Positions 1 to 64,000 of a stretch of 64,000 nt of DNA are shown here, piece by piece. The notes below the pieces were generated by a model. That model did not search any database and had not been told where the DNA came from. It was given only the letters and a program-made list of their open reading frames with translations. Position numbers and translations under genes: made by a program. The stretch comes from Sarcocystis neurona (Eukaryota > Apicomplexa > Conoidasida > Eucoccidiorida > Sarcocystidae). The stretch covers positions 641,840 through 705,839 of the forward strand of contig KL647319.1 of assembly GCA_000727475.1 (NCBI GenBank). The letters are read 5' to 3'. Within the stretch, counting starts at the first letter, position 1, and every line of letters starts with the position of its first letter.

Positions 1-1507
1 GCTGCTGCTCTGCCTCCTCCTGCTGCTGCTGCTCTGCCTCCTCCTGCCGCTGCTCTGCTTCCACCTGCTGCTGCTCTGCCTCCTCCTGCCGCTGCTCTGC
101 TTCCACCTGCTGCTGCTCTACCTCGTCCTGCTGGTGCTCTGCGTCTCCCGCTGCTGCTCTTGTGCCTGCTGCTGCTGCTCCTCCTTCGCTTCCTGCTGCT
201 CATTCTCACCTGCTTCTTCGATACTTCCCCATGCTCTCCTCCAGCTCTGCTTCTTCCCAGCACTTCTCTTCTTCCTGCGTCTCTTCTACTTCTTCGGTCT
301 TCTTCCCTTTTGCTTCTGTTCACCAGATCTCTTCTTCCGCTTTCTACGTCTCTTCTGCTTCTCCGTCTTTCTTCTTTTGCTGCGCATTCCTTCTGCTTCT
401 TTGCTTCACTGCCTTCTTCCTGTCTCTGCGTCTCTTCTGCTTTTCCACGCGTCCTTCTTTTGCTGCGCCGTTTGCTGCCCACGTCTTCCGTCTTCTGCTG
501 CCCTCTCACTTCTCTCTTGACTGCTGCCTTCTTTTTTCCCCTTTTTCTCTGCTCTGCTGCACCTGCTGCTCCCTCCCCTCCTCGCCGGCACCTTCTTTGT
601 CCTCAAAATCTGCTGCTGCTCTGCTCTTCCTTAATGCTGCGGCGCCCTTCCTCTTCTTTTTTGCTGCTGCTATTGCCGTTGGATTCTCTTTTTCTCCTTG
701 TTTGTTCTTATTCTTTCTCCTCTTCTTCTTTGTCTTTTTCTGCTCCTTCTCTTCCGCTTCCTCTTCTCCCACGACTTCCTTTTCTTCTTCTTTTCGTGGC
801 CCTTCCTGTCCTTTGTCTTCTCCTGTCCTTTTTTTTTCTCTACTTTCTGGTCTTCTACTTCCTTGCCTTTCCTTGTACGCATGCTTCTCCCCATGACGTC
901 CCTTTCTTCTTCTCTCTATTCTCCCTCTATTTTTTTCATTTCTTTGTTATCCCAACACTTCTCTTCTTTTCCCGTTTGCCTTCCCCACCATCCGTCTCTC
1001 CTGGAATTCCTGTCCCTTCTTTTCTCTCCATCTTTCCCTGTTCAACTACCACCCCGTTGACCCGACGGTTCAGGCGTTTTTGCCTAGGTGTATTCTCCCG
1101 GCGTCCACAGCAAAATAGAGAGGAACCCCTCGGCCCTTGCTATTCTTCTTCTTCTTCGTTTCTCTTCAAGGGTTCTCTTTACCTTCCTCTCCGTACGTCT
1201 CCTCCTCCTTTCTTCTTCTTTTTCTCGTTCTTCTTTCGTTCACTCAGAAGCTGCCTTGGGAATTCTTCAGGAGCTCTTGGCTCTTCAAAGCTGTTGCTGC
1301 TGTTGCTGCTGCCACGCTTCCTCCCTTCCTGCTCTCCTGCTGCTTCTTCGTATTTTTCTTTTCTCGCTTTCTTCTTGTTCTTCTCCGTCTTCTCCTCCTC
1401 CTCCTTCTCGTCTTCTGCACCATCTTTTGTCCCGTGTGTCCTCCCTTTCTGCCCACGGTCGTAGCTCTTCTTCGTCCCTGTGGCCTTTCCGTCCCCTCTT
1501 TCTTCAG
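1..1507 (+). other. 3' part of an IFT122 intron: CTG repeat, then a long pyrimidine tract
   Basis: No coding sequence is supported. The first ~190 bases are CTG/CTC triplets with an imperfect ~45-base tandem unit (copies start near 34 and 79). From ~190 to ~1500 the plus strand is almost purely C and T, with no purine run of length. It ends in a strong acceptor (T/C tract then CAG at 1505-1507) directly before the first recognised IFT122 exon. Open frames here rich in Ser, Leu, Phe and Cys are the product of stop-poor pyrimidine sequence. The upstream exons (WD40 repeats) must lie left of the window. Confidence 0.7.
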
Positions 1508-1969
1508 GCAGCCTGGTGCGGGAGTGGCTGCTGCCTGCACTCGTCAGATATATCAAAGTTGTAGGGGGCCCGCCAGGAGGCGAGAGTGTCTTGGCCGGGT
1601 TGAAAAACGGAGAAATTCTGGAAGTCTTCATCAACCGTCCCCAGCCGTTGGTGCTGCTCAAGCTCCATCCCCAGGCATGCGTGCACTGCGTCGATATTTC
1701 TCCGCTGAAGACGAAACTTGCTGCTGTCGCCCTGATGCCCCCCCCGCCTCCCCAGCAGCAGCAGAACCGGCAGCAGAAACAGCAGCGGGGAGGCCAGGGC
1801 CATCAGACCGGAGCAGACACGCAGAAGAAGCAGCTGACTGTCTACGACTTAGAACAGCAGCAGGTTCTTTATCAGCAGCAGAACGTCGACTCCGTCGCGT
1901 GGAACGTCGCCGCAGATGAAATGCTCGCCTATACATGCAGCGCGACCAGCACTCTCTACATTCGATGTG
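1508..1969 (+). CDS. IFT122: IFT122 exon: end of second WD40 propeller
   Basis: Acceptor TCTTCAG ends at 1507 and donor GTAGGG starts at 1970. The exon starts with two bases of a split codon and ends in phase 1. The REW...RYIKVVGGPPGG motif is followed by a poly-Gln insertion (near 1755-1800) and then VYDLEQQQVL and DSVAWN, which match consecutive blades in animal IFT122. Confidence 0.85.
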
Positions 1970-4874
1970 GTAGGGCATAAGAAAAGGCGGCAGACGAAAA
2001 CAACCCCGGCGATATGCAGGGCAACAGCGAGCAGGCAGCAGCACACAAGGCGGCAGTAGACACCCCGCAGCAGAAGGAAGCTCAGAAGGCCTTGCTGCTG
2101 TTTTGCAGGCTGCGATAGAGCAGCAGACGCTAGTGTTGCCGGGCAAGAGAGCACGAGGGTGCTGCTGGGGCTCTTCACACCTCTTCCCCCATGACCTCCT
2201 GCTGCCGCTCTTACGCCTGCGTTCCTGCGCGTCTGCACCTGCTGCTCTTTGTCTGGGAGATTTTGCCTGCAGCTGCTGTTGTTGTACAGTCTGTCTTGCT
2301 TCTCTTCTTTTCTGATAGCCGGGCCCGCTCCGCTCTCTTTCTGCTGGAGTTGCTTCTTTTTGCTGCTCTTGCTGCTGTTGTCGCCTCTTCTTTAGTGTTT
2401 TCCTGCTGTTTTTTCCTCCACCTCTGCTGCTGCTGTGCTTCTTCTTCCGCTACTTCCCTCACTGCCACAGATCTCCCTCCTCCTGCTGCTGCTGCTTCTT
2501 CTCTCGCTGCTCTCTCCGCTGCTGCTTGTGGCGTGGCACCTGCTGCTTCGCTACATTCTTCTCCTTGCTTACAAGATGCCTTCTTGCTACTTATTCTTTT
2601 TTTCCTGCTGCTGCATCTTCTTCTGCTCAACTTTCCTCACGGCATCACCCGCAGCTGTCTCCTTTTGTGATGCTTCTCACTGCTGCACGTTTTACCTCCC
2701 CTCGTGGTCGCACCTGCTGCTGCCTTCCTACCGCTGCTGCGGCTGCTTTTCTGCTCGGCTGCTTCTCCCGCCGCCTCACCTGCTGCTGCTGCTGCTTTTC
2801 TGCTCAGCTGCTTCTCCCGCCGCCTGACCTGCTGGGGCTGCTGCTTTTCTGCTCGGCTGCTTCTGCCGCCGCCTCACCTGCTGCTGCTGCTGCTTTTCTG
2901 CTCGGCTGCTTCTCCCGCCGCCTCTCCTGCTGGCGCTGCTTCTTTTCTGCTCGGCTGCTTCTGCCGCCGCCTCACCTGCTGCTGCTTCCTTTCTCTGCTG
3001 CTTCTGCCGCCTCTTCACCTGCTGCTGCCCGACACTTGCGACTGCAGCGCTGGACTCTCCTGCTTCTTTGTCTGCATGGCTTGCTGGCAGGGCTGCTGGC
3101 CTCACACTCGCAGAGACTCGAAGGATTGATCCTGGGCTTCCGTGGGTCGCGGGTCTATTTTTTGAGAGCCAGTGCCGTGGGAGGCGAGGACGTGGTGCTA
3201 TCTGCCTCATTGCACGCGCTGCTGCAGCAGCAGGACATTGCTGGGGCGTACTCGGTGGCTTGTCTGGGAGTGAGTTCTGAAGACTGGAGGCGTCTAGCGC
3301 TGGCTGCTGTTCAGCAGCTCGACTTTTTGCATGCGCGGAAGGCGTTTCGTCATTTGAAAAGCTATCGTGGCGCCTGGTTAGTGCAGATGGTCGAGACGGA
3401 GGTGGAGGAGTATCGCAGCAGAAACAAGGCGCAGCAGCCGCTGCAGCCCAAGACGGCGAAAACGACCAGCGCCGTAGGGGAAGAGAGACAGCAGGAGAAA
3501 GACGAAGGAGGAGAGAACGCAGGAAGCAGCAAGACGCAGGAACAGCGGCAGCCGCAGCTGCCCGAGAAGCTTCAGCAGCAGCTCGAGCAGCAGCGGAAGC
3601 AGGTTGAGAGGAGGGAGCAGCACAACTGGGGGGACGAGAGCGAAGAGGAGCGGCTGAATCAGCAGCAGAAGATGAAGAAGCAGGCGGAAGAACAACAGCA
3701 GCAAGAAGAACAGGAAAAAGAGGGAGGGAACGACCCAACGGAGCAGCAAAGGAAGAAGCAGCAACAAAGGCAGCAGCAGCAGCAAGAAGAACAGGTGGCG
3801 CTGGCAGTGAAGCAGCAGGAGGAGGAAGAGAAGAAGGCAGCGCTCTGCATCGCAGCAGCGCTCGTGGCTGCGTTCGAACAGAGATATGATGCCGCAGCAG
3901 AATACTGGGCATGCGTCGGACAGTACCACAGAGCAGCTTCAATGTTCAGAGACCTGCGACAGCATGTGAAGGCAGCTTACTGGGAAGCCGAAGCAGCAGC
4001 AGCAGCAACAGGCCTGCGAAGGCTGCAACAGCAGCAGCAGCCGCAGCAGCAGCCTCCGAAGAAACTCGAAGAGCTGGTGGCTTCTCGCTTGAACAGCAGC
4101 GGAACGGCTGAAGTGCAGCAGGTCAGCAACATGTACACCTGCCGCCGCTGCTGCAAGAGTGCAGCAGAAGCTGTGTGCTGCTGCTGCGTGCCTCTCTGAA
4201 GGAAAACCCTGGCAAAAGAAAAATGTTTCTGCGGCCTCACAAGTGCAGAAAATTTGTTTTGCACTGTCGCCTACTGGCGTGTTATATAAATCTACACAAA
4301 CACGAAATGGCGGGGAAACAGAACGAACTGTATGTGCGCATATACTTCTTGGTGTATATATATATATGTTTTCCCCACCTTGCCACTGTACTGCAATATA
4401 TACACACATGTATATGTGTACACATATGTGTACAGGTGTGTCCACATACCTACACACGGGGGTCTGTATGTGCACCCTACTACTATATACTAATATATTG
4501 CCATTTCTTTATACACGTCAAGAAACATATATATATATATATATATTATGTAGACAGATAGATAGATAGAAACGTAGCTAGAATTACATATACAGAGAGT
4601 ATCACACATATGTACATATATATAGAGAGAGAGATTGACACATATCCAGAAACAGATATATATGTACGCCTATATTTCGACAGACATATATATGACAGAC
4701 ACACACCTATGCCTATAAGGTTTAGCGGAGATGAGAAGAAAAAGACAAGTTCGTTCTTCAGCGTCGGCACCTCCTTAATCCCCGGAAATCTCTGTTTGTT
4801 GCTGCACACATTGTCCACTTGACGCTCGCCATCGCACTGTATCAGTAAGCCAGAGTAAACATACACGTGCCCAC

Positions 4875-4906
<32 letters not shown>

Positions 4907-5048
4907 CTGCAAACACAGTCGTCATTCTACACCTATCTGCGCATATATATATGTGGATATCTATCTGTTTACCTATATATTCACCTATTTCTCCGTACCT
5001 ATCAACCTGTACATATATATAAATATATAGTTGTACATCTCTCTTTCA

Positions 5049-5081
<33 letters not shown>

Positions 5082-8000
5082 GGCACACACCTATCTTCCT
5101 ACATAATTCTATCCACCTGTATATCCCCTGTATAGATGAGTACACAGCTCCCTCTCTCTCTCTCTATATATATATATATGGAAATGTGTGGTTGTGTGTG
5201 TGGATTACTTATTTGAATGAAGTGTCTATTTTTTTTGCCTTTTGCTTCGCACTCAGGCGTCGCCCCTTCTGTCGAACGCTGCTGCCTCTACTCCTGCTGC
5301 TGCTGCTATCGCACCTGTCGCTGCTGCGGCTTGGACGCCGGCTGACACGTCTTCCGCTACAGCAGCTCCTGCAGCTGCTGCTTGCTCTGCAGCAGTCGAT
5401 CGCCCGTCTGCGTCTGCTGCTGCTGCGTCTGCTGCTACTGCTTCTGCTGCTGCTGCAGCTCTTGCCTCCCCTGTTACTTCCGCTGCTGCTGCCGCTTCTT
5501 CGCTTGCTGCTGCGGCTGCTTTATACGCGAAGACGCGGCAGTGGGACAAGGCGTTGGAGTGGTATGCGCGTGCCGGGGCTGTCAGCAGCATCATGAAGAT
5601 AGTTCGAAGCACTTCTCCTCCTGCTGCTGCTGCTCATGCCTCAGCAACTGCAGCAGGCAACGGCGAACTCAACCAAGCAGCAGGGACAGCCGCAGCACCG
5701 GCCCCGAGGGGGAGAAGAAGACAAAGAGGAAGAACAGCGGCAGCGAGGCGCAGATCTACAGTAGCAACGGGACAAGCTGAAATGAGAAAAGGAGAACAAG
5801 AAGAAGCGGCAACAGACGAAGAGGAGGAGAAGGAAGAAGAGGAAAAGGGAGAGAGAGACGAGGAGAAACGAAGAATTTTTTTGAAGGCAGCAGAAGTTTT
5901 GACAGCAGGAGGCTACTTTCACTTTGCTCGGGAGACGCTGTTGAAACTGGGGAACCAGCAGTTGCTGGCAAAACTTCTTCTCGAACATGGGAAGACGGAA
6001 GAAGCTCTTGCGATTGCCAAGCAGGTGTGCGGAGCAGCAGCAGCAACAGCGAAGAAGAAGAAGAGGAATAAGTCAGAAAGAGCGGCTGAAGAGAAGACGC
6101 AGTTGTGGGAAGGCAACAGCAGCAACAGTAGAATCTGCTGTGGGGGAGACTGCGAGAAAAAAAGAAGCAGGAGCAGCAGCAGCTGCTCAACAGCAGCAGC
6201 GGAAAGGGGAGGAGAAGGAGGATGACGTCATTGGGTAGCAACAGCAGCAGAAACAAAACGGTAGCAGGAAAATTGTGTAAATTTGTCCGGCTTCCTTTCC
6301 ACCAACAGCCCCGCCACTCTTTTAGAGAAGCAACCCGCTTCAAAGTTACTCGTCTCGGCATGCAGCCTAGTGTACTCCCAAGTGAGGAAGCATCTACAGT
6401 CGTAACAGAAATTCTCCACGCATATAATCGGGTAGCTGTATCTGCATGCGAAATTGCTCGGAGCTCCTTTGCTGTTAATTCGGACACTGCCGTTCAGCAG
6501 CAGAGTTAATGCAAACCGACGACTCTTTCTCTGCAAATCCGTCGGGTCGTGCTGCTGCTGCTGCAGCCAGGCCGTTTTCTCTTCACGCACGTTCCTCTGG
6601 GGATCGAAAAGGCAATGTGCAGCTGTCGCCTTTTCTTTTCGTTCCTCCAGAGTTACACACTACACTACAACGTAGACATTCTTGTCAAGACAGAGAGAGA
6701 AAATGAAATGTCGGTGGCGAGCACACGCACCAATGTGACCTAACCCAGCGTATCGGAGAGATGTTCTTGACCATATATATATATATATATATATATATGT
6801 ATCTAGAGGAAGAAAGAAAGGCAGAGAGAGAGAAAGAAGGAAGCAGCAGCAGCAGAAGAAGGGAAGGAAAACTGAAATGTGTATGTACACGTGTGAATTG
6901 CTGCCGTAGAGGAAGGTGGAGAATACTTGTGGGTGTGCAGCTGCTGCGTGCTGCCTGTTTCCCGTAGATGATTCTTCCGCGTTCGGTGTCTCCCGCCTTC
7001 GGGGAGCTGCCTCTTCGTCTACTTGTTGCATGCACTACAAAAGCTGCTGCCTGCCCAGCAATATTGCCACCTTGTATATACTTCCTTTAATACCACAGAT
7101 GCGTATGTCTGTCCTTTTCCGTCTCTTCCCGCCCAGACGACCTATGCAGCGTATATATCAAGAGAGATAAACACACAGCAGCAGAAGATAGGGAAGTGCC
7201 GCGAGAGACACGGGAAGAGTCAAAGAGACAGAGAGAAGGAGAGAGCAGAAAAGAGAAGAAAGGGCGAGAGAAAGAGACGGAGAAAGACAGAGAGAAAGCT
7301 TGGTATATGCATGCCAAGGGATCGACCGGGCAGTGTGTGAACCGTTGCTCACAGCCGTTATTCCTCTGCTCCTCTCTTCCGGTCTTTTTGGGGGTACGGG
7401 GGCACACAGACGCTCTCCGAGCGATTTCTCACGCATGCGTTTTCCTCATTATCTTTGTGTTTCCTCTCAGCACGCAAATTTGGCCGGAGAAATAAGTCTC
7501 GCCTATGGGAGGAAGTTGGTAAGAGAGAAGAAGTTCGAAGAAGCCGCAACGGTGCTGACACAGGCAGGACACTACGAGGAGGCCCTGGTGTTGCTGCTGC
7601 AGCTGCTGATGCTCAGTCTGCAGCAAGGCCACTTCATGCTTGCAGCAAGGAGCTGCTGGGCATGCGCCAAGCTCTTCCTCCATATAAAGTATTCTCCGCG
7701 GCAGAAGCAACGGCAGCAACAGGGCCGCAGTCAGCAACACCGGAAGCAGCAAGAAGCAGAAGAAAAAAACGACGAGAAAGAGGCGCTCTTTTCCCCCCCA
7801 GCTGCTACTGTGGCCGCCCACAAGCTGCATCCTAACATGCCTGCACCGAAGAAAGCAGTGGCAGGGGCACGGATGCAAGCAGCAGCACCTGTAGAAGAAA
7901 CCGCAGCACCAGTAGCAATGCAAGACTGTTGTGACTACCCCAGACAAAACCCAGGACAGGCTGCTCCACTGCCTAATTCCTCTTATTCTTCTGCTTCTGC

Positions 8001-11000
8001 TGCTGCTACGTCTACATGCCCGCCGTTTTCTGTCTCTTCGCCTCCAGCCTCCCTGCCGCCTGTGGCTTTCTACGGGTACCGTCTTTTCCGGCGGCTGGGG
8101 GAAATTTATTTTGCGTACCACGTGATCCGCCGAGAGGAAGAAACGGGAATCTTCCGGGTGCATGCAGAAACCCAGACAGTTTCTGCTCTCCGAATCTGTG
8201 TGCTATTTAACGCGTCCGTTTTCTTGTACAACTACCTCTTCGCCCCTCTCACTTCACCTGGGTCGAGAAAGACGACTTCTTCTTCCTCGGGTGCGCCTTG
8301 CTCTTCTGCTGCTGCTGCTGCCGGCCGTCCTTCCGGAGAGTCGCCACCGACGCCCGTGCAAGGCAACGGAAACGACCCCGTGTCAGCGAGAAGTTCAGCA
8401 CAAGCGCGGACAGAAACAGGTGGTAGCAGCAGTCTTAAAGCAGCAGCAACAGCAGCATCCCAAAGTGCCGCTTCCTTTCCCGCAGGCAGAGGGTCTGACG
8501 CGCACGTGCGGAGCAGCAGCGGCAGAGCATTTGTGTCGGCCATTCCGCACGGGAAATTGAAAGCCCTGCTGCAGCGGAGTGGACTGATCAGAGCATCAGC
8601 AACAGCAGAGGAGGAGGATGAGGAAGAGGAGGAAGCAGCGGCAGCAGCACCGCCGCCTGGCATTCGAGAGAGCTTTGTGCTGCTGACCCTGGCCGCTAGC
8701 GCCTTGCAGCTGAAGGCCGCAACCGTGAGTCTCCTACCAACCGCTACTGCGTCCAGAGAGAAAAGAATTACATAGATGTGGCAAGTGTGTAGACTGAGGG
8801 AGAGGCTCAGGAGAAGGAAGAAAAAAGAAGGAAGAATAAGTAACAGAACGTGGCCGCACGACCTAGGAGAACGAGCAGCCAGTGCCTACACGGACCTACT
8901 TTGGTACACACACACGTGGACGTAACTGGTACAGAAAGTACTCAAGCCTGTACACGTATCTACATCTACGCATATGTAGACAAGTGTTAGGAGAGAGCCC
9001 TGCGTATATTTGTTTTTATACGTGTGTTGTTTGGCAGCGTTTCTTCATGCGGCGCAGTAGCGAACTCCTGCGACGTGCCCTCGGAAAGTTCCTCCTCGCA
9101 TGCACGTCGGCGAGCACAAGGCGGTTTGCGCGTGCACGAGTCCCTTTTGAGTAAACTTAGCTCATGCATGCGACTCCTTTTTTCGCTGCAAATGATCAAT
9201 AGCGTCACTGCTCGGACTGCGTGCTGCGTTTGCTCTAGAAAAAGGGACTGCATGCAAATGGCGACTTTGCGTGCGGCTAGGTCCTTCGCACGTCACCCAC
9301 TACTACAACTTGGAGCTCGAAACGCCTTGTAGCTAGCTTTTGTCTTTCCGCAAGGCTCTGCGCGCAGGAAGTCGCTTTTCACTTGGAGATTTGAACTGCG
9401 TGAGGGTACCCCACACCGTGCATGCAATCAGCTCCTCTGCGTGCAGTGGCGTACAACCTGTGGCTCGAAGTTGGAGTCTACCTATGTCTCTGCGCCAGAG
9501 TAGTTTTCTTATTTAGGTCCACGCATTTACGCTCAGCCAGTCGCCCTCCTTGCAGCTGCAGTCGTTGCGTGTACCGAGCTTCTCGGATGAATTCGCGTGG
9601 TTTACATGGGACCAGCTCCTCTGCAGGCAAACTGCCTCCCGGATGCTGCCACTTGCTTCTCACACGGGTAGATTCTCCGCATGCAGCGAGCCCGTTGAAA
9701 ATCTCACGCCCGGACGCACACGCCTTGTTTTTTTCTAATTATAGAGAGAAGCGAATCTAGCTCACTGCAGACCGCCGTGTTGTGTGCTCTCTTTCCGAGT
9801 GGCATTCTGTGGGACGCCCTCTACCCTACGCCTGCCTTCCTACCAAGCTTTCGTGCAGCGATGAAAGTTTACTGCGCATGCAAGCTTGCGTTTTTTACTG
9901 TGTAGCTCTCACAGACACAGTCAGTGGACAGCCTAATGCATCACACCCTCAGCCTTCTTGAAATGCACCCGGGAGGTGCTCTCCAGCTGCGCCAGGCTCG
10001 TGTCCCAGTTCTGGGAGACACAGCGATTCTTGCATGCACCGGTGTAGCTGCTCTTAGAAGGGGTAAGAGTGTCTGTCCGCGACGATATATAGGGCAGAGA
10101 ATCAGGTGCGAAAAAGCCAGATGGCCGTAGACGGAGTGCCGCCTTCCTCTTTCTCTTTTTCTGACGCGTGTGCTGCTGCTGGTACCGGTGCTGCTGCTGA
10201 GGGTCCTGCAGGAAGGGCGCAATGCCTGCCGGCGACTGCAGGCGCTGCGTCTGCCTGACGCATGGCAGCACAGCGCGGCACAATTGGTTTTGCAAGTCAA
10301 GTCCGTTCCTCTTTTTTCCGTTGCTGCTGCGTCTTCTTCTTCCTCTCGAATTCGATGGAAACTAGCAGATCTCTTTGCGTGCGCCCGCTGTGGACACAAG
10401 CAAGGCGTGCTTGCTGCAGAACGCGTACCGCTTACATTCAGCGAGTGCTGCTCGTCCTGCGGGCAGGTGCGCGTGAGGGAATTTGGCGGCTTCTCTCTCG
10501 TCAGCGGCATCGATTTCCGCATGCAGCGGCGGAAGACAGCAGGGGGAGAAGCAGCAATCGCAGGCGCCGACGGAGCAGCAGAAGCCGCACGCGTGAAGCA
10601 GCTGCTGCTCGCAGCGCAGCCTTTTGCGAAGAAGACCGCAGTCCAAAGTACGCAGGCGGAGACAGAACAAGCCGCATGGCCTCGTGCACATATATACATA
10701 GAGAGATAGAAGGATGTAGACACATGCAAAGAGAAAAAGAGAAAGAAAGATATGTAGACGCACGCAGAGACGCTGATATATATCTAGAGAGAGAGAGAGA
10801 AAGAGAGAGATGCAGATACATGCAAAAATGTTGATACTTCTAAGTATCTGGACACGTCTGTAGACCTAGAGAAATCTACATACCCTTGTACTGTGATTCC
10901 ACCGTAGACCTCCTGCGTCCCTGTGAGTGTCCATGTATCTATCCGCGCAGTGTTTCGACTAGATACGAATCACCACGCGTGCTGACGTACGTTTCGCGGG

Positions 11001-13213
11001 ACGCACAGAGAGTAGTCGTTTTCTTCAGCTGCGTCTGTCTTTCGTGTTGACCTAGTGTAGACGCTGGGGGCTGTTCGGTCCCCGGAACACTCTTCACTTC
11101 ACAAGGAGCGAGGCGCGCCTCAGACACCAGCGAGATACGAGTGGTGACGACTGCATGCGCGACTGCGGGCCACACATGGGCAGAACCCGAGTCAAGAACA
11201 GTTTTCCCTTGGCGGGGCGAGGAATGTACAGTAGACACCTGTAACCAGGTCGGCTTGCCCGTGGTGGAATAGGGGGCCGGAGGGGAGGTTTCTACGGCGA
11301 GCGGGAGGCAAGGAAGCAGCGCAGCTGAGTACTCTCTTTCCCCGCTCATGCTGCTGCTGTGCCGCTGCTCGTCTTGCGCTCCCGCCTCCGGGACAGCGCT
11401 CTGTCTCTCTGCTGCCGCTGCTTTCCCTGCGTTTTCGTCTCCCAGAATAGAGGTGTGCCTCTCTTTGCTGCTGCTGCTTGTCCTGCGCATCCCTCCCCAG
11501 GCAGGGGTCTGCCTGTCTCTGCTGCTGCTGTTGGTGTTTGTCTTTAGCCCCCGCGAATATCGAGACAACGTTAAGCATCCTCGCTCCGTCCACGTGCACA
11601 GGGTACCGTGTACACGCAGTTGCAGCTTGCACACATGCGTAGTTACTTTCGTAATATCTACACCGGCACGGGTATACGTCCAAGTTCGTAGCTGAAGAGA
11701 ATACTGTGTGGGTGCGACTCTTCATTTGTTCTACGCCGCCGCACACACACGTGCAACAGGCGAGGCAAACATTTGCAGCTATAGAACTATCTCTATAATA
11801 GTAAAAATATATATATATATATATATGTATGTGCATATGTGTGTGTGTGTGTGTGTGTGTGCATATGTAAACTTGTGCCCTTGACCACCAAGATCAACTG
11901 GCGTAAATACCGAGAAATGGTTGTTCGACCAGCTGAAGTGCCGATCCACGCGTCTGCGGCTGTATCGCTAAGACTTCTGCGTGGATCCTGACTCCATATC
12001 TACTGAACAAGTCTCCTAATATCATATATACGAACAAACACATATATATATATATATATGTCGGTGAAGTTTGACTCGCATAAATTCAGAGAAGTTCATG
12101 TCTGACGAGCTGAAGTGGTAATCTAGATGTATGGATGTTCCTGCCATTAACACGCATGCGTGCCTTCTGGCTCTGTCCCACATATGGTCCAATATATCTG
12201 CATGCGTGACTAGGCGATGATCAGCCCGCTGCTCGTAGCCTTGGGCATGCGACACGTGGAGAGAAGGGGCGTGCGTTGGCGTTCTTCGTAGGAAAGGCGC
12301 GCGCGACAGAGAAGCCGTACCTAGACAAAATGCGCCAGGAAAACATAGTATTGCGTAACCCCGAAGGGGAGTCCTCGAGAAGCCATGTATAGAAAAGAAT
12401 ACTAGAAAGAAGCGTTAGAAGGAGAGTAGAGTCGTGTGTGTCCGGGAAGAGTGTACAAAAGTAATATACGTAAAGCTGGGTGTGTCTTCACGCGCTCTAC
12501 TCTGCGGTGTATGTACAGGTCGTGCCGAAGCACTGCAGCAGCTGCTCCAGCCGCACGAAGACACAGGTAACCATGGACACGACGGCAGGGAGCCGCGGCA
12601 AGAGGGGGACGAACCGAAGCTCTCAGCTCGAGCAGCAGAAGAGGCTGCCGGCTGCGTCGCCGCGAACAAGCAAGGAGGAGACACAGGATCAGCAGCATTG
12701 CACGAGGAAAGAGGCACGTGCACGCAGCAGCAGCAGCAGGGCAGTGGCGGTGAGAGGACTACTGTGTTGACGATGCCAGAGGATCTGCTTCAGTCTTTTG
12801 ATCCCGCATCTGTGCTAATTTTCAACAACAGCAAATTCGCTGCAACACTGGCTCCGCAATTTTTCCTCTGCAGCCCTCCCGCGCTCGACGCCGCTGTTGC
12901 TGCTGCGGTTGCTGCTGGCGATCTTCCGTCGCGCAGCAGCAGCAGCAGCAGTCGCGACAGTCAGAAGCCCAACAACTTGGACAGCGGCAGCAGCGTGGAC
13001 AGCGGGAGTGGCAGCAAGGAGGAGAAAGAGGCTGCTGCATATCAGACAAAAACAGAGCCTTCGACTTTGCTTTTTTCGATGTACCAGGACAGCAGCAGAA
13101 GCAGACAAATTTGTGATGGCTGTATGCACGTCTTTGACGCGGCAACTAGCGAAGATCTAACGCTGCTCGACAGCTGCTGCCCTCTTTGTGGCTCCGTTGA
13201 CTTTATCCATTAA
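1508..13213 (+). CDS. IFT122: Intraflagellar transport protein 122 (IFT-A subunit), C-terminal two thirds, six exons
   Basis: IFT122 is a core IFT-A subunit that with IFT140 and IFT144 drives retrograde transport and membrane-protein entry in cilia. Proposed exons: 1508-1969, 3091-4121, 5257-6024, 7471-8724, 10212-10647 and 12519-13213; all junction phases agree and the stop is TAA at 13211. Exon 1 holds the hallmark end of the second beta-propeller (YIKVVGGPPGG then VLAGLKNG). Exons 2-4 carry the helical TPR-like repeats (e.g. FEQRYDAAAEYWACVGQYHR, KTRQWDKALEWYARAG, REKKFEEAATVLTQAGHYEE). Exon 5 has a zinc ribbon CARC...CSSC and exon 6 the terminal CDGC...CPLC module, both conserved in animal IFT122. 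About 1,548 codons are present, against roughly 900 for the same part of human IFT122; the excess is Gln/Ala/Glu-rich insertion between helices. The N-terminal WD40 exons are outside the window. The exon 5 end (10647) is the least certain junction. Confidence 0.88.
1970..3090 (+). other. IFT122 intron with CTG minisatellite
   Basis: A donor at 1970 and an acceptor CTGGCAG ending at 3090 bound it. The 5' ~130 bases are CAG/purine-rich, while the rest is CTG and pyrimidine-rich, so the triplet changes orientation inside the intron. Apparent Leu/Ala/Cys-rich ORFs are repeat translation. Confidence 0.7.
2735..3035 (+). repeat. ~48-base minisatellite, about six copies, next to a 3' splice site
   Basis: A unit of the type CTGCTTTTCTGCTCGGCTGC followed by TTCTCCCGCCGCCTCACC repeats about six times with point changes (CTCCCG/CTGCCG, CTCGGC/CTCAGC). 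The array ends about 55 bases before the acceptor at 3090. It is intronic if the IFT122 model is right. Confidence 0.8.
3091..4121 (+). CDS. IFT122: IFT122 exon: start of helical repeat region
   Basis: It starts by completing a Gly codon and reads through SQRLEGLILGFRGSRVYFL, which matches the strand after the propeller in animal IFT122. Next come AGAYSVACLGV, EDWRRLAL and LDFLHARKAF. A ~130-codon Gln/Glu/Lys-rich insertion separates this from FEQRYDAAAEYW. It ends CAG before GTCAGC in phase 0. Confidence 0.85.
4122..5256 (+). other. IFT122 intron with microsatellites
   Basis: Between donor GTCAGC (4122) and acceptor CACTCAG (5256). From ~4350 to 5200 it is dominated by (TA)n, (CA)n and GATA-like tracts, e.g. 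4530-4640, 4870-4910 and 5050-5075. No gene is seen. Confidence 0.7.
5257..6024 (+). CDS. IFT122: IFT122 exon: helical repeats with Ala-rich insertion
   Basis: Begins and ends in phase 0. The first ~85 codons are Ala/Ser-rich (GCT repeats), followed by the conserved TRQWDKALEWYARAG helix pair, a Lys/Glu-rich insertion, and YFHFARETLLKLGNQQLLA then HGKTEEALAIAKQ, matching the helical-repeat order of animal IFT122. Confidence 0.85.
6025..7470 (+). other. IFT122 intron
   Basis: Donor GTGTGC at 6025, acceptor CCTCTCAG at 7470. The first ~200 bases are CAG/GAA-rich, the middle is ordinary sequence, a (TA)n run lies near 6772-6800 and a GAGA-rich stretch at 7200-7300. No separate gene is supported. 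Confidence 0.65.
7471..8724 (+). CDS. IFT122: IFT122 exon: C-terminal helical repeats
   Basis: Starts HANLAGEISLAYGRKL and continues with EKKFEEAATVLTQAG, then ARSCWACAKLFLHIKY, a Ser/Ala/Pro-rich insertion, YRLFRRLGEIYFAYHVIRRE and ALRICVLFNASVFLYNYL, all in the order seen in animal IFT122. The donor is a consensus GTGAGT at 8725, phase 0. Confidence 0.87.
8725..10211 (+). other. IFT122 intron, non-repetitive, rich in GCATGC
   Basis: Ordinary-complexity sequence without triplet repeats, unlike the other introns of this gene. It carries a dense set of GCATGC hexamers between ~9099 and ~10035. No convincing ORF is present on either strand. Confidence 0.55.
10212..10647 (+). CDS. IFT122: IFT122 exon: zinc ribbon
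   Basis: The helix corresponding to the animal repeat before the ribbon (LQALRLPDAWQHSAAQLVLQ) precedes LADLFACARCGHKQG and ECCSSCGQVRVREF, a Cys4 zinc ribbon at the right place in the family. The 3' end is set at 10647 because its phase (1) fits the next exon; the donor GTACGC is weak, so the boundary may be off. Confidence 0.75.
10648..12518 (+). other. IFT122 last intron
   Basis: GA- and TA-rich microsatellite at 10690-10830, ordinary sequence with short CTG runs at 11345-11540, (TA)n(TG)n at 11800-11865 and 12040-12060. No gene is seen. It ends at acceptor TGTACAG (12518). Confidence 0.55.
11880..12130. repeat. Diverged direct repeat, ~177-base spacing
   Basis: A block near 11898-11937 (GTAAATACCGAGAAATGG ... 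CCAGCTGAAGTG) reappears near 12075-12116 (CATAAATTCAGAGAAG ... ACGAGCTGAAGTG) with substitutions and one small length difference; a (TA)n run lies next to each copy. It looks like an old tandem duplication inside the intron. Confidence 0.5.
12519..13213 (+). CDS. IFT122: IFT122 last exon: terminal Cys module
   Basis: A low-complexity Gln/Ser-rich lead is followed by a region resembling the family's beta-rich tail, then QICDGCMHVFDAATSEDL and LDSCCPLCGSVDF, the CxxC...CxxC end typical of IFT122. Stop TAA at 13211-13213. The exon is 695 bases: two to finish a codon plus 231 codons including the stop. Confidence 0.85.
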
Positions 13214-13496
13214 CGTGTCTCACACACGCGCGCGAGCTACGCTCACCGCATGTGAAGAAAAAGAGAGAATAAGACGGCGGAGCAGCTCAACCGTCTATCT
13301 GTATACCTGTCAGTATTGCCGGTGTATACCGACGCCGAGGAGGCGCGCCCGCACGCATATGTATGTATACGCATATGGGGAGGCAAAGATTGACAGACAC
13401 AGAGATACATAGAAACAGGCGGACGTACGCATCTATCTCTCTTTATCTATACATATGCGTATGTATGCACCCGTCAGTATAGACATGTTCGTACTT

Positions 13497-13538
<42 letters not shown>

Positions 13539-15594
13539 CACATGCATTTATACGTATGTATAGACGTGTGTGTGTTGTCTGTTGTGGACGGCAGATAGAG
13601 AGACTGACAGCGGTAAAGAAAGAAATACGACTCCCCTTTCTCCACCTCTCTTTCTGTATATACATAAATAGAAATGTACGTATGTGCATGCCTGTGGTTG
13701 TTCAGGTGTACATACACCAGAGAAATCAAGAGACAGCAACAAGGCAATCTCACGTACGTATATGTATTTGTACATATGTGTATTTGTTGTGTAAGAGGGA
13801 GCTCAGACCAAAGTCGGCAAATCAGCGTTGCAAAAATTCATTAACACGAAGGGCGCATGTGCGGGGCTTCCTCGGCAACTTCCCGGTGACGACGATACCG
13901 ACGCCGGTATATTTTTACTGCTTCCTGCGCACAGCCGCTACAAAAGACCTACTTTCAAACCTTTGTGTCCACACGTATAAATATACGTGCATATTTGTAT
14001 GTGCTTGTATGCATATGTGTATATATATGTGGAGGGATGATACATATACGTGTGTATGTATGCATATAGATGAGTGTGCGCGCACATATAAATACGCGTA
14101 TGTATCTGTATATGTATATATATGTATACGCGCATATATATATATACTGATGCGTCTAGGTGTCGGTTTATTTATTTTTTGGGGTGAATTTTTGCGTGAT
14201 GGAGGGTCGCGGCGACGGTGTGGAGGACGAGAAAGGAGCTGCCGAGGGCGAGGAACATGCACCTCCTGCTGCTCGTTTTTTGGGTGCTGCTGCTGCTCCT
14301 GTGGGGCATGCGACCACCAGGAGTGAAGCGGCAGCAGCTGCAGCAGCACAAGTCGCAGTGCTCGCTTTTCTCCTAAACTTTTCGTCCAGCAGTTTCTCCA
14401 CATGAAGACAAGCGCCTCTGCTACACCTCCTCGACTGCGTATTTCCCTCCACCCCGTAGAATGACGCAGATACGAGCATGGCACACGCAGCGACGTACAC
14501 ATAAGGCATGTAGCTGACATTTATATATAGACTTGCATGCAGGACAAAGACGTGCGGACCTGCAAGTGAGGGATGTATATACATATCCATATAGTTTTTC
14601 ATACGCACATATCTATATATACTGACAGAGAGAGACACACACACATACATGTTGAGGATGTGGCCTATGTACATATATATATATACATACATACATACAT
14701 ACATAAAGACTGTGGCCGATATATACATATATATATATATTTATGTATATACGTGCAGCGATAAAGACGCACGGATATGCCGGTGAGGTATGTATACATA
14801 TATATATATATATATACATATAGTTCTTCAAACGCAGATATATATATATATATATTAGATATGCGCGTAGTTATGGGAAACTTTATATGTGAAAGATATA
14901 TATATATATACACGTATAGAAAGAGTGTGTACATAGGTGTATATAGAGAGACACACATACATATATATATGTGCGCGGAGATATATGGAAGTGTATATGT
15001 GGAAGATATATGTATGTACGTATATATATTTATAGGCGTATAAAAAGAATATATAAGTAGATATACAGAGAGAGAAATACACACACATACACAACATGCA
15101 CATACACATACACACATATATATACACACAGAAACGTGATGGGAGATACTGCGTAGTCGTCAGACCGGCTGCTACTGCAGCACACCGGCGCAGCAGAGGG
15201 CAGGGCATCGCAGGTGCTGTTGCTGTTGCCGCCCTGTGGCTGCCTTCGCATTTACTTCCGCATCTCATCTGCCGCTGCTGTCGCTCCTCCCCTTCGCCTG
15301 CAAGAAGACGGTTGAAATGGTGGAGCATGCTTCCGCAGCTGTTGCTGCTGCTGAATGTGCAGCTGTCGCTGCTGCTGTTGTTCTTCGCTTCCGGCATCCG
15401 TGGAGCATGCTACAGTGGCTTCTGCTTGTTCTGTCTTTTCCCTCCTTGATGCTGTTTCTGGGGCTGCTGCTGTTGCATGCGCTGCAAAAAATTTGCTGCT
15501 GCTGCTGCTGCTGCAGTGGTGAGACGCAGCAGCGGTGTTTTCCTGCACAGACAACAGGGACAAACGCCGCTGCTGCTGACGTTGCCGCTGCTAC
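13214..15594. other. Spacer between convergent genes, microsatellite-rich
   Basis: It lies between the IFT122 stop and the minus-strand stop at 15595. (TA)n, (GA)n and (CA)n arrays fill 13440-13560, 13970-14150 and 14530-15130. A short open minus-strand frame at ~14170-14470 has mixed composition but no clear splice sites; I do not call it. From 15170 CTG/GCT repeats begin. Confidence 0.6.
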
Positions 15595-17118
15595 CTACGC
15601 CGTCGTCGCTTCTGCTCTTGCTGTCGTCGCTGCTGCCCCTCCCCCTGCTGTCGCTGCTGCTCCTGCTGCTGTCTCCGCTACCGTTGCTGCTGCTCTTTTT
15701 GTCTTCCGACAGTCGTTACGCAGCAGAAACGCATCAAGTGGGACAAAACGACGGGAAGCAAGAACTTCGTGAAGCCAGCGGATATCAACAACGGGAATGC
15801 CGGCGAAGCCTGGTACCACAATTAATTTTCCTCTCGTATGCAACCGCAGCAGAGAAGACGCAGCAACAAAGTGCGCTGCTGCTACTTCTTCTCTTTCTCT
15901 CAGCAGCTGCTGCGACGTCGTCGTTCCCCTGCTTCGCTTGGCATGCGAACGCCCAACACAAGGAGACAGGCAGCTGCTGCTGCTGAGTCTGCTGCTGCGG
16001 CTGTTGCTGGTTTGTGGGGTCCTCGCGTAGCGCAGTGGACTTCTCCTGTTGCGTCCCCCAGATAACGCAGTGGCAGCAGCAGCAGCAGGAGCGCCAGCAG
16101 CAACAGGAGCAGCAGGAGAAACAGCAGCAACAGGAGGAGCAGCATCAACAGGAGCAGCAGCAGGAGGAGGAGGAAAGGGAGGATCATGAGGCGAGAAGGA
16201 CGGGGTTGTTGTGAGACTGCTCAGGTGTTTGTTGGCTACTGCTGCTGCTGAAGGACTTCTCGGGAGTCGCAGAGGTGTCTTGCTGCTGCTGCTTTTTCTT
16301 CTTTCCGCGTGCACGCGCTGCTGCTGCGGAAAAAGGGAAGGAGGAATACAGAAGGCAGAGCAAGCCGCAGCTTTTCGCTGCTTCCGTCTGCTGCTGCTGC
16401 TTCTCTGCTGGCTACTCGGGCTGCTCTGATGGCCATTGTTGCTGCTGCTATTGCTGCTGCTGTTGCTATTGCTGCTGTTGCTGTTGCTGCTGCTGCTACT
16501 GTCGCTGCTGCTGTTGCTGCTGCCACCAGAAAAGGACGAAGAAGAGGGGCGCAATCCAGCACCGGTGTGCTGCTGCTGGTGCTGCAGGCCCCACACCGAC
16601 GGGCTGTGCCTGGCTCCTGCTGCTGCGGCTCCGGCGACAGCAGCAAAAGATGTTCCTCTCCTACTTTTTCCTGTACATGTTTTCTTTGCTGCCGGCGTCG
16701 CGCATGCATTCGTCTGCATGCGGCAGCAGCTGCCGTTCAGGCAGGCAGGGGCGCAGAGCAAATCGCCGGAAAGAAAGTTCGCTTCTCTGCTGCACCACGC
16801 CGGAGAACAGCAACGCGCAGCCTCTCCTATGCTAGTCAACGCTCCTGTCTCGTCCTCCTGCTGTTGCTGCTGCTGCTGTTGCTGCTGTTGACGCTGCTGC
16901 TGTTGACGCTGTTGTTGATGTGGTGGTTGCTGGCGTCCTGGTTGCGGCACATGGTGCTGCGGACGCTTCGGAGGCGTGCGGACTGCCCAGCGATCAGGTG
17001 TACTTGCTGCTGTTGCTGCAGTTGGTGCTTCTTTTTGTTCTTTTTCGTCTGCTGCGTCTTGGACTCTTGCTCCTGCTGCTGCTGTTGCGTGCGGTTCTTC
17101 TCTTGTTGTTTCTTCTTC
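15595..17118 (-). CDS. Last exon of the large gene: Ser/Ala-rich linker and BRCT domain
   Basis: Acceptor TTGTTGACAAG precedes 17118 and the frame stays open for 507 codons to TAG (15595-15597). After a Gln/Ser/Ala-rich linker comes [18 protein letters not shown] then [20 protein letters not shown]. This has the BRCT layout: hydrophobic strand, the conserved Trp of the last helix, then a short tail. The Trp context (DIRWLHEVL) is a good match; the N-terminal half of the fold is masked by low complexity. The ~35 residues after it are Ala/Thr-rich. Confidence 0.6.
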   Translation of the reverse strand, partial: EEETTREEPHATAAAGARVQDAADEKEQKEAPTAATAASTPDRWAVRTPPKRPQHHVPQPGRQQPPHQQQRQQQQRQQQQQQQQQQQEDETGALTSIGEAARCCSPAWCSREANFLSGDLLCAPACLNGSCCRMQTNACATPAAKKTCTGKSRRGTSFAAVAGAAAAGARHSPSVWGLQHQQQHTGAGLRPSSSSFSGGSSNSSSDSSSSSNSNSSNSNSSSNSSSNNGHQSSPSSQQRSSSSRRKQRKAAACSAFCIPPSLFPQQQRVHAERRKSSSSKTPLRLPRSPSAAAVANKHLSSLTTTPSFSPHDPPFPPPPAAAPVDAAPPVAAVSPAAPVAAGAPAAAAATALSGGRNRRSPLRYARTPQTSNSRSSRLSSSSCLSPCVGRSHAKRSRGTTTSQQLLREREEVAAAHFVAASSLLRLHTRGKLIVVPGFAGIPVVDIRWLHEVLASRRFVPLDAFLLRNDCRKTKRAAATVAETAAGAAATAGGGAAATTARAEATTA

Positions 17119-20065
17119 CTTGTCAACAAGAACAGCGGCGAAGATAACGAGCTTCCCTATGAAACGCGGCAGCAGCGAGAGAGGAAGAGAGACTTCTTGC
17201 TGCAGCTGCTGCAGCAACGCACGCGCCACCGCAGCAGCAGAGAAAGGGTACGCCGACGGCAGCAACAGCAGGCCCCGAGTTCTTCGCAAAGAGGCGCGTG
17301 TTGCTGCTGCAGCAAACGGCGAGGACGGAGGGCAGCAGAGAAATAAAATCCATCCCCACAAAGGAAGATCTACTGCAGGCTGCTCCACCAGACGTTGCGC
17401 GCAGCATAGCCACTGCAGCATCAGCAGCAACAGCAACGGCAGCACAGCAACAGCAACGGCAGCACAGCAACAGCAGCAGCAACAGCAACAGCAACAACAG
17501 CAGCGCAAGTTACACGAACAACAGCGACAGCCACAGCAAAACACAGCGGCAGCAGGAAGACCAGCAGCAGCAGCAGCAGTAACAGCAGCAGCAGTAACAG
17601 CAGCAGCAGTAGCAACAGCAGCAGCAGTAAGACCAACAGCAACGGCAATAATAGGAGCAACAGTTGAAACTCCAGCAACAACAGCAATAGAGATAGCAGC
17701 AGCGGCAGCAAGAGGAAGGGCAACAGCAGCAGGAGTAACAGCAGCAGCAGCAGCCCGAGAAGCAGCGAGAGCGACAGCAGCAACAGCAGCGCGAACAGCA
17801 GCAGCGTCGCAGTCCGCCAGCAGCAGCACGAGTGACAGCAGAACCGCCGCCACGGGAGCAGCAGCAGCAGCAAAAGACCACCAGCGTCGCAGCAACAACA
17901 TACGAGAAAAATAGTCCTCCTCCTTCACTCGGAGGTGGCGGAGCAGCGAAAGTTAGCAGCAGCAGCACGAATGGGGAGGAGGAGGAGGAGAAGAGCGACG
18001 GCGAGAAAAAAGAGGAAGCTACAGCAGCACCAACAGCAGAGGAAGAAGGAATTCAGCAGCAGCAAGAAATATCGGCGCTGCTGCTGCAGCAAGAAGAGCA
18101 CTCCCCTCCAGCCGCAACATACTGAAGAGTCCACACATGTCTATGCATGTGTCTGTCTACACATATGTAGAGAGAGACACAGAGGGAAGTAGATATATAT
18201 ATATGTAGGTAGATAGATGGATAAATAGATATAGATACGTAGAGAAAGATAAAGGAAGAGGGAAGGGAACATATATATAAACATAGGTAGATGGATAGAC
18301 AAATAGATGCAGATATGTAGAGAGAGATACGGAGAGTGGGGGGGACCAACACATATATATGTATGTAGATAAATAGATAGAGACCCAGGTAGATAGACAG
18401 ACGCATATAGGGAAGAAAAGACAGAGGGGAATAGAAGGAAGACTAAATTGGGTCGAAATTAGTGCACGTAGAGGCCTGTTACATTGAAGGTGGACACCTA
18501 CGCGAGACACGTTTGCTGCAGCAACTCCCTCTATCCCTCCCTCTCGCGGTCTCCCTCTGCATGCACACACGTATATATATAAACAGAGAAATGTATGTAT
18601 AAGTGTTGGGTTCCACATGGAGACAGAAGGAGAAAGTGCCAGGCTTTTCACGAGTCCTTCTCTGTTACGTGGAGAACGCAGCGCCGCTTACTTCTTGCTG
18701 TGTTGCAACTGCAGCAGTACTTGTTCCCCCCCCCACCGTTGTAGCTGCAACAGCAGCAGCAGCGTTATAGTCTTCGATCTCAGGGATTGCTGCTGCCTCT
18801 GCTGCTGCCTCCTCTTGGGCAGCTGCTTCTGCTGCTGCTTCCTCTGGGGCAGCTGCTTTTGCTGCTGCCTCCTCTGGGGTAGCTGTTTTCGCTGCTGCTG
18901 CTTCCTCTGAGGTAGCTGCTTTCGCTGCTGCTGCTGCAACTGCTGTTAGTACTCTCGGTCTCGCTGCTGCTGCAGCGGGCCCCGCAGCAGCTGCTTCGAC
19001 AGCCGCTGCCACGCCGCATGCAACCGCTTCTTCTGACTCTTTTCCTTCCCCCTGCTGCTGTTGCTCCTTTCGTTTGTGGGGAGTTCCTGTTGCTGCTGCG
19101 CCTCCTGCGTCCATGGCTGCTGCTGCTTCTTTCACCAGTGCTGCTGCTCCTGATCCGGCCTCCGTTCCTTTTCTTCGTAGTAATGCGTCTGTTGCTGCTG
19201 CTGTGGGGAAGCAGGGGCATGTAGTAGGCGGGAGCGGAAGTGTGTACAGCGAAGCTGCGGCAGGGCGCAGGGTGCCCTGCAGTTGCAGCAGCAACAGCAG
19301 ACCACGTAGCACCATCGGCAGTAGCGAAAGCGCAAAGAGCAGCAGCAGCAGTGGACGACCAGCAGCAGCGCAGCAGAGCAGCAGGTTTAGAGTCGCAGTA
19401 GAACCAGCGGCAGCAGCACCCGCCAAGCAGCAGGGGTGCAGCAGGGGGAGACTGGGAGGAAGTCCAGCAGTCGAGAACGGGTGGGCAGCAGCAAGGAAAG
19501 TAGCCAAGGCAGCTGCTGCACTAGCAGCAGAGGAGCAGCCGAAGAAGCAGCAGCAGGAGAAAAGAAAGGGAGACTGTAGCAGCAGCAGCAGTGGTTTCTA
19601 GTGTGGAACAGAATCAAAAAGACAAGCGCCATAAGAGAAGGGGCTGCAGCGCTCCCTTCGCACAGAGCAGCAGCAGCGGCAGTCGCATGCGCAGGAGCAG
19701 CAGGAGGAAGAGGAAGCAGCAGCAGCAGCAGACCCGGCAGCAGCAGTCGAAGCAGCAAGAGCAGCAGACGAAGCAAAGAAGCAAGACCCGCAGCAGCAGA
19801 TGGAGCAGCAGCAGAAGGTACTACAGAAATGCCGTAGCTAAAGAAGGAAAAGGAAACGACAAGAGTAGGGAAGTCACACATACAGACATATACACACCGT
19901 GCGTGGAAGAGCCGCGGAACACAAATGCATGCAAATTTTGCAGCTCCGAATTAGACTTCTGCTGTTGTTGCTGTTGTTGCTGTTGCTGCTACCCGCCTCG
20001 CTCCTTCTCTCCAAAAAGCAAACCCTACAAGCCATACAGACATTCTCATATATATACAAGTATAC

Positions 20066-20102
<37 letters not shown>

Positions 20103-22233
20103 TATATATATATATATAAAGAGACATGTATGTATACATACACTGAGAGAAGGAGGAAGAAAAAGAGCGAAAAATATGTGCATGTAAATATATATATATG
20201 GAGAGAGATCGCCAAATAGACAGACATATATATATATATATTTATATGTAGAGAGGAATATCGCCAGACAGGCAGACAGATACATATATGTATACATATC
20301 TATATAGAGAGATATGCATATAGATGGATAATATAGAGACGAGGAGAGACAGAGAGAGAAGGAGAGGAAGAGAGAGATGTAGAAATGCCTGGATAAATGA
20401 TGTACAGAAAGACATACAGGAAATATACATACATATACACACATATATATTGATTGATAGATATATGTATAGTTTTGTATATATTAGGCGATGTTTAGTA
20501 GAGAAGACTTACGGCATGAAAACATTCATAAATCCAGAGAGGATTTGTAAGGAAGAACTTGATTTCCGCTGCACTTGGGTATTGCTGCTGCTTCTCTACC
20601 TCCTCCTTGGCCTGTTGCTGCTGCTGCTGCTTTTTCTTCCGCATGCTGCAGTGCTGCTGCTGCAGGCAGCCAGCCTTCAGCTCCACCTCCTCCTCCTCTT
20701 CCTCCTTCTCTTCTGCCTGTTGTTGCAGCTGCTGCCCCGAACGGCAGTTCTGCTGCTGCGGCTTCTTGCAGTCAGCGGCTTCCACCTGTATCTTCTGCCT
20801 TTTCCTCGGCTGCTTCTCTTGCTGCCAGTTTTCTTGTGCGTCGTCCTCTTCTTCCTTCTCCTGCTGCTGTTTCTCTTCTTTTCTATTTGCCAGTTGCCGC
20901 GCCGAGGACTGTGACTGCTGCAAGCACCGGGCTTCTTCCTCGAGGAAAAGCCGCAGCTGCTGCTGCTTCTCCTGCAGCTGCCGAATCTGCTGCAGCACGT
21001 GGGGAGACAACTGCTGCGCTGTACAGACACCGTAAACGACAAGAGGCCTCGGCAGCCGGGCTGCTGCCTCCAGCTGCACGACACACAACAGCAGCAGCAG
21101 CAACAGCAGCAGCAGGAACAGCAGCAGGAGCAGCAACAGCAGCAGCAACGGCAGCAGCAAGAGCNNNNNNNNNNNNNNNNNNNNNNNNNNNNNNNNNNNN
21201 NNNNNNNNNNNNNNNNNNNNNNNNNNNNNNNNNNNNNNNNNNNNNNNNNNNNNNNNNNNNNNNNNNNNNNNNNNNNNNNNNNNNNNNNNNNNNNNNNNNN
21301 NNNNNNNNNNNNNNNNNNNNNNNNNNNNNNNNNNNNNNNNNNNNNNNNNNNNNNNNNNNNNNNNNNNNNNNNNNNNNNNNNNNNNNNNNNNNNNNNNNNN
21401 NNNNNNNNNNNNNNNNNNNNNNNNNNNNNNNNNNNNNNNNNNNNNNNNNNNNNNNNNNNNNNNNNNNNNNNNNNNNNNNNNNNNNNNNNNNNNNNNNNNN
21501 NNNNNNNNNNNNNNNNNNNNNNNNNNNNNNNNNNNNNNNNNNNNNNNNNNNNNNNNNNNNNNNNNNNNNNNNNNNNNNNNNNNNNNNNNNNNNNNNNNNN
21601 NNNNNNNNNNNNNNNNNNNCAGCAGCAGCACAGCAGCAGCAGGAACAGCAGCAGGAGCAGCAACAGCAGCAGCAACGGCAGCAGCAAGAGCAGCAACAGC
21701 AGCAGCAAGAGCAGCAACAGCAGCAGCAAGAGCAGCAACAGCAGCAGCAGGAGCACAGCAGGGGCGACGAGACGAATGAGAGCAACAGGAACATCGGAGA
21801 AGAACATGTTTTGGGGGGCTTGTATATCTGAGGTAGCTCTACACTTGTTTGGAGAGTTCGGAGGGCACTTTTGATGCCGCAGCGCCTCGTCTCCCTATCA
21901 GAATAGATGCCTTACACAAGACAAGTTCAGGAGTGATGTGCAGTGGGAAGACGGAGAGATAGAGAGACAGAGAGAAAGCATGAATTTTCCTGCTTACAAG
22001 GGCACGTCTTGTAGACTCGCAGTCACACAAAAGTTCTTCTAAGAAGTAGAATTTATATATACAAATTTATGTATATGCGCATGCAGATGATAAATACGTC
22101 AACTGGCAGAAAACGCGGCGATACCACATTTCTGAAGAATTTGTGTGCCTTTCCTCCCCTATTCAACATGCATACATACATAGACGTATACACTTGTTCT
22201 TCTATATATAGATCTTCTTCGTACTTGTTCACC

Positions 22234-22269
<36 letters not shown>

Positions 22270-25200
22270 ATCTTCTCCTTGTTTCTTATACAAGTCTATA
22301 CATATATATGTATATGTTTATAGTCTCCTCGCCTCTTCAACAAATATATACATATATATCTTCTTCGTGTTCACTATATATATATATATATATTCTCCTT
22401 GTTTGTTCACAATATATACATATACACATGTATATATACAGGTACATCTTCCCCTTGCTTCTTCTTCAATATATATATGTGTGTCTTGGGCTTCTATCAT
22501 ATATATGTAGAAGTATTCAATGTATACATATATATATATATGAGCACCATCTGCTTTCTTCTTTAGGATAAATAACTCTCTCTATATATATATGAATGTA
22601 TATGTTTGGCTTGCATCCTCGGTATACATATACACAGACACATATATCTTCTGGTTGCTTCATATATATATGTCTTGTGTTTGCTGCTGGTGTGTATATG
22701 TATCTTCAACATATAAAGATGGATGTAGACGCAGCATCTGGTCGCCTTTCGGTATAAATTTATATGTCTTCGTATTGTGTCTTGTGTCTCCTTCCCTCAC
22801 TTCATAGATGTTCTGCTTGCCTTATAAATGTACACATTTATATGTGTCTGGTGCTTCCCTCCCGCATGCGTCTGCTGCTTCGTTTCTTCAGATATGTTGC
22901 CGGCGGCTTGGATCTCCGCTACAAAACATTTGTGTGGCTCCTGCAGCTATTTGGGCAGCTCGGCGATGTGTCGCAACGCAGATAGAACAGAGGAATGCGT
23001 GGGTTTGTGGGGATATATCGTCGATGCTGCTGCTGTTGCTGCTGTCCACGCGCATGCAGAAAGAGTCCTGCGTCTGCTGTTTTTCTCAACATTTCTGCTG
23101 CTGTTGTGGCTGCTGCTGTTCTTCGCCTCCTCCTGCTTTTCCTACTGCTTCCCTTCTGCTGCGCGGGCTGCTGCTGCTGCTTGTCTGCCGCTCCCGCATC
23201 GCCGTCTGCCTCTGCTGCTGCTTCTCACTCCGCCGCTTCTTCTCAACCTGCTGCTGCTGCTGATCCTTCGTCTTCTGTCTTTTACGGTTGCTGCTGCTTC
23301 TGTTCTCTGCTGCTGCGTCTTATTCTTTTCCCTCCTGCAGCTTCTTATTCTTCTCCCTGCTGCTGCTGCTTCTGTCCTCTGCCGTCGTTTCTTGTTCTTC
23401 TCACTGCTGCTGCTGCTTCTGCTCCCTGCTGCTGCTTCTTTTCCTCTCTCAGATACTGCTGCTTCGGCTCTCTGCTTGTGTGTCTGCTCCGGCTCTCTGC
23501 TGCTGTTTCTTTTCTTCTCTCAGTTGCTGGCGCTGCTCTCTGCTGCTGCCTTTATCTCACTTGCTGCTGCTGCTGCTTCTGTCCTCTGCTGCTACTCCTG
23601 TTTCTGCTCTCTCCTGCTGCTCCTATTTCTGCTCTCTCCTGCTGCCTCTTTTCCTCTCTCAGGTGCTGCTGCTGTTCTCTGCTGCTGCTTCCGTTCTCCT
23701 TACATTTGACAGCGCACGCAGCAGCTGATCCATGTCCGAGTAGATGCAGTCCTGCTGCAGCAGCGGGTATTCATCTGCCGTTAGCGCCAGGCGCAGAGCC
23801 TGCTGCAGCTCCTCTTCTTCTCTGAAGAACCGCAGCAGCAACAGCAGCAGCAGCAACAGCAGTAGCAGCGGTTCCTTCCTTTTCTGCGCAGTGCTGGGGC
23901 ACGTACAAAAAGAAGAAGCAGTAGGAACAGAGAAAGCAACACCAGCAGAACCAAGAGCAGCAGCAGCAGCAAAAGCATGTCTGCAGCAGCACCTTCCTGG
24001 GTTGCAGGCACCGGCCCTTCCACCAACAGCTGCGGCAGCAGCACGAGCAGTAGCCGCGGCAGCGGCAACAGACCCGCAGCAGGGCTCTTCGCAGCAGCAG
24101 CAACAAACCGTGCACCGTCGCTTCCACCAGCAACGGCAGCAGCAACGAATCCGTACCAGGACTCGTAGCAGCACCAGCAATACCGCGCACCGCCGCTTCC
24201 ATCGGCAGCAGCACGAGCAGCAGCAGCGTCGACAAACGGAGCACCAGCAGGAGCAGCAGCAGCATCTGGGGGGGGACGGCAGGCGAAGGAACAGCAACAG
24301 AAGCGCGGCAGTAACGTCAGTGTTGTCTTTTTGTGAACAACAGCTGCTGAGCGCGAGGACGTCGCAGGACCGACAGCAGCTCGAGCGGCAGCGTCAGCAG
24401 CACGCCTGTAGCAGCCCTCTGGACACGGGCAGCAGTCTGAGAACAAGAAGCAGGTGCAACAGCAAGAGAAGCGAAAGCAGCAGCAGCAGTAGCAACTCAG
24501 CCTTGTGAGCAGGAGGCGTCACAAAGAAGAGGCAGCGGCAGAAGACGCTGCTGCCCCAGGTGAAGCAGAACAAAATACAGCAGCAGAAGGAGGAGCAGCA
24601 GTGCTGCTGTTACCTCGTTAGAAGAGCAGGTGAATTATTTAGGAAGACAACAAGGACAGTAGCGGCGGCGCAACAGGACGTCGTCACATTCTCATCCGTT
24701 CTCCTTCGATGACAGCCGCTGCTGTTGCTGCTGCTGCTGTTGCTCCTGCTGCTGCTGTTGCTGCTGCTGCAGTTGCGGCTGCTGCTGCTCGCTTTGTGGC
24801 TGCGGGCTGCCGCAGCAGAAAGAAGAGAGAGAGCAGCAGCAGCAGTTGCGGGTCGCTCCGCGGAGCGGGTCAGCAGCCGCAGCTCCTGCCGCCACGCAGG
24901 CCGCAGCACCGGAAGGCGGTCCGCATGCATGCGGCAGCAGCAGCAACTTGAAAAAGAAGAAGGAGAAAGGAGTTGCAGGTAAATGCGAGAAATGAAGTGC
25001 TGGGGCTGCAGCTGCTGCAGCAGGGACGGGTACCCATGAAAGTGTGTCTGTCCCACGGCAGGATGCTGGTACATCGCCCGGAGCTGAGGAAGCACAGAGA
25101 CACGCATGCATACGAAGAAATGCCAGCAAGTAGAAGTCTCCCTTTTCTTCCTGCATGCTTTCGAAAGTCGAAAATAGAGAAGAAGCGGGCCAGAGGGCCA

Positions 25201-28200
25201 CAAATAGACGCAGCCACAAGTCCCCACCTATCTACGTGTATATCGAGAGGTTCAGAGTTGTAACACGTAGAAGTAGACACGTCTATATACATAGAGGAAG
25301 AAGCGTATATATACACACAACTATATATATGTATTTGTAGACACTAGTATTCCCATATACATATACTGACACACATACATATATGTAAGTGGCACTTGTG
25401 TATGTATATAAATATATATATACACGTAGGGGAGTATGCTTTCTCTTATATACAGAGAGACATATATATATAAAGAGATAGAGGTAGGTAGATAGATACT
25501 GTTACATATACATATATGTAGATGCATATATAAGCGATCGATAGAAGAGAAGATATATATATGTGTGTAAGGGGAGATATATATATGTATGTGTATGCGT
25601 GGATAAGTATGTCTCCACATATAGAGTGATACAAATATATATAAAGAATGTATGTGGTGCTTCTTGAAGAGCCTCTACATACATGAATAGAGATAGATAG
25701 ATACATACTGTGGCATATATATATATGTGTGTGAATATGTAAGGGGTACATGTTCAATATATATATATATGTACCTACACGTAGAAACATGTGTTGCCAC
25801 ACGTATATACATATATGAAGTACTTTCCATAAAACATATATATATATATATGTATATACGTCTACATGTATACGGATATACATATATATATATATGTGAG
25901 GGATAGATATGAGGTAAGAAATGATGAGAAGGATGAAGGCGTATGAAGGGAAGGAAATCGACCTACACAAACAGAAGCAGATGTATATGTACGACACAAA
26001 TTCATACACATTTATAAATAGACAGACAGCCAGACAGAGAGACATAGACAGGTATATATATATACACATATATATACACATACATATATATACACGTAGA
26101 TATACACATACATATATATACACATACACATACAGATATATATGCACATATATATACACATACACATACAGATATATCTACACATATATATATACACATA
26201 TATATACATATATATACACATATATATACACATATATATACACATATATATATATACATCTATATACACATATATATATATATATACATGTTGGGAGAGG
26301 TCTTCAAATATGTGTAGTGGGAGACAGAGACACAGAGAGGCAGAGAGACAGAGAGAGAGGGGTATATATACACACATGTATATACACATATATATATATA
26401 CATAAATATATACGCATATATATATATATGTATAGGCACATGTAAGGAGGGGTATTCTGGAGGGACCGAGGGATAGACGGGGAAATGCGCATATATGTGT
26501 GTGTGGGTGGAGGTCGTTTCGAGAGGAGGGCAGGTATTCCTGCAGATATGTAAATCGACCGAAGAAAAGAAGAGGAAGGTATATGGGGGGAAACTCGAAT
26601 ACTGACGTATATACATCTATTCAGAGACGGCTTTTATGCCATACATATATATATCAATACACACACAGAGAGACAGACAGTTAGAAGAAACACCTATTCA
26701 CATGTATATATATAGAAAAACAGACGGATAGATAGATAGATAAAAAGAAGAGGTATTCAAATATATATGTAGAGAGACAGAAAGCCCACTCGTTACATCC
26801 ATATATGTTGAGGTGGATATGCAGATATATATACAGAAACAGATACAGAGTGAAACACGTATATATATATATGTATGTATGAGTATATGAGAAGACAAAG
26901 CGAGAGGGAGAGACAGGAAAGTATTTGCGTGCATACATATTTATAGAGAGACGTATTCATATATATATCTGTATAGATGGAAAGTGTATATGCGAGTGTG
27001 TATATATGAATGTAGAGACAGACATTGGAAGGGTGTATACACGTACGTGTGTGTGTGTGTGTGGGGTGGACATCGTACTATTATATGTATACGCGTGGGA
27101 GAGAAAATAGTTTTTACACCCCAATTCTCTTTGAATGCTTGAAGGACAGAGAAGACAAAAAAAACAGAGAGAAAGACCCAGAGAAGATGAAAAAGAAGAA
27201 CTCGTCGACTTTTTTGCATGCGGAGGTGTGCGCGGTGTTTCATTACGTTGCTGCTGGCAGAAGTGAGAGAGTTAAAGCGGAAGGGATACAGACTGCTGCA
27301 CACACGCAGCCGCTTCAAATTCTCCGCTGCTGTTGCTGCTGCTCGCTGCTGCTCCTGCAGCACCAGCACCGACATCCTGTCGCCTCCTGCGGGTCGTCCT
27401 CTTCTTCCTGCTGCTGCTGCATGCGTATCCTTCTCCTGCTTCTCCTCTTTTTCCTTCTCCTCCTCCGTCGATTTGACCTTCGCAGGCCCCGCTGCTGTCA
27501 CCTCCACTTCTCCTTCTCGAGCCCCTGCGACTCGCTCTGCGTCTCCTGCTGCGGCTCCTGCTGCTGCTGCGGTGGCTGCTGCCGCCCGGGCGGCCGTCTG
27601 CTGCTGCTGCAGCCACTGCAGCACCGCCGAGATGTGGACGACCGCGCGACGGTGCTGCGGCTGAATAAGGCAACAGCAGCGCAGCAGCAGAGAAGGGCGC
27701 AGCGACTTCCTGATCCAGCAGCAACGGCAGTCACAGCCAATCGCAACGACTGCTGCTGCGGCAGCGGCACACATCGCAAGGCCCGCTGCTGCAGCAGAAG
27801 CGCGAAGCCCGCAGCACTGCACCAGAGCAGCACTAGTAAGAGTCGAAGCAGCAGCAGCAGCAAGACTCGCAGCAGCAGCAGCAGAAGTTGTAGCAGCAGC
27901 ATCAGGAGAGGCACCGTCCCGCAGTAAAGTGTGAGCGAGCAAGAACAGCAATTTCGGTCACACTTTCCCTTCTTTTTCTTCTTCTCAGGGGAAGCCCAGT
28001 GCATGCAGAGCAGGCCTTTCACCCCGACAACTCTACACCGACGTGTTGCTGCGGCAGTTTCTTCGGGAGAACGTCACTTCAAGTGACAGCAGGAGTTTCA
28101 AGCAGACACAAAAGACGTGTCGCCGCTCTTTCAAACAAGCAGCAACAGCACGCGGCAGAAGAGAGAGAGACTCGTAGGTGCGAACGTTCGGTGGGAACGC

Positions 28201-31200
28201 ATGCGTGCCCGGATATATTTGCGAAAATTCATATAAGAATTTGTCGGCAAGTAAAAGCGGTGCAGCAGCACTGACGAGAAAACCTGCTGCAGCAGAGAAG
28301 CAGCAAAACATGTCGACAGAAAGCTACACGAAGGGGCACGCAGCTAGGCATACACATATATACACCTCAATTCACCCATGCATCTCGGACAAGCCAATGG
28401 ATACGCATATATATATATATATGTATAGATATGTAGAGCTTGATGCAGGCATAAATCTCGTGCATGCACCTGGATACATATGTATATATATATACACGTA
28501 TCGAGCTCGATGCATGCATACATCTCGTGCATGAATCTGGATAAATATGCAGATATATATATGAGTTTGATGGACGCAACATTTCGAGGAGACAGAAGAA
28601 GAAGCCACAGAAACAGAGAGACAGAAAGGCACACATATATTTATATATGTGTGTAGGTGTAGTATGGATAAAGGGAAGCAACAAATATGCCCCGTCCTCT
28701 TGTCAAAAGAGAAGAGAAACGAACTGGCCAAAAGGAGTCTCAAAAAAACGCAGAGAAATCCGATATATGTAAGGGTGACGTACATCTCTGCTTCGAACGT
28801 GCCTGCATCTTTTGCGGCCTGTGTGATGGCAGCGGGATGCGCAGAAGTGACGTCCTCTGGCGAGTTGCTGCGCTTCTTGAGGGAAGAAGAGGCTCGAATG
28901 AAGGGAGAGTAGAGGGGACAGCAGGAGTGGATAAATGGGCAGCAGCGCACTTTCGGCATCGTCCCGCGCATGCGGCGTAGCAGCAGCAGCAGCGACAGCG
29001 GTGAAGAGACAGCAGCTGCTGCTGCTGCTCAGTAAAACTTCCTGCCTCTTACCAGCGGAAGCAAAGCGTCGAGGTCCGGATGAGTCACACAGAGCAGAAT
29101 TGCTTCCTCTTCTTCTTCTTCTCCTGCGGCAGCTCCTGCCGCCGCTGTCTGCTGCTGCTGCGAGGCACCGGGGGCTGCTGCAACACCTCCACATGTCGCA
29201 GACTCCTCTGCTGGCGAAGGCAGCGCCAGCAACGCTGCGACAGCAGCAGCAGCAGGACAGTAGCAGCAGCACGGGACAGCAGCAGCAGCACAGGACAGCA
29301 GCAACACAGGAGGAGATGGGGAGAGGTGTTGGTTGTTGTTGAAGAGCTGCTGGTTCAGCGACATTGCTTCTGTGTCCCCACGTACCGACGTAAATAGAAA
29401 TATACGAGGAACATGCATGCGTCTACTACGTGTGCGTGCGCATATACATATGAATATAGAAGTATTTGTGTTGTGGAGAAGGGCCGGTGACGCAGAGGTG
29501 TGTTCGAAACGAATTCCTCCCTGCGCCACATCGACGTAAACGCAGCAGCAAATCGTAGATCTACGAAGAGACGGAAACACACACATGTGCGCGGAGACGG
29601 GGAGAGAGACGGAGAGACGGAGAGACGGCCAGGCCCCCCCCCCCATGAGGAGGTGACTCGCGCATATCTTCTTCCGCCATATACTAGGGAGCAGCAGACA
29701 GGGGGAAAAGTCTAGGAGGTGGGCGTCCGCGGCTCTCTCTATATACACAACACGTATACCTCTTCTCCGTATCCACCCATGTACGTATACAAGAATGCAT
29801 GCATATGTGTATGTATGTGTGGGGTGGAGAGCTCTGTAAATGTAGATATCTGTTCGACATACCCATGCATATATATTTATTTATTTACATACATATCTCT
29901 GTGTGCGTGTGCCTGTTAGAGGGGGAGAGTTCACACACTTTGACGTGGAGAGGAAATCGAAGAAGACTGCTGGGGAGGGCAGGTGTGAGCCGCTGGATGG
30001 GGCATGCAAAAAGAGACAAAAAAGAGACGGGAACACTGCGGGAAGAGTGCGGGAAGAGTGCTGCGCGCCTCTGTGTCGACCGCCTTCCCTCATATATCGG
30101 GGTGTACGTACACCCGCCAAAATGTTCCGCCGGCACACACATACACGCATGCATGCAAGCCAACTCGTAGAAAAACAACGCAGCTGCAAGTATTAAACCC
30201 GTGTGTGTACCCACTTCCATTTATATATAGAGAGAGAGGGACAGGGAGGGACATATATATATATATACATATATACATATATATATACGTATAGATAGGT
30301 AGATAGCCAGAGAGATAGATAGAGATAAACAGACGCAGATGTATATAGAGAGAGATAGATAGATATAGATAGATAGATATAGATAGATAGATAGATGGAT
30401 ATAGATGGATAGATAGATATAGATGGATAGATAGATACAGATGGATAAACAGATAGATACAGGTGGATAGATAGATAGGATAGATATAGTTGGATACATA
30501 GATAGATACAGATATATATACATATACATATACATATATATATGTATAGATGCAAACATGAATATATAGGTATGTGTATATATGGAGAGAGAGGCATACA
30601 TACATGTATTATATAGATAGAGAGAGATTCATGTAGAGAGAGAGCGAGACAGGGAAATATATTGATATATATATATGTTTATGTGTGCAAATTTTTGAGG
30701 AACACGTTGCGTATTTCTCTGTGAAGAATCCCACGTATGGTGCTCCCTGTGCACGCTGCTGCAGCTGGTGCTGCTGCTAATAGTGCTGCTGCTGTTGCTT
30801 CTTGGCTCACTGCTGCGACTGCCGGTGTATTTGGAGCTGCTGCTGCTGTTTTTGCTGTTGCTGCTGGTCCCCTGGGGAGGCGCAGGCGGAAAAAGACTCC
30901 GCAGCCGCTCGGCCACGTGTGGGAAAAGTTTCCGCAGCTCTTCTCCTCGCTGTTGCATGTTTCTCCACACCTGCAGCAGCAGCGCGCAGTCCAAGCACTC
31001 GTTCAAAAGAGACGCGACGCAGAAAAAAGGAAGGCAAATAAGAAGTTCCGCGGAGCTGCAGAGGGCGGAAGATGTGTGCGCCGCTCTCGGCGGTTAATAG
31101 AGAGACAGAGAGACGAAGCAGCAAGAAGAGACACGTTAGGAGACACAGAGGGAGAAACTGCTGCCTTGAACAGCAGACAGAGGGAGAGGAGCAGCAGCAG

Positions 31201-34200
31201 AACAGCAAGTGGGAGAAGAAGAGACGGCGAGACACGGCAGCAGAGAGGGAGACGGAGACACACAAATACGTGGAGGGAGACGCAATGAGAGGGAGACGAG
31301 ACACCGAAAACAGCGAGGGGGCCGGAGACGGAGACGGCCGAAGAGAGGGAGACGAAGGGAGACGGGGAGACGCGAAGGGCAGGAAGAGCGGAGAATGGTG
31401 GGCGAGGCGGAGACGGGGAGGCGGGGGACGGAGACGGGGAGACGGGGAGACACATGAAGGGCAGCAGCAAAAAGAGACGGGGCCCTTTTTTTTACGAAGA
31501 GGGAGGTATACGCGCAGAGACACACACACGACAAGAGAGAGACAGCAGCAGCAGAGGGAGAGGAACAGCAGCAGCAAAATTGTCTTCTGTGTGGGTTGGA
31601 GAGACCGCTGCGTCCCTTCTGTCTCCTGCGACGCAGCAACACCCCCCCACCTCTGCCTTCTCCTCCTTTCTGTCCATCTCTTCTCCCCTGTCTCTGCTGC
31701 TGTCGCCGTCTCCTTCGAAGAGCAGCCCCCCCGCAGAGCGAGACGAGACAGCGAGACGCGTCGGAACGGACGGCGAAGAAGAGGACCCCCCAACACACGC
31801 GTGCGAAACCGAAACGAGGGACGAAAACGGGCGCGAAGACGAAGAGACGAAGAGCAGCCGGTGATGCTGCGGCCAGAGGTGTGGTTCATGCAGAAGAAGA
31901 AGAACAGCAGCAGACAGATGTGCTGAGAAATACGGAGACGGAGGTGTGCATGCGCATGTCGAGGGAGAGACGCAGACTCACTTCCTGGAACGGCAAGAAG
32001 CGGGAAGGCTCCTCGCCTGCATGTGGCGCTGCGGCATGCTCGAAGACACAAAACTTCATCTGAAGTTTCCCCTCCACCGCCTGCTTTCTTCCCCGGTCCT
32101 CCCTGCCGTCCTTCTCCGTCTCCTGCTGCTGCTGCGCGTGCTGCTGCTGCTTCGGGCTGCAGCAGGGGGGCGGAGGGAGGGCGCGCGGAGCAGCAGCTAC
32201 CGCAGGAGCGGCGCTGGCGACCCGCGCGGGGAGGGAGAGGCAGCAGCAGGAGCAACCCGCGCAGCGGCAGGAGCAAGAGACGGGAGAACAAGAAGAAGAA
32301 GGAAAGGAAGAAGAAGACGCGAGAGACGGAGAGAGGAGAGAAAATGCCCGCAGCAGCTGCGCGAGACTTGCAGGAAGTAGCGGGGCCTTGATCCGCATGC
32401 GAACTCGCGGCTGCACGAGCAACAGCAGCAGCACAAAAAGTGCCTGGTCAACTTCAGCTGCCGCGTCAAAACAGCAGCAGAACACCAAAAGCAGAACAGC
32501 AGCAGGAAAACAGCAGCAGGAGAACAGTAGCGGGGGAACAGCAGCGGGGGAACAGCAGAAGAGCAGCAGATCAGGAGCGTCCGGGCGTGGCGCGCGCCGA
32601 GCACATCACAAGAGAGCAGCAGCAGCAGCCAAGGAGAAGTGCAGCGCGGCAGCAGCAGAAACGTTGACGCGACGTCGACAGGGACAGGAAGCGAAGCCAC
32701 AACAGCAGCAGCAGCAGGCGAAGACGCAGTAGCGAGAACTGCAGGAGGCGCGGCAGCAGCAGGAATGCAAGAAAAGCAGAAGGAGAAGAAGAAGCGCAGG
32801 AGGTGCAGCAGCAGACGAGGAGGAGGAGAGGGAAGAGCTACCTGTTTATGACGTAGCGGCAACCCGCTAATTTCTCTGTCGATTATCTCCACGCTGGCGA
32901 CTGCGACGCGTGCGTGTAGCACGGGGAAATTCGAAAGAAGAGAAAATACCTGCAGTAGCAGCAGCCGAGCAGCACCAGCAGCAGCAATAGCGGCAGCGGG
33001 AACAGCAGCAACAGCAGCACTGCAGTAGGTGAAACGCAGCAGTGGCAAAGAGCAGCACGACAGCAGCAGGAGCAGCAGGACCGCATGCAGCCGCATAAAA
33101 GAACGCATTACTCACTGCAATAGCATAGCAGCAGCAGCGGAAACGAAACGGTAGCAGCAACAGGAACCCAGCAGCAGCAGCAGCAGAAACCCAGAAGCTG
33201 CAGTTACAACGCAGCAAAGCAGCAGCAGCAACGTCAGAAGGCACCCAGAACATCAGCCGTGCTGCTGGTGCGGCACCTGCCCCTCCCCCCCCCATGCACA
33301 CGTATATATATGTGTCTGCAGCAGTTGATTTACTTGACGACTACGAATGGCAGCCAAAAGTTGTCTACTTCTCTCAAAACTACTCTGTGCAGGCATTCCC
33401 ACGTTTGAAGAAGTCGCCTGAAAGAGGAAGTTGCGTCTCTGCTGGACGAAGAGTCAACGACCTGGAGGAGTGATGAACGACGCAGAGATCTGCAGAGGCC
33501 GGGCGGGCGCAGGCAGGACGCGGGCGCAGGCAGGACGCGGGCGCAGGCAGGACGCGGGCGCATACAGGGGAGTTTCTCTACAAATTCGAAGGGAAGGTGC
33601 AGATACCTTGACAGGGATGCACACACACATATATGAAGAAAACGTGTTGCTTGGCAGTATATATGTGAAGCAGGGAAAGTCGCTGCAGGTGTCTACGTCC
33701 AGCAGCAGGGCGGGGCTGGTACGTGTGTAGGTGTCCGGTCGGGTGTACGTACACCGGAAATAAGAGGGCAGCAGGTGCTCTCTTCTTTTTTTACCTGAAC
33801 AGGCTGCAGTGAAGCTGCAGGACAGGAATCCACATCCTTGTGCCGCTCCTGCTGCCGCTGCTTCTTGTGCTGCTGCTCTTTCCGCTGCTTGAGCTGTTTT
33901 TGCTGCTGCTGCTGTTTCTGCTGCTGCTCCTGTTTCTGCTGCTGGTGTGCCTGTCGCTGCTGTTGCTTTCTTCGCTTTCTCTTCTCCTCTACTTCTTCTT
34001 CTTTCTCTTCGTGGTCCCCTGCTCCTTCTGCCTCTGCTGCCTGCTGCGAGGCACTTTTCAGCGGCAGCGGCTGGCGTGGATCCTGCAGCACCTGCTCCCC
34101 CCCCGCGTGCCGCTGCCTCCCCTGCCCCAGCAGCGCCGTCTGCTGCTGCTGTCGCTGTTGCCGGTGTCGCGGCGGCTGCTGTGCTCCAGCAGCAGGCGGG

Positions 34201-34235
34201 CAGCGGGCTTGGGCGGCAGCGAGGAAGGACTCGAA

Positions 34236-34267
<32 letters not shown>

Positions 34268-37200
34268 AGTTTGCTGCAGCCAGGAAGCGTCGCGAGGAAG
34301 ACGCCAGGCTCCGCAGCAAACGCAGCAACGGCTGCACCTGCTGTGTCCCTGCGGGGAGGAAAGTGGGGAGGAGAGTTGAAAGCGGCACAGAGGCAGCAGA
34401 ACAGCAACAGCAGCGGCGGCGCGAGACACAGGGAGAGCGACAGCAAGTCAAACAGAGGGAAGTACACGGAAACCAAGGCGGGAAAGGCACACACGTATAC
34501 ACACAACTCTTCAGGAAGCATGCAGACGATAGACTTCTGCATGCAGATGATGTATGCCCCCGCTAAGAGAGAGAATTCATAGTGATCGACACCTAAGAAG
34601 GCGACCTGCGCAGATCTACATTAAAGTTAATATTGCTGCCTCTTCGCAATTTCCTTTTCAGTCAACAAAGGGAAAAGGACACAGGAAAAGGGATATATAC
34701 ATATATACATAGATAGGGAAAAACACACATATAGAGAGATATAGAGAAGCACATACACACAAATATATAAATAGATACATAGAAGGCGAGAGACGGAGAG
34801 ATAAAGAAAGGTAGACACACATATATATACATATTTATGTACACATATATATATAGATATACACATATATATATAGATATAGATATATGTATATATATTT
34901 ATAGAGACAGCCACATACTCACACCCATACGTATCTGTACAAAAATATACATATATATAGAAAGGAATACGAGAGAGATAGAGAGAGAGAAAGGAGGAAA
35001 TACACGATAATACATAGATAGACATATGCCTATATAGAGACATATATATATGTGTGTGTATGTGTGGGCACTATCTACACAGGTGGGAGGGAAAATGAGA
35101 AGAAATGAGAGTATAGAAGCTTTCTTGGGTGAAGTATCTCCTTTGGGTCGCATGCAACCGTAACAGGGGGACGAACCTTACCTTCAAAGAAAAGCATTTT
35201 GAAAGAAAAATCCTGAGGAAGGTCTAGAACCTTATTAACAGCAACACGACTCACACGCTGCCCTTGCTGCACCTGTTGCTGTTGTTGCTGTTGCTCCTGC
35301 TGTTGTTGCTGCTGCTGCTGCACCAGTTGGTGCTGCTGCATCAGTTGGTGCTGCTGCATCAGTTGCTGCTGCTGCACCAGTTGCTGCTGCTGCACCAGTT
35401 GCTGCTGCTGCACCAGTTGCTGCTGCTGCACCAGTTGCTGCTGCTGCACCAGTTGCTGCTGCTGCACCAGTTGCTGCTGCTGCACCTGTTGTTGTTGCTG
35501 CAGCTGTTGCTGCTGCTGCGGCTGAAGCTGCTGCTGGATCTGCTGCTGCTGTTGTGGCTGCTGGAGCCTGGTTGTGGGGCCAGAGCAGCGGGTCGCAAGT
35601 TCCCCAGCACCAGCAGCAGCAGGACCAGCAGAGCAGCCTCTGACCGGGCCGTAGACATTCGAGAAATGCAGTTGTTTGTTCCTGAGCAGCAGCTGCCTGC
35701 ACGTACGGCGGCGGAGACGATGAAAAAGAGAGTAAGAAGCAGCAGCGGCACCAGCATGGCAATGCGCCGCACATGTGAAGCAGGCAGCAGACGTGCTGCT
35801 GCAAAAACAGCAGAAGCTGCTGCAGCTCCGGCGCACCAGCAGCAGAACTAGGAGCGCCGCCGCGCAATGACAACAACGGCGGAACAAAACAGGCACACAG
35901 CAGCAGCAAGAGCAGCAGCAGCAGCAAGAGCAGCAGCAACAGCAGCAAGAGCAGCAGCAGCAGCAAATGCAGCAGCAGCAGCAAATGCAGCAGCAGCAGC
36001 AATGCAGCAGCAGCAAGAGCAGCAGCAGCAGCAAGAGCAGCAGCAGCAGCAAGAGCAGCAGCAGCAGCAAGAGCAGCAGCAGCAGCNNNNNNNNNNNNNN
36101 NNNNNNNNNNNNNNNNNNNNNNNNNNNNNNNNNNNNNNNNNNNNNNNNNNNNNNNNNNNNNNNNNNNNNNNNNNNNNNNNNNNNNNNNNNNNNNNNNNNN
36201 NNNNNNNNNNNNNNNNNNNNNNNNNNNNNNNNNNNNNNNNNNNNNNNNNNNNNNNNNNNNNNNNNNNNNNNNNNNNNNNNNNNNNNNNNNNNNNNNNNNN
36301 NNNNNNNNNNNNNNNNNNNNNNNNNNNNNNNNNNNNNNNNNNNNNNNNNNNNNNNNNNNNNNNNNNNNNNNNNNNNNNNNNNNNNNNNNNNNNNNNNNNN
36401 NNNNNNNNNNNNNNNNNNNNNNNNNNNNNNNNNNNNNNNNNNNNNNNNNNNNNNNNNNNNNNNNNNNNNNNNNNNNNNNNNNNNNNNNNNNNNNNNNNNN
36501 NNNNNNNNNNNNNNNNNNNNNNNNNNNNNNNNNNNNNNNNNNNNNNNNNNNNNNNNNNNNNNNNNNNNNNNNNNNNNNNNNNNNNNNNNNNNNNNNNNNN
36601 NNNNNNNNNNNNNNNNNNNNNNNNNNNNNNNNNNNNNNNNNNNNNNNNNNNNNNNGAGCAGCAGCAACAGCAAGAGCAGCAGCAGCAGGTCATCGTACGA
36701 GGCTCTGGAAGACTCGTGAAGGAATGCAGCAGCAGCGAAGACCGGAGGAGGAGGAGCAGCAGCAGCAGAAGAAGGCCGAGCAGCAGCAAGACACACGCAG
36801 CAGCAGCAGAAGAGCGGCTGCAGCAAGAAGAGCAACGGCAGCGGAAAGAGTAGCAGCAGCAGTCACCAGCGAGAGAGCAGCACCGGAGAGGGACACTGCA
36901 GCTCTCTCGCTGTCTTCAGTGATGTACTGCACACATTTTTCTTCCTATTTCAACGCATGCAAACTTATGCAACCACACACCCCGATATCATACAGAAACA
37001 CCTGTATACATATATATATATATGTGTAGATGTACATATATTTATCTATCCCTACCCACATATATGTATATATATATGTATGCCTGTTTCCCTCTCTCTA
37101 TATGTGTGTACCTTTCTGTCTCTTCCTACATATATATATATATATGTAAAGGGGACTCCTTCCGCGTGCGAAGTGACAAGAGAGATATTCACGCATATGA

Positions 37201-40200
37201 AGGTGGACGTCCCGGTGTGTCGTTCTGTCGCAACTTTTAAGAAGATGAAACTGCCTCACCTGAAGGGTTGACTGACGTACGTGAGCGTGACGCGGAAGTG
37301 GGAGAAGAACCCGGCAAAATGATTTGTTACCACCGCCAGCTGCTTGTGGGTATCTGGTACGTCATGCAGCAATACGATCGCATTGGCCCAAGATTCTAAG
37401 AGAGCAGCAGCCTCGCTGTTGTTATTGCTGCTGCTGCTGTGTCTTCCTGCTGCTGCTCTACATCTGCTCCCCGTGCTGCCCCCTGCCCCTCCTGTAGCGG
37501 CCGTGACGCCGCTGGCGCCGCCGCTGCTGCTCTTGCTGCTGCTGCTGCTCCCGCTGCCCAGGACGGCGGGGGCGGGGGAGAAGGCGTCGAAGAAGCCGCT
37601 TTTCCTGCTGCTGCTGGAGCTGCTGCTCCGACTTCCGCCGCCGCTGCTCGAGGCACACAACGAAGACGCAACGGCAGCAGCAGCAGCACCAGTAGTAGTA
37701 ACAGCAGCAGCCGGTCCACCAGTTGCAGCATCACCGACGGGAGCAGCACCAGCGGCACCAGCAGCGTCGTACGTGGAGCGGTGCAGCGAGTAATACACCA
37801 GCGCTCGCTTAACGAGCTTCACAATATCAGGCAGCTTGCTTGCAAGAGCAGACGAAGCAGAAGAAGAAGAAGAAGAAGAAGAAGAAGAAGAAAACGTAGC
37901 AGCAGCAAGACCACCGCAGGCCCTGCAGTGGCCACTGCTGCTGCTTCTCTTCGTGGTGGTCTCGTAGCTGCAGCAGCTGCTGTTGGTGCAGCTGCCGCTG
38001 CTCTTACTGCTGCTGCTGCGTGGCTGTTCTGTAAACAGCTGTTGCTGCTGGTGATGCGGTCCCCAGCCCAGCGGCCGCGCTGGTGTTTCTGCGGCACCGC
38101 CGCCGCGGCCTATGCTTCTCTTTTTGTCGAACCGATGACACGAGACATCTGCTGCTGCTGCTGTCGTTGTCGTTGCAGTATCCGTGGCAGCAGTAGCAGT
38201 GGGGTACCACGGAAGAGCAAGAGGCAGAGCTGCTTCTTTTCTGCAGCCGTCGTTCTCCTCTGCAGTTGCCGCAGCAGCAGAAAACATTGAGTCTCCTGCT
38301 ATGCTGCTGCTGCTACTGCTGCTGCTGCGCACGTGACTGCGACTGCTGCTCGACCTGTCGCTGCTTCTGTTGTTGCTGTTTTCACTGCTCCTGCCGCACC
38401 TGCTGCTGCGCCTCCTCCTCCTTTTCCCGCTACTCCCGCTGCTGCTGCTCCTTTCCCGTCTGTTGCTGCTGGCGCTGCAGCTGCTGTCACTTGGACAGTG
38501 TTTCTCGACAGCGATGAGATAGCACATGCGAGAACAGCCAGATCCTGCTGCGGCTGCTGCCGAAGACACCGGGGCGCCAGCGAGGCAGCAGCAAGGACTG
38601 CACTTTCCTGTCGTACGTGTTTGGCTGCCGTCTGTGGCTGCTGCTGCAGGAGCTGCTTGCGCTACCGGTGTTGCTGTTGCAGCGACTGCTTCTGCTGCAG
38701 AAGACGGACGAGGCTGCTGCACCACGGGTGCCTCATGTACGAGCAGACAGATGTTATGCCGCTGCAGCAGGCGCTTTGCTTTCTCCACGGCACGTTGCCT
38801 TGCATCAATATTCGCATCTCTTTCCTGCCTCCGCCACGCGTTGCTGTGCTGGGTTCTGCTGCTGCTGCTTCTTCTGCTGCTGGTGCTGTTGCTTCTGCTG
38901 CTGTTGGTGCTGCTGCTTCCGCTGCTGCTGGTGCTGCTGCTTCTGCTGCTGCTTCTGCTGCTGCTTCTGCTGCTGCCCTTGCTGCCGCTGCTGCGCTTCT
39001 TCTCGCGGCCACATCTCCTGCTCCTGCTGCTGGTGCGCGTGCTGCTTCTACTGCACGTGCCGCTGCAACTGCCGCCGCTGCTGACGCTCTGGCTTCTGCT
39101 GCTGCTGCCTCTGCTTCCGCTGCTGCTGCGACTCCCCTGGTTGCTGTTGTCCGGTCGTCTGCTGCTGCTCCTTCTGTCGCCGCTGGTGTTGTTGCGACGG
39201 GCGGATCTGCTTTGCTCAGTACAGCAGCTGAACTCCCTTCCGTCGGCAGGAACGCTACATGCAGCAGAGGCCGGCGCAGCAGCAGAGACGCATGTCTCTC
39301 TCACTTTGTTGCAGCAGTGCTCATGCAAGGGCTGCTGCTTCCCTTTCTGAGCCACGATAGCAGCAACAGTGTGGGGTGCGCAGTCGCCAGCAGCTCCTGC
39401 TGCGTCCTTCCCAAGTCGTCGCAGCAGCTGCATCCGCCTCTGCTGCTGCTTCTCATCTTCGCTCTCGCGTTGCTGAAGGAGTTGCTGCTGCCGCTGCTTT
39501 TCCTCGTCCTCCTCCTCCGACTTGATAAATGCGTGATGTTGCTGTTGACACAGAAGCACGTGTTGCTGCTGGATCTCCTGCTGGATCTGCTGCTGCTGCT
39601 CTGGGCCGCGTCCCAGCCGCAACACATCCTGCTCCTGCTGCTGCTGCTGTTGCAAGGCAACCTGCTGCTGCTGCTGTAGTACGGCAACTTGCTGCTGCTG
39701 TTGCCCGGTAAGCTGCTGCTGCTGCTGTTGCACGGCAAGCTCCTGCTGCTGTTGCACGGCATGCTGCAGCTGCTTCTGGGGCCCCTGCAGCTGCTGCTGT
39801 CTCTGCAGGGCTTGCTGCTGCTGTCTCTGCAGGGCTTGCTGCTGCTGTCTCTGCAGGGCTTGCTGCTGCTGCCGCAGCTCGAAGCCGTGAGGGTAGCGCA
39901 GTGCCAGTCTGACCTCTTGCGGCAGAATAGAGAAGGAAGAAGGGGTAGGAAAGGAATCACCAAGAGAAGCAGGAATAGAGTGGCAAAGCTCAACAGCGAC
40001 GTGGCTGCACAGGAAAGGCAAATCTGCAATTTTTGTTCGGCGTGGACACGTCGTAGGGTGTCCGTCGTTCACTGCTGCTGTTGTTCCTGCTGCTGCTGCT
40101 GCTCCGCACTGCCTTGCCGCTTCTTCACCGTTTCTTGCTGCGGCTACTGCTACTCTTTCTCGTCCTCCTGGCCAGTCTTCTCCTGCTCCTCTTGCGGCTG

Positions 40201-43200
40201 CTCCTGCTTGTCTTTCTGCTGCTGCTCCCGCGGCTTCTTCTCCTGCTGCTGCCGCTGCTACCAGCGCTGTCGCTCCGGCTGCTGCCCCGACTTCTGTCTT
40301 CGCACGCACGCCGTATGCGCTGCTCCTGCTGCTCTCGTTTGTAGCTGCGTGGCTTCTTGAATCTCTGTCTCTGTAAGATGTGAGGACCTGCAACACTTCA
40401 GCTGGGAGGCTGCTGCTGGTGGTGGTGCGGTCGCTCTTCTTTCTGCTGCTCCAGTTGCTGCTGCCGCTGTTGTCGTCCACCACCCCCTTGCAAACGAGTG
40501 CCCAAGAAGACACGCTGCTACTGCTTCTGCTACGGTTTCTGCTGCTCCCGTTCCTGCCGCTGCTGCTGCTTCTTGAAGTCGGCCTCACAGGGGCACTGCT
40601 GCTGCCGCGTCTCCTTCCCTCGCCGCTGCGCTTCCGGCAGCTATGTCTCTTCGACCTGTTTGTCTCGGTGCTCTCGCTGCCACTGTCGCTGCCGCTGGCG
40701 TCGTGACTGCTGCTGTTGCTCCTTCGGCTGCTTCTTCTGCATCGCTTGCTGCTGTTGTCAAACTCGACCCTGCTGGTATTGCTGTAGCTCCACTCCACGT
40801 TGTTGCTGCTGCTACTGCTTCCCCCACCGCTACTGCTGCTACTGTCCCTGATCCTGCTGCTGCTGCTTCCCCCAGGGCTGCCCACGCTGCTTCTCACTGT
40901 GTTGTTGGCGCTGCTGCTTCTTCCACTGCCGCTGCTGCTGCCTCCCCCGCTGCTGCTGCTGCTGCTGTTGCTGCCGCGGGTGCTGCTGTTCTCGGAGGAT
41001 ATGGAGACGTAAAAGGCGGCGCTACATTCTGGTGCTGCCGTTGCCGCTGCCGCTGCATTGCTTCTCATATTTTTGCTGATGCTGCTCTCTTCACTGTGGG
41101 CCTCCTCCTTGCTGTTGCTGACAAATTTCTTCTCATTTGCAGCATCGCTGCCAGAGGCTTCCTTCCGCCTGCTGCTGTCACACCGTCTTCTACCGCCCTT
41201 CCTCCGTGTGTCGGTGCTGCTGCTGCTGCTGTCCAGGCGGCCATTGCCGCTGCCGTCAGCGACTCCCCTGTTTCTGCTACTGCTCTTCCTACACCTGTAA
41301 CTCCTACTATTGCTGGTGCTGATTTCATCCATGCTGCTGCAGCTGCCGCTGCTCTCACCCCTGCGAGGACTCCTGCTGCGGCTAGGCCTCCTGCTGCTGC
41401 TGGTCGGCGCGTTCGTCTGGCTGCTGCTGCTGGTCGGCGCGTTCGTCTGGCTGCTGCTGCTGCTGTTGTACTGCGTCCTTCCCCCGCGGCAGCTGCTGCC
41501 TCCATTGCTGCTTGCTGCGTTACTGTCGATGAGGCAGCTACTGCTGCTCCTGCTGATTTTGCTGCTGCCTCTGCGGTTCCCTGCGGAACAGCGCCTACCC
41601 TTGTCACTGCTGCTGCCGCTGCTATCGTCTCTGCTGCGATCCTTGCAGGGAAGACTCTTCTCGTCGCTGCTGCTAGCTTCCGCACTGCTGCCGCTGTCTA
41701 GGCTGCCCCTGCAGACACCGTCTAAGTTGCTGCTGCCGTCCAGAGCACTGCTGCTATCGGTGCGGCGCGTCCCCAAGCTGTTGCTGCTGCCGCTGTTGCC
41801 TTTCCTGCTGCTGCTGTCGCCGCTACCTTTCGTGCGGCTGCTGTCGCCGCTGCCCTTCCTGTTGCTGCTGCTGCGGCCAGTCCTTTCTCCTTCTCTACCA
41901 CTCTTGCTGCCATCGCCTCTGTCTCCGCTGCTTCTGCTGCTGCTGCTATTTTGCTTGCTGCTGCTGCTGTTGTCTTGCTGGGTGCTAGCGCTGCTGGTCT
42001 CTTTCCTCCTGCTGCTGCTGCTGCCTCTTCGACATGTGCTGCCAGCAGCAGTGTTGCTCTTGTCACTGCAGCTGAGCCCACCGACTTCCTCGCTGCTGCT
42101 GCTGCTGCCGTGCAGGAAGCAGCTCGACGCTGGATCTTTTCCGCTGCTGCTGCTGCTGTTGCAGGATCTTCTGCAGCTCCCGCCAGAAGCAGCTGCTGCC
42201 CCCAGGATGTTGCTGCTGCTGCTGCTCCTGCTGCGGTTGACGTCAGCGGCGCCTTCACTGGTGCTGCTGCTGGTGCTGCAGAAGGCGGGACTGCTGCTGC
42301 TGCTGCTCCTGCAGGCTGCTGTGTTGGACCTCCGGTGGCTGCTGCTTTCGACAGGCTTGCAGGCGACTCGCCGTCCTGCCGGAGGAAGAACTGCCGCTCC
42401 TGCTGTTCCCGCGTCCCTCCCAACTGCAGCTCCCTTTTCGCGACGTGCAGTAGGTGGGGCGGACGCAGTTGGAGCTGCCGCTGTCTTCGCTGTTGCTGCT
42501 GTTGCTGCGGCTGACGTTGTCGCTGCTGCTGCTGTGGCTGCTGCTGCTGTTGCTGCTGCTGTTGCTGCTGCTGTTGCTGCTGCTTCTCTACCAACGTTCA
42601 GGGAGGTGACAGACGTCGCACGGCACGTGTCGAAGGCAGCAGGAGGAGCAGCAAGGGGAAAGGGAGAAGAAGAAGCCGGAGAGGAGCAAGAACGAGAAGC
42701 AAAATGGGAGGGAAATCCAGCAGCAGAGCGGCGCTGCCTCGTGCACGTCCCAGCAGCACTGGAAGTCGCAGCAACTGCAGCAGGGACGTGGGCACTCGTC
42801 GCAGCAGCAGCCGCAACAGCAGCAGCAGGTGTAACTTCTGAAGCAGCAGAAGGACCACCGACCGTGGATATCAAGGAAGAGACGAAGCCGGGTGCAGCAG
42901 AGGCAGCAGACGCAGCAGCAAAGAAACTGTCATCAGCAGCAGCTGTCGTGCTGCAGAGCGTATCATCCGTAGTAACACTAGTAGTAGAGAACAGAGAGGT
43001 GGAGAAGAGAGCAGCAGCAGCGCCTTGGGGACGGTGGGAGGGGTCACTGCGGGTGGCGGCAGCCGCAGCTGGACGACGACAGGAGAGGTGGGGGGTTGGA
43101 GAAGAAGCAGCAGCTGTCGTGTTTCTTGAAGCAGCAGAATCAGAGGCAGTGCTGCCGTCGCTCGCATGCAGCAGCCAACCCGAGGCCTGGGGGGGGTGGG

Positions 43201-43366
43201 TAGAAGAGTCCTCCTGCAATGCCAGCAGCAACAGACTACCTGCGTCGTCGGCTTCTGCTGCAGCTGAAGCAGCAAAATCTGCCACAGGCGAAAGTGGAGA
43301 AACCATCGCGACAGCAGCAGCCTCTCGACGGCACGCAATATCCACACTGTGTCGCGCATGCAACAT
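15595..43366 (-). CDS. Very large split gene with C-terminal BRCT domain, 17 exon segments, otherwise unrecognised
   Basis: Minus strand. Proposed exons in transcription order: 43366-37260, 35696-35182, 34348-33795, 32949-32842, 32410-31982, 30970-30811, 29234-29053, 28875-28784, 28270-28078, 27660-27304, 25083-24688, 23883-23704, 22946-22836, 21073-20513, 19988-19898, 19200-18692, 17118-15595. Every junction is phase-compatible and the sum is a multiple of three (about 4,022 residues). The C-terminal exon ends with a BRCT signature ([13 protein letters not shown]...[10 protein letters not shown]) and a second BRCT-like tail ([15 protein letters not shown]) lies at ~20560-20513. BRCT domains act in nuclear DNA-repair, replication and transcription complexes; I infer a nuclear protein. 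Non-repetitive islands elsewhere match no family I know. The model could be two genes; the weakest links are the 6.1-kb first exon, 22946-22836 and the 28078 donor. Confidence 0.5.
17119..18691 (-). other. Intron of the large gene: CTG-sense repeat and GATA-type microsatellite
   Basis: On the sense (minus) strand, 18120 down to 17130 is CTG/GCT repeat, reading as CAG on the plus strand. 18180-18420 holds an imperfect direct repeat of GATA/TATA-rich ~85-base units. No exon is supported. Confidence 0.55.
18692..19200 (-). CDS. Exon of the large gene: tandem Glu-Glu-Ala repeat
   Basis: Acceptor CTTCCCCACAG before 19200, donor GTAAGC after 18692; phase 1 in, phase 0 out. It encodes ~169 residues, Ala/Glu-rich, with a ~10-residue unit ([20 protein letters not shown] and variants) repeated about five times from a ~30-base DNA unit (18790-18950). 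The composition predicts a long solvent-exposed helix. Confidence 0.55.
19201..19897 (-). other. Intron of the large gene, CTG-sense repeat
   Basis: The plus strand is CAG/AGC repeat from ~19270 to ~19830, i.e. CTG on the sense strand, running up to the acceptor at 19200. Nothing else is seen. Confidence 0.55.
19898..19988 (-). CDS. Short exon of the large gene: poly-Gln then mixed sequence
   Basis: 91 bases: ten Gln codons, a Lys, then [19 protein letters not shown]. Acceptor GGCGGGTAG and donor GTGTGT; phase 0 in, phase 1 out, which is what the neighbours need. It follows the BRCT-like [15 protein letters not shown] directly in the spliced product. Confidence 0.45.
19899..20512. repeat. 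Microsatellite block, (TA)n and (GA)n
   Basis: From ~20040 to ~20490 the sequence is (TA)n, GAGA and GATA-like. It lies in an intron of the large minus-strand gene; the preceding ~90 bases are its short exon. Confidence 0.7.
20513..21073 (-). CDS. Exon of the large gene: coiled Gln/Glu-rich segment ending in a BRCT-like tail
   Basis: Acceptor GTGTCGTGCAG before 21073, consensus donor GTAAGT after 20513; 187 codons, phase 0 in and out. Starts [20 protein letters not shown], then a long Gln/Glu/Lys stretch, and closes with [18 protein letters not shown]. The final WxxxC pattern is that of the last BRCT helix. Confidence 0.6.
21165..21619. other. Assembly gap (455 N) in CAG repeat
   Basis: Run of N. 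The 60 bases to its left (21105-21164) recur exactly at about 21631-21690 on its right, so the gap may be a mis-sized or negative gap within one CAG array. It sits in an intron of the large minus-strand gene. Confidence 0.95.
22040..22760. repeat. (TA)n/(CA)n microsatellite block
   Basis: Nearly continuous TATATA and CATATA tracts interrupted by TCTTCTTC-type pyrimidine pieces, several of which recur (22265-22300, 22350-22380, 22395-22420). Intronic in the large gene model. Confidence 0.75.
22836..22946 (-). CDS. Possible small exon of the large gene, BRCT-like strand
   Basis: Minus-strand frame [17 protein letters not shown] then EETKQQ, after an acceptor GCCCAAATAG. The run CFVAEI resembles the buried strand of a BRCT fold and would sit just N-terminal of the tail at 20513. 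Phase 0 at both ends. The donor GTGTAC is weak and the opposite strand also has a short frame, so this is tentative. Confidence 0.3.
22947..23703 (-). other. Intron of the large gene with CTG/pyrimidine repeat on the plus strand
   Basis: Here the sense strand reads CAG/GAA, opposite to most other introns. The plus strand repeats units of TTCTG, CTGCTGC and TTCTCTC type from 23000 to 23690. No exon is supported. Confidence 0.5.
23704..23883 (-). CDS. Exon of the large gene: poly-Leu then charged helix
   Basis: 180 bases, phase 0 in and out; acceptor ACTGCGCAG, donor GTAAGG. After KRKEP come 11-12 Leu codons, then [32 protein letters not shown] and QLLRALSN. The non-repetitive part has mixed hydrophobic and charged residues as expected of a folded helical region. 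Unrecognised. Confidence 0.55.
24688..25083 (-). CDS. Exon of the large gene
   Basis: Acceptor TGTGCTTCCTCAG before 25083. Reads [20 protein letters not shown], then [10 protein letters not shown], a region [16 protein letters not shown], then Ser/Asn-rich repeat ending RRRTDEN before donor GTGACG. Phase 0 at both ends. A second frame is also open and partly protein-like; I prefer this one for its aromatic content and phase fit. Confidence 0.45.
25260..27110. repeat. Long (TA)n, (CA)n and GATA microsatellite region
   Basis: About 1.8 kb of TATATA, CACATA and GAGA tracts with a few non-repeat islands; 26050-26290 is almost pure (TA)n(CA)n. Intron of the large gene; no coding sequence is supported. 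Confidence 0.8.
27304..27660 (-). CDS. Exon of the large gene: Ala/Glu-rich helical segment
   Basis: Acceptor TTGCCTTATTCAG before 27660. It encodes ~119 residues: [20 protein letters not shown], an Ala/Gly-rich stretch, a Glu/Lys-rich stretch and [13 protein letters not shown]...ENLKRLR. Phase 0 in; the donor is GTGTGC, with a one-codon ambiguity. A coiled-coil-like helix is likely. Confidence 0.5.
28078..28270 (-). CDS. Exon of the large gene
   Basis: The acceptor TTTTCTCGTCAG before 28270 adds one base to the split codon. Reads [20 protein letters not shown] then [15 protein letters not shown], aromatic and clearly protein-like. The 3' end is uncertain: donors GTGACG (after 28078) and GTGTAG (~37 bases later) are both phase 0. 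Confidence 0.45.
28350..28640. repeat. ~70-base direct repeat with (TA)n
   Basis: A block GAGCTTGATGCAGGCATAAA ... CTGGATACATATG at ~28437-28506 is followed by a similar block from ~28504 (GAGCTCGATGCATGCATACA ... CTGGATAAATATG) and the start of a third (GAGTTTGATGGACGC). Confidence 0.6.
28784..28875 (-). CDS. Short exon of the large gene
   Basis: 92 bases between acceptor TTCCCTCAAG and donor GTACGT; phase 0 in, phase 2 out. Encodes [19 protein letters not shown] and AGTFEAE, mixed composition with no repeat. Joins the exons on both sides in frame. Confidence 0.5.
29053..29234 (-). CDS. Exon of the large gene
   Basis: Acceptor GCTGCTGTCGCAG, consensus donor GTAAGA. Sixty full codons: [16 protein letters not shown], an Ala/Gln-rich piece, six to seven Glu, then [17 protein letters not shown]. 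The last stretch is a convincing hydrophobic strand and helix. CTG-sense repeat abuts the 3' splice site. Confidence 0.55.
29730..30720. repeat. GATA/TA microsatellite region
   Basis: 30295-30520 is (GATA)n with TATAGATA variants and GATG interruptions; (TA)n flanks it. Also in this intron are a C run of 11 near 29634-29644 and GGAGAC repeats at 29595-29630. Confidence 0.8.
30811..30970 (-). CDS. Exon of the large gene
   Basis: Acceptor GCTGCTGCTGCAG before 30970, donor GTGAGC after 30811; phase 0 in, phase 1 out. Encodes [20 protein letters not shown] then [12 protein letters not shown] and a Ser/Asn repeat. The first 30 residues look like an amphipathic helix pair. Confidence 0.55.
31080..31470. 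repeat. Polypurine tract, GGAGAC-type
   Basis: The plus strand is almost all purine with C every few bases (GAGACGGGGAGACGGAGAC style). On the sense (minus) strand this is a pyrimidine-rich tract upstream of the acceptor at 30970. Intronic. Confidence 0.7.
31982..32410 (-). CDS. Exon of the large gene
   Basis: 143 codons, phase 0 in and out; acceptor TTGCTCGTGCAG, consensus donor GTGAGT. Begins [20 protein letters not shown], continues with Ser/Cys/Ala/Pro-rich sequence, and ends [25 protein letters not shown]. It extends the beta-type sequence of the previous exon. Confidence 0.6.
32842..32949 (-). CDS. Exon of the large gene
   Basis: Exactly 36 codons with clean borders (TACTGCAG acceptor, GTAGCT donor), phase 0 at both ends: [20 protein letters not shown] then [19 protein letters not shown]-sense repeat lies on both intron sides. 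Composition is fully non-repetitive, so this is one of the best supported pieces of the gene. Confidence 0.65.
33505..33565. repeat. 17-base GC-rich tandem repeat
   Basis: The unit GGCAGGACGCGGGCGCA occurs about three times in a row, with a partial copy at each end. Intronic in the large gene. It differs in composition from every other repeat here. Confidence 0.8.
33795..34348 (-). CDS. Exon of the large gene: helical start, Gln/Lys-rich coiled segment
   Basis: Acceptor TCCTCCCCGCAG before 34348, donor GTAAAA after 33795. Encodes [20 protein letters not shown], a Ser/Asn tract, [17 protein letters not shown], then a ~90-residue Gln/Lys/Glu/Arg coiled stretch and [11 protein letters not shown]. 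Phase fits both neighbours. Confidence 0.55.
34680..35060. repeat. (TA)n/GATA microsatellite
   Basis: TATATA, ACATATA and GATAGA tracts in an intron of the large gene. Confidence 0.75.
35182..35696 (-). CDS. Exon of the large gene: Gln-rich repeat flanked by folded sequence
   Basis: Acceptor CGTACGTGCAG before 35696, consensus donor GTAAGG after 35182. It starts [20 protein letters not shown], carries ~85 Gln-rich residues including about nine to ten copies of a six-residue unit (LVQQQQ) from an 18-base DNA repeat, and ends [21 protein letters not shown]. Spliced to the next exon this gives [14 protein letters not shown]. Confidence 0.6.
35318..35495. repeat. 18-base tandem repeat, ~10 copies
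   Basis: The unit CACCAGTTGCTGCTGCTG (variant CATCAGTTGGTG) repeats in register. On the coding strand it gives the LVQQQQ unit. Confidence 0.85.
36087..36655. other. Assembly gap (569 N) in CAG repeat
   Basis: Run of N flanked on both sides by CAG/AGC repeat (GAGCAGCAGCAGCAG units). Falls in the intron between 37260 and 35696. Confidence 0.95.
36990..37155. repeat. (TA)n microsatellite
   Basis: Four TATATA runs in a row with short spacers, within the first intron of the large gene. Confidence 0.7.
37260..43366 (-). CDS. First exon of the large gene, 2,035-codon open frame
   Basis: ATG at 43364-43366 and an unbroken frame to the donor CAG/GTGAGG after 37260 (phase 2). Most of it is Ser-, Ala- and Gln-rich. 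Non-repetitive islands are the N-terminus, [20 protein letters not shown] and [20 protein letters not shown] (~39.9 kb), [20 protein letters not shown] (~38.8 kb), [20 protein letters not shown] (~37.8 kb) and the end ([16 protein letters not shown] ... [20 protein letters not shown]). These islands argue for coding. Frame length alone does not, because CAG repeats have no stop in any frame. Internal introns cannot be excluded. Confidence 0.45.
39770..39872. repeat. 24-base tandem repeat
   Basis: CTGCTGCTGTCTCTGCAGGG plus TTGC repeats about three times, giving an eight-residue ALQRQQQQ unit on the minus strand, in frame with the large gene. Confidence 0.75.
41388..41462. repeat. 30-base perfect tandem repeat
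   Basis: CTGGTCGGCGCGTTCGTCTG plus GCTGCTGCTG occurs twice, perfectly, with a partial third copy. Inside the first exon of the large gene on the minus strand. Confidence 0.8.
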
Positions 43367-44055
43367 ATATTAAGCTGTGCATGCCTCCTGCAAGCAGCCG
43401 TCTTCTGCCCCGCATACAAAACTTTCCACAAGAAGCGAGCAAAGAGCTTCTACTATGGTGCGCACAGCGAATACTACTGCAGGCGTCCACCGCACTGCCT
43501 GCGGCAATTCTTTTTCTGCATTGAGACAGTCCTGCTGCTGGGCCTCTCTCTAAATGCCGCTCGTCTTTCGCCGGTTCTTCCTGCAGCGGACTTGCTGCTA
43601 TTTCCGCTGCTGGCTCCTCCCGCTTTCGCTCGTCTTGTTGCGCCGCTACTGATGCTCCTGGTGCTCTCCTTGCTGCTGGTGTTGCTCCTGGGGCCCCTGC
43701 GAGTCTGCGTGCTCCTGCTCTCCTTGCTGCTGCTGCTCCTGGTGCTGGTCTGCTGCAGGTGTGACTGCTACACTTGCTGCCGCCGCGGCTGTTCCTGCAG
43801 CTGCAACTGCCCGTTCCCCCGCTTCAAAACAGACCTGCTGCCGCTGCTGCTGTCGCTCCTGCTGCTGTGCCAGTGCGGCTGCTGGTGTTGTTGGCGCAGT
43901 TTCCGCTGCTGTACTGCAGCCACCAGGATTACCAGGATGCCAAATGCTGCTGCTGTTGCTGCTGCTCCTCCGCGTCCTGTGTCTCCTGCGCTTCGCTGCT
44001 GCTGTTGCTTCTGCTGTTGCTGATCTGACCGGCTGCAGCAGCCTCAACAACCTCC
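43367..44055. other. CTG-rich stretch upstream of the large gene
   Basis: Plus-strand CTG/GCT triplets continue from ~43540 to ~44040; the minus frame there (Gln/Ala/Ser-rich, ~43650-44030) could be an upstream exon but no start ATG or clear splice pair was found. This is the last triplet repeat before the repeat-poor island. Confidence 0.4.
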
Positions 44056-47000
44056 GCGGCAAGATGCGAGCCTAAACCGACCCACACCGTCGTATAAATT
44101 AATTCGAGGAAGAGGGAGAATTGTAGGAGAATGGTGCAGCAGGGGGCGCAATGAACAAGAGCAAGTCGCTGCACGAGAGGTCGCGAAGTTCGTACTTTTT
44201 GTTGACAAAGAAAAGTAGAAGAGGGCCGCAAAGGCGAAGAAGTGAAGGATGGAAACGGAAAATTCACGAGGGAGAAAGGAGTATATCACAAAAGAAGAAA
44301 GAAAGGAAATGAACTGCTTTCGTCGACGTGTGTGCTGCTCTCGAAGAGCTGCAGCGGCGCACAGAGGCGAGAAGATGACGCAGTCGTACGTGTGCTTTGA
44401 GTTAACTGAGAACTTGCAAAACAGATAGGCAGATAAATAAATTCTTCGAAAGTGTACAGAGAACCGGGTGGGGGAACTTTTGGCGAGAAAAGTGTAGAGA
44501 CCAGTGTAACCTGGAGAAAGCAGAAATACGGTGGTGCAAGTATGTTAGCTGACTGCAGAGGTGGCAATAAGTGGAGGTTCTGGGCAAAGGCGAGACAAAA
44601 AACAGGAATGAGCAAATAAGTACACGTGCTTGGGAAAAGCTTCGCCTAGACAGGCGAAGAAAGCTGAGAATATATTATTACACATATGCATATATATTAT
44701 AAGATTTGCAGTAAATGTGAATAGACCTACGTGTGCGTGTACAGATATACATTGCAGGACTTGCAGTAAATGAGAAGAAAACCGTCGCTACGCGGTTTGT
44801 AGAGAGCTATTTCATGCGCAAGTTCACGTGCACATGTATTTGTCGCGTTTATTTATCTGAGTGATTCCGTGAGAAGGTCGTAAAGGAGGAAGGCGGTAGA
44901 AGAGATCCGCCGAGGTTGCGCACGAAAAAAGCGAAAAAACGAGACCAAATGACCAACAAGGAGCACCAGAGAGTGCAGTGTGGTGGAAACGGGAGTGTGG
45001 GAGGCTCTGGCAAAAAAAGTGAGTGTTGGTTGGCAGATGGGTAAGTTTATACAGCGAGGAAAAGAAATAATTATCTAGTGGCCACCGTAGCGGAGGGGGA
45101 TTGCGGTGTAGGTGTGTGTACACATTTTGGTGTTCGTACACCTATGTGTGTTTATACATGTAGGTACCTTATCCGTGGAGATATAGATGCATATATATAT
45201 TTATATGTCCAAAAGTGGAAAAGGGCGTTGTCGAACGGGGTAGAGAAACGTGGAGGATGCAGCAGGCAGGAAATTGCAAGACAGGAGTGAGAGAGGCGCA
45301 ACGGAAGACAAGGTGGTCGGGAGAGCGGAGAAGAGAAGGCGGAAGAGACGTCAGAGAAGACAAAAAGAAGCAGCTGGATACAGATAGGAAGGAGGTTGGG
45401 AAAGTTTAGAGAGGAAAAAGGGGAGTAGACGTTCAGGAGATATTTCCTCCGGCTGTCTTTCTTACGGTAGTGGCGGGAAAGCGAACTGCTGGCGGGAGGG
45501 GAGAGGGGGTAGAAGACACCTTAAGGGGCATAGAAGAAGGTCTCTGTAGTAAATCGATAGGCACATACTCGACAAAGATGCAGTAATTATTTGGGCGTGA
45601 AAATTTTGCAAATTACACGTAACGTAGTGGAAAAATTGAGCTGCCATGGCACCCGTAGAGTGAATTGTCCACGTGGCTTGCAGCGAACACACAGTCGCTT
45701 GTAGGTGCGCGTTTCCACGCTTGTGTAGAGTAAACGTATACGTGTATGTATGCAGTCAATAAGATAAATCGGGTGATCAACACTACGTCCTTCCGCGTGA
45801 AAAATGTAACAAATGCTACAATGTAGATATCCTTACATATCTGTGCATATGTGTGAGGTGTATTCCGTGTGCGAGAGCACATCCCTATGTAGGTGTGCGC
45901 ATCCCAGACGAATGCGCTGCAAGACTTTCCCGCTTAAATTTCACGTATCTACCACCTGCCCCCTTGATTTTGTCATTTATCGATGTTGCTACATAACTGG
46001 ATATCCTTCAAGGATTAAACTGCCTGGGTACATGGACACACCTGTGTGTCTGCAAGCGGCTTATCGACTCGGCGCCTTCTAGCGGCCTCGCTAGCATACT
46101 CATTTTCACTTCTTCACTACTTCAAAGATACTGACTGCTTTTCTCCAGTCTAACGAGGAACAAATACTTGTGCGGTGATAACGAGTGTGACAGTTAGGCG
46201 AAAAGCGTGTTCTGCTGAGACTCTCGGGTTCCACTGCTGTTTCTGAAAAGGCATCGAGTGCTCCAGTTTTCCGCTACGTTCGATCGGCATCAGCTGTAGC
46301 ACGGTTCCAGCATCAGCAAAAATAGAGCAGCAACAGCAGTGTAGAAGGCAGAGACAGCAGTAGTTTTTTCAGGAGCTGGACAGCAAGATAGGTTGCCCTT
46401 AGCACCACAGCGCCCCAACACCAGCGGCGCATCCTGGCGATCAGCAGAAACAGATACGAACAATTATCAGGGATGCCAGCAGACCCCAGCGTACAAGCAG
46501 CTGCAGCACAGGGAGTATTCTACCGTTATCAACAGGCGCAGGAGGTCGTTAGCAGCTTCAGTACCCGCAGCAATAGCAGGCAAGAGAGTAGTCCCTCGCA
46601 CTAGGACTTGCGGCAGGAAGGCAGCTGGCGCAAGGCAGCGGGCGCAAGGCAGCAAGAGCGACATTGAAGGCAGGCCGGCGAAACCAGGACTGAACACAAC
46701 GGAAGGTCACAAGGAGTTTTGCAAAAGCAACGCGAGTAGAAGCACAGCGAAGAAACTGCTGCAGCAGTGGCAGCACTTAAGAGAAACCCAGCAGCATCAG
46801 AGGAGCAGTAGCTTATGGAAGTGCCCAGGTCTCATACTCAGCCCTTCGTTATTATGAAGACAAGTCGTCAATCTGCAGTTCACAAACTCGTCAGTATTGT
46901 AAACTGACGTTCTGACCCCCACTGAGGAAGATACTGGCTTCAATACTACTACACTGTAGGATGCTGCGTGAGACTCCGTTCGTTGGTGTCTCCTGCAGTG

Positions 47001-50000
47001 GTAGTCGACCGGAAGTATGTCTGCTTCTGTACCAGTGAATTTTGTTACCTGTTTTCCTTGCTGTCTCTTGTACTTAGTCCTGTCGTTACACTGTCACCGT
47101 TGATAGAGTTGTTCGCTTGACTTTGGCGTGATCTACAAATACCTGCTAAGTGATATTTCGGTGCCGTGACAGCTGGTGCATTCGTGCTTTTGGCGCTTGT
47201 TGCGGAGAGCAGTGGGAGAGACAGAAGGGAAAGTTGCATCTTGAAAGGAACTGAAAAGCAGGCCAAAATAGGCATTGGACATCTACTGGAGAGGTAAGAA
47301 GTGTAAGTGACCTCCAAAGCGGGGTACTTGTGCGCAAGAAGAATACTCTTTGCACGATCGTGAAACTTTGTTACTCATTATACAGCACAAGGTTATTCCA
47401 CAGTGCTCCAAAGGTTGTCGCGGAGCATCCCGCCAGTCACTTCTCCACTCTTTTGCCTTTAGAAATAAAGCTATCGTCCGTGAGCGGGAAGTGTTTATGC
47501 CCGCTGTGTTCCGTACAGAACAGCAGTGTTTCACACATACGGCCGGCCGACTCAGGCACGGCCACTTGAATAGCGGGTTCCCTAGAAGCAGTGAGCAGCC
47601 TAACCGTACGCAGGAAATTTTCTTATTTTGTCACGCACTCCAGAGGCTACTTTTGAGTATCTGCTACGGGTAGAAGGTAGGCTGCTGAAAGAAACCTTGT
47701 GTCTGTTCTTCAATTGCATATTGCAAAACACATGCGTGCCCCTGGCGCCTCAGCTTGGACACAAACAGACATACAAGGAGATGCACAGAAGAGAGGTGCA
47801 GGGAGTCGAACTCTTCAGGCATTCATGGAGCGCAGTGTGTCGGGCTACACAAAGTCTAGGAGGAGGCGCCTGCAAGGTTGTCCGGGAATACAGACACAGC
47901 AACAGTATGCACAGGTCAAAAAAGCCATTTCCACGTGCATGTGTGGTGAAGGCACTTGGTTTCGAAAGTGAAGGCAAAAGGCAAGGGGTGCAAGGTCCAT
48001 AGTCAGAGTTGCTCACATAACAGTGCGATTTGGACAGAAGGGCCGCACCCGTAGTCATCCGTTGAGTCTCTTTCATTTGTCAATGCGGGACGTAACATTC
48101 ACCACGGCGTGGTCCGTACATAGAGCAGTTCTTTCAGACGAAGGGGGGCAGGTGCTAAGCTCTTTGTAGCTTATTTGTCAGCACGTGCTTGATTGAATTA
48201 AGGATCCACAATTAGGCGACGGTCGTTCTTGTCAAGATTGGGCCTGCCGTCCACGCATCTCCATGGAATACTTTCACTTCACGAATCCGTTTTCCGTTCT
48301 TTACCACAGCTTGAAAAGTATTTCAGCGTCACGCCAGCGGACGCGTTTAGGCTCTTGTTCCCGTCCTTTGTAGTATAGTGTGACGCGTAGCTGAATCAAG
48401 CCGTCAACTTCGTGGTACGGATCATCTCCACCCTTGATGTGCACACACATTCACTTCCTACCTGTTCGTACGCATGTCTATACCTATGTGTTTCTCTGTC
48501 TATATGTGTCTATACGTCGCTGCTTCTCGCTCCCTACTTCAAACTCACTACATTTTCTCTCTCCCTGAAGGGGTGCGTCTTTTTCTTCGTGTCCATGTGT
48601 CCTGATTTGTATGTGTGTGTCCACATCTGTATTCCCCTCTTTAAAAGCACACACCAAATTGTTAGATGCGTGCATCTCTCCTCACGTGCATCCTCCCTCT
48701 GTAGGCAACTCCCCATGTACACATATGCCTCTCTCTGTTTTTCTCTGCAGCTATACCTCTCTATCTCTATTTGCCTTTCTCGTTCTCGTTTTGTAGTCAC
48801 GTATCAGTAGATTCTAGAGCTGACGCTATATTTCAAGGTGTGCGTTTATGTTTGGCACAGAGGTGCTTCATTATACTCGTGTTTGCCATTGTTTTTTACA
48901 CGCTGCTTTCCGGGTGAAGCTATGTTGCAGTTAACTGCTGTACTTGCAGCGGTACGACTTCTGAAGCCGGAAAACGGTGACTGGTAACAAGGACGCAGCT
49001 GTAAAAGAGCTTATGTTGGAAAGCATTGCGAACGTCGCATCCCACCAGCACCAGCGACTGTACAATGTTTCAAAACTTGTGGGTCTATTGGAAAAGTGGC
49101 ACTGATACCGCGAGCCGTGTCTTTCTATTAGCACTGAAGCGACAGCTGTACTCGTACACTGCTTCACTGTAAGTACCCGAAACCGCCGTCCTCGCAACAG
49201 CAGTGCCGTCTGAAAGAGATCGCTTATACAGAGCAGGTAGCCACGGGAGCTCTTTGTCTTCACGTGTAGACGGGGCTGGCTATGGGGACAATCCTGCACT
49301 CTTCAGGACGACGCGAATTTTAGCGGACTTGTCGACAAAGGTGCTTGGTCACCACGCGCCACTCCAGGGCACACTGGTCAGTACGTGCATTGTGTATCTG
49401 CTTCTAAACGTCTTTTAGTTGTCTGGAGGGAAACAGGGTGCACTGACACGGTAGATACGTGCACGCGTATCCATGTCCTTCACTTGAATTTCTAGAAATA
49501 CATCCTCGCAATTTTCCGGTTAGTGACGCAAGTGCACTTAAGCGGAATTCACTGCTGCTGCCTTTCGCAGTTCACGAACGCCAAGGAACGACGCCCTCCT
49601 GGAGCTTGCACATTTCCTGTGATACCAGACGATCGCGACAGCTGCAGCTTGCTCCTGTGGTAGTGCCACTCGCACCAGAGACATTGGAATTTCGCGTGCA
49701 CAGCACAGTGGGATTCTGCTCGCATGCTTAGGTATGTTTCGCAGTCTGGAAAGGAAGGTAGCGTACGGCACTGTTTCTACGTGTCGTGGGGCTTCGCCCA
49801 CCTTTTTCTTTGCATAATAAGTGATTACACAAACGCGTTATAAGATGTATAATCCGCATCCTTCGCCTCTCCAACGCTAAGGTATACGCAAAGTCATGCG
49901 CGGAGTCGCTCGAGAAGGAATATTAAAGAAAACCTGCCGGCCTCGTCGAGAGAGTGCTCACGAACGTGTTTAAGTGGCAAAAATCGCCATTCCCACTCGT

Positions 50001-50871
50001 CTGGAAACGTACTGAGCAATTCCACAACAGGGCTTTGTGAGTTGAGTGCCACCGATCACAAGTAGCCGTTCGCGTTCTACGAATAGACTATGTATCGCAG
50101 TACAGTAGTAGTTGCCCGGATGTGAAAATGTCTCCAGGGTGGAACAAGTCTCATTTTACATCACATTATCGCAGTGTCACTACCGAAGTGGCGTGTGCGA
50201 GCATACAGTTGTAAGGACCAGCCACGCATTTAGGTTGAACACCACTGTTGAATTTCTACAGAAAATACGGCTGTGGATAATCCTGCTCCAGCCTGCGTCG
50301 TCAGCGTTGGAGTCGATCTGGAATGGGTATCACCAGGAGGCGCCCTCAACGCCAACGTCTTTGGTCAGATGGTGTGTGTGCGACTGTAACATTGTTAATA
50401 CGCCTCCTGCCTCAAGTGACAGTCCATCCGGAAAACACATTATCTCGCAGATGATGGGCCCCGTACTGCATTGAGCTGCACCAGTGCTGACGGGCTCTTT
50501 CATAATTCATGACAGCGTAGCATACACAAGGCGCACCGAATGTTTTCGAGCGTTCACAACCACTCTGCACAGCTGGGCAAACGATGGTATCCGAATAATT
50601 CTCACACGACAGTGCATATTTCCCAAGTATCCACGGCCTATCATGGTTGAAATGATCACTTGTCGTCTGTACCTTTTCCAACCTTGTTGCAACTCTGCTT
50701 CACAGGCGAGAGCTGTAAAAACTCTTATTGAGGACATAGCTTTGGAGGTCGTATCAGTCGTCTTTCCCGCTGCACCGACGCATGGGCACAATCTGTGTTG
50801 CGTCTGTGCATACTGCTTGGGTTTCCGTGTTCACGCCGTGCACCCTCTCGCTCCCACTAGCGCAGCTGCTC
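44056..50871. other. Repeat-poor island, left part; no convincing gene
   Basis: Ordinary-complexity DNA with a short (TA)n at 44680-44700 and almost no triplet repeat (a few CAGCAG near 46325). Frames of 120-155 codons exist (e.g. 46393-46857, 47628-48002, 50484-50882) but they lack ATG starts or mixed, biased composition, so they are not called. Confidence 0.55.
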
Positions 50872-51756
50872 TCAAGCCTTGAACAAGACGCACATGGTGG
50901 CTTCTGGCAGGTACTTTTGACACTCTGTAGTGCCCCGGCTTACATTCCGTAGCGCACCTTCAAGGTGCAGATAGCCAAGGCCCTCTAATTCATCAAGCTG
51001 CTCACTCCACTCCTGTGGCCAGGGTCGCTGCTGTTTCAAACGCGGCAACCAAGAAGCAAGCTCACTGACTGCGCAAAGGTAGTCGCGAACATCAGCAACA
51101 CCAGCTACCAAGAAATCTGCCACACGTACTGTTGCACTACCCACAGCAGCCATCGCCGCGACCAACACAAACCTCGGCCCTCCCTCGATCTTTACGGCGT
51201 TGGCAAGTTTGGTTGCTGGAAACCACGGTTCGTCATACAACCGTCGGCTTTGTATGGAACGTCCACTCGCGCTCTGTGTGAGGAAGGAAAAAAGAATGCC
51301 CTTCCCAGTGAGGCGTAGGCTCATTAGCTGCGGCTCTGAAGCAGCCCCGAAACCCGGAATAGGCGTAACTAGAGGTGTCTCACAACTCGGTACCTGTTTT
51401 AGTCTTCGAAGAATTGATTCGTAAGCCATCTGAGAGGCCAGTAGGTCGTTGCGTCCAAATTTGTCCAAGACTGGAACATGGTTCGATATATCCATTCGCG
51501 CGAATTGGTCCGCAGCAAGGAGGTTCGCCACTTTCGAAAGCTCTTCGGCAATCCGCAGAAGGTTTCCCTTTTCGAAGCCGAGGTCGATGACTGCTTTTAA
51601 TTCAGTTAAAGAACTGTGAACGATTTTGGGCATTAGCTGCGCTATATTTGCACCTGCACGGAGGTTGTTAGTTTGGTCTGCAGCGTGGACAACTGTGTCA
51701 ACAGCACCACCCGTCAACAACCCGAGGAGGATGAGGAAACCGTAGGCGCGTCCCAT
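50872..51756 (-). CDS. Predicted secreted protein, 294 residues, single exon
   Basis: ATG at 51754-51756, stop TGA at 50872. Residues 1-25 form a classic signal peptide (MGRAYGFLILLGLLTGGAV then DTVVHA, cleavage likely near Ala25). The mature part is mixed in composition with four cysteines (contexts PSCETP, YLCAVS, TECQKY, TMCVLF) and no Gln/Ser/Ala runs, in contrast to both flanking genes. There is no C-terminal hydrophobic tail, so no GPI anchor is visible. Several amphipathic helices are suggested (e.g. LAADQFARMDIS, WLPRLKQQ). I do not recognise the family. A secreted or surface, Eimeria-specific protein is inferred from the signal peptide, the single exon and the island context; it does not clearly show the six-cysteine pattern usually given for Eimeria surface antigens. 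Confidence 0.75.
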   Translation of the reverse strand: MGRAYGFLILLGLLTGGAVDTVVHAADQTNNLRAGANIAQLMPKIVHSSLTELKAVIDLGFEKGNLLRIAEELSKVANLLAADQFARMDISNHVPVLDKFGRNDLLASQMAYESILRRLKQVPSCETPLVTPIPGFGAASEPQLMSLRLTGKGILFSFLTQSASGRSIQSRRLYDEPWFPATKLANAVKIEGGPRFVLVAAMAAVGSATVRVADFLVAGVADVRDYLCAVSELASWLPRLKQQRPWPQEWSEQLDELEGLGYLHLEGALRNVSRGTTECQKYLPEATMCVLFKA

Positions 51757-54700
51757 TTTTGAAGATGCGGAGACGATTAGAGAGTCGATCTGGAGACTAC
51801 GGAAGACTGGGAGAAGATTAGATCAGCACGGTGGAAAAAAAAGGGAACTGGGCCTATTTATTGCATACACAGGACTCACAATTTGTAAAACTCACGGTAT
51901 GTGCATCGATCACAGCTGCTGACGATGCCAGGCACGTCAATACCGAAGCAAACGCCGTAAGACGCTGTGCCCCAACCGACCCATAATACGCAGGCCTCAA
52001 AGACGAAAGTGCAAAGAATTATGCGGCCAGATAAGGCGGACGTCTATTGGTGTGCATGTGCCAAGTGATTACTGTTGCAGAGACACAGAAGCAGGTACTC
52101 GTGTGGAACGGCTGTAAATGACTGCACTATTCGCTGTCTTGCGCACACTCTTCTCTCCTGCCACCATTCCGTCGTGGCGTGATTCAAAAAAACGTATTCT
52201 ATAGCTTTTTCAAAACATCGTCAGGAAGCCGCAGACACAAGGTGACATGACTGTCGCATGGATAGGTGCACATGATGCAGAGAGTCTAGTTATCTGTTCA
52301 TATATAGAAGCACGTACAAAAGTAGACCGCTAGATCGTTGCAGTCAATCAACACTTTGGAAACATGTGGTCTACTGCTTTCGGGCAGCACAACTCATCTG
52401 AACTCACCTGTCGAAGACAAGGTAGTGTCCCCGTGACGCTTTTTTCCGCTGAGTCATCCATTTGTCTATAACGGAATTTTTTGACGGCCGGAGACGTGCA
52501 TGTTTTTTTGGGAGGCATTTAACGCACAGTACCCACCTCGCTCCAGAACCGCGTTGCACTGCTCTCAGCACTCACACGTCGTCGTGAATTTACTTGGTGC
52601 CTGGGCTTGCGGAATTGCGAGTGGAAAGTGCCGGTATCTGGACGAGTTCGTGAATCAACAACTGTGTTGTTGGTCACGAAAGTACACATATAAGATTGAG
52701 AGGCACTGGGAGGTCGGGGTTATAGGTCAGTGCTCTACACTTCGTAGAAGGCAACAAATCAGAAACGTTTTCAGTTCCCGTACGAGCTTCTTGTGTTCAT
52801 GTCGTTACAACGTGTACGTGAATTTCCGTAAGCTGTCCACTCGACCAAAAGCCCTGCGCGTCTTCTGATGGGATAAGAAGAGTAAGTAATTCTTGTAAAT
52901 TGTGGGAAGCTACGAAGAAGACGGTTGGCGAAAGATACTCGCGACTTGTTGGTCACTGTGTAGCTTGATGGAACTGCACATGACCGGACGGGAGCGACAG
53001 CGCGGTAAACGACTGCAGCGTAGACTTGATCTGAATATGGAATCCAGACTGCAGAATGTACCATTTTGTAGACCCGCGGCGTTGCTCCTTCTAATGATGA
53101 GTTGGCTACACAATTTTGCGGGCTAACTTTCAAGTGTCAGGCTAAAATTTCATCGTCCGTATGTTACGGTCTGGTCACGTTCTCTGAGAAGCTTACAATA
53201 CGTTATACGCGCAGGTCACTGAGATTATTGTACGCCTAACTCGTAAACCCATCTGAAACTACGTTTTTTCTAGGGCCCTAGCTTTTCAGCGTACACAGGA
53301 GCTGTGCGGCCCATACAGCAAACGCCTTGTCACCAGTAGAACCCTTCTTCGCCACCGTGTACGTTCAACCTTTCAGTAAGCACTGGTCCCTTTTCTCGCT
53401 TGTTTGCACCACGCACGATTGAAGGCGTTGACTCGGGCTGTGCTGGTGTGCCGTTACACATTCATAAACACGTGTACTTATCCCCCGTAAGCTCTACCTT
53501 ATTTTGACCCAGCAACTCATCACACGTTCCACTCTGACTGCCGCACGCATACTTCGACACCAAAGTCGACACGTAGACGCGTGTACTGGCGTGACTCCTT
53601 TAGTACAGTAATACATGCTACACACTTGAAAGACAGCACTGCGGCGCAGGAAGTCGCGGGGGTAAATGACAGGCGACCCTTTGGGCAGTTCGCTGTATGC
53701 ATACGCATTTATGCATGTATGTGTGTATGTCTATGTATGTATGTAATATTCTACGTTAACATCCAAGCTGTACCACACTTTCGTATCGCACCCCGAAAAC
53801 CACAGACTTCCCCTCCTGGGTGGAACTGCTTGTCGTCGAATAAACTCCCCATCGTATCACATGCGCATAATGTCGGTGAAAATCTCTGACAGTGATGCCG
53901 TACAAGATGGTAGCAGCTGTGGAAACTGCGCAGACAATCCTGTGAGATCTTCTCCTACGGGTGCCGTACGGCTGTAGTGTGAAGACTGCCACCCTTTGAC
54001 CAACAGGTTCAGACGCCTACAAGGGATACCGCCACAGGGGAGGGTTCCCTAATTCCTGTGGTATCCCTTTGAATATGTACAAGCCCATAACCTCCGCCCT
54101 CTTTTTGCGGCGCACTGGACATACGCAGTCGCAGTGCTATTGCTGGTCTCTCCAGAGACTGCAACTCAGGCATCCCAACTCCTGCATGCGCGGTGCACGT
54201 TGTTAGCTGAGGAAGCATAGGAGCTCTAATCTTTGTGCCCTATCTCCCTGTGTGCGCTGTACGTTCATTAATTAGCTTTCACGGCAGCCGTGGAGGAAGA
54301 GATGTGAAGCGATTAGAACACTAAGAAGTTGCACGTGTGTGCAAGTTTGTTAAGCAGAGCGTATACTCACGAATAACGTTGTAAGCCACAGCCAATCACT
54401 GTGTGCGACGTCAACTGACCTGGTCGCACAAAAACTACATAAAACTTGACTGCACTCACTATGTGTCCAGCGAGAACCCCGCAAGGGGGGTACAACTGCG
54501 GTGCACACGGTGTTACGTGTGTTCATGTGCACAGAAGCGACGTACAAACAGCGATCGTACACAGGCGCTACGAACCCTCTGAATCCGGCTCTGAGCAAAA
54601 GTAGAAGTAAAACTCATGACTGCTACGAGAACACTTGCACAAAATCAAGCCTATACTGGCCGCGTACGACACCTATCGAGGCGTTTATTGCCCACCGGCT

Positions 54701-57310
54701 ACAAACGAAGATGGCTTCTGTCCCAGCAGCAAAAGTTTCGTTTTCGCCTTTGCACGACGCAGGATAGCTGTCAGCCAAGTGACGTCCGTGTATGCCGCAG
54801 TTTTATTTGCTGCTAAAGCTGCTACTGCTTCTGCTGTGTCTGTCCTTTCAGTGTCCTACCTTTTTTCCTACTGTTGCCGTAGTGTATTACAGCGGAGGAC
54901 TGTGTATCTCGATTAATTAATGCGCATCCTGTGTGGTTACTTACAGCTCAGAAAGCACTTTTCACGTGTGTGCTTAGGCACCAACGCTTGCACGTGTCGC
55001 GTGTCGTGGGCGTCACTTGAGAAGAGCTGCACTATTGAAATAATCAATACTCAAGCTTTTTCGAGATGCGCATGGCCATCAGGTAGGGCAACACATGCAA
55101 TTTTCTTTCTATGCAAACAAGGCGGGCTCGCGACCTCGTTAAGAGAAGCTGCTACAATTCCGCCAAGAGCTTGAGCAGAGCAGTTGACGCAAAGATGGTC
55201 GCACCATAACGCTAGGGACAAATGGTGGGCGCGACTTGAAAATGGCCCTCCGCAGCAGTTTTAACGTCAGGTTTGCCAGCTCAATCTGCCTTTGCTGGTG
55301 ACTTGTGCACAGAAGCGTCACACGGACTAGTTTTCATCTGTCGAATCCGCCAGTCTACCACTGACGCCGTCCACATTTCTAAAACTGCTCGACCACGGCT
55401 GTCTGCAGATATGTCCTGCACATATATAATACCACCGCTAAGTTATGCTCTCTGTTCGTGCCCCATCGTAGTAAGTTCTATAATGGTTTGGTCAGAATTA
55501 GAAGACTCAAGTGTACTCTCTTGCTGCATTGGCTCAACTCGCAATTTCGCACCCTTCACAGCTTCATAACCCGTTGCACACGTCGGCTACGCGTACCTTT
55601 ATCTTTGTTGTTTCATGCAAATCTAAATACAGCAACGAGGTAGTACGGCTGGGGTGGTGTTTCCATGATTCGCAGTGTTCGCAGCCCCATGGAGTACCCC
55701 TTTCCGCTGCTCCTGCCCTCCTCTACCTGGTAATTCCAGTAGCACTTTCTCCTTCTTTGCCCGAGTCATTGTCGTTGTACCGGCAGAGACGTGGCAGAAG
55801 CAACCTAGAGCAGCAGTCACTGGGACTGCCGCAGCAATAGTACCAACAGCAAAGGGAGAGGAGTGGCAGTGGGAACCTGTAGTGTACTGGCACGCAGTGA
55901 AGGGAAGTGCTACGATATATATTAACAAGATTCTACTTACCTATATATATATATGTATTTATTTGTGTACCTACTTCGAGCGTACGTTGCCCACACGCTT
56001 CGGTGATTCAAGCGCCTTCACTGCGTCTCCGCTTGTTGACTGTCATCAGTCAAGCTTGCCACGTCTTTACAAATTTTCATGCGCAGACAAGGGCGAAAAC
56101 AAATTTCACGTCTCCTGTCTTTTGCGGTGCTACGTCGCCCGATCGGCTCTTCTTGTAAGCGTCCTGAAATTTGTCCCTTATTGTCGTCGGTCAGAACACG
56201 CCAACTGTACACGTATTTTCGTGCAGCGGAGTTGCTACATGCTCGGCAGCTCGAACAGATACACCTCTACATACAAAGACACACACTTGTGCTCAGGCGT
56301 GAGCTGCAAGCAGCGAAATATCTGCTTAAGTCGGTCCACCAGCCGTAACATCATGCCATCTTGCCACCGCAGAACCAGGCTGCCCCGCCCCGGGGCGAAG
56401 GTTGTGTTCGACAGTCTACACGAATAGACACACATTCATTTCTAAAGACATGTGAAGATTCCGTTCGAACACTCACACCTCTATTTATGTATGTGTTTGT
56501 AGGCTCGACATATCATAACCCCCCTGTCTGTAGTTCACCAGTTCGACGACCGATGCCTCCCCAGTTTGAAAATTGCTTGCGTGTAGTCACACACGACATG
56601 TGTGTATCTGGTGACCATAGTCTATGCTTACATGTGAAGTACGGAGTTACGAAAAACTCCGTCCACACTGCCCTCATCAGCGTGGGTCTACTTGCAACTT
56701 TTTCAATGCCACAATGCTTGAAAACACGCCCGTGAGGACTTCTTGCGGGCGTCGGTGACCCCTGAAATTTTTCCGCCCGCCACTTTCCTTCCCAGTCTTC
56801 CTTGTCGCCCTTGCGCCTGTCTGCTGCACAGGGGCGTTCTTTTTCACATTGCATGCGTACTTTCTGTGTCGTTCCGCCTCCCCTGCTTTTCACTTCGGCA
56901 GCGGCATTTTTCAGAGTGTATTCTGATTGCTTCCTCTTCCGCCACTAGTGGTACGTCTCTTATCTCTCCCTGAATACACTGACCGAAAGCAAAAACGTTT
57001 CGTCTTTTCCACCCTCCGTGCCGGTTTTCCTTGTGTCCCCGTCCTGAACCATTCAAACACCCCTGTTTCTTTTCTTATTCCGCTCCCAAAGATCTATTCT
57101 TCCACTTCAGCCTCCGATTTTCACTTCGCACCTCACTTTCCACCTTCTTCAATTTCTTTTTTCGTCTTCTGCTCTTCCCATCCTTCGACGCCGTCTTCCC
57201 GTTTCCATGTTTTTTACCTTTGCTGCGTCAGAACTCTTTCTCCTTTTTTCCCTCGTTATTCTTCTCTTTCTGCTCCTTTCGTTCTTCTCCTGCTACTCCC
57301 CCCGCTTGTT
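51757..57310. other. Repeat-poor island, right part; no convincing gene
   Basis: Ordinary sequence without triplet repeats; a short (TA)n at 55940-55955. From ~56900 to 57310 the plus strand becomes pyrimidine-rich, marking the return to repeat-rich DNA. Frames up to 250 codons (55675-56427 plus) have unremarkable composition and lack ATG or splice support. Confidence 0.5.
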
Positions 57311-58894
57311 TCACATTCTGGCAGCGCCGGCAGACCCCGACGAGAGACGTGAATCTCTCCAGTAGAAGTAGAACTGCCGCAGCCTATCGGAATACGCCAG
57401 CGGCTCCACAGTAACGCTGTAGAAGTCTCCCCTGTTGCGGATCTGCTGCTGACCTGCCACTTTATCGCCCGCGGCCGCAGGTGACTCCTGCTTCGCGTTT
57501 TCCGCCGCTTGGTAGACCTGAACTCGGTATTTTCGCAAAGAAGAGCACCGGTCTACTGTCCAAATTTCTTCTCGTAGAAGCACCTGTCTGTCTGGGGACG
57601 CCGAGTCGTCCACGGCCCACCGCCGACGCATGCGCTTCCACACGCCTTCCTGTTGCTCGCCTTGCTGCTGCTCTTCCTGTGGCTGCGCCTGCGTCTGCTG
57701 TTGCGATTTCTCCATGTGAAGCAGGTGATCTTGCTGCAGCTGTCGGTCCTGCTTCGTTGCTTTTTGCTGCCATTGCTGCTCCTGCAGTTGTCGGCGGCCC
57801 GCTGCGTCTTCAGTACCGCCTGCTGCGGACGAACAGGAAGCACTTGCAAAAAGGCGAGGCAACCCCAACAGAGAGGAGAAAGTCGAATAAACGGAAGAGA
57901 CCGAGGCCGAGGAGCCCTCAGCTGGTGCAGCAGCAGCAGCACCAGAAACTGTTGATTCCGAGGAAGGCTTCACTGTGGAATCGCTTGTCTGGGAACGGAA
58001 CGCCCCAGAAGCACTTGAGAACGCAGCACGACCCGTCTCAGCAGCGGCATCCCCAGGAGCATCAGGGACAGCAGCAGCGTCCGTCGTCGTCACCGGCTGC
58101 GTTTTTTGTACGAGGAAGTCACGAGCTAAAAATACAGCAGAGCGTTGCTGCTGATCCTGTTGCTGTTTCTGTCGCGTTACGTGGTTTTTTTGCTGCCGCT
58201 GCTGCTGTTGGCGCTGCTCTTCCTGAGCCGCCGCCAGGTCGTATACGACTTCACTGCAGAGAAGCCTGCGCGGGGCTGGACATCTGCGGAATTCCAGCAC
58301 TTCCACATTTTGAATTTTGAAGAGACTCTGTCGGAAGAGGGCTCGCTTGATGCTGCGTTGCACCTGATGGATGCGCTCGCGGTACAGAGCAGCTGTGGGG
58401 AAAGAAGAGAGATACGGTGGCAGCAACTCGAGATTTGCGAAACAGAAATCCGGCGGAAACAGCGGTCCCTGGGACCTGTAAATGTCCTCTGCTGTTGCCG
58501 GCACTTCTCTTGTGTCTTTACGTCCGCTCCCTGCTGGTGGTGTCGCCGCCGTCGCTGCCCCTCTGTTCGGTGCACCACCTGCTCCCCTGCTTTCTCCCGT
58601 CCTCCCGCTCTCGACGGCCAAGCTCTCCTCCACGCTGCTGCCGCTGCTTCTGCTGCTTCCGCTGCTGCTGTATGCGTCCCTGCTACTCCCCAAACTTTCC
58701 CCTCTCGCCTCCCCCCCTCCTCCACCTGCGCTGCCCCCGGTGCTGCTGCTTCTGCCGCTGTCGCTCGGGGCGCTGCTGCTGCTGCTGCCTCTGGCGCTCC
58801 TGCCGGGGGAATGGGCAGTCACTGCCTTGTTCGTCAAAGGGGCGAACGCTACCTCTCGCATCCATTCCTCCGAACGAAATGCCGGAAACTGCAT
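57311..58894 (-). CDS. Unrecognised protein, 527-codon frame, probably the last exon of a split gene
   Basis: The frame opens with ATG at 58892-58894, where CAG just before 58888 could alternatively be a 3' splice site, and ends TGA at 57311. N-terminal FRSEEWMREVAFAPLTNK is followed by a Ser/Gly-rich linker, then a folded-looking core: FANLELLPPYLSSFPTAALY, IHQVQRSIKRALFRQSLFKI, VEVLEFRRCPAPRRLLCSEV. A ~170-residue Gln/Ala/Ser insertion separates this from REEIWTVDRCSSLRKYRVQV and GDFYSVTVEPLAYSDRLRQF YFYW. The strand alternation suggests a single alpha/beta domain split by low complexity. No family is recognised. The opposite strand is also open for 279 codons but is less protein-like. Confidence 0.55.
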   Translation of the reverse strand: MQFPAFRSEEWMREVAFAPLTNKAVTAHSPGRSARGSSSSSAPSDSGRSSSTGGSAGGGGGEARGESLGSSRDAYSSSGSSRSSGSSVEESLAVESGRTGESRGAGGAPNRGAATAATPPAGSGRKDTREVPATAEDIYRSQGPLFPPDFCFANLELLPPYLSSFPTAALYRERIHQVQRSIKRALFRQSLFKIQNVEVLEFRRCPAPRRLLCSEVVYDLAAAQEEQRQQQQRQQKNHVTRQKQQQDQQQRSAVFLARDFLVQKTQPVTTTDAAAVPDAPGDAAAETGRAAFSSASGAFRSQTSDSTVKPSSESTVSGAAAAAPAEGSSASVSSVYSTFSSLLGLPRLFASASCSSAAGGTEDAAGRRQLQEQQWQQKATKQDRQLQQDHLLHMEKSQQQTQAQPQEEQQQGEQQEGVWKRMRRRWAVDDSASPDRQVLLREEIWTVDRCSSLRKYRVQVYQAAENAKQESPAAAGDKVAGQQQIRNRGDFYSVTVEPLAYSDRLRQFYFYWRDSRLSSGSAGAARM

Positions 58895-59571
58895 TTTGTG
58901 GACGTGACGAGATATATCAAAACATTAAAAAATCGAGGCGAGGCCACATCCGAGCGTATGCGAGCGACGTTATGCGTCTCTCTCTGCGTGTACACTCTAC
59001 TGCAGACAAACACGTCTGTAGGCTAAGACGCAGGGTGTCCAGATGCTTGCACGCGTCCATACAGTTCTTTTTGATGTATCTCTTTATTCATGGTCGAGGT
59101 GAAAAACTCTCCAAAATGACAACAGCACAACTCCGTACATATATGTATATATCTTCCGGAGAGTTACGCACCGCTGTCACTCTCTGTCCTTGACATATAT
59201 ATCTACATATGTGTCCGATATATATGCACACGTGTATATGTATATAGGCAGGCACATAGTCCATCTCCCTCTTTTATAATGTACCCCCGTCTCCCTCTCT
59301 ATCTCTCTTTTCGTTTCTCTCTACATATAAATATGACACACTTATATATACACATATTCTATGTCCTTCTATGATTCCGGGTATCTCCTCCTCTCTCTTT
59401 GGTTCTCTGCTGCAGTTCGACATACACACAACGTGTGTGAAGGGAAGACACCACTGCCGGCCTTTCTTTGAAACGATTCGGGTGTAGAGACACACCGAGA
59501 CACACCCTTGCGACCGACCCCCTCTCTTCCTCTCTTCTTTTGCGCTCTCTCTGTTCCTTGACGAAGAACAC
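58895..59571. other. Non-coding stretch with microsatellites
   Basis: (TA)n at 59135-59350 and pyrimidine-rich plus strand at 59270-59400. Probably an intron or upstream region of the minus-strand gene ending at 57311. Confidence 0.4.
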
Positions 59572-59712
59572 CTGGAAAAAAAGCCCTCGCACAGGGCAAA
59601 GAAATCAGCGCTTATCCTCTGCTGCGGCTCTGCAGCAAAGCGAGACGTCCGGTACAACTGCCAGAGAGTTCTCAACGCAGCAGCAACGCATCCACCCGTG
59701 CGCCTCCCACAG
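59572..59712 (-). CDS. Exon-like segment
   Basis: Acceptor GTGTCTAG, donor CAG/GTGTTC. Reads CVAAALRTLWQLYRTSRFAA then EPQQRISADFFALCEGFF, which is protein-like. Its 3' phase (2) does not fit the start of the frame at 58888, so another exon or a different gene is needed. Confidence 0.3.
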
Positions 59713-59729
59713 CTAGACACATATACACA

Positions 59730-60430
59730 CCTGCACGTATATATATATATGTGGACTCATACTACGGATACCGGAGGGGTCGGTGTCTACACACATATAT
59801 GTATATATATACACGCAGATACACGTATATATATACTACATGTTTACACACACACACACACATATGGACACCTTACATGTATCATATATGTTATATATGG
59901 ATGCATTAATATATATATATATATATTGGGTAGGTGTATATGGATGCATTAATATATATATATGTATATATTGGGTAGGTGTTGGGTATTTCCACCCCGA
60001 TGGAATGGACTTCCTACGCAAATGAAAATTTCTGTGAGAAGTGTGAACGCTCCCTGCAGCTGCCCGAACACGTCTCCCCTGCGATGTTGCTGCACCGCAG
60101 TAAAAGATAAAACCTACCGAATCTCTCTCTACATATATATAGATATAGGAGATTGCCTACATCTATACGTCTATATTACATGTATATGTGTATATATACA
60201 TACAGGCTCATGCGTATATATACGTACATATAATACGCATATATATATGTATATATATGAATACCTATATATATGGGATTATGCGTGTATATTATAATAT
60301 GTATATCTATATATAATACATGTCTGTGTACGCGTACATGTAATACACGTGTATATATATGTATATAAATAATATCTATATATGAATGGGTATACACGCA
60401 TATATACATATATATATGCACGCGGACGCA
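59730..60430. repeat. (TA)n block with a ~47-base direct repeat
   Basis: At ~59898-59985 two copies of ATGGATGCATTAATATATAT ... TATTGGGTAGGTGT lie in tandem. (TA)n and (CA)n flank them (59790-59870, 60180-60420). Confidence 0.65.
60018..60078 (-). CDS. Short exon-like segment
   Basis: Minus-strand GDVFGQLQGAFTLLTEIFIC between a CAG acceptor and donor GTAGGA. Plausible helix, but only 61 bases, and the plus strand also has a 37-codon ATG frame here. Tentative. Confidence 0.22.
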
Positions 60431-61039
60431 CCTTACTCAGGAAGTCCACAGACGTGCACGTAGACACTTGTATCGTGCGTATCTCTTTCTCCCCGTATTT
60501 AAAGACACACCCGCACACACCTGCAGGGAAATGCTGCTACTATTTCCCGTAGATTTCTGGTGTATCCCCGGCGGAACGAATTTTCACTACGCAGGACGGC
60601 GCCGGTTGCTGCGCAGCGGCGAGAGCGCGGCGCGAGACACGAGGAGGAACCGCTGCCCGTGTGTGTCAACATAAGCGTGCGGTTCATGTGGCATATATAT
60701 ATACATATATATATGTATATATGTTGCTGTGTCTCTTGCTGTGGGGAAAGCAGCGCGCGAAGAGTCAACAACCAGAGAAGCCATATCTAGAAGAGCACGA
60801 AGAGTTTTGCGATCAGCTGCTGCTGCTGCGCGGTGGAAGGAAAACGCAGCGCAGCGGCTGGTTCGAGCCCACGGCCGTCTCGTCGCCCTGGCGGCGTAGT
60901 TTCTGCTGCTGCTGCCGCTTCTTCTTCATTTCTATGCGGCTGCCGCGGTTTCTTCTGTTCTGCTGCTGCCCCTGCCTGCAGCAGCACCTGTTTCCCTCTT
61001 CCGTCTGTCCCGTTCGGCTCATTCTCTATGCTGCGGCGC

Positions 61040-61342
61040 TGCTTTTCCACCGCTGCACGTCACACTCCTGCCCCCTCGTTCGCGTCTTCTGCCCCGTCCT
61101 GCTGCTGGGTTCTTTCTGGCGTATCTTCTGCTGTTGCTGCTGCCGTTGCCACTCCTGCTGCTGAGACGACTTCTTTTGACTGTTGCCTCCGCCTGCCGTG
61201 CAGATCATACGGTGTTTCCCGTGCTGCTGCAGCTGCTGCTGCTCGTCAAATTTTCTACTTCGTTGCACGCCTGCGGCTGCTGCTCCGTGCCGCGCTGTTG
61301 CTGGCGCTGCCGTTTTTCGGTAACTTCGGAAACAATAGAAGT
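61040..61342 (-). CDS. Exon-like Gln-rich segment
   Basis: Acceptor CTTTCTGCTTGAG before 61342; reads FYCFRSYRKTAAP, then QRSRKFDEQQQLQQHGKHRM ICTAGGG and Gln/Lys-rich sequence. The 3' end is unclear, since several frames stay open through CAG repeats. Probably part of the same minus-strand gene as 61973-63127. Confidence 0.3.
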
Positions 61343-61972
61343 CTCAAGCAGAAAGGGTAGTAGCAGGTCTCCGAAATTTGTGTTTTGTCCGGCAGATGAA
61401 ACGAAGCGGCTGCAGAGAGATGCTTGGGTCCTCAGGCTTGCTGCTGCTGTTGCTATGGCTGTGTTGCGCCTGCTGAAACTTCGCTCCTGCTATCGCTGCA
61501 GATATTGCTGCCGATCTTGTCGCTGCTGGTGCCTGGGCTTCTGCTGCTTCTCCTCACCCTCTACCCCAGCGCCACTTCGCTACCTCTGCACACAAACACC
61601 TTCCCCCGAGGAGCGCTGCCGCAATGAGTGTCACGAAAGCTGCGCGCGGAACACTTTTCCGAGTGCAGCACGGAAGCGACATTGCAGAGCTCTCGCTAAA
61701 AGATCCTTCTCACGGCACGTCGCCGTCCCTTCCGACGACTTCTCTGTTTTTCGACGTGTGCTGCGTTTTTCAAACTCACACATTCACAAAAAAACTCCAA
61801 GCACTGTCGTACAAACATACACGTCTATACACTAGATACACATATATTATGAATGTACCGCTGTTTCTACAGGAAGCACAAACCAGAGAAGAAAAGGATG
61901 TATATCCACGTGAAGAAGAGAAGCCGGAAAATGGTTCTAGAAGAGAAAGATTTACACTTCCGGTCCACTAAC

Positions 61973-63127
61973 CAGATCCACTACTACTACTACTGTCGCC
62001 AGCCGACAGAGTGCGATGTTGTGGACAACCTCCTCCAGCAAGTAGATCCTCGCATCTCGCCGAGCACAGAAAAAGAGAGAGACAAAGAAAGGCCAGATCC
62101 AGCTGAGAGCGGCGAAGAGGAGACTCCGCTGCTTCTGCAATTGCGATGCATGTGCGGCCCGGCCGCTCCCCGGCAGCAGCGCCGCGCGATGGTGCTTGTG
62201 CTGGTGCTGCTGCTGCGGCCGCCGCGTTGTTACGTTGCGACAACAGGCGCGCGGTGTCACCTGCCAACGGCCCAGCAACACATCCATGTGTGTGCTCCGC
62301 ACGGGGACGGGAAGAAAGCTGCAGAAACAGTTTCAGCTCGCCGATCTGCTGCTGTTGCTGCTGTAGAGGACTGCAGAAGGCCAGCTGCAACGGAGATCTG
62401 GGTGGGCGCGCCTGCGGACGCGCGAGCGACGCAAGGAAAGCAAAACCCAGCACCACCAGCTGCAGCAGCCGCTGCAAACACATGCACCTCGCACACACAG
62501 ACGCTTCGCAACCGGCCACCCTGCCGGTGCTGCAGCAGCGCCTTCACGCTCTCTCCCACGACAGCAGGAGCAGCAGCGTCAGAAGAGGAGAAAGCGGAAG
62601 GGAAGAAGGCAACAGCCGTCAGCAGCAATAGCAGAAGATCCGCTCCGGTTGCAGGGCCGCTGCCGAGTTGCGCCCAGGCACACAGATGGTACAACAGAAG
62701 TAGTTCACATACACGGCAGCACCAGCAACGAGGGCTCGGGGGAAAAATTCACACATACACACACAGGCAGAGCAGCAGAAAATGTAGTTCGAACACACGC
62801 CCACACACACCCCCTCCACACACACCTCTCCACACATAACAGCAGCAGCAGCTAGGGCTGCTTGTTTTTTATGGGCGTGCCTCCCTGATGACTTTGCAAA
62901 TTATGGGGGGTCTCTCTGACACCGTGAGCATGTCCTCCTACGCAAATGTTGCGTACTTGGTCTGCTGCAAGACCCGTCCACTCATGTCCGACGTGGGCAG
63001 CCAGTGCTCGTGCTAACATGCGGCTGATTCCCGTGCTGCTGCTGCTGCTGGTGCTCCTCTCGCCTCTAGTACACTTCTGTCCTCCCTGCTGCTGTCGTTG
63101 CTGTTTCTTCGCTTGCTGCTGCTCCAT
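61973..63127 (-). CDS. 5' exons of an unrecognised minus-strand gene
   Basis: Three phase-consistent pieces: 63127-62942 (ATG; Gln-rich start, then SRMLARALAAHVGHEWTGLA ADQVRNIC; donor GTAGGA), 62360-62261 (CTCTACAG acceptor; QIGELKLFLQLSSRP, then THGCVAGPLA; donor GTGACA) and 62055-61973 (ARIYLLEEVVHNIALCRLAT then VVVVVDL; donor GTTAGT). Likely continuous with the exon at 57311-58894, although the linking exons are unsure. Competing plus-strand frames overlap 61624-62150. The exon may start further right, beyond 63127. Confidence 0.4.
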
Positions 63128-64000
63128 CTGCTTCTCTCTTGCTGCGGCTTCACCCAGTGCTGCTTCTGTTGGTGCTGCTTCTCCGCCTTCTGCTGCTGCG
63201 CCTGCTCCTCCGTCCCGCTGCAGCGTTCCTCATCCCCCCTGCTGCAGCTTGTCTCCTCCCGCGTGCTGCAGCTTCTCTCGTCCGTCCTGCTGCTGTTGCT
63301 GGAAGGGGCACTGGCGCTGCTTCCGCGGTGCCGCTATTGGTGCTGCTGTTGGCGTCAGAGGAGAAGGTGCTGCTGAAGCTGCTGCCGCTTCCGTGTCCTT
63401 CGCTCTTTGCTTTATAGTGTGTGTTGTCCCTCCCCATGCTGCGGCGTAAGGTGGGCTGCTTCTGCTGCAGTCGCTGCCGCCCCTGAAGTGCGGAAGCTGT
63501 ACTGCTGTTGTGGCTGTTGCTGCTGCTGTTCGGATTCCTCCTGTTGCTTCAGACTTGAACAGTCTGGGTATTCGTTTCCCTTTTGCTGCTGCTGGCGCCC
63601 CTTCTGGTCCGTCAGCTCGTGTACTCCCGAGTATTCGTTGCTGCTGTTGCTGCTCCTACAGGTGCTTCAGCCCTTGCAATCCTAGATATTCACTGCTGCT
63701 GCTGCTGCTTCTGGTGCCCCTACTGATGCTTCTGCCGTTCTCAACCTGGGAATTTGTTGCTGCTGCCGCTCCTGGTGGTGCTTCAGCCCTTGCAATCCTG
63801 GATAGTCGCTGTTGCTGCTGTTGTCGCTGCAGGGGTTCTCCTGGGTTGCTTCACTGCCTCCGCTGGACAGCGTGCTGCTGCTGCTGTTGCACCTACACGT
63901 CTTGTTGCAGCTCTTGGTGCATCTGCTGCTGGTGCTGGTACGGTGCCCCCAGGTTGCTGCTGTTGAGGTTTATTAGCGTTCTTGAGCGGCCTTCCGAGCT
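63128..64000. other. CTG/CAG repeat region at the window end
   Basis: Plus-strand CTG, CTT and GCT triplets with 50-70-base imperfect repeats around TATTC and CTTCAGCCCTTGCAATCCT (63655-63680, 63780-63800). This could be Gln/Ser-rich coding sequence on the minus strand or intron; the window ends before this can be decided. Confidence 0.4.

Follow-up and report, generated by a model that had tools for sequence, protein, structure and literature searches.

CAG/CTG repeats tend to reverse their orientation along introns in a coccidian-like genome

Gene content and repeats of the window

The stretch of DNA analysed here (64,000 nucleotides, referred to as the window) lies within a 123-Mb coccidian-like genome. 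One myosin frame shares 90% identity with a protein that was deposited under Colinus virginianus as an unverified contaminant, and its next named match is from Eimeria magna (57%). The assembly of this bird includes many contigs of coccidian origin (PMC5244568). By these myosin matches, the host genome is coccidian, as in the Eimeria-type CAG/HAAR class. In parts of the literature on Eimeria-type genomes, CAG is described as the principal simple repeat; it is frequent in coding sequence, where it is translated as A, Q or S (PMC9131526; PMC4287421). The runs given for E. tenella number 13,389 for A, 9,404 for Q and 5,350 for S, but 334 for L (PMC9131526). The present genome contains 228 overlapping matches to (CAG)7, of which 121 are forward and 107 reverse.

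The plus-strand gene at the left of the window was identified as IFT122 by Pfam matches (Table 1); an NCBIfam search with one of its exons returned no match. The donors GTAGGG at 1970, GTCAGC of exon 3091..4121 and GTGAGT at 8725 are by-eye calls. The four exons, in order, have CAG:CTG counts of 27:13 (with the borders of exon 1508..1969 1-2 bases off), 73:28, 27:44 and 51:42. Bases 1-1506 contain 80 CTG and 7 CAG, with 17 CTG and no CAG runs of at least two. In the first complete intron, CTG outnumbers CAG even in the 5' half (37 and 16; 11 and 3 runs), and the 3' half has 59 CTG and 3 CAG (13 and 0 runs). The second has 16 CTG and 10 CAG in the 5' half and 9 and 6 in the 3' half. The third shows 32 CAG and 16 CTG in the 5' half (6 and 2 runs), and its 3' half is without the CTG excess (CAG 19, CTG 12; 2 runs of each). 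On the minus strand, a Pfam search with several of the exon-like pieces joined into one protein found no match, and these gene models remain unproved.

Table 1. Features predicted in the window
Feature	Position	Strand	Basis and remarks
IFT122, stretch taken as intron, CTG-/pyrimidine-rich	1..1507	+	Acceptor AG at 1506-1507, CTTTCTTCAG; 5' end not placed
IFT122 exon, second beta-propeller	1508..1969	+	Pfam PF23377, E=3.3e-34; open frame 1465-1974
IFT122 intron	1970..3090	+	CAG runs in 5' half only, CTG runs in both halves
IFT122 exon, TPR start, CAG-rich	3091..4121	+	Pfam PF25295, E=1.4e-13 (below curated cut-off); frame 2319-4193
IFT122 intron, repeat-poor	4122..5256	+	Borders inferred from letters
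IFT122 exon, GCT/CTG-sense alanine repeats (exception in the preliminary description)	5257..6024	+	TPR matches weak only
IFT122 intron	6025..7470	+	5' half CAG-rich; 3' half without CTG excess
IFT122 exon, TPR	7471..8724	+	Pfam PF25295, E=8.5e-5 (below cut-off); frame 7192-8769
Putative multi-exon gene(s) carrying acceptors of the preliminary description	16500..35730	-	Open exon-like pieces at the named acceptors

Repeat orientation at the acceptors of the window

A preliminary description of the window held that CTG-sense repeats precede acceptors and that CAG-sense repeats lie mostly in exons. Sense trimers were counted in the 300 bases before its 16 acceptors (13 minus, 3 plus, its exceptions included), all 16 of which have an AG at most 3 bases away; at 17118 the site is preceded by AAG, a poor acceptor. 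CTG outnumbers CAG at 15 of the 16 (CTG 346, CAG 76), including 12 of the 13 minus-strand acceptors, in agreement with the first claim. Among the exceptions it listed, only 22946 is truly reversed (CAG 27, CTG 4); 25083, 28270 and 5257 are merely repeat-poor upstream (CTG/CAG of 5/2, 7/4 and 4/1). The claim on exons holds in part. The 300 bases after the 16 acceptors contain 263 CAG and 205 CTG, and the excess is absent from 145 conserved-domain exon pieces (CAG 982, CTG 944), repeat-rich non-conserved exons having been sampled in the window only. The window count is partly circular, because YAG sites picked in this region by at least 60% upstream pyrimidine already give CTG above CAG at 60-70% of informative sites. 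Choosing acceptors by their tract therefore inflates the CTG excess, and introns bracketed by homology were tested for this reason.

Repeat orientation in homology-bracketed introns

Introns were located between neighbouring profile matches to kinase, myosin, kinesin and dynein AAA_6 domains, which served as brackets, and the splice pair was picked by donor score and reading frame, with the tract not used. Of 126 brackets, 97 were sequenced and 63 were kept; those dropped were 29 that lacked full sequence, 14 with an open frame (possible insertions), 4 without a splice pair and 16 with low scores. The whole-intron ratio, the T/A and C/G ratios, and the polarity and co-occurrence results come from an earlier, slightly different filter that kept 59 of 89. 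For the counts in the 63 introns, labels were flipped by gene group, giving p values from below 0.0001 to 0.0485.

Before the acceptors of the 63 introns, CTG and CAG number 118 and 15 at -3..-40, 413 and 203 at -40..-300 (gene-flip p=0.0001), and 611 and 318 at -40..-500. The upstream CTG excess is thus confirmed where introns were defined without the tract. Runs are more one-sided, with 57 CTG and 7 CAG runs of at least two and 17 and 1 of at least three at -40..-300, and 84 and 11 tandem runs at -40..-500. CTG density per kb is 43-48 in the last 35 bases, 23-27 at -50 to -100 and 30-36 at -100 to -300. Without the five richest introns, the result holds for trimers and for runs of two. It is weak in 27 brackets of the earlier set that failed the filter (>150 bases, not among the 63; CTG 263, CAG 182, p=0.29).

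An artefact of the gene models, with acceptors picked by tract or exon extensions taken as introns, would find support in the tract-picked YAG sites, in the minus-strand models, which are without homology support, and in 62 of 103 CTG runs of 3' halves, which follow the last in-frame stop and may be exon extension. However, the bracketed set is independent of the tract, and the bias holds with profile edges only. It also survives restriction beyond in-frame stops. Past the first in-frame stop, outside the coding sequence of the neighbouring exon, the 3' side has 41 CTG and 14 CAG, and the 5' side has 60 CAG and 17 CTG. This persistence rejects or weakens exon extension as the whole cause, and we regard an artefact as extremely unlikely. 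A stop-bounded variant of the count was not significant on the 3' side (CTG 330, CAG 243; 21 versus 17 segments, p=0.63) or the 5' side (CAG 584, CTG 470; 29 versus 27, p=0.89); it requires a stop within 150 bases, which selects against stop-free CTG tracts, and was set aside as biased.

Orientation tends to switch along the intron, with CAG after the donor and CTG before the acceptor; the preliminary description had missed the 5' half. At +8..+500 after the donors, the 63 introns contain 584 CAG and 391 CTG, with 24 and 2 runs of at least three (8 introns versus 0). The 5' half of the pattern is weaker than the 3' half and is carried by few introns. The CAG excess is no longer significant when dynein is left out (p 0.06-0.18) or when the five richest introns are removed (p 0.13-0.23), and an intron-level sign test is weak (14 versus 6, p=0.12, 59 introns). 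Part of this CAG-rich 5' sequence might belong to repeat-coding exons that went unrecognised.

The opposite bias of the two halves rejects or weakens a uniform transcription-strand bias. It also leaves whole introns nearly balanced (log2 ratio 0.26, interval -0.01 to 0.55), close to the equality of intronic CAG and CTG that the preliminary description had named as evidence against its view. Its proposal that repeat orientation marks gene structure extends beyond the window to the 63 bracketed introns, but the rule of CTG for intron and CAG for exon is not supported, because 5' intron parts carry CAG-sense runs; orientation tracks position within the intron.

Sequence composition before the acceptor

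AG occurs at 11-12 per kb at -3..-25 versus 51-57 (about 54) beyond -50 (up to 63 introns). An AG exclusion zone lies between the branch point and the 3' splice site, and its hallmark, AG depletion directly before the acceptor, is present here in the last 25 bases. The repeat bias differs from such a zone in extending far past it and reversing near the donor. The last 50 bases have a pyrimidine fraction of 0.57-0.62, with log2(T/A) of 0.95-1.62 and log2(C/G) of just 0.03-0.07 (59 introns). A classical polypyrimidine tract, with both purines depleted before the acceptor, was not found; A and AG are scarce, G is not. The earlier idea of an extended polypyrimidine tract therefore fits poorly. A related idea from the same source is a splicing-factor platform, in which CUG-binding or U2AF-like factors would act through the CUG tract as through a long enhancer. 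The peak of CTG density beside the acceptor and the CTG runs of at least three at -40..-300 are in line with this, but the tract is A-poor rather than G-poor and its pyrimidine fraction is just 0.52-0.62, and we think a platform of this kind very improbable.

CAG and CTG differ by A/T, and their counts could simply follow a drift from A-rich to T-rich sequence toward the acceptor. Such a drift exists: log2(T/A) is -0.25 in the first fifth of the introns and 0.71 in the final fifth (59 introns), and polarity is also seen for GAA/TTC and AAA/TTT (0.79). However, the CTG bias at -40..-500 goes beyond local T/A skew. Relative to the other 15 X-A/T-Y contexts it is larger by 0.66 log2 units (0.30-1.09), the corresponding difference at +8..+500 is -0.39 (-0.74 to -0.03), and the bias is much stronger for runs than for single trimers. 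Among 32 trimer pairs, the top three in polarity are CAG/CTG and the two other phases of this repeat (59 introns). The excess over matched contexts rejects or weakens composition as the sole cause, which we consider unlikely.

Pairing between intron ends

Complementary repeats reportedly bridge intron ends in fish, according to work by Lin et al. in Genome Res. The likeness lies in complementary repeats with fixed orientation at two intron ends. RNA pairing of a 5' CAG run with a 3' CTG run of the same intron could draw donor and acceptor together and aid long-intron splicing. The orientation is as this model demands, and 5' CAG and 3' CTG runs occur together (both in 11 of 59 introns; odds ratio 4.1, p=0.02, Spearman 0.39). 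In introns of at least 400 bases, 5' parts pair with 3' parts at a mean of -151.7 kcal/mol, versus -137.3 with the reverse complements. However, CAG runs correlate still more highly with CTG runs of their own 5' half (0.50), so repeat-rich introns can explain the co-occurrence. Real pairs hardly beat swapped ones (-148.9 kcal/mol; spread of seven shifts 2.2). Unlike the fish case, the repeat here is CAG/CUG, and intron-specific complementarity of the two ends was not found in these real and swapped pairing energies, which rejects or weakens intron-specific end pairing. We judge the pairing model improbable. It is likewise very doubtful that the long introns of this lineage carry a single microsatellite at both ends in opposite orientations (CAG behind the donor, CUG ahead of the acceptor) and that generic complementarity, which any two such arms share, helps to draw the ends together; if true, a genome-wide repeat would be part of the splicing code.

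Splicing signals and repeat orientation

We favour the explanation that splicing signals sort the CAG/CTG repeat, which this coccidian genome has in abundance, by orientation along introns (probability about 0.55). In the last 35-50 bases before the acceptor, AG is avoided. CAG is the acceptor core itself, and a sense CAG run there would set out a row of false acceptors; CTG, from the opposite strand of the same repeat, has neither A nor AG and would be tolerated or useful. AG exclusion alone is insufficient, because AG density is normal beyond -50 yet the CTG bias reaches -500. From -40 to about -500, selection may act against CAG runs downstream of possible branch points, and a CUG-rich tract may be tolerated or mildly helpful. 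In the 5' part, any AG behind a CTG tract would make it resemble an early acceptor, which may account for the smaller number of CTG runs and the many CAG runs there. In line with this, acceptor-like decoys in 5' halves number 34 in sense and 76 in antisense; those in 3' halves (56 sense versus 34 antisense) run counter to pure decoy avoidance. What the counts show is the pair of opposite biases together with a short zone poor in AG, from which we infer selection and a splicing mechanism.

According to PMC13313202 (citing Anderson et al. 2024), mutant CAG repeats are able to function as splice acceptors. The human disease expansions share with the present case that CAG is a ready-made acceptor, a danger that would bar CAG before acceptors. 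They differ in being disease expansions, whereas a standing pattern over many introns is seen here. The accounts of Eimeria-type CAG/HAAR genomes concern coding sequence, whereas the present finding concerns orientation along introns, which is not treated in the passages on CAG repeats in PMC9131526 and PMC4287421. In part of one review, Eimeria CAG repeats are given no assigned function (PMC7564333). If splicing sets their orientation, these repeats shape gene structure, and orientation would be a usable gene-finding signal where repeats confuse predictors. The genome would also offer a natural view, across many introns, of CAG runs as false acceptors, a danger known from human repeat disease.

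Repeat orientation at acceptors in the window

The genome examined comprises 122,989,501 bases in 74 contigs, of which the window is G000:C32:641840-705839. The preliminary description had proposed that the repeat mostly reads CAG in exons and CTG in the intron ahead of the acceptor, and named 16 acceptors. Summed over the 300 bases upstream of these acceptors, sense-strand CTG outnumbers CAG by 346 to 76. CTG is in excess at 15 of the 16, with the order reversed only at 22946. Downstream, the lead of CAG is modest (263 vs. 205). The preliminary description caught a real effect but only half of the pattern, partly through a circular choice of sites. Any acceptor picked by eye for its tract would display the pattern in part because of that choice: CTG exceeds CAG in 70% of informative cases at YAG sites of the region with ≥80% pyrimidine upstream, and in 30% at those with <40%.

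Other repeats and gaps were identified in the window. The two N runs account for all 1024 N, and since both sit inside CAG arrays, the longest arrays may be absent from the sequence. The approximately 18-base repeat is located in an exon-like piece followed by a good donor at ~35190. The GGAGACGGGGAGACG-like repeats represent a second repeat oriented as expected upstream of an acceptor.

Sequence features of the window other than the splice sites
Feature	Position	Strand	Context
N run, 455 bases	21165-21619		inside CAG array
N run, 569 bases	36087-36655		inside CAG array
~18-base tandem repeat around CTGCTGCTGCACCAGTTG (plus-strand letters)	~35310-35500	minus	
GGAGACGGGGAGACG-like purine-rich repeats (GTCTCC in minus-strand gene sense)	~31040-31500	plus	
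Long TATA-/GATA-like microsatellites	~4250-5250, 22000-22850, 25200-27100		between CAG/CTG-rich blocks

Orientation bias in homology-defined introns

An intron set was chosen independently of the tract, using exon pieces of four conserved families retrieved by profile search of the same genome. The search yielded at least 138 matches to PF00069 (134 of 297 candidates scored), 49 to PF00063, 52 to PF00225, and 39 to PF12774. Adjacent pieces with consecutive profile positions defined 126 brackets (median gap 969), 97 of which were read. A filter on donor score, reading frame, and codon number (no more than 3 away from that of the profile) retained 63 introns, with a median length of 799, in 41 gene groups (15-kb bins). 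Some brackets may hide an unrecognized repeat-coding exon.

Significance was assessed by label flipping by gene group (41 groups, 63 introns). Across the 63 introns, CTG outnumbers CAG by 118 to 15 between -3 and -40 from the acceptor (p<0.0001), by 413 to 203 between -40 and -300 (p=0.0001), and by 611 to 318 between -40 and -500 (p=0.0007). Tandem runs in the last interval show the same orientation (84 vs. 11 for runs of at least two, p=0.0008; 28 vs. 2 for at least three, p=0.0086). From +8 to +500 past the donor the bias is inverted, with 584 CAG vs. 391 CTG (p=0.0485), 59 vs. 13 runs of at least two (p=0.0187), and 24 vs. 2 of at least three (p=0.0084). The 5' and 3' halves differ in both trimers (p=0.0044) and runs (p=0.0022). 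The CTG excess upstream of acceptors is well supported, and the CAG excess downstream of donors moderately so. In these introns orientation tracks position along the intron, and the proposed division into CAG exons and CTG introns is not right.

Among 32 trimer pairs ranked by polarity in 59 introns (final 40 bases excluded where the intron exceeds 120 bases), the top three, AGC/GCT, CAG/CTG, and GCA/TGC, are the three phases of one repeat. The CTG/CAG bias is larger than in other A/T contexts.

The IFT122 gene, on the plus strand in the left part of the window, was identified by Pfam PF23377 (3.3e-34); two PF25295 matches (1.4e-13 and 8.5e-5) both fall under the curated cut-off. Its exon borders were taken from donor and acceptor letters, and the borders behind the trimer counts there deviate from these by one or two bases. 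The pattern in its complete introns is mixed. The first is CTG-rich throughout both halves with CAG runs in the 5' half only, the second has few repeats, and the third has a CAG-rich 5' half and a 3' half without CTG excess.

Robustness of the bias

The bias still holds when splice sites are replaced by profile edges. After removal of the five repeat-richest introns, the 3' side retains significance for trimers (p=0.022) and runs of two (p=0.016), runs of three fall to 5 vs. 2 (p=0.53), and significance on the 5' side is gone (p=0.13–0.23). Removal of dynein gives p values of 0.010, 0.036, and 0.094 on the 3' side and 0.06–0.18 on the 5' side. Among the 27 filter-failing brackets, the 3' bias is weak (p=0.29) and CAG trimers are in excess on the 5' side (p=0.03); some of these brackets have an open frame and could represent coding insertions.

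Runs past the first in-frame stop cannot belong to the coding sequence of the neighboring exon; counting these only, CAG leads CTG by 60 to 17 on the 5' side and CTG leads CAG by 41 to 14 on the 3' side. Another 62 CTG runs (4 CAG) on the 3' side follow the last stop before the acceptor and may reflect an extended exon. An alternative stop-bounded test, whose design disfavors stop-free CTG tracts, gave no significance on either side.

Pairing between intron ends

CAG at the intron start and CUG at the intron end can pair, and any use of this complementarity is hypothetical. Co-occurrence of 5' CAG and 3' CTG runs is suggestive (p=0.02), but CAG and CTG runs inside the same 5' halves correlate as well. 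Generic complementarity is present, at -151.7 kcal/mol for real pairs vs. -137.3 when the reverse complement of the 3' part is used instead. Swapped pairs are close to real ones in energy (-148.9).

Relationship of the genome to other coccidia

Among the best 120 of 3894 matches listed for a myosin frame at one locus of this genome (L039), the top one is a protein filed as an unverified contaminant of northern bobwhite, with 90% identity; the next named match is from Eimeria magna (57%). This myosin match suggests that the genome is that of a coccidian closely related to the bobwhite coccidian. Coccidian contamination of the northern bobwhite assembly is in print (PMC5244568). In Eimeria, CAG repeats that encode stretches of A, Q, and S are well documented (PMC9131526, PMC4287421, PMC7564333), also for species of rabbits (PMC12659853). 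Intron polarity of the repeat was not found in titles and abstract openings of the open-licence papers listed (at most 8 to 20 per search), which is no claim of its absence from print.

Acceptor signal and possible basis of the bias

The acceptor consensus in the 63 introns reads T-G-CAG (52% T at -5, 57% G at -4, 76% C at -3). It is preceded by a tract short of A rather than rich in pyrimidine. Within the last 35 bases A is scarce, as is AG (11–21 AG per kb vs. 51–57 beyond -50), G is not depleted (log2 C/G 0.03–0.07), and the pyrimidine fraction is just ~0.6. CTG is the only one of the two repeat orientations to lack A, whereas CAG forms the core of the acceptor, which can account for the bias in the last 40 bases. 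Exclusion of A and AG alone does not explain the bias from -40 to -500, because AG density is normal there.

We infer a splicing mechanism behind the orientation bias, in which CAG runs would stay hazardous anywhere with a possible branch point upstream, and CUG tracts from -40 to -500 would be tolerated or helpful. Acceptor-like decoys in 3' halves are in surplus (56 sense vs. 34 antisense) and lend no support to decoy avoidance there. Their deficit in 5' halves (34 sense vs. 76 antisense) supports the view that CUG tracts are disfavored in the 5' part of the intron, where they may be selected against as early false acceptors.
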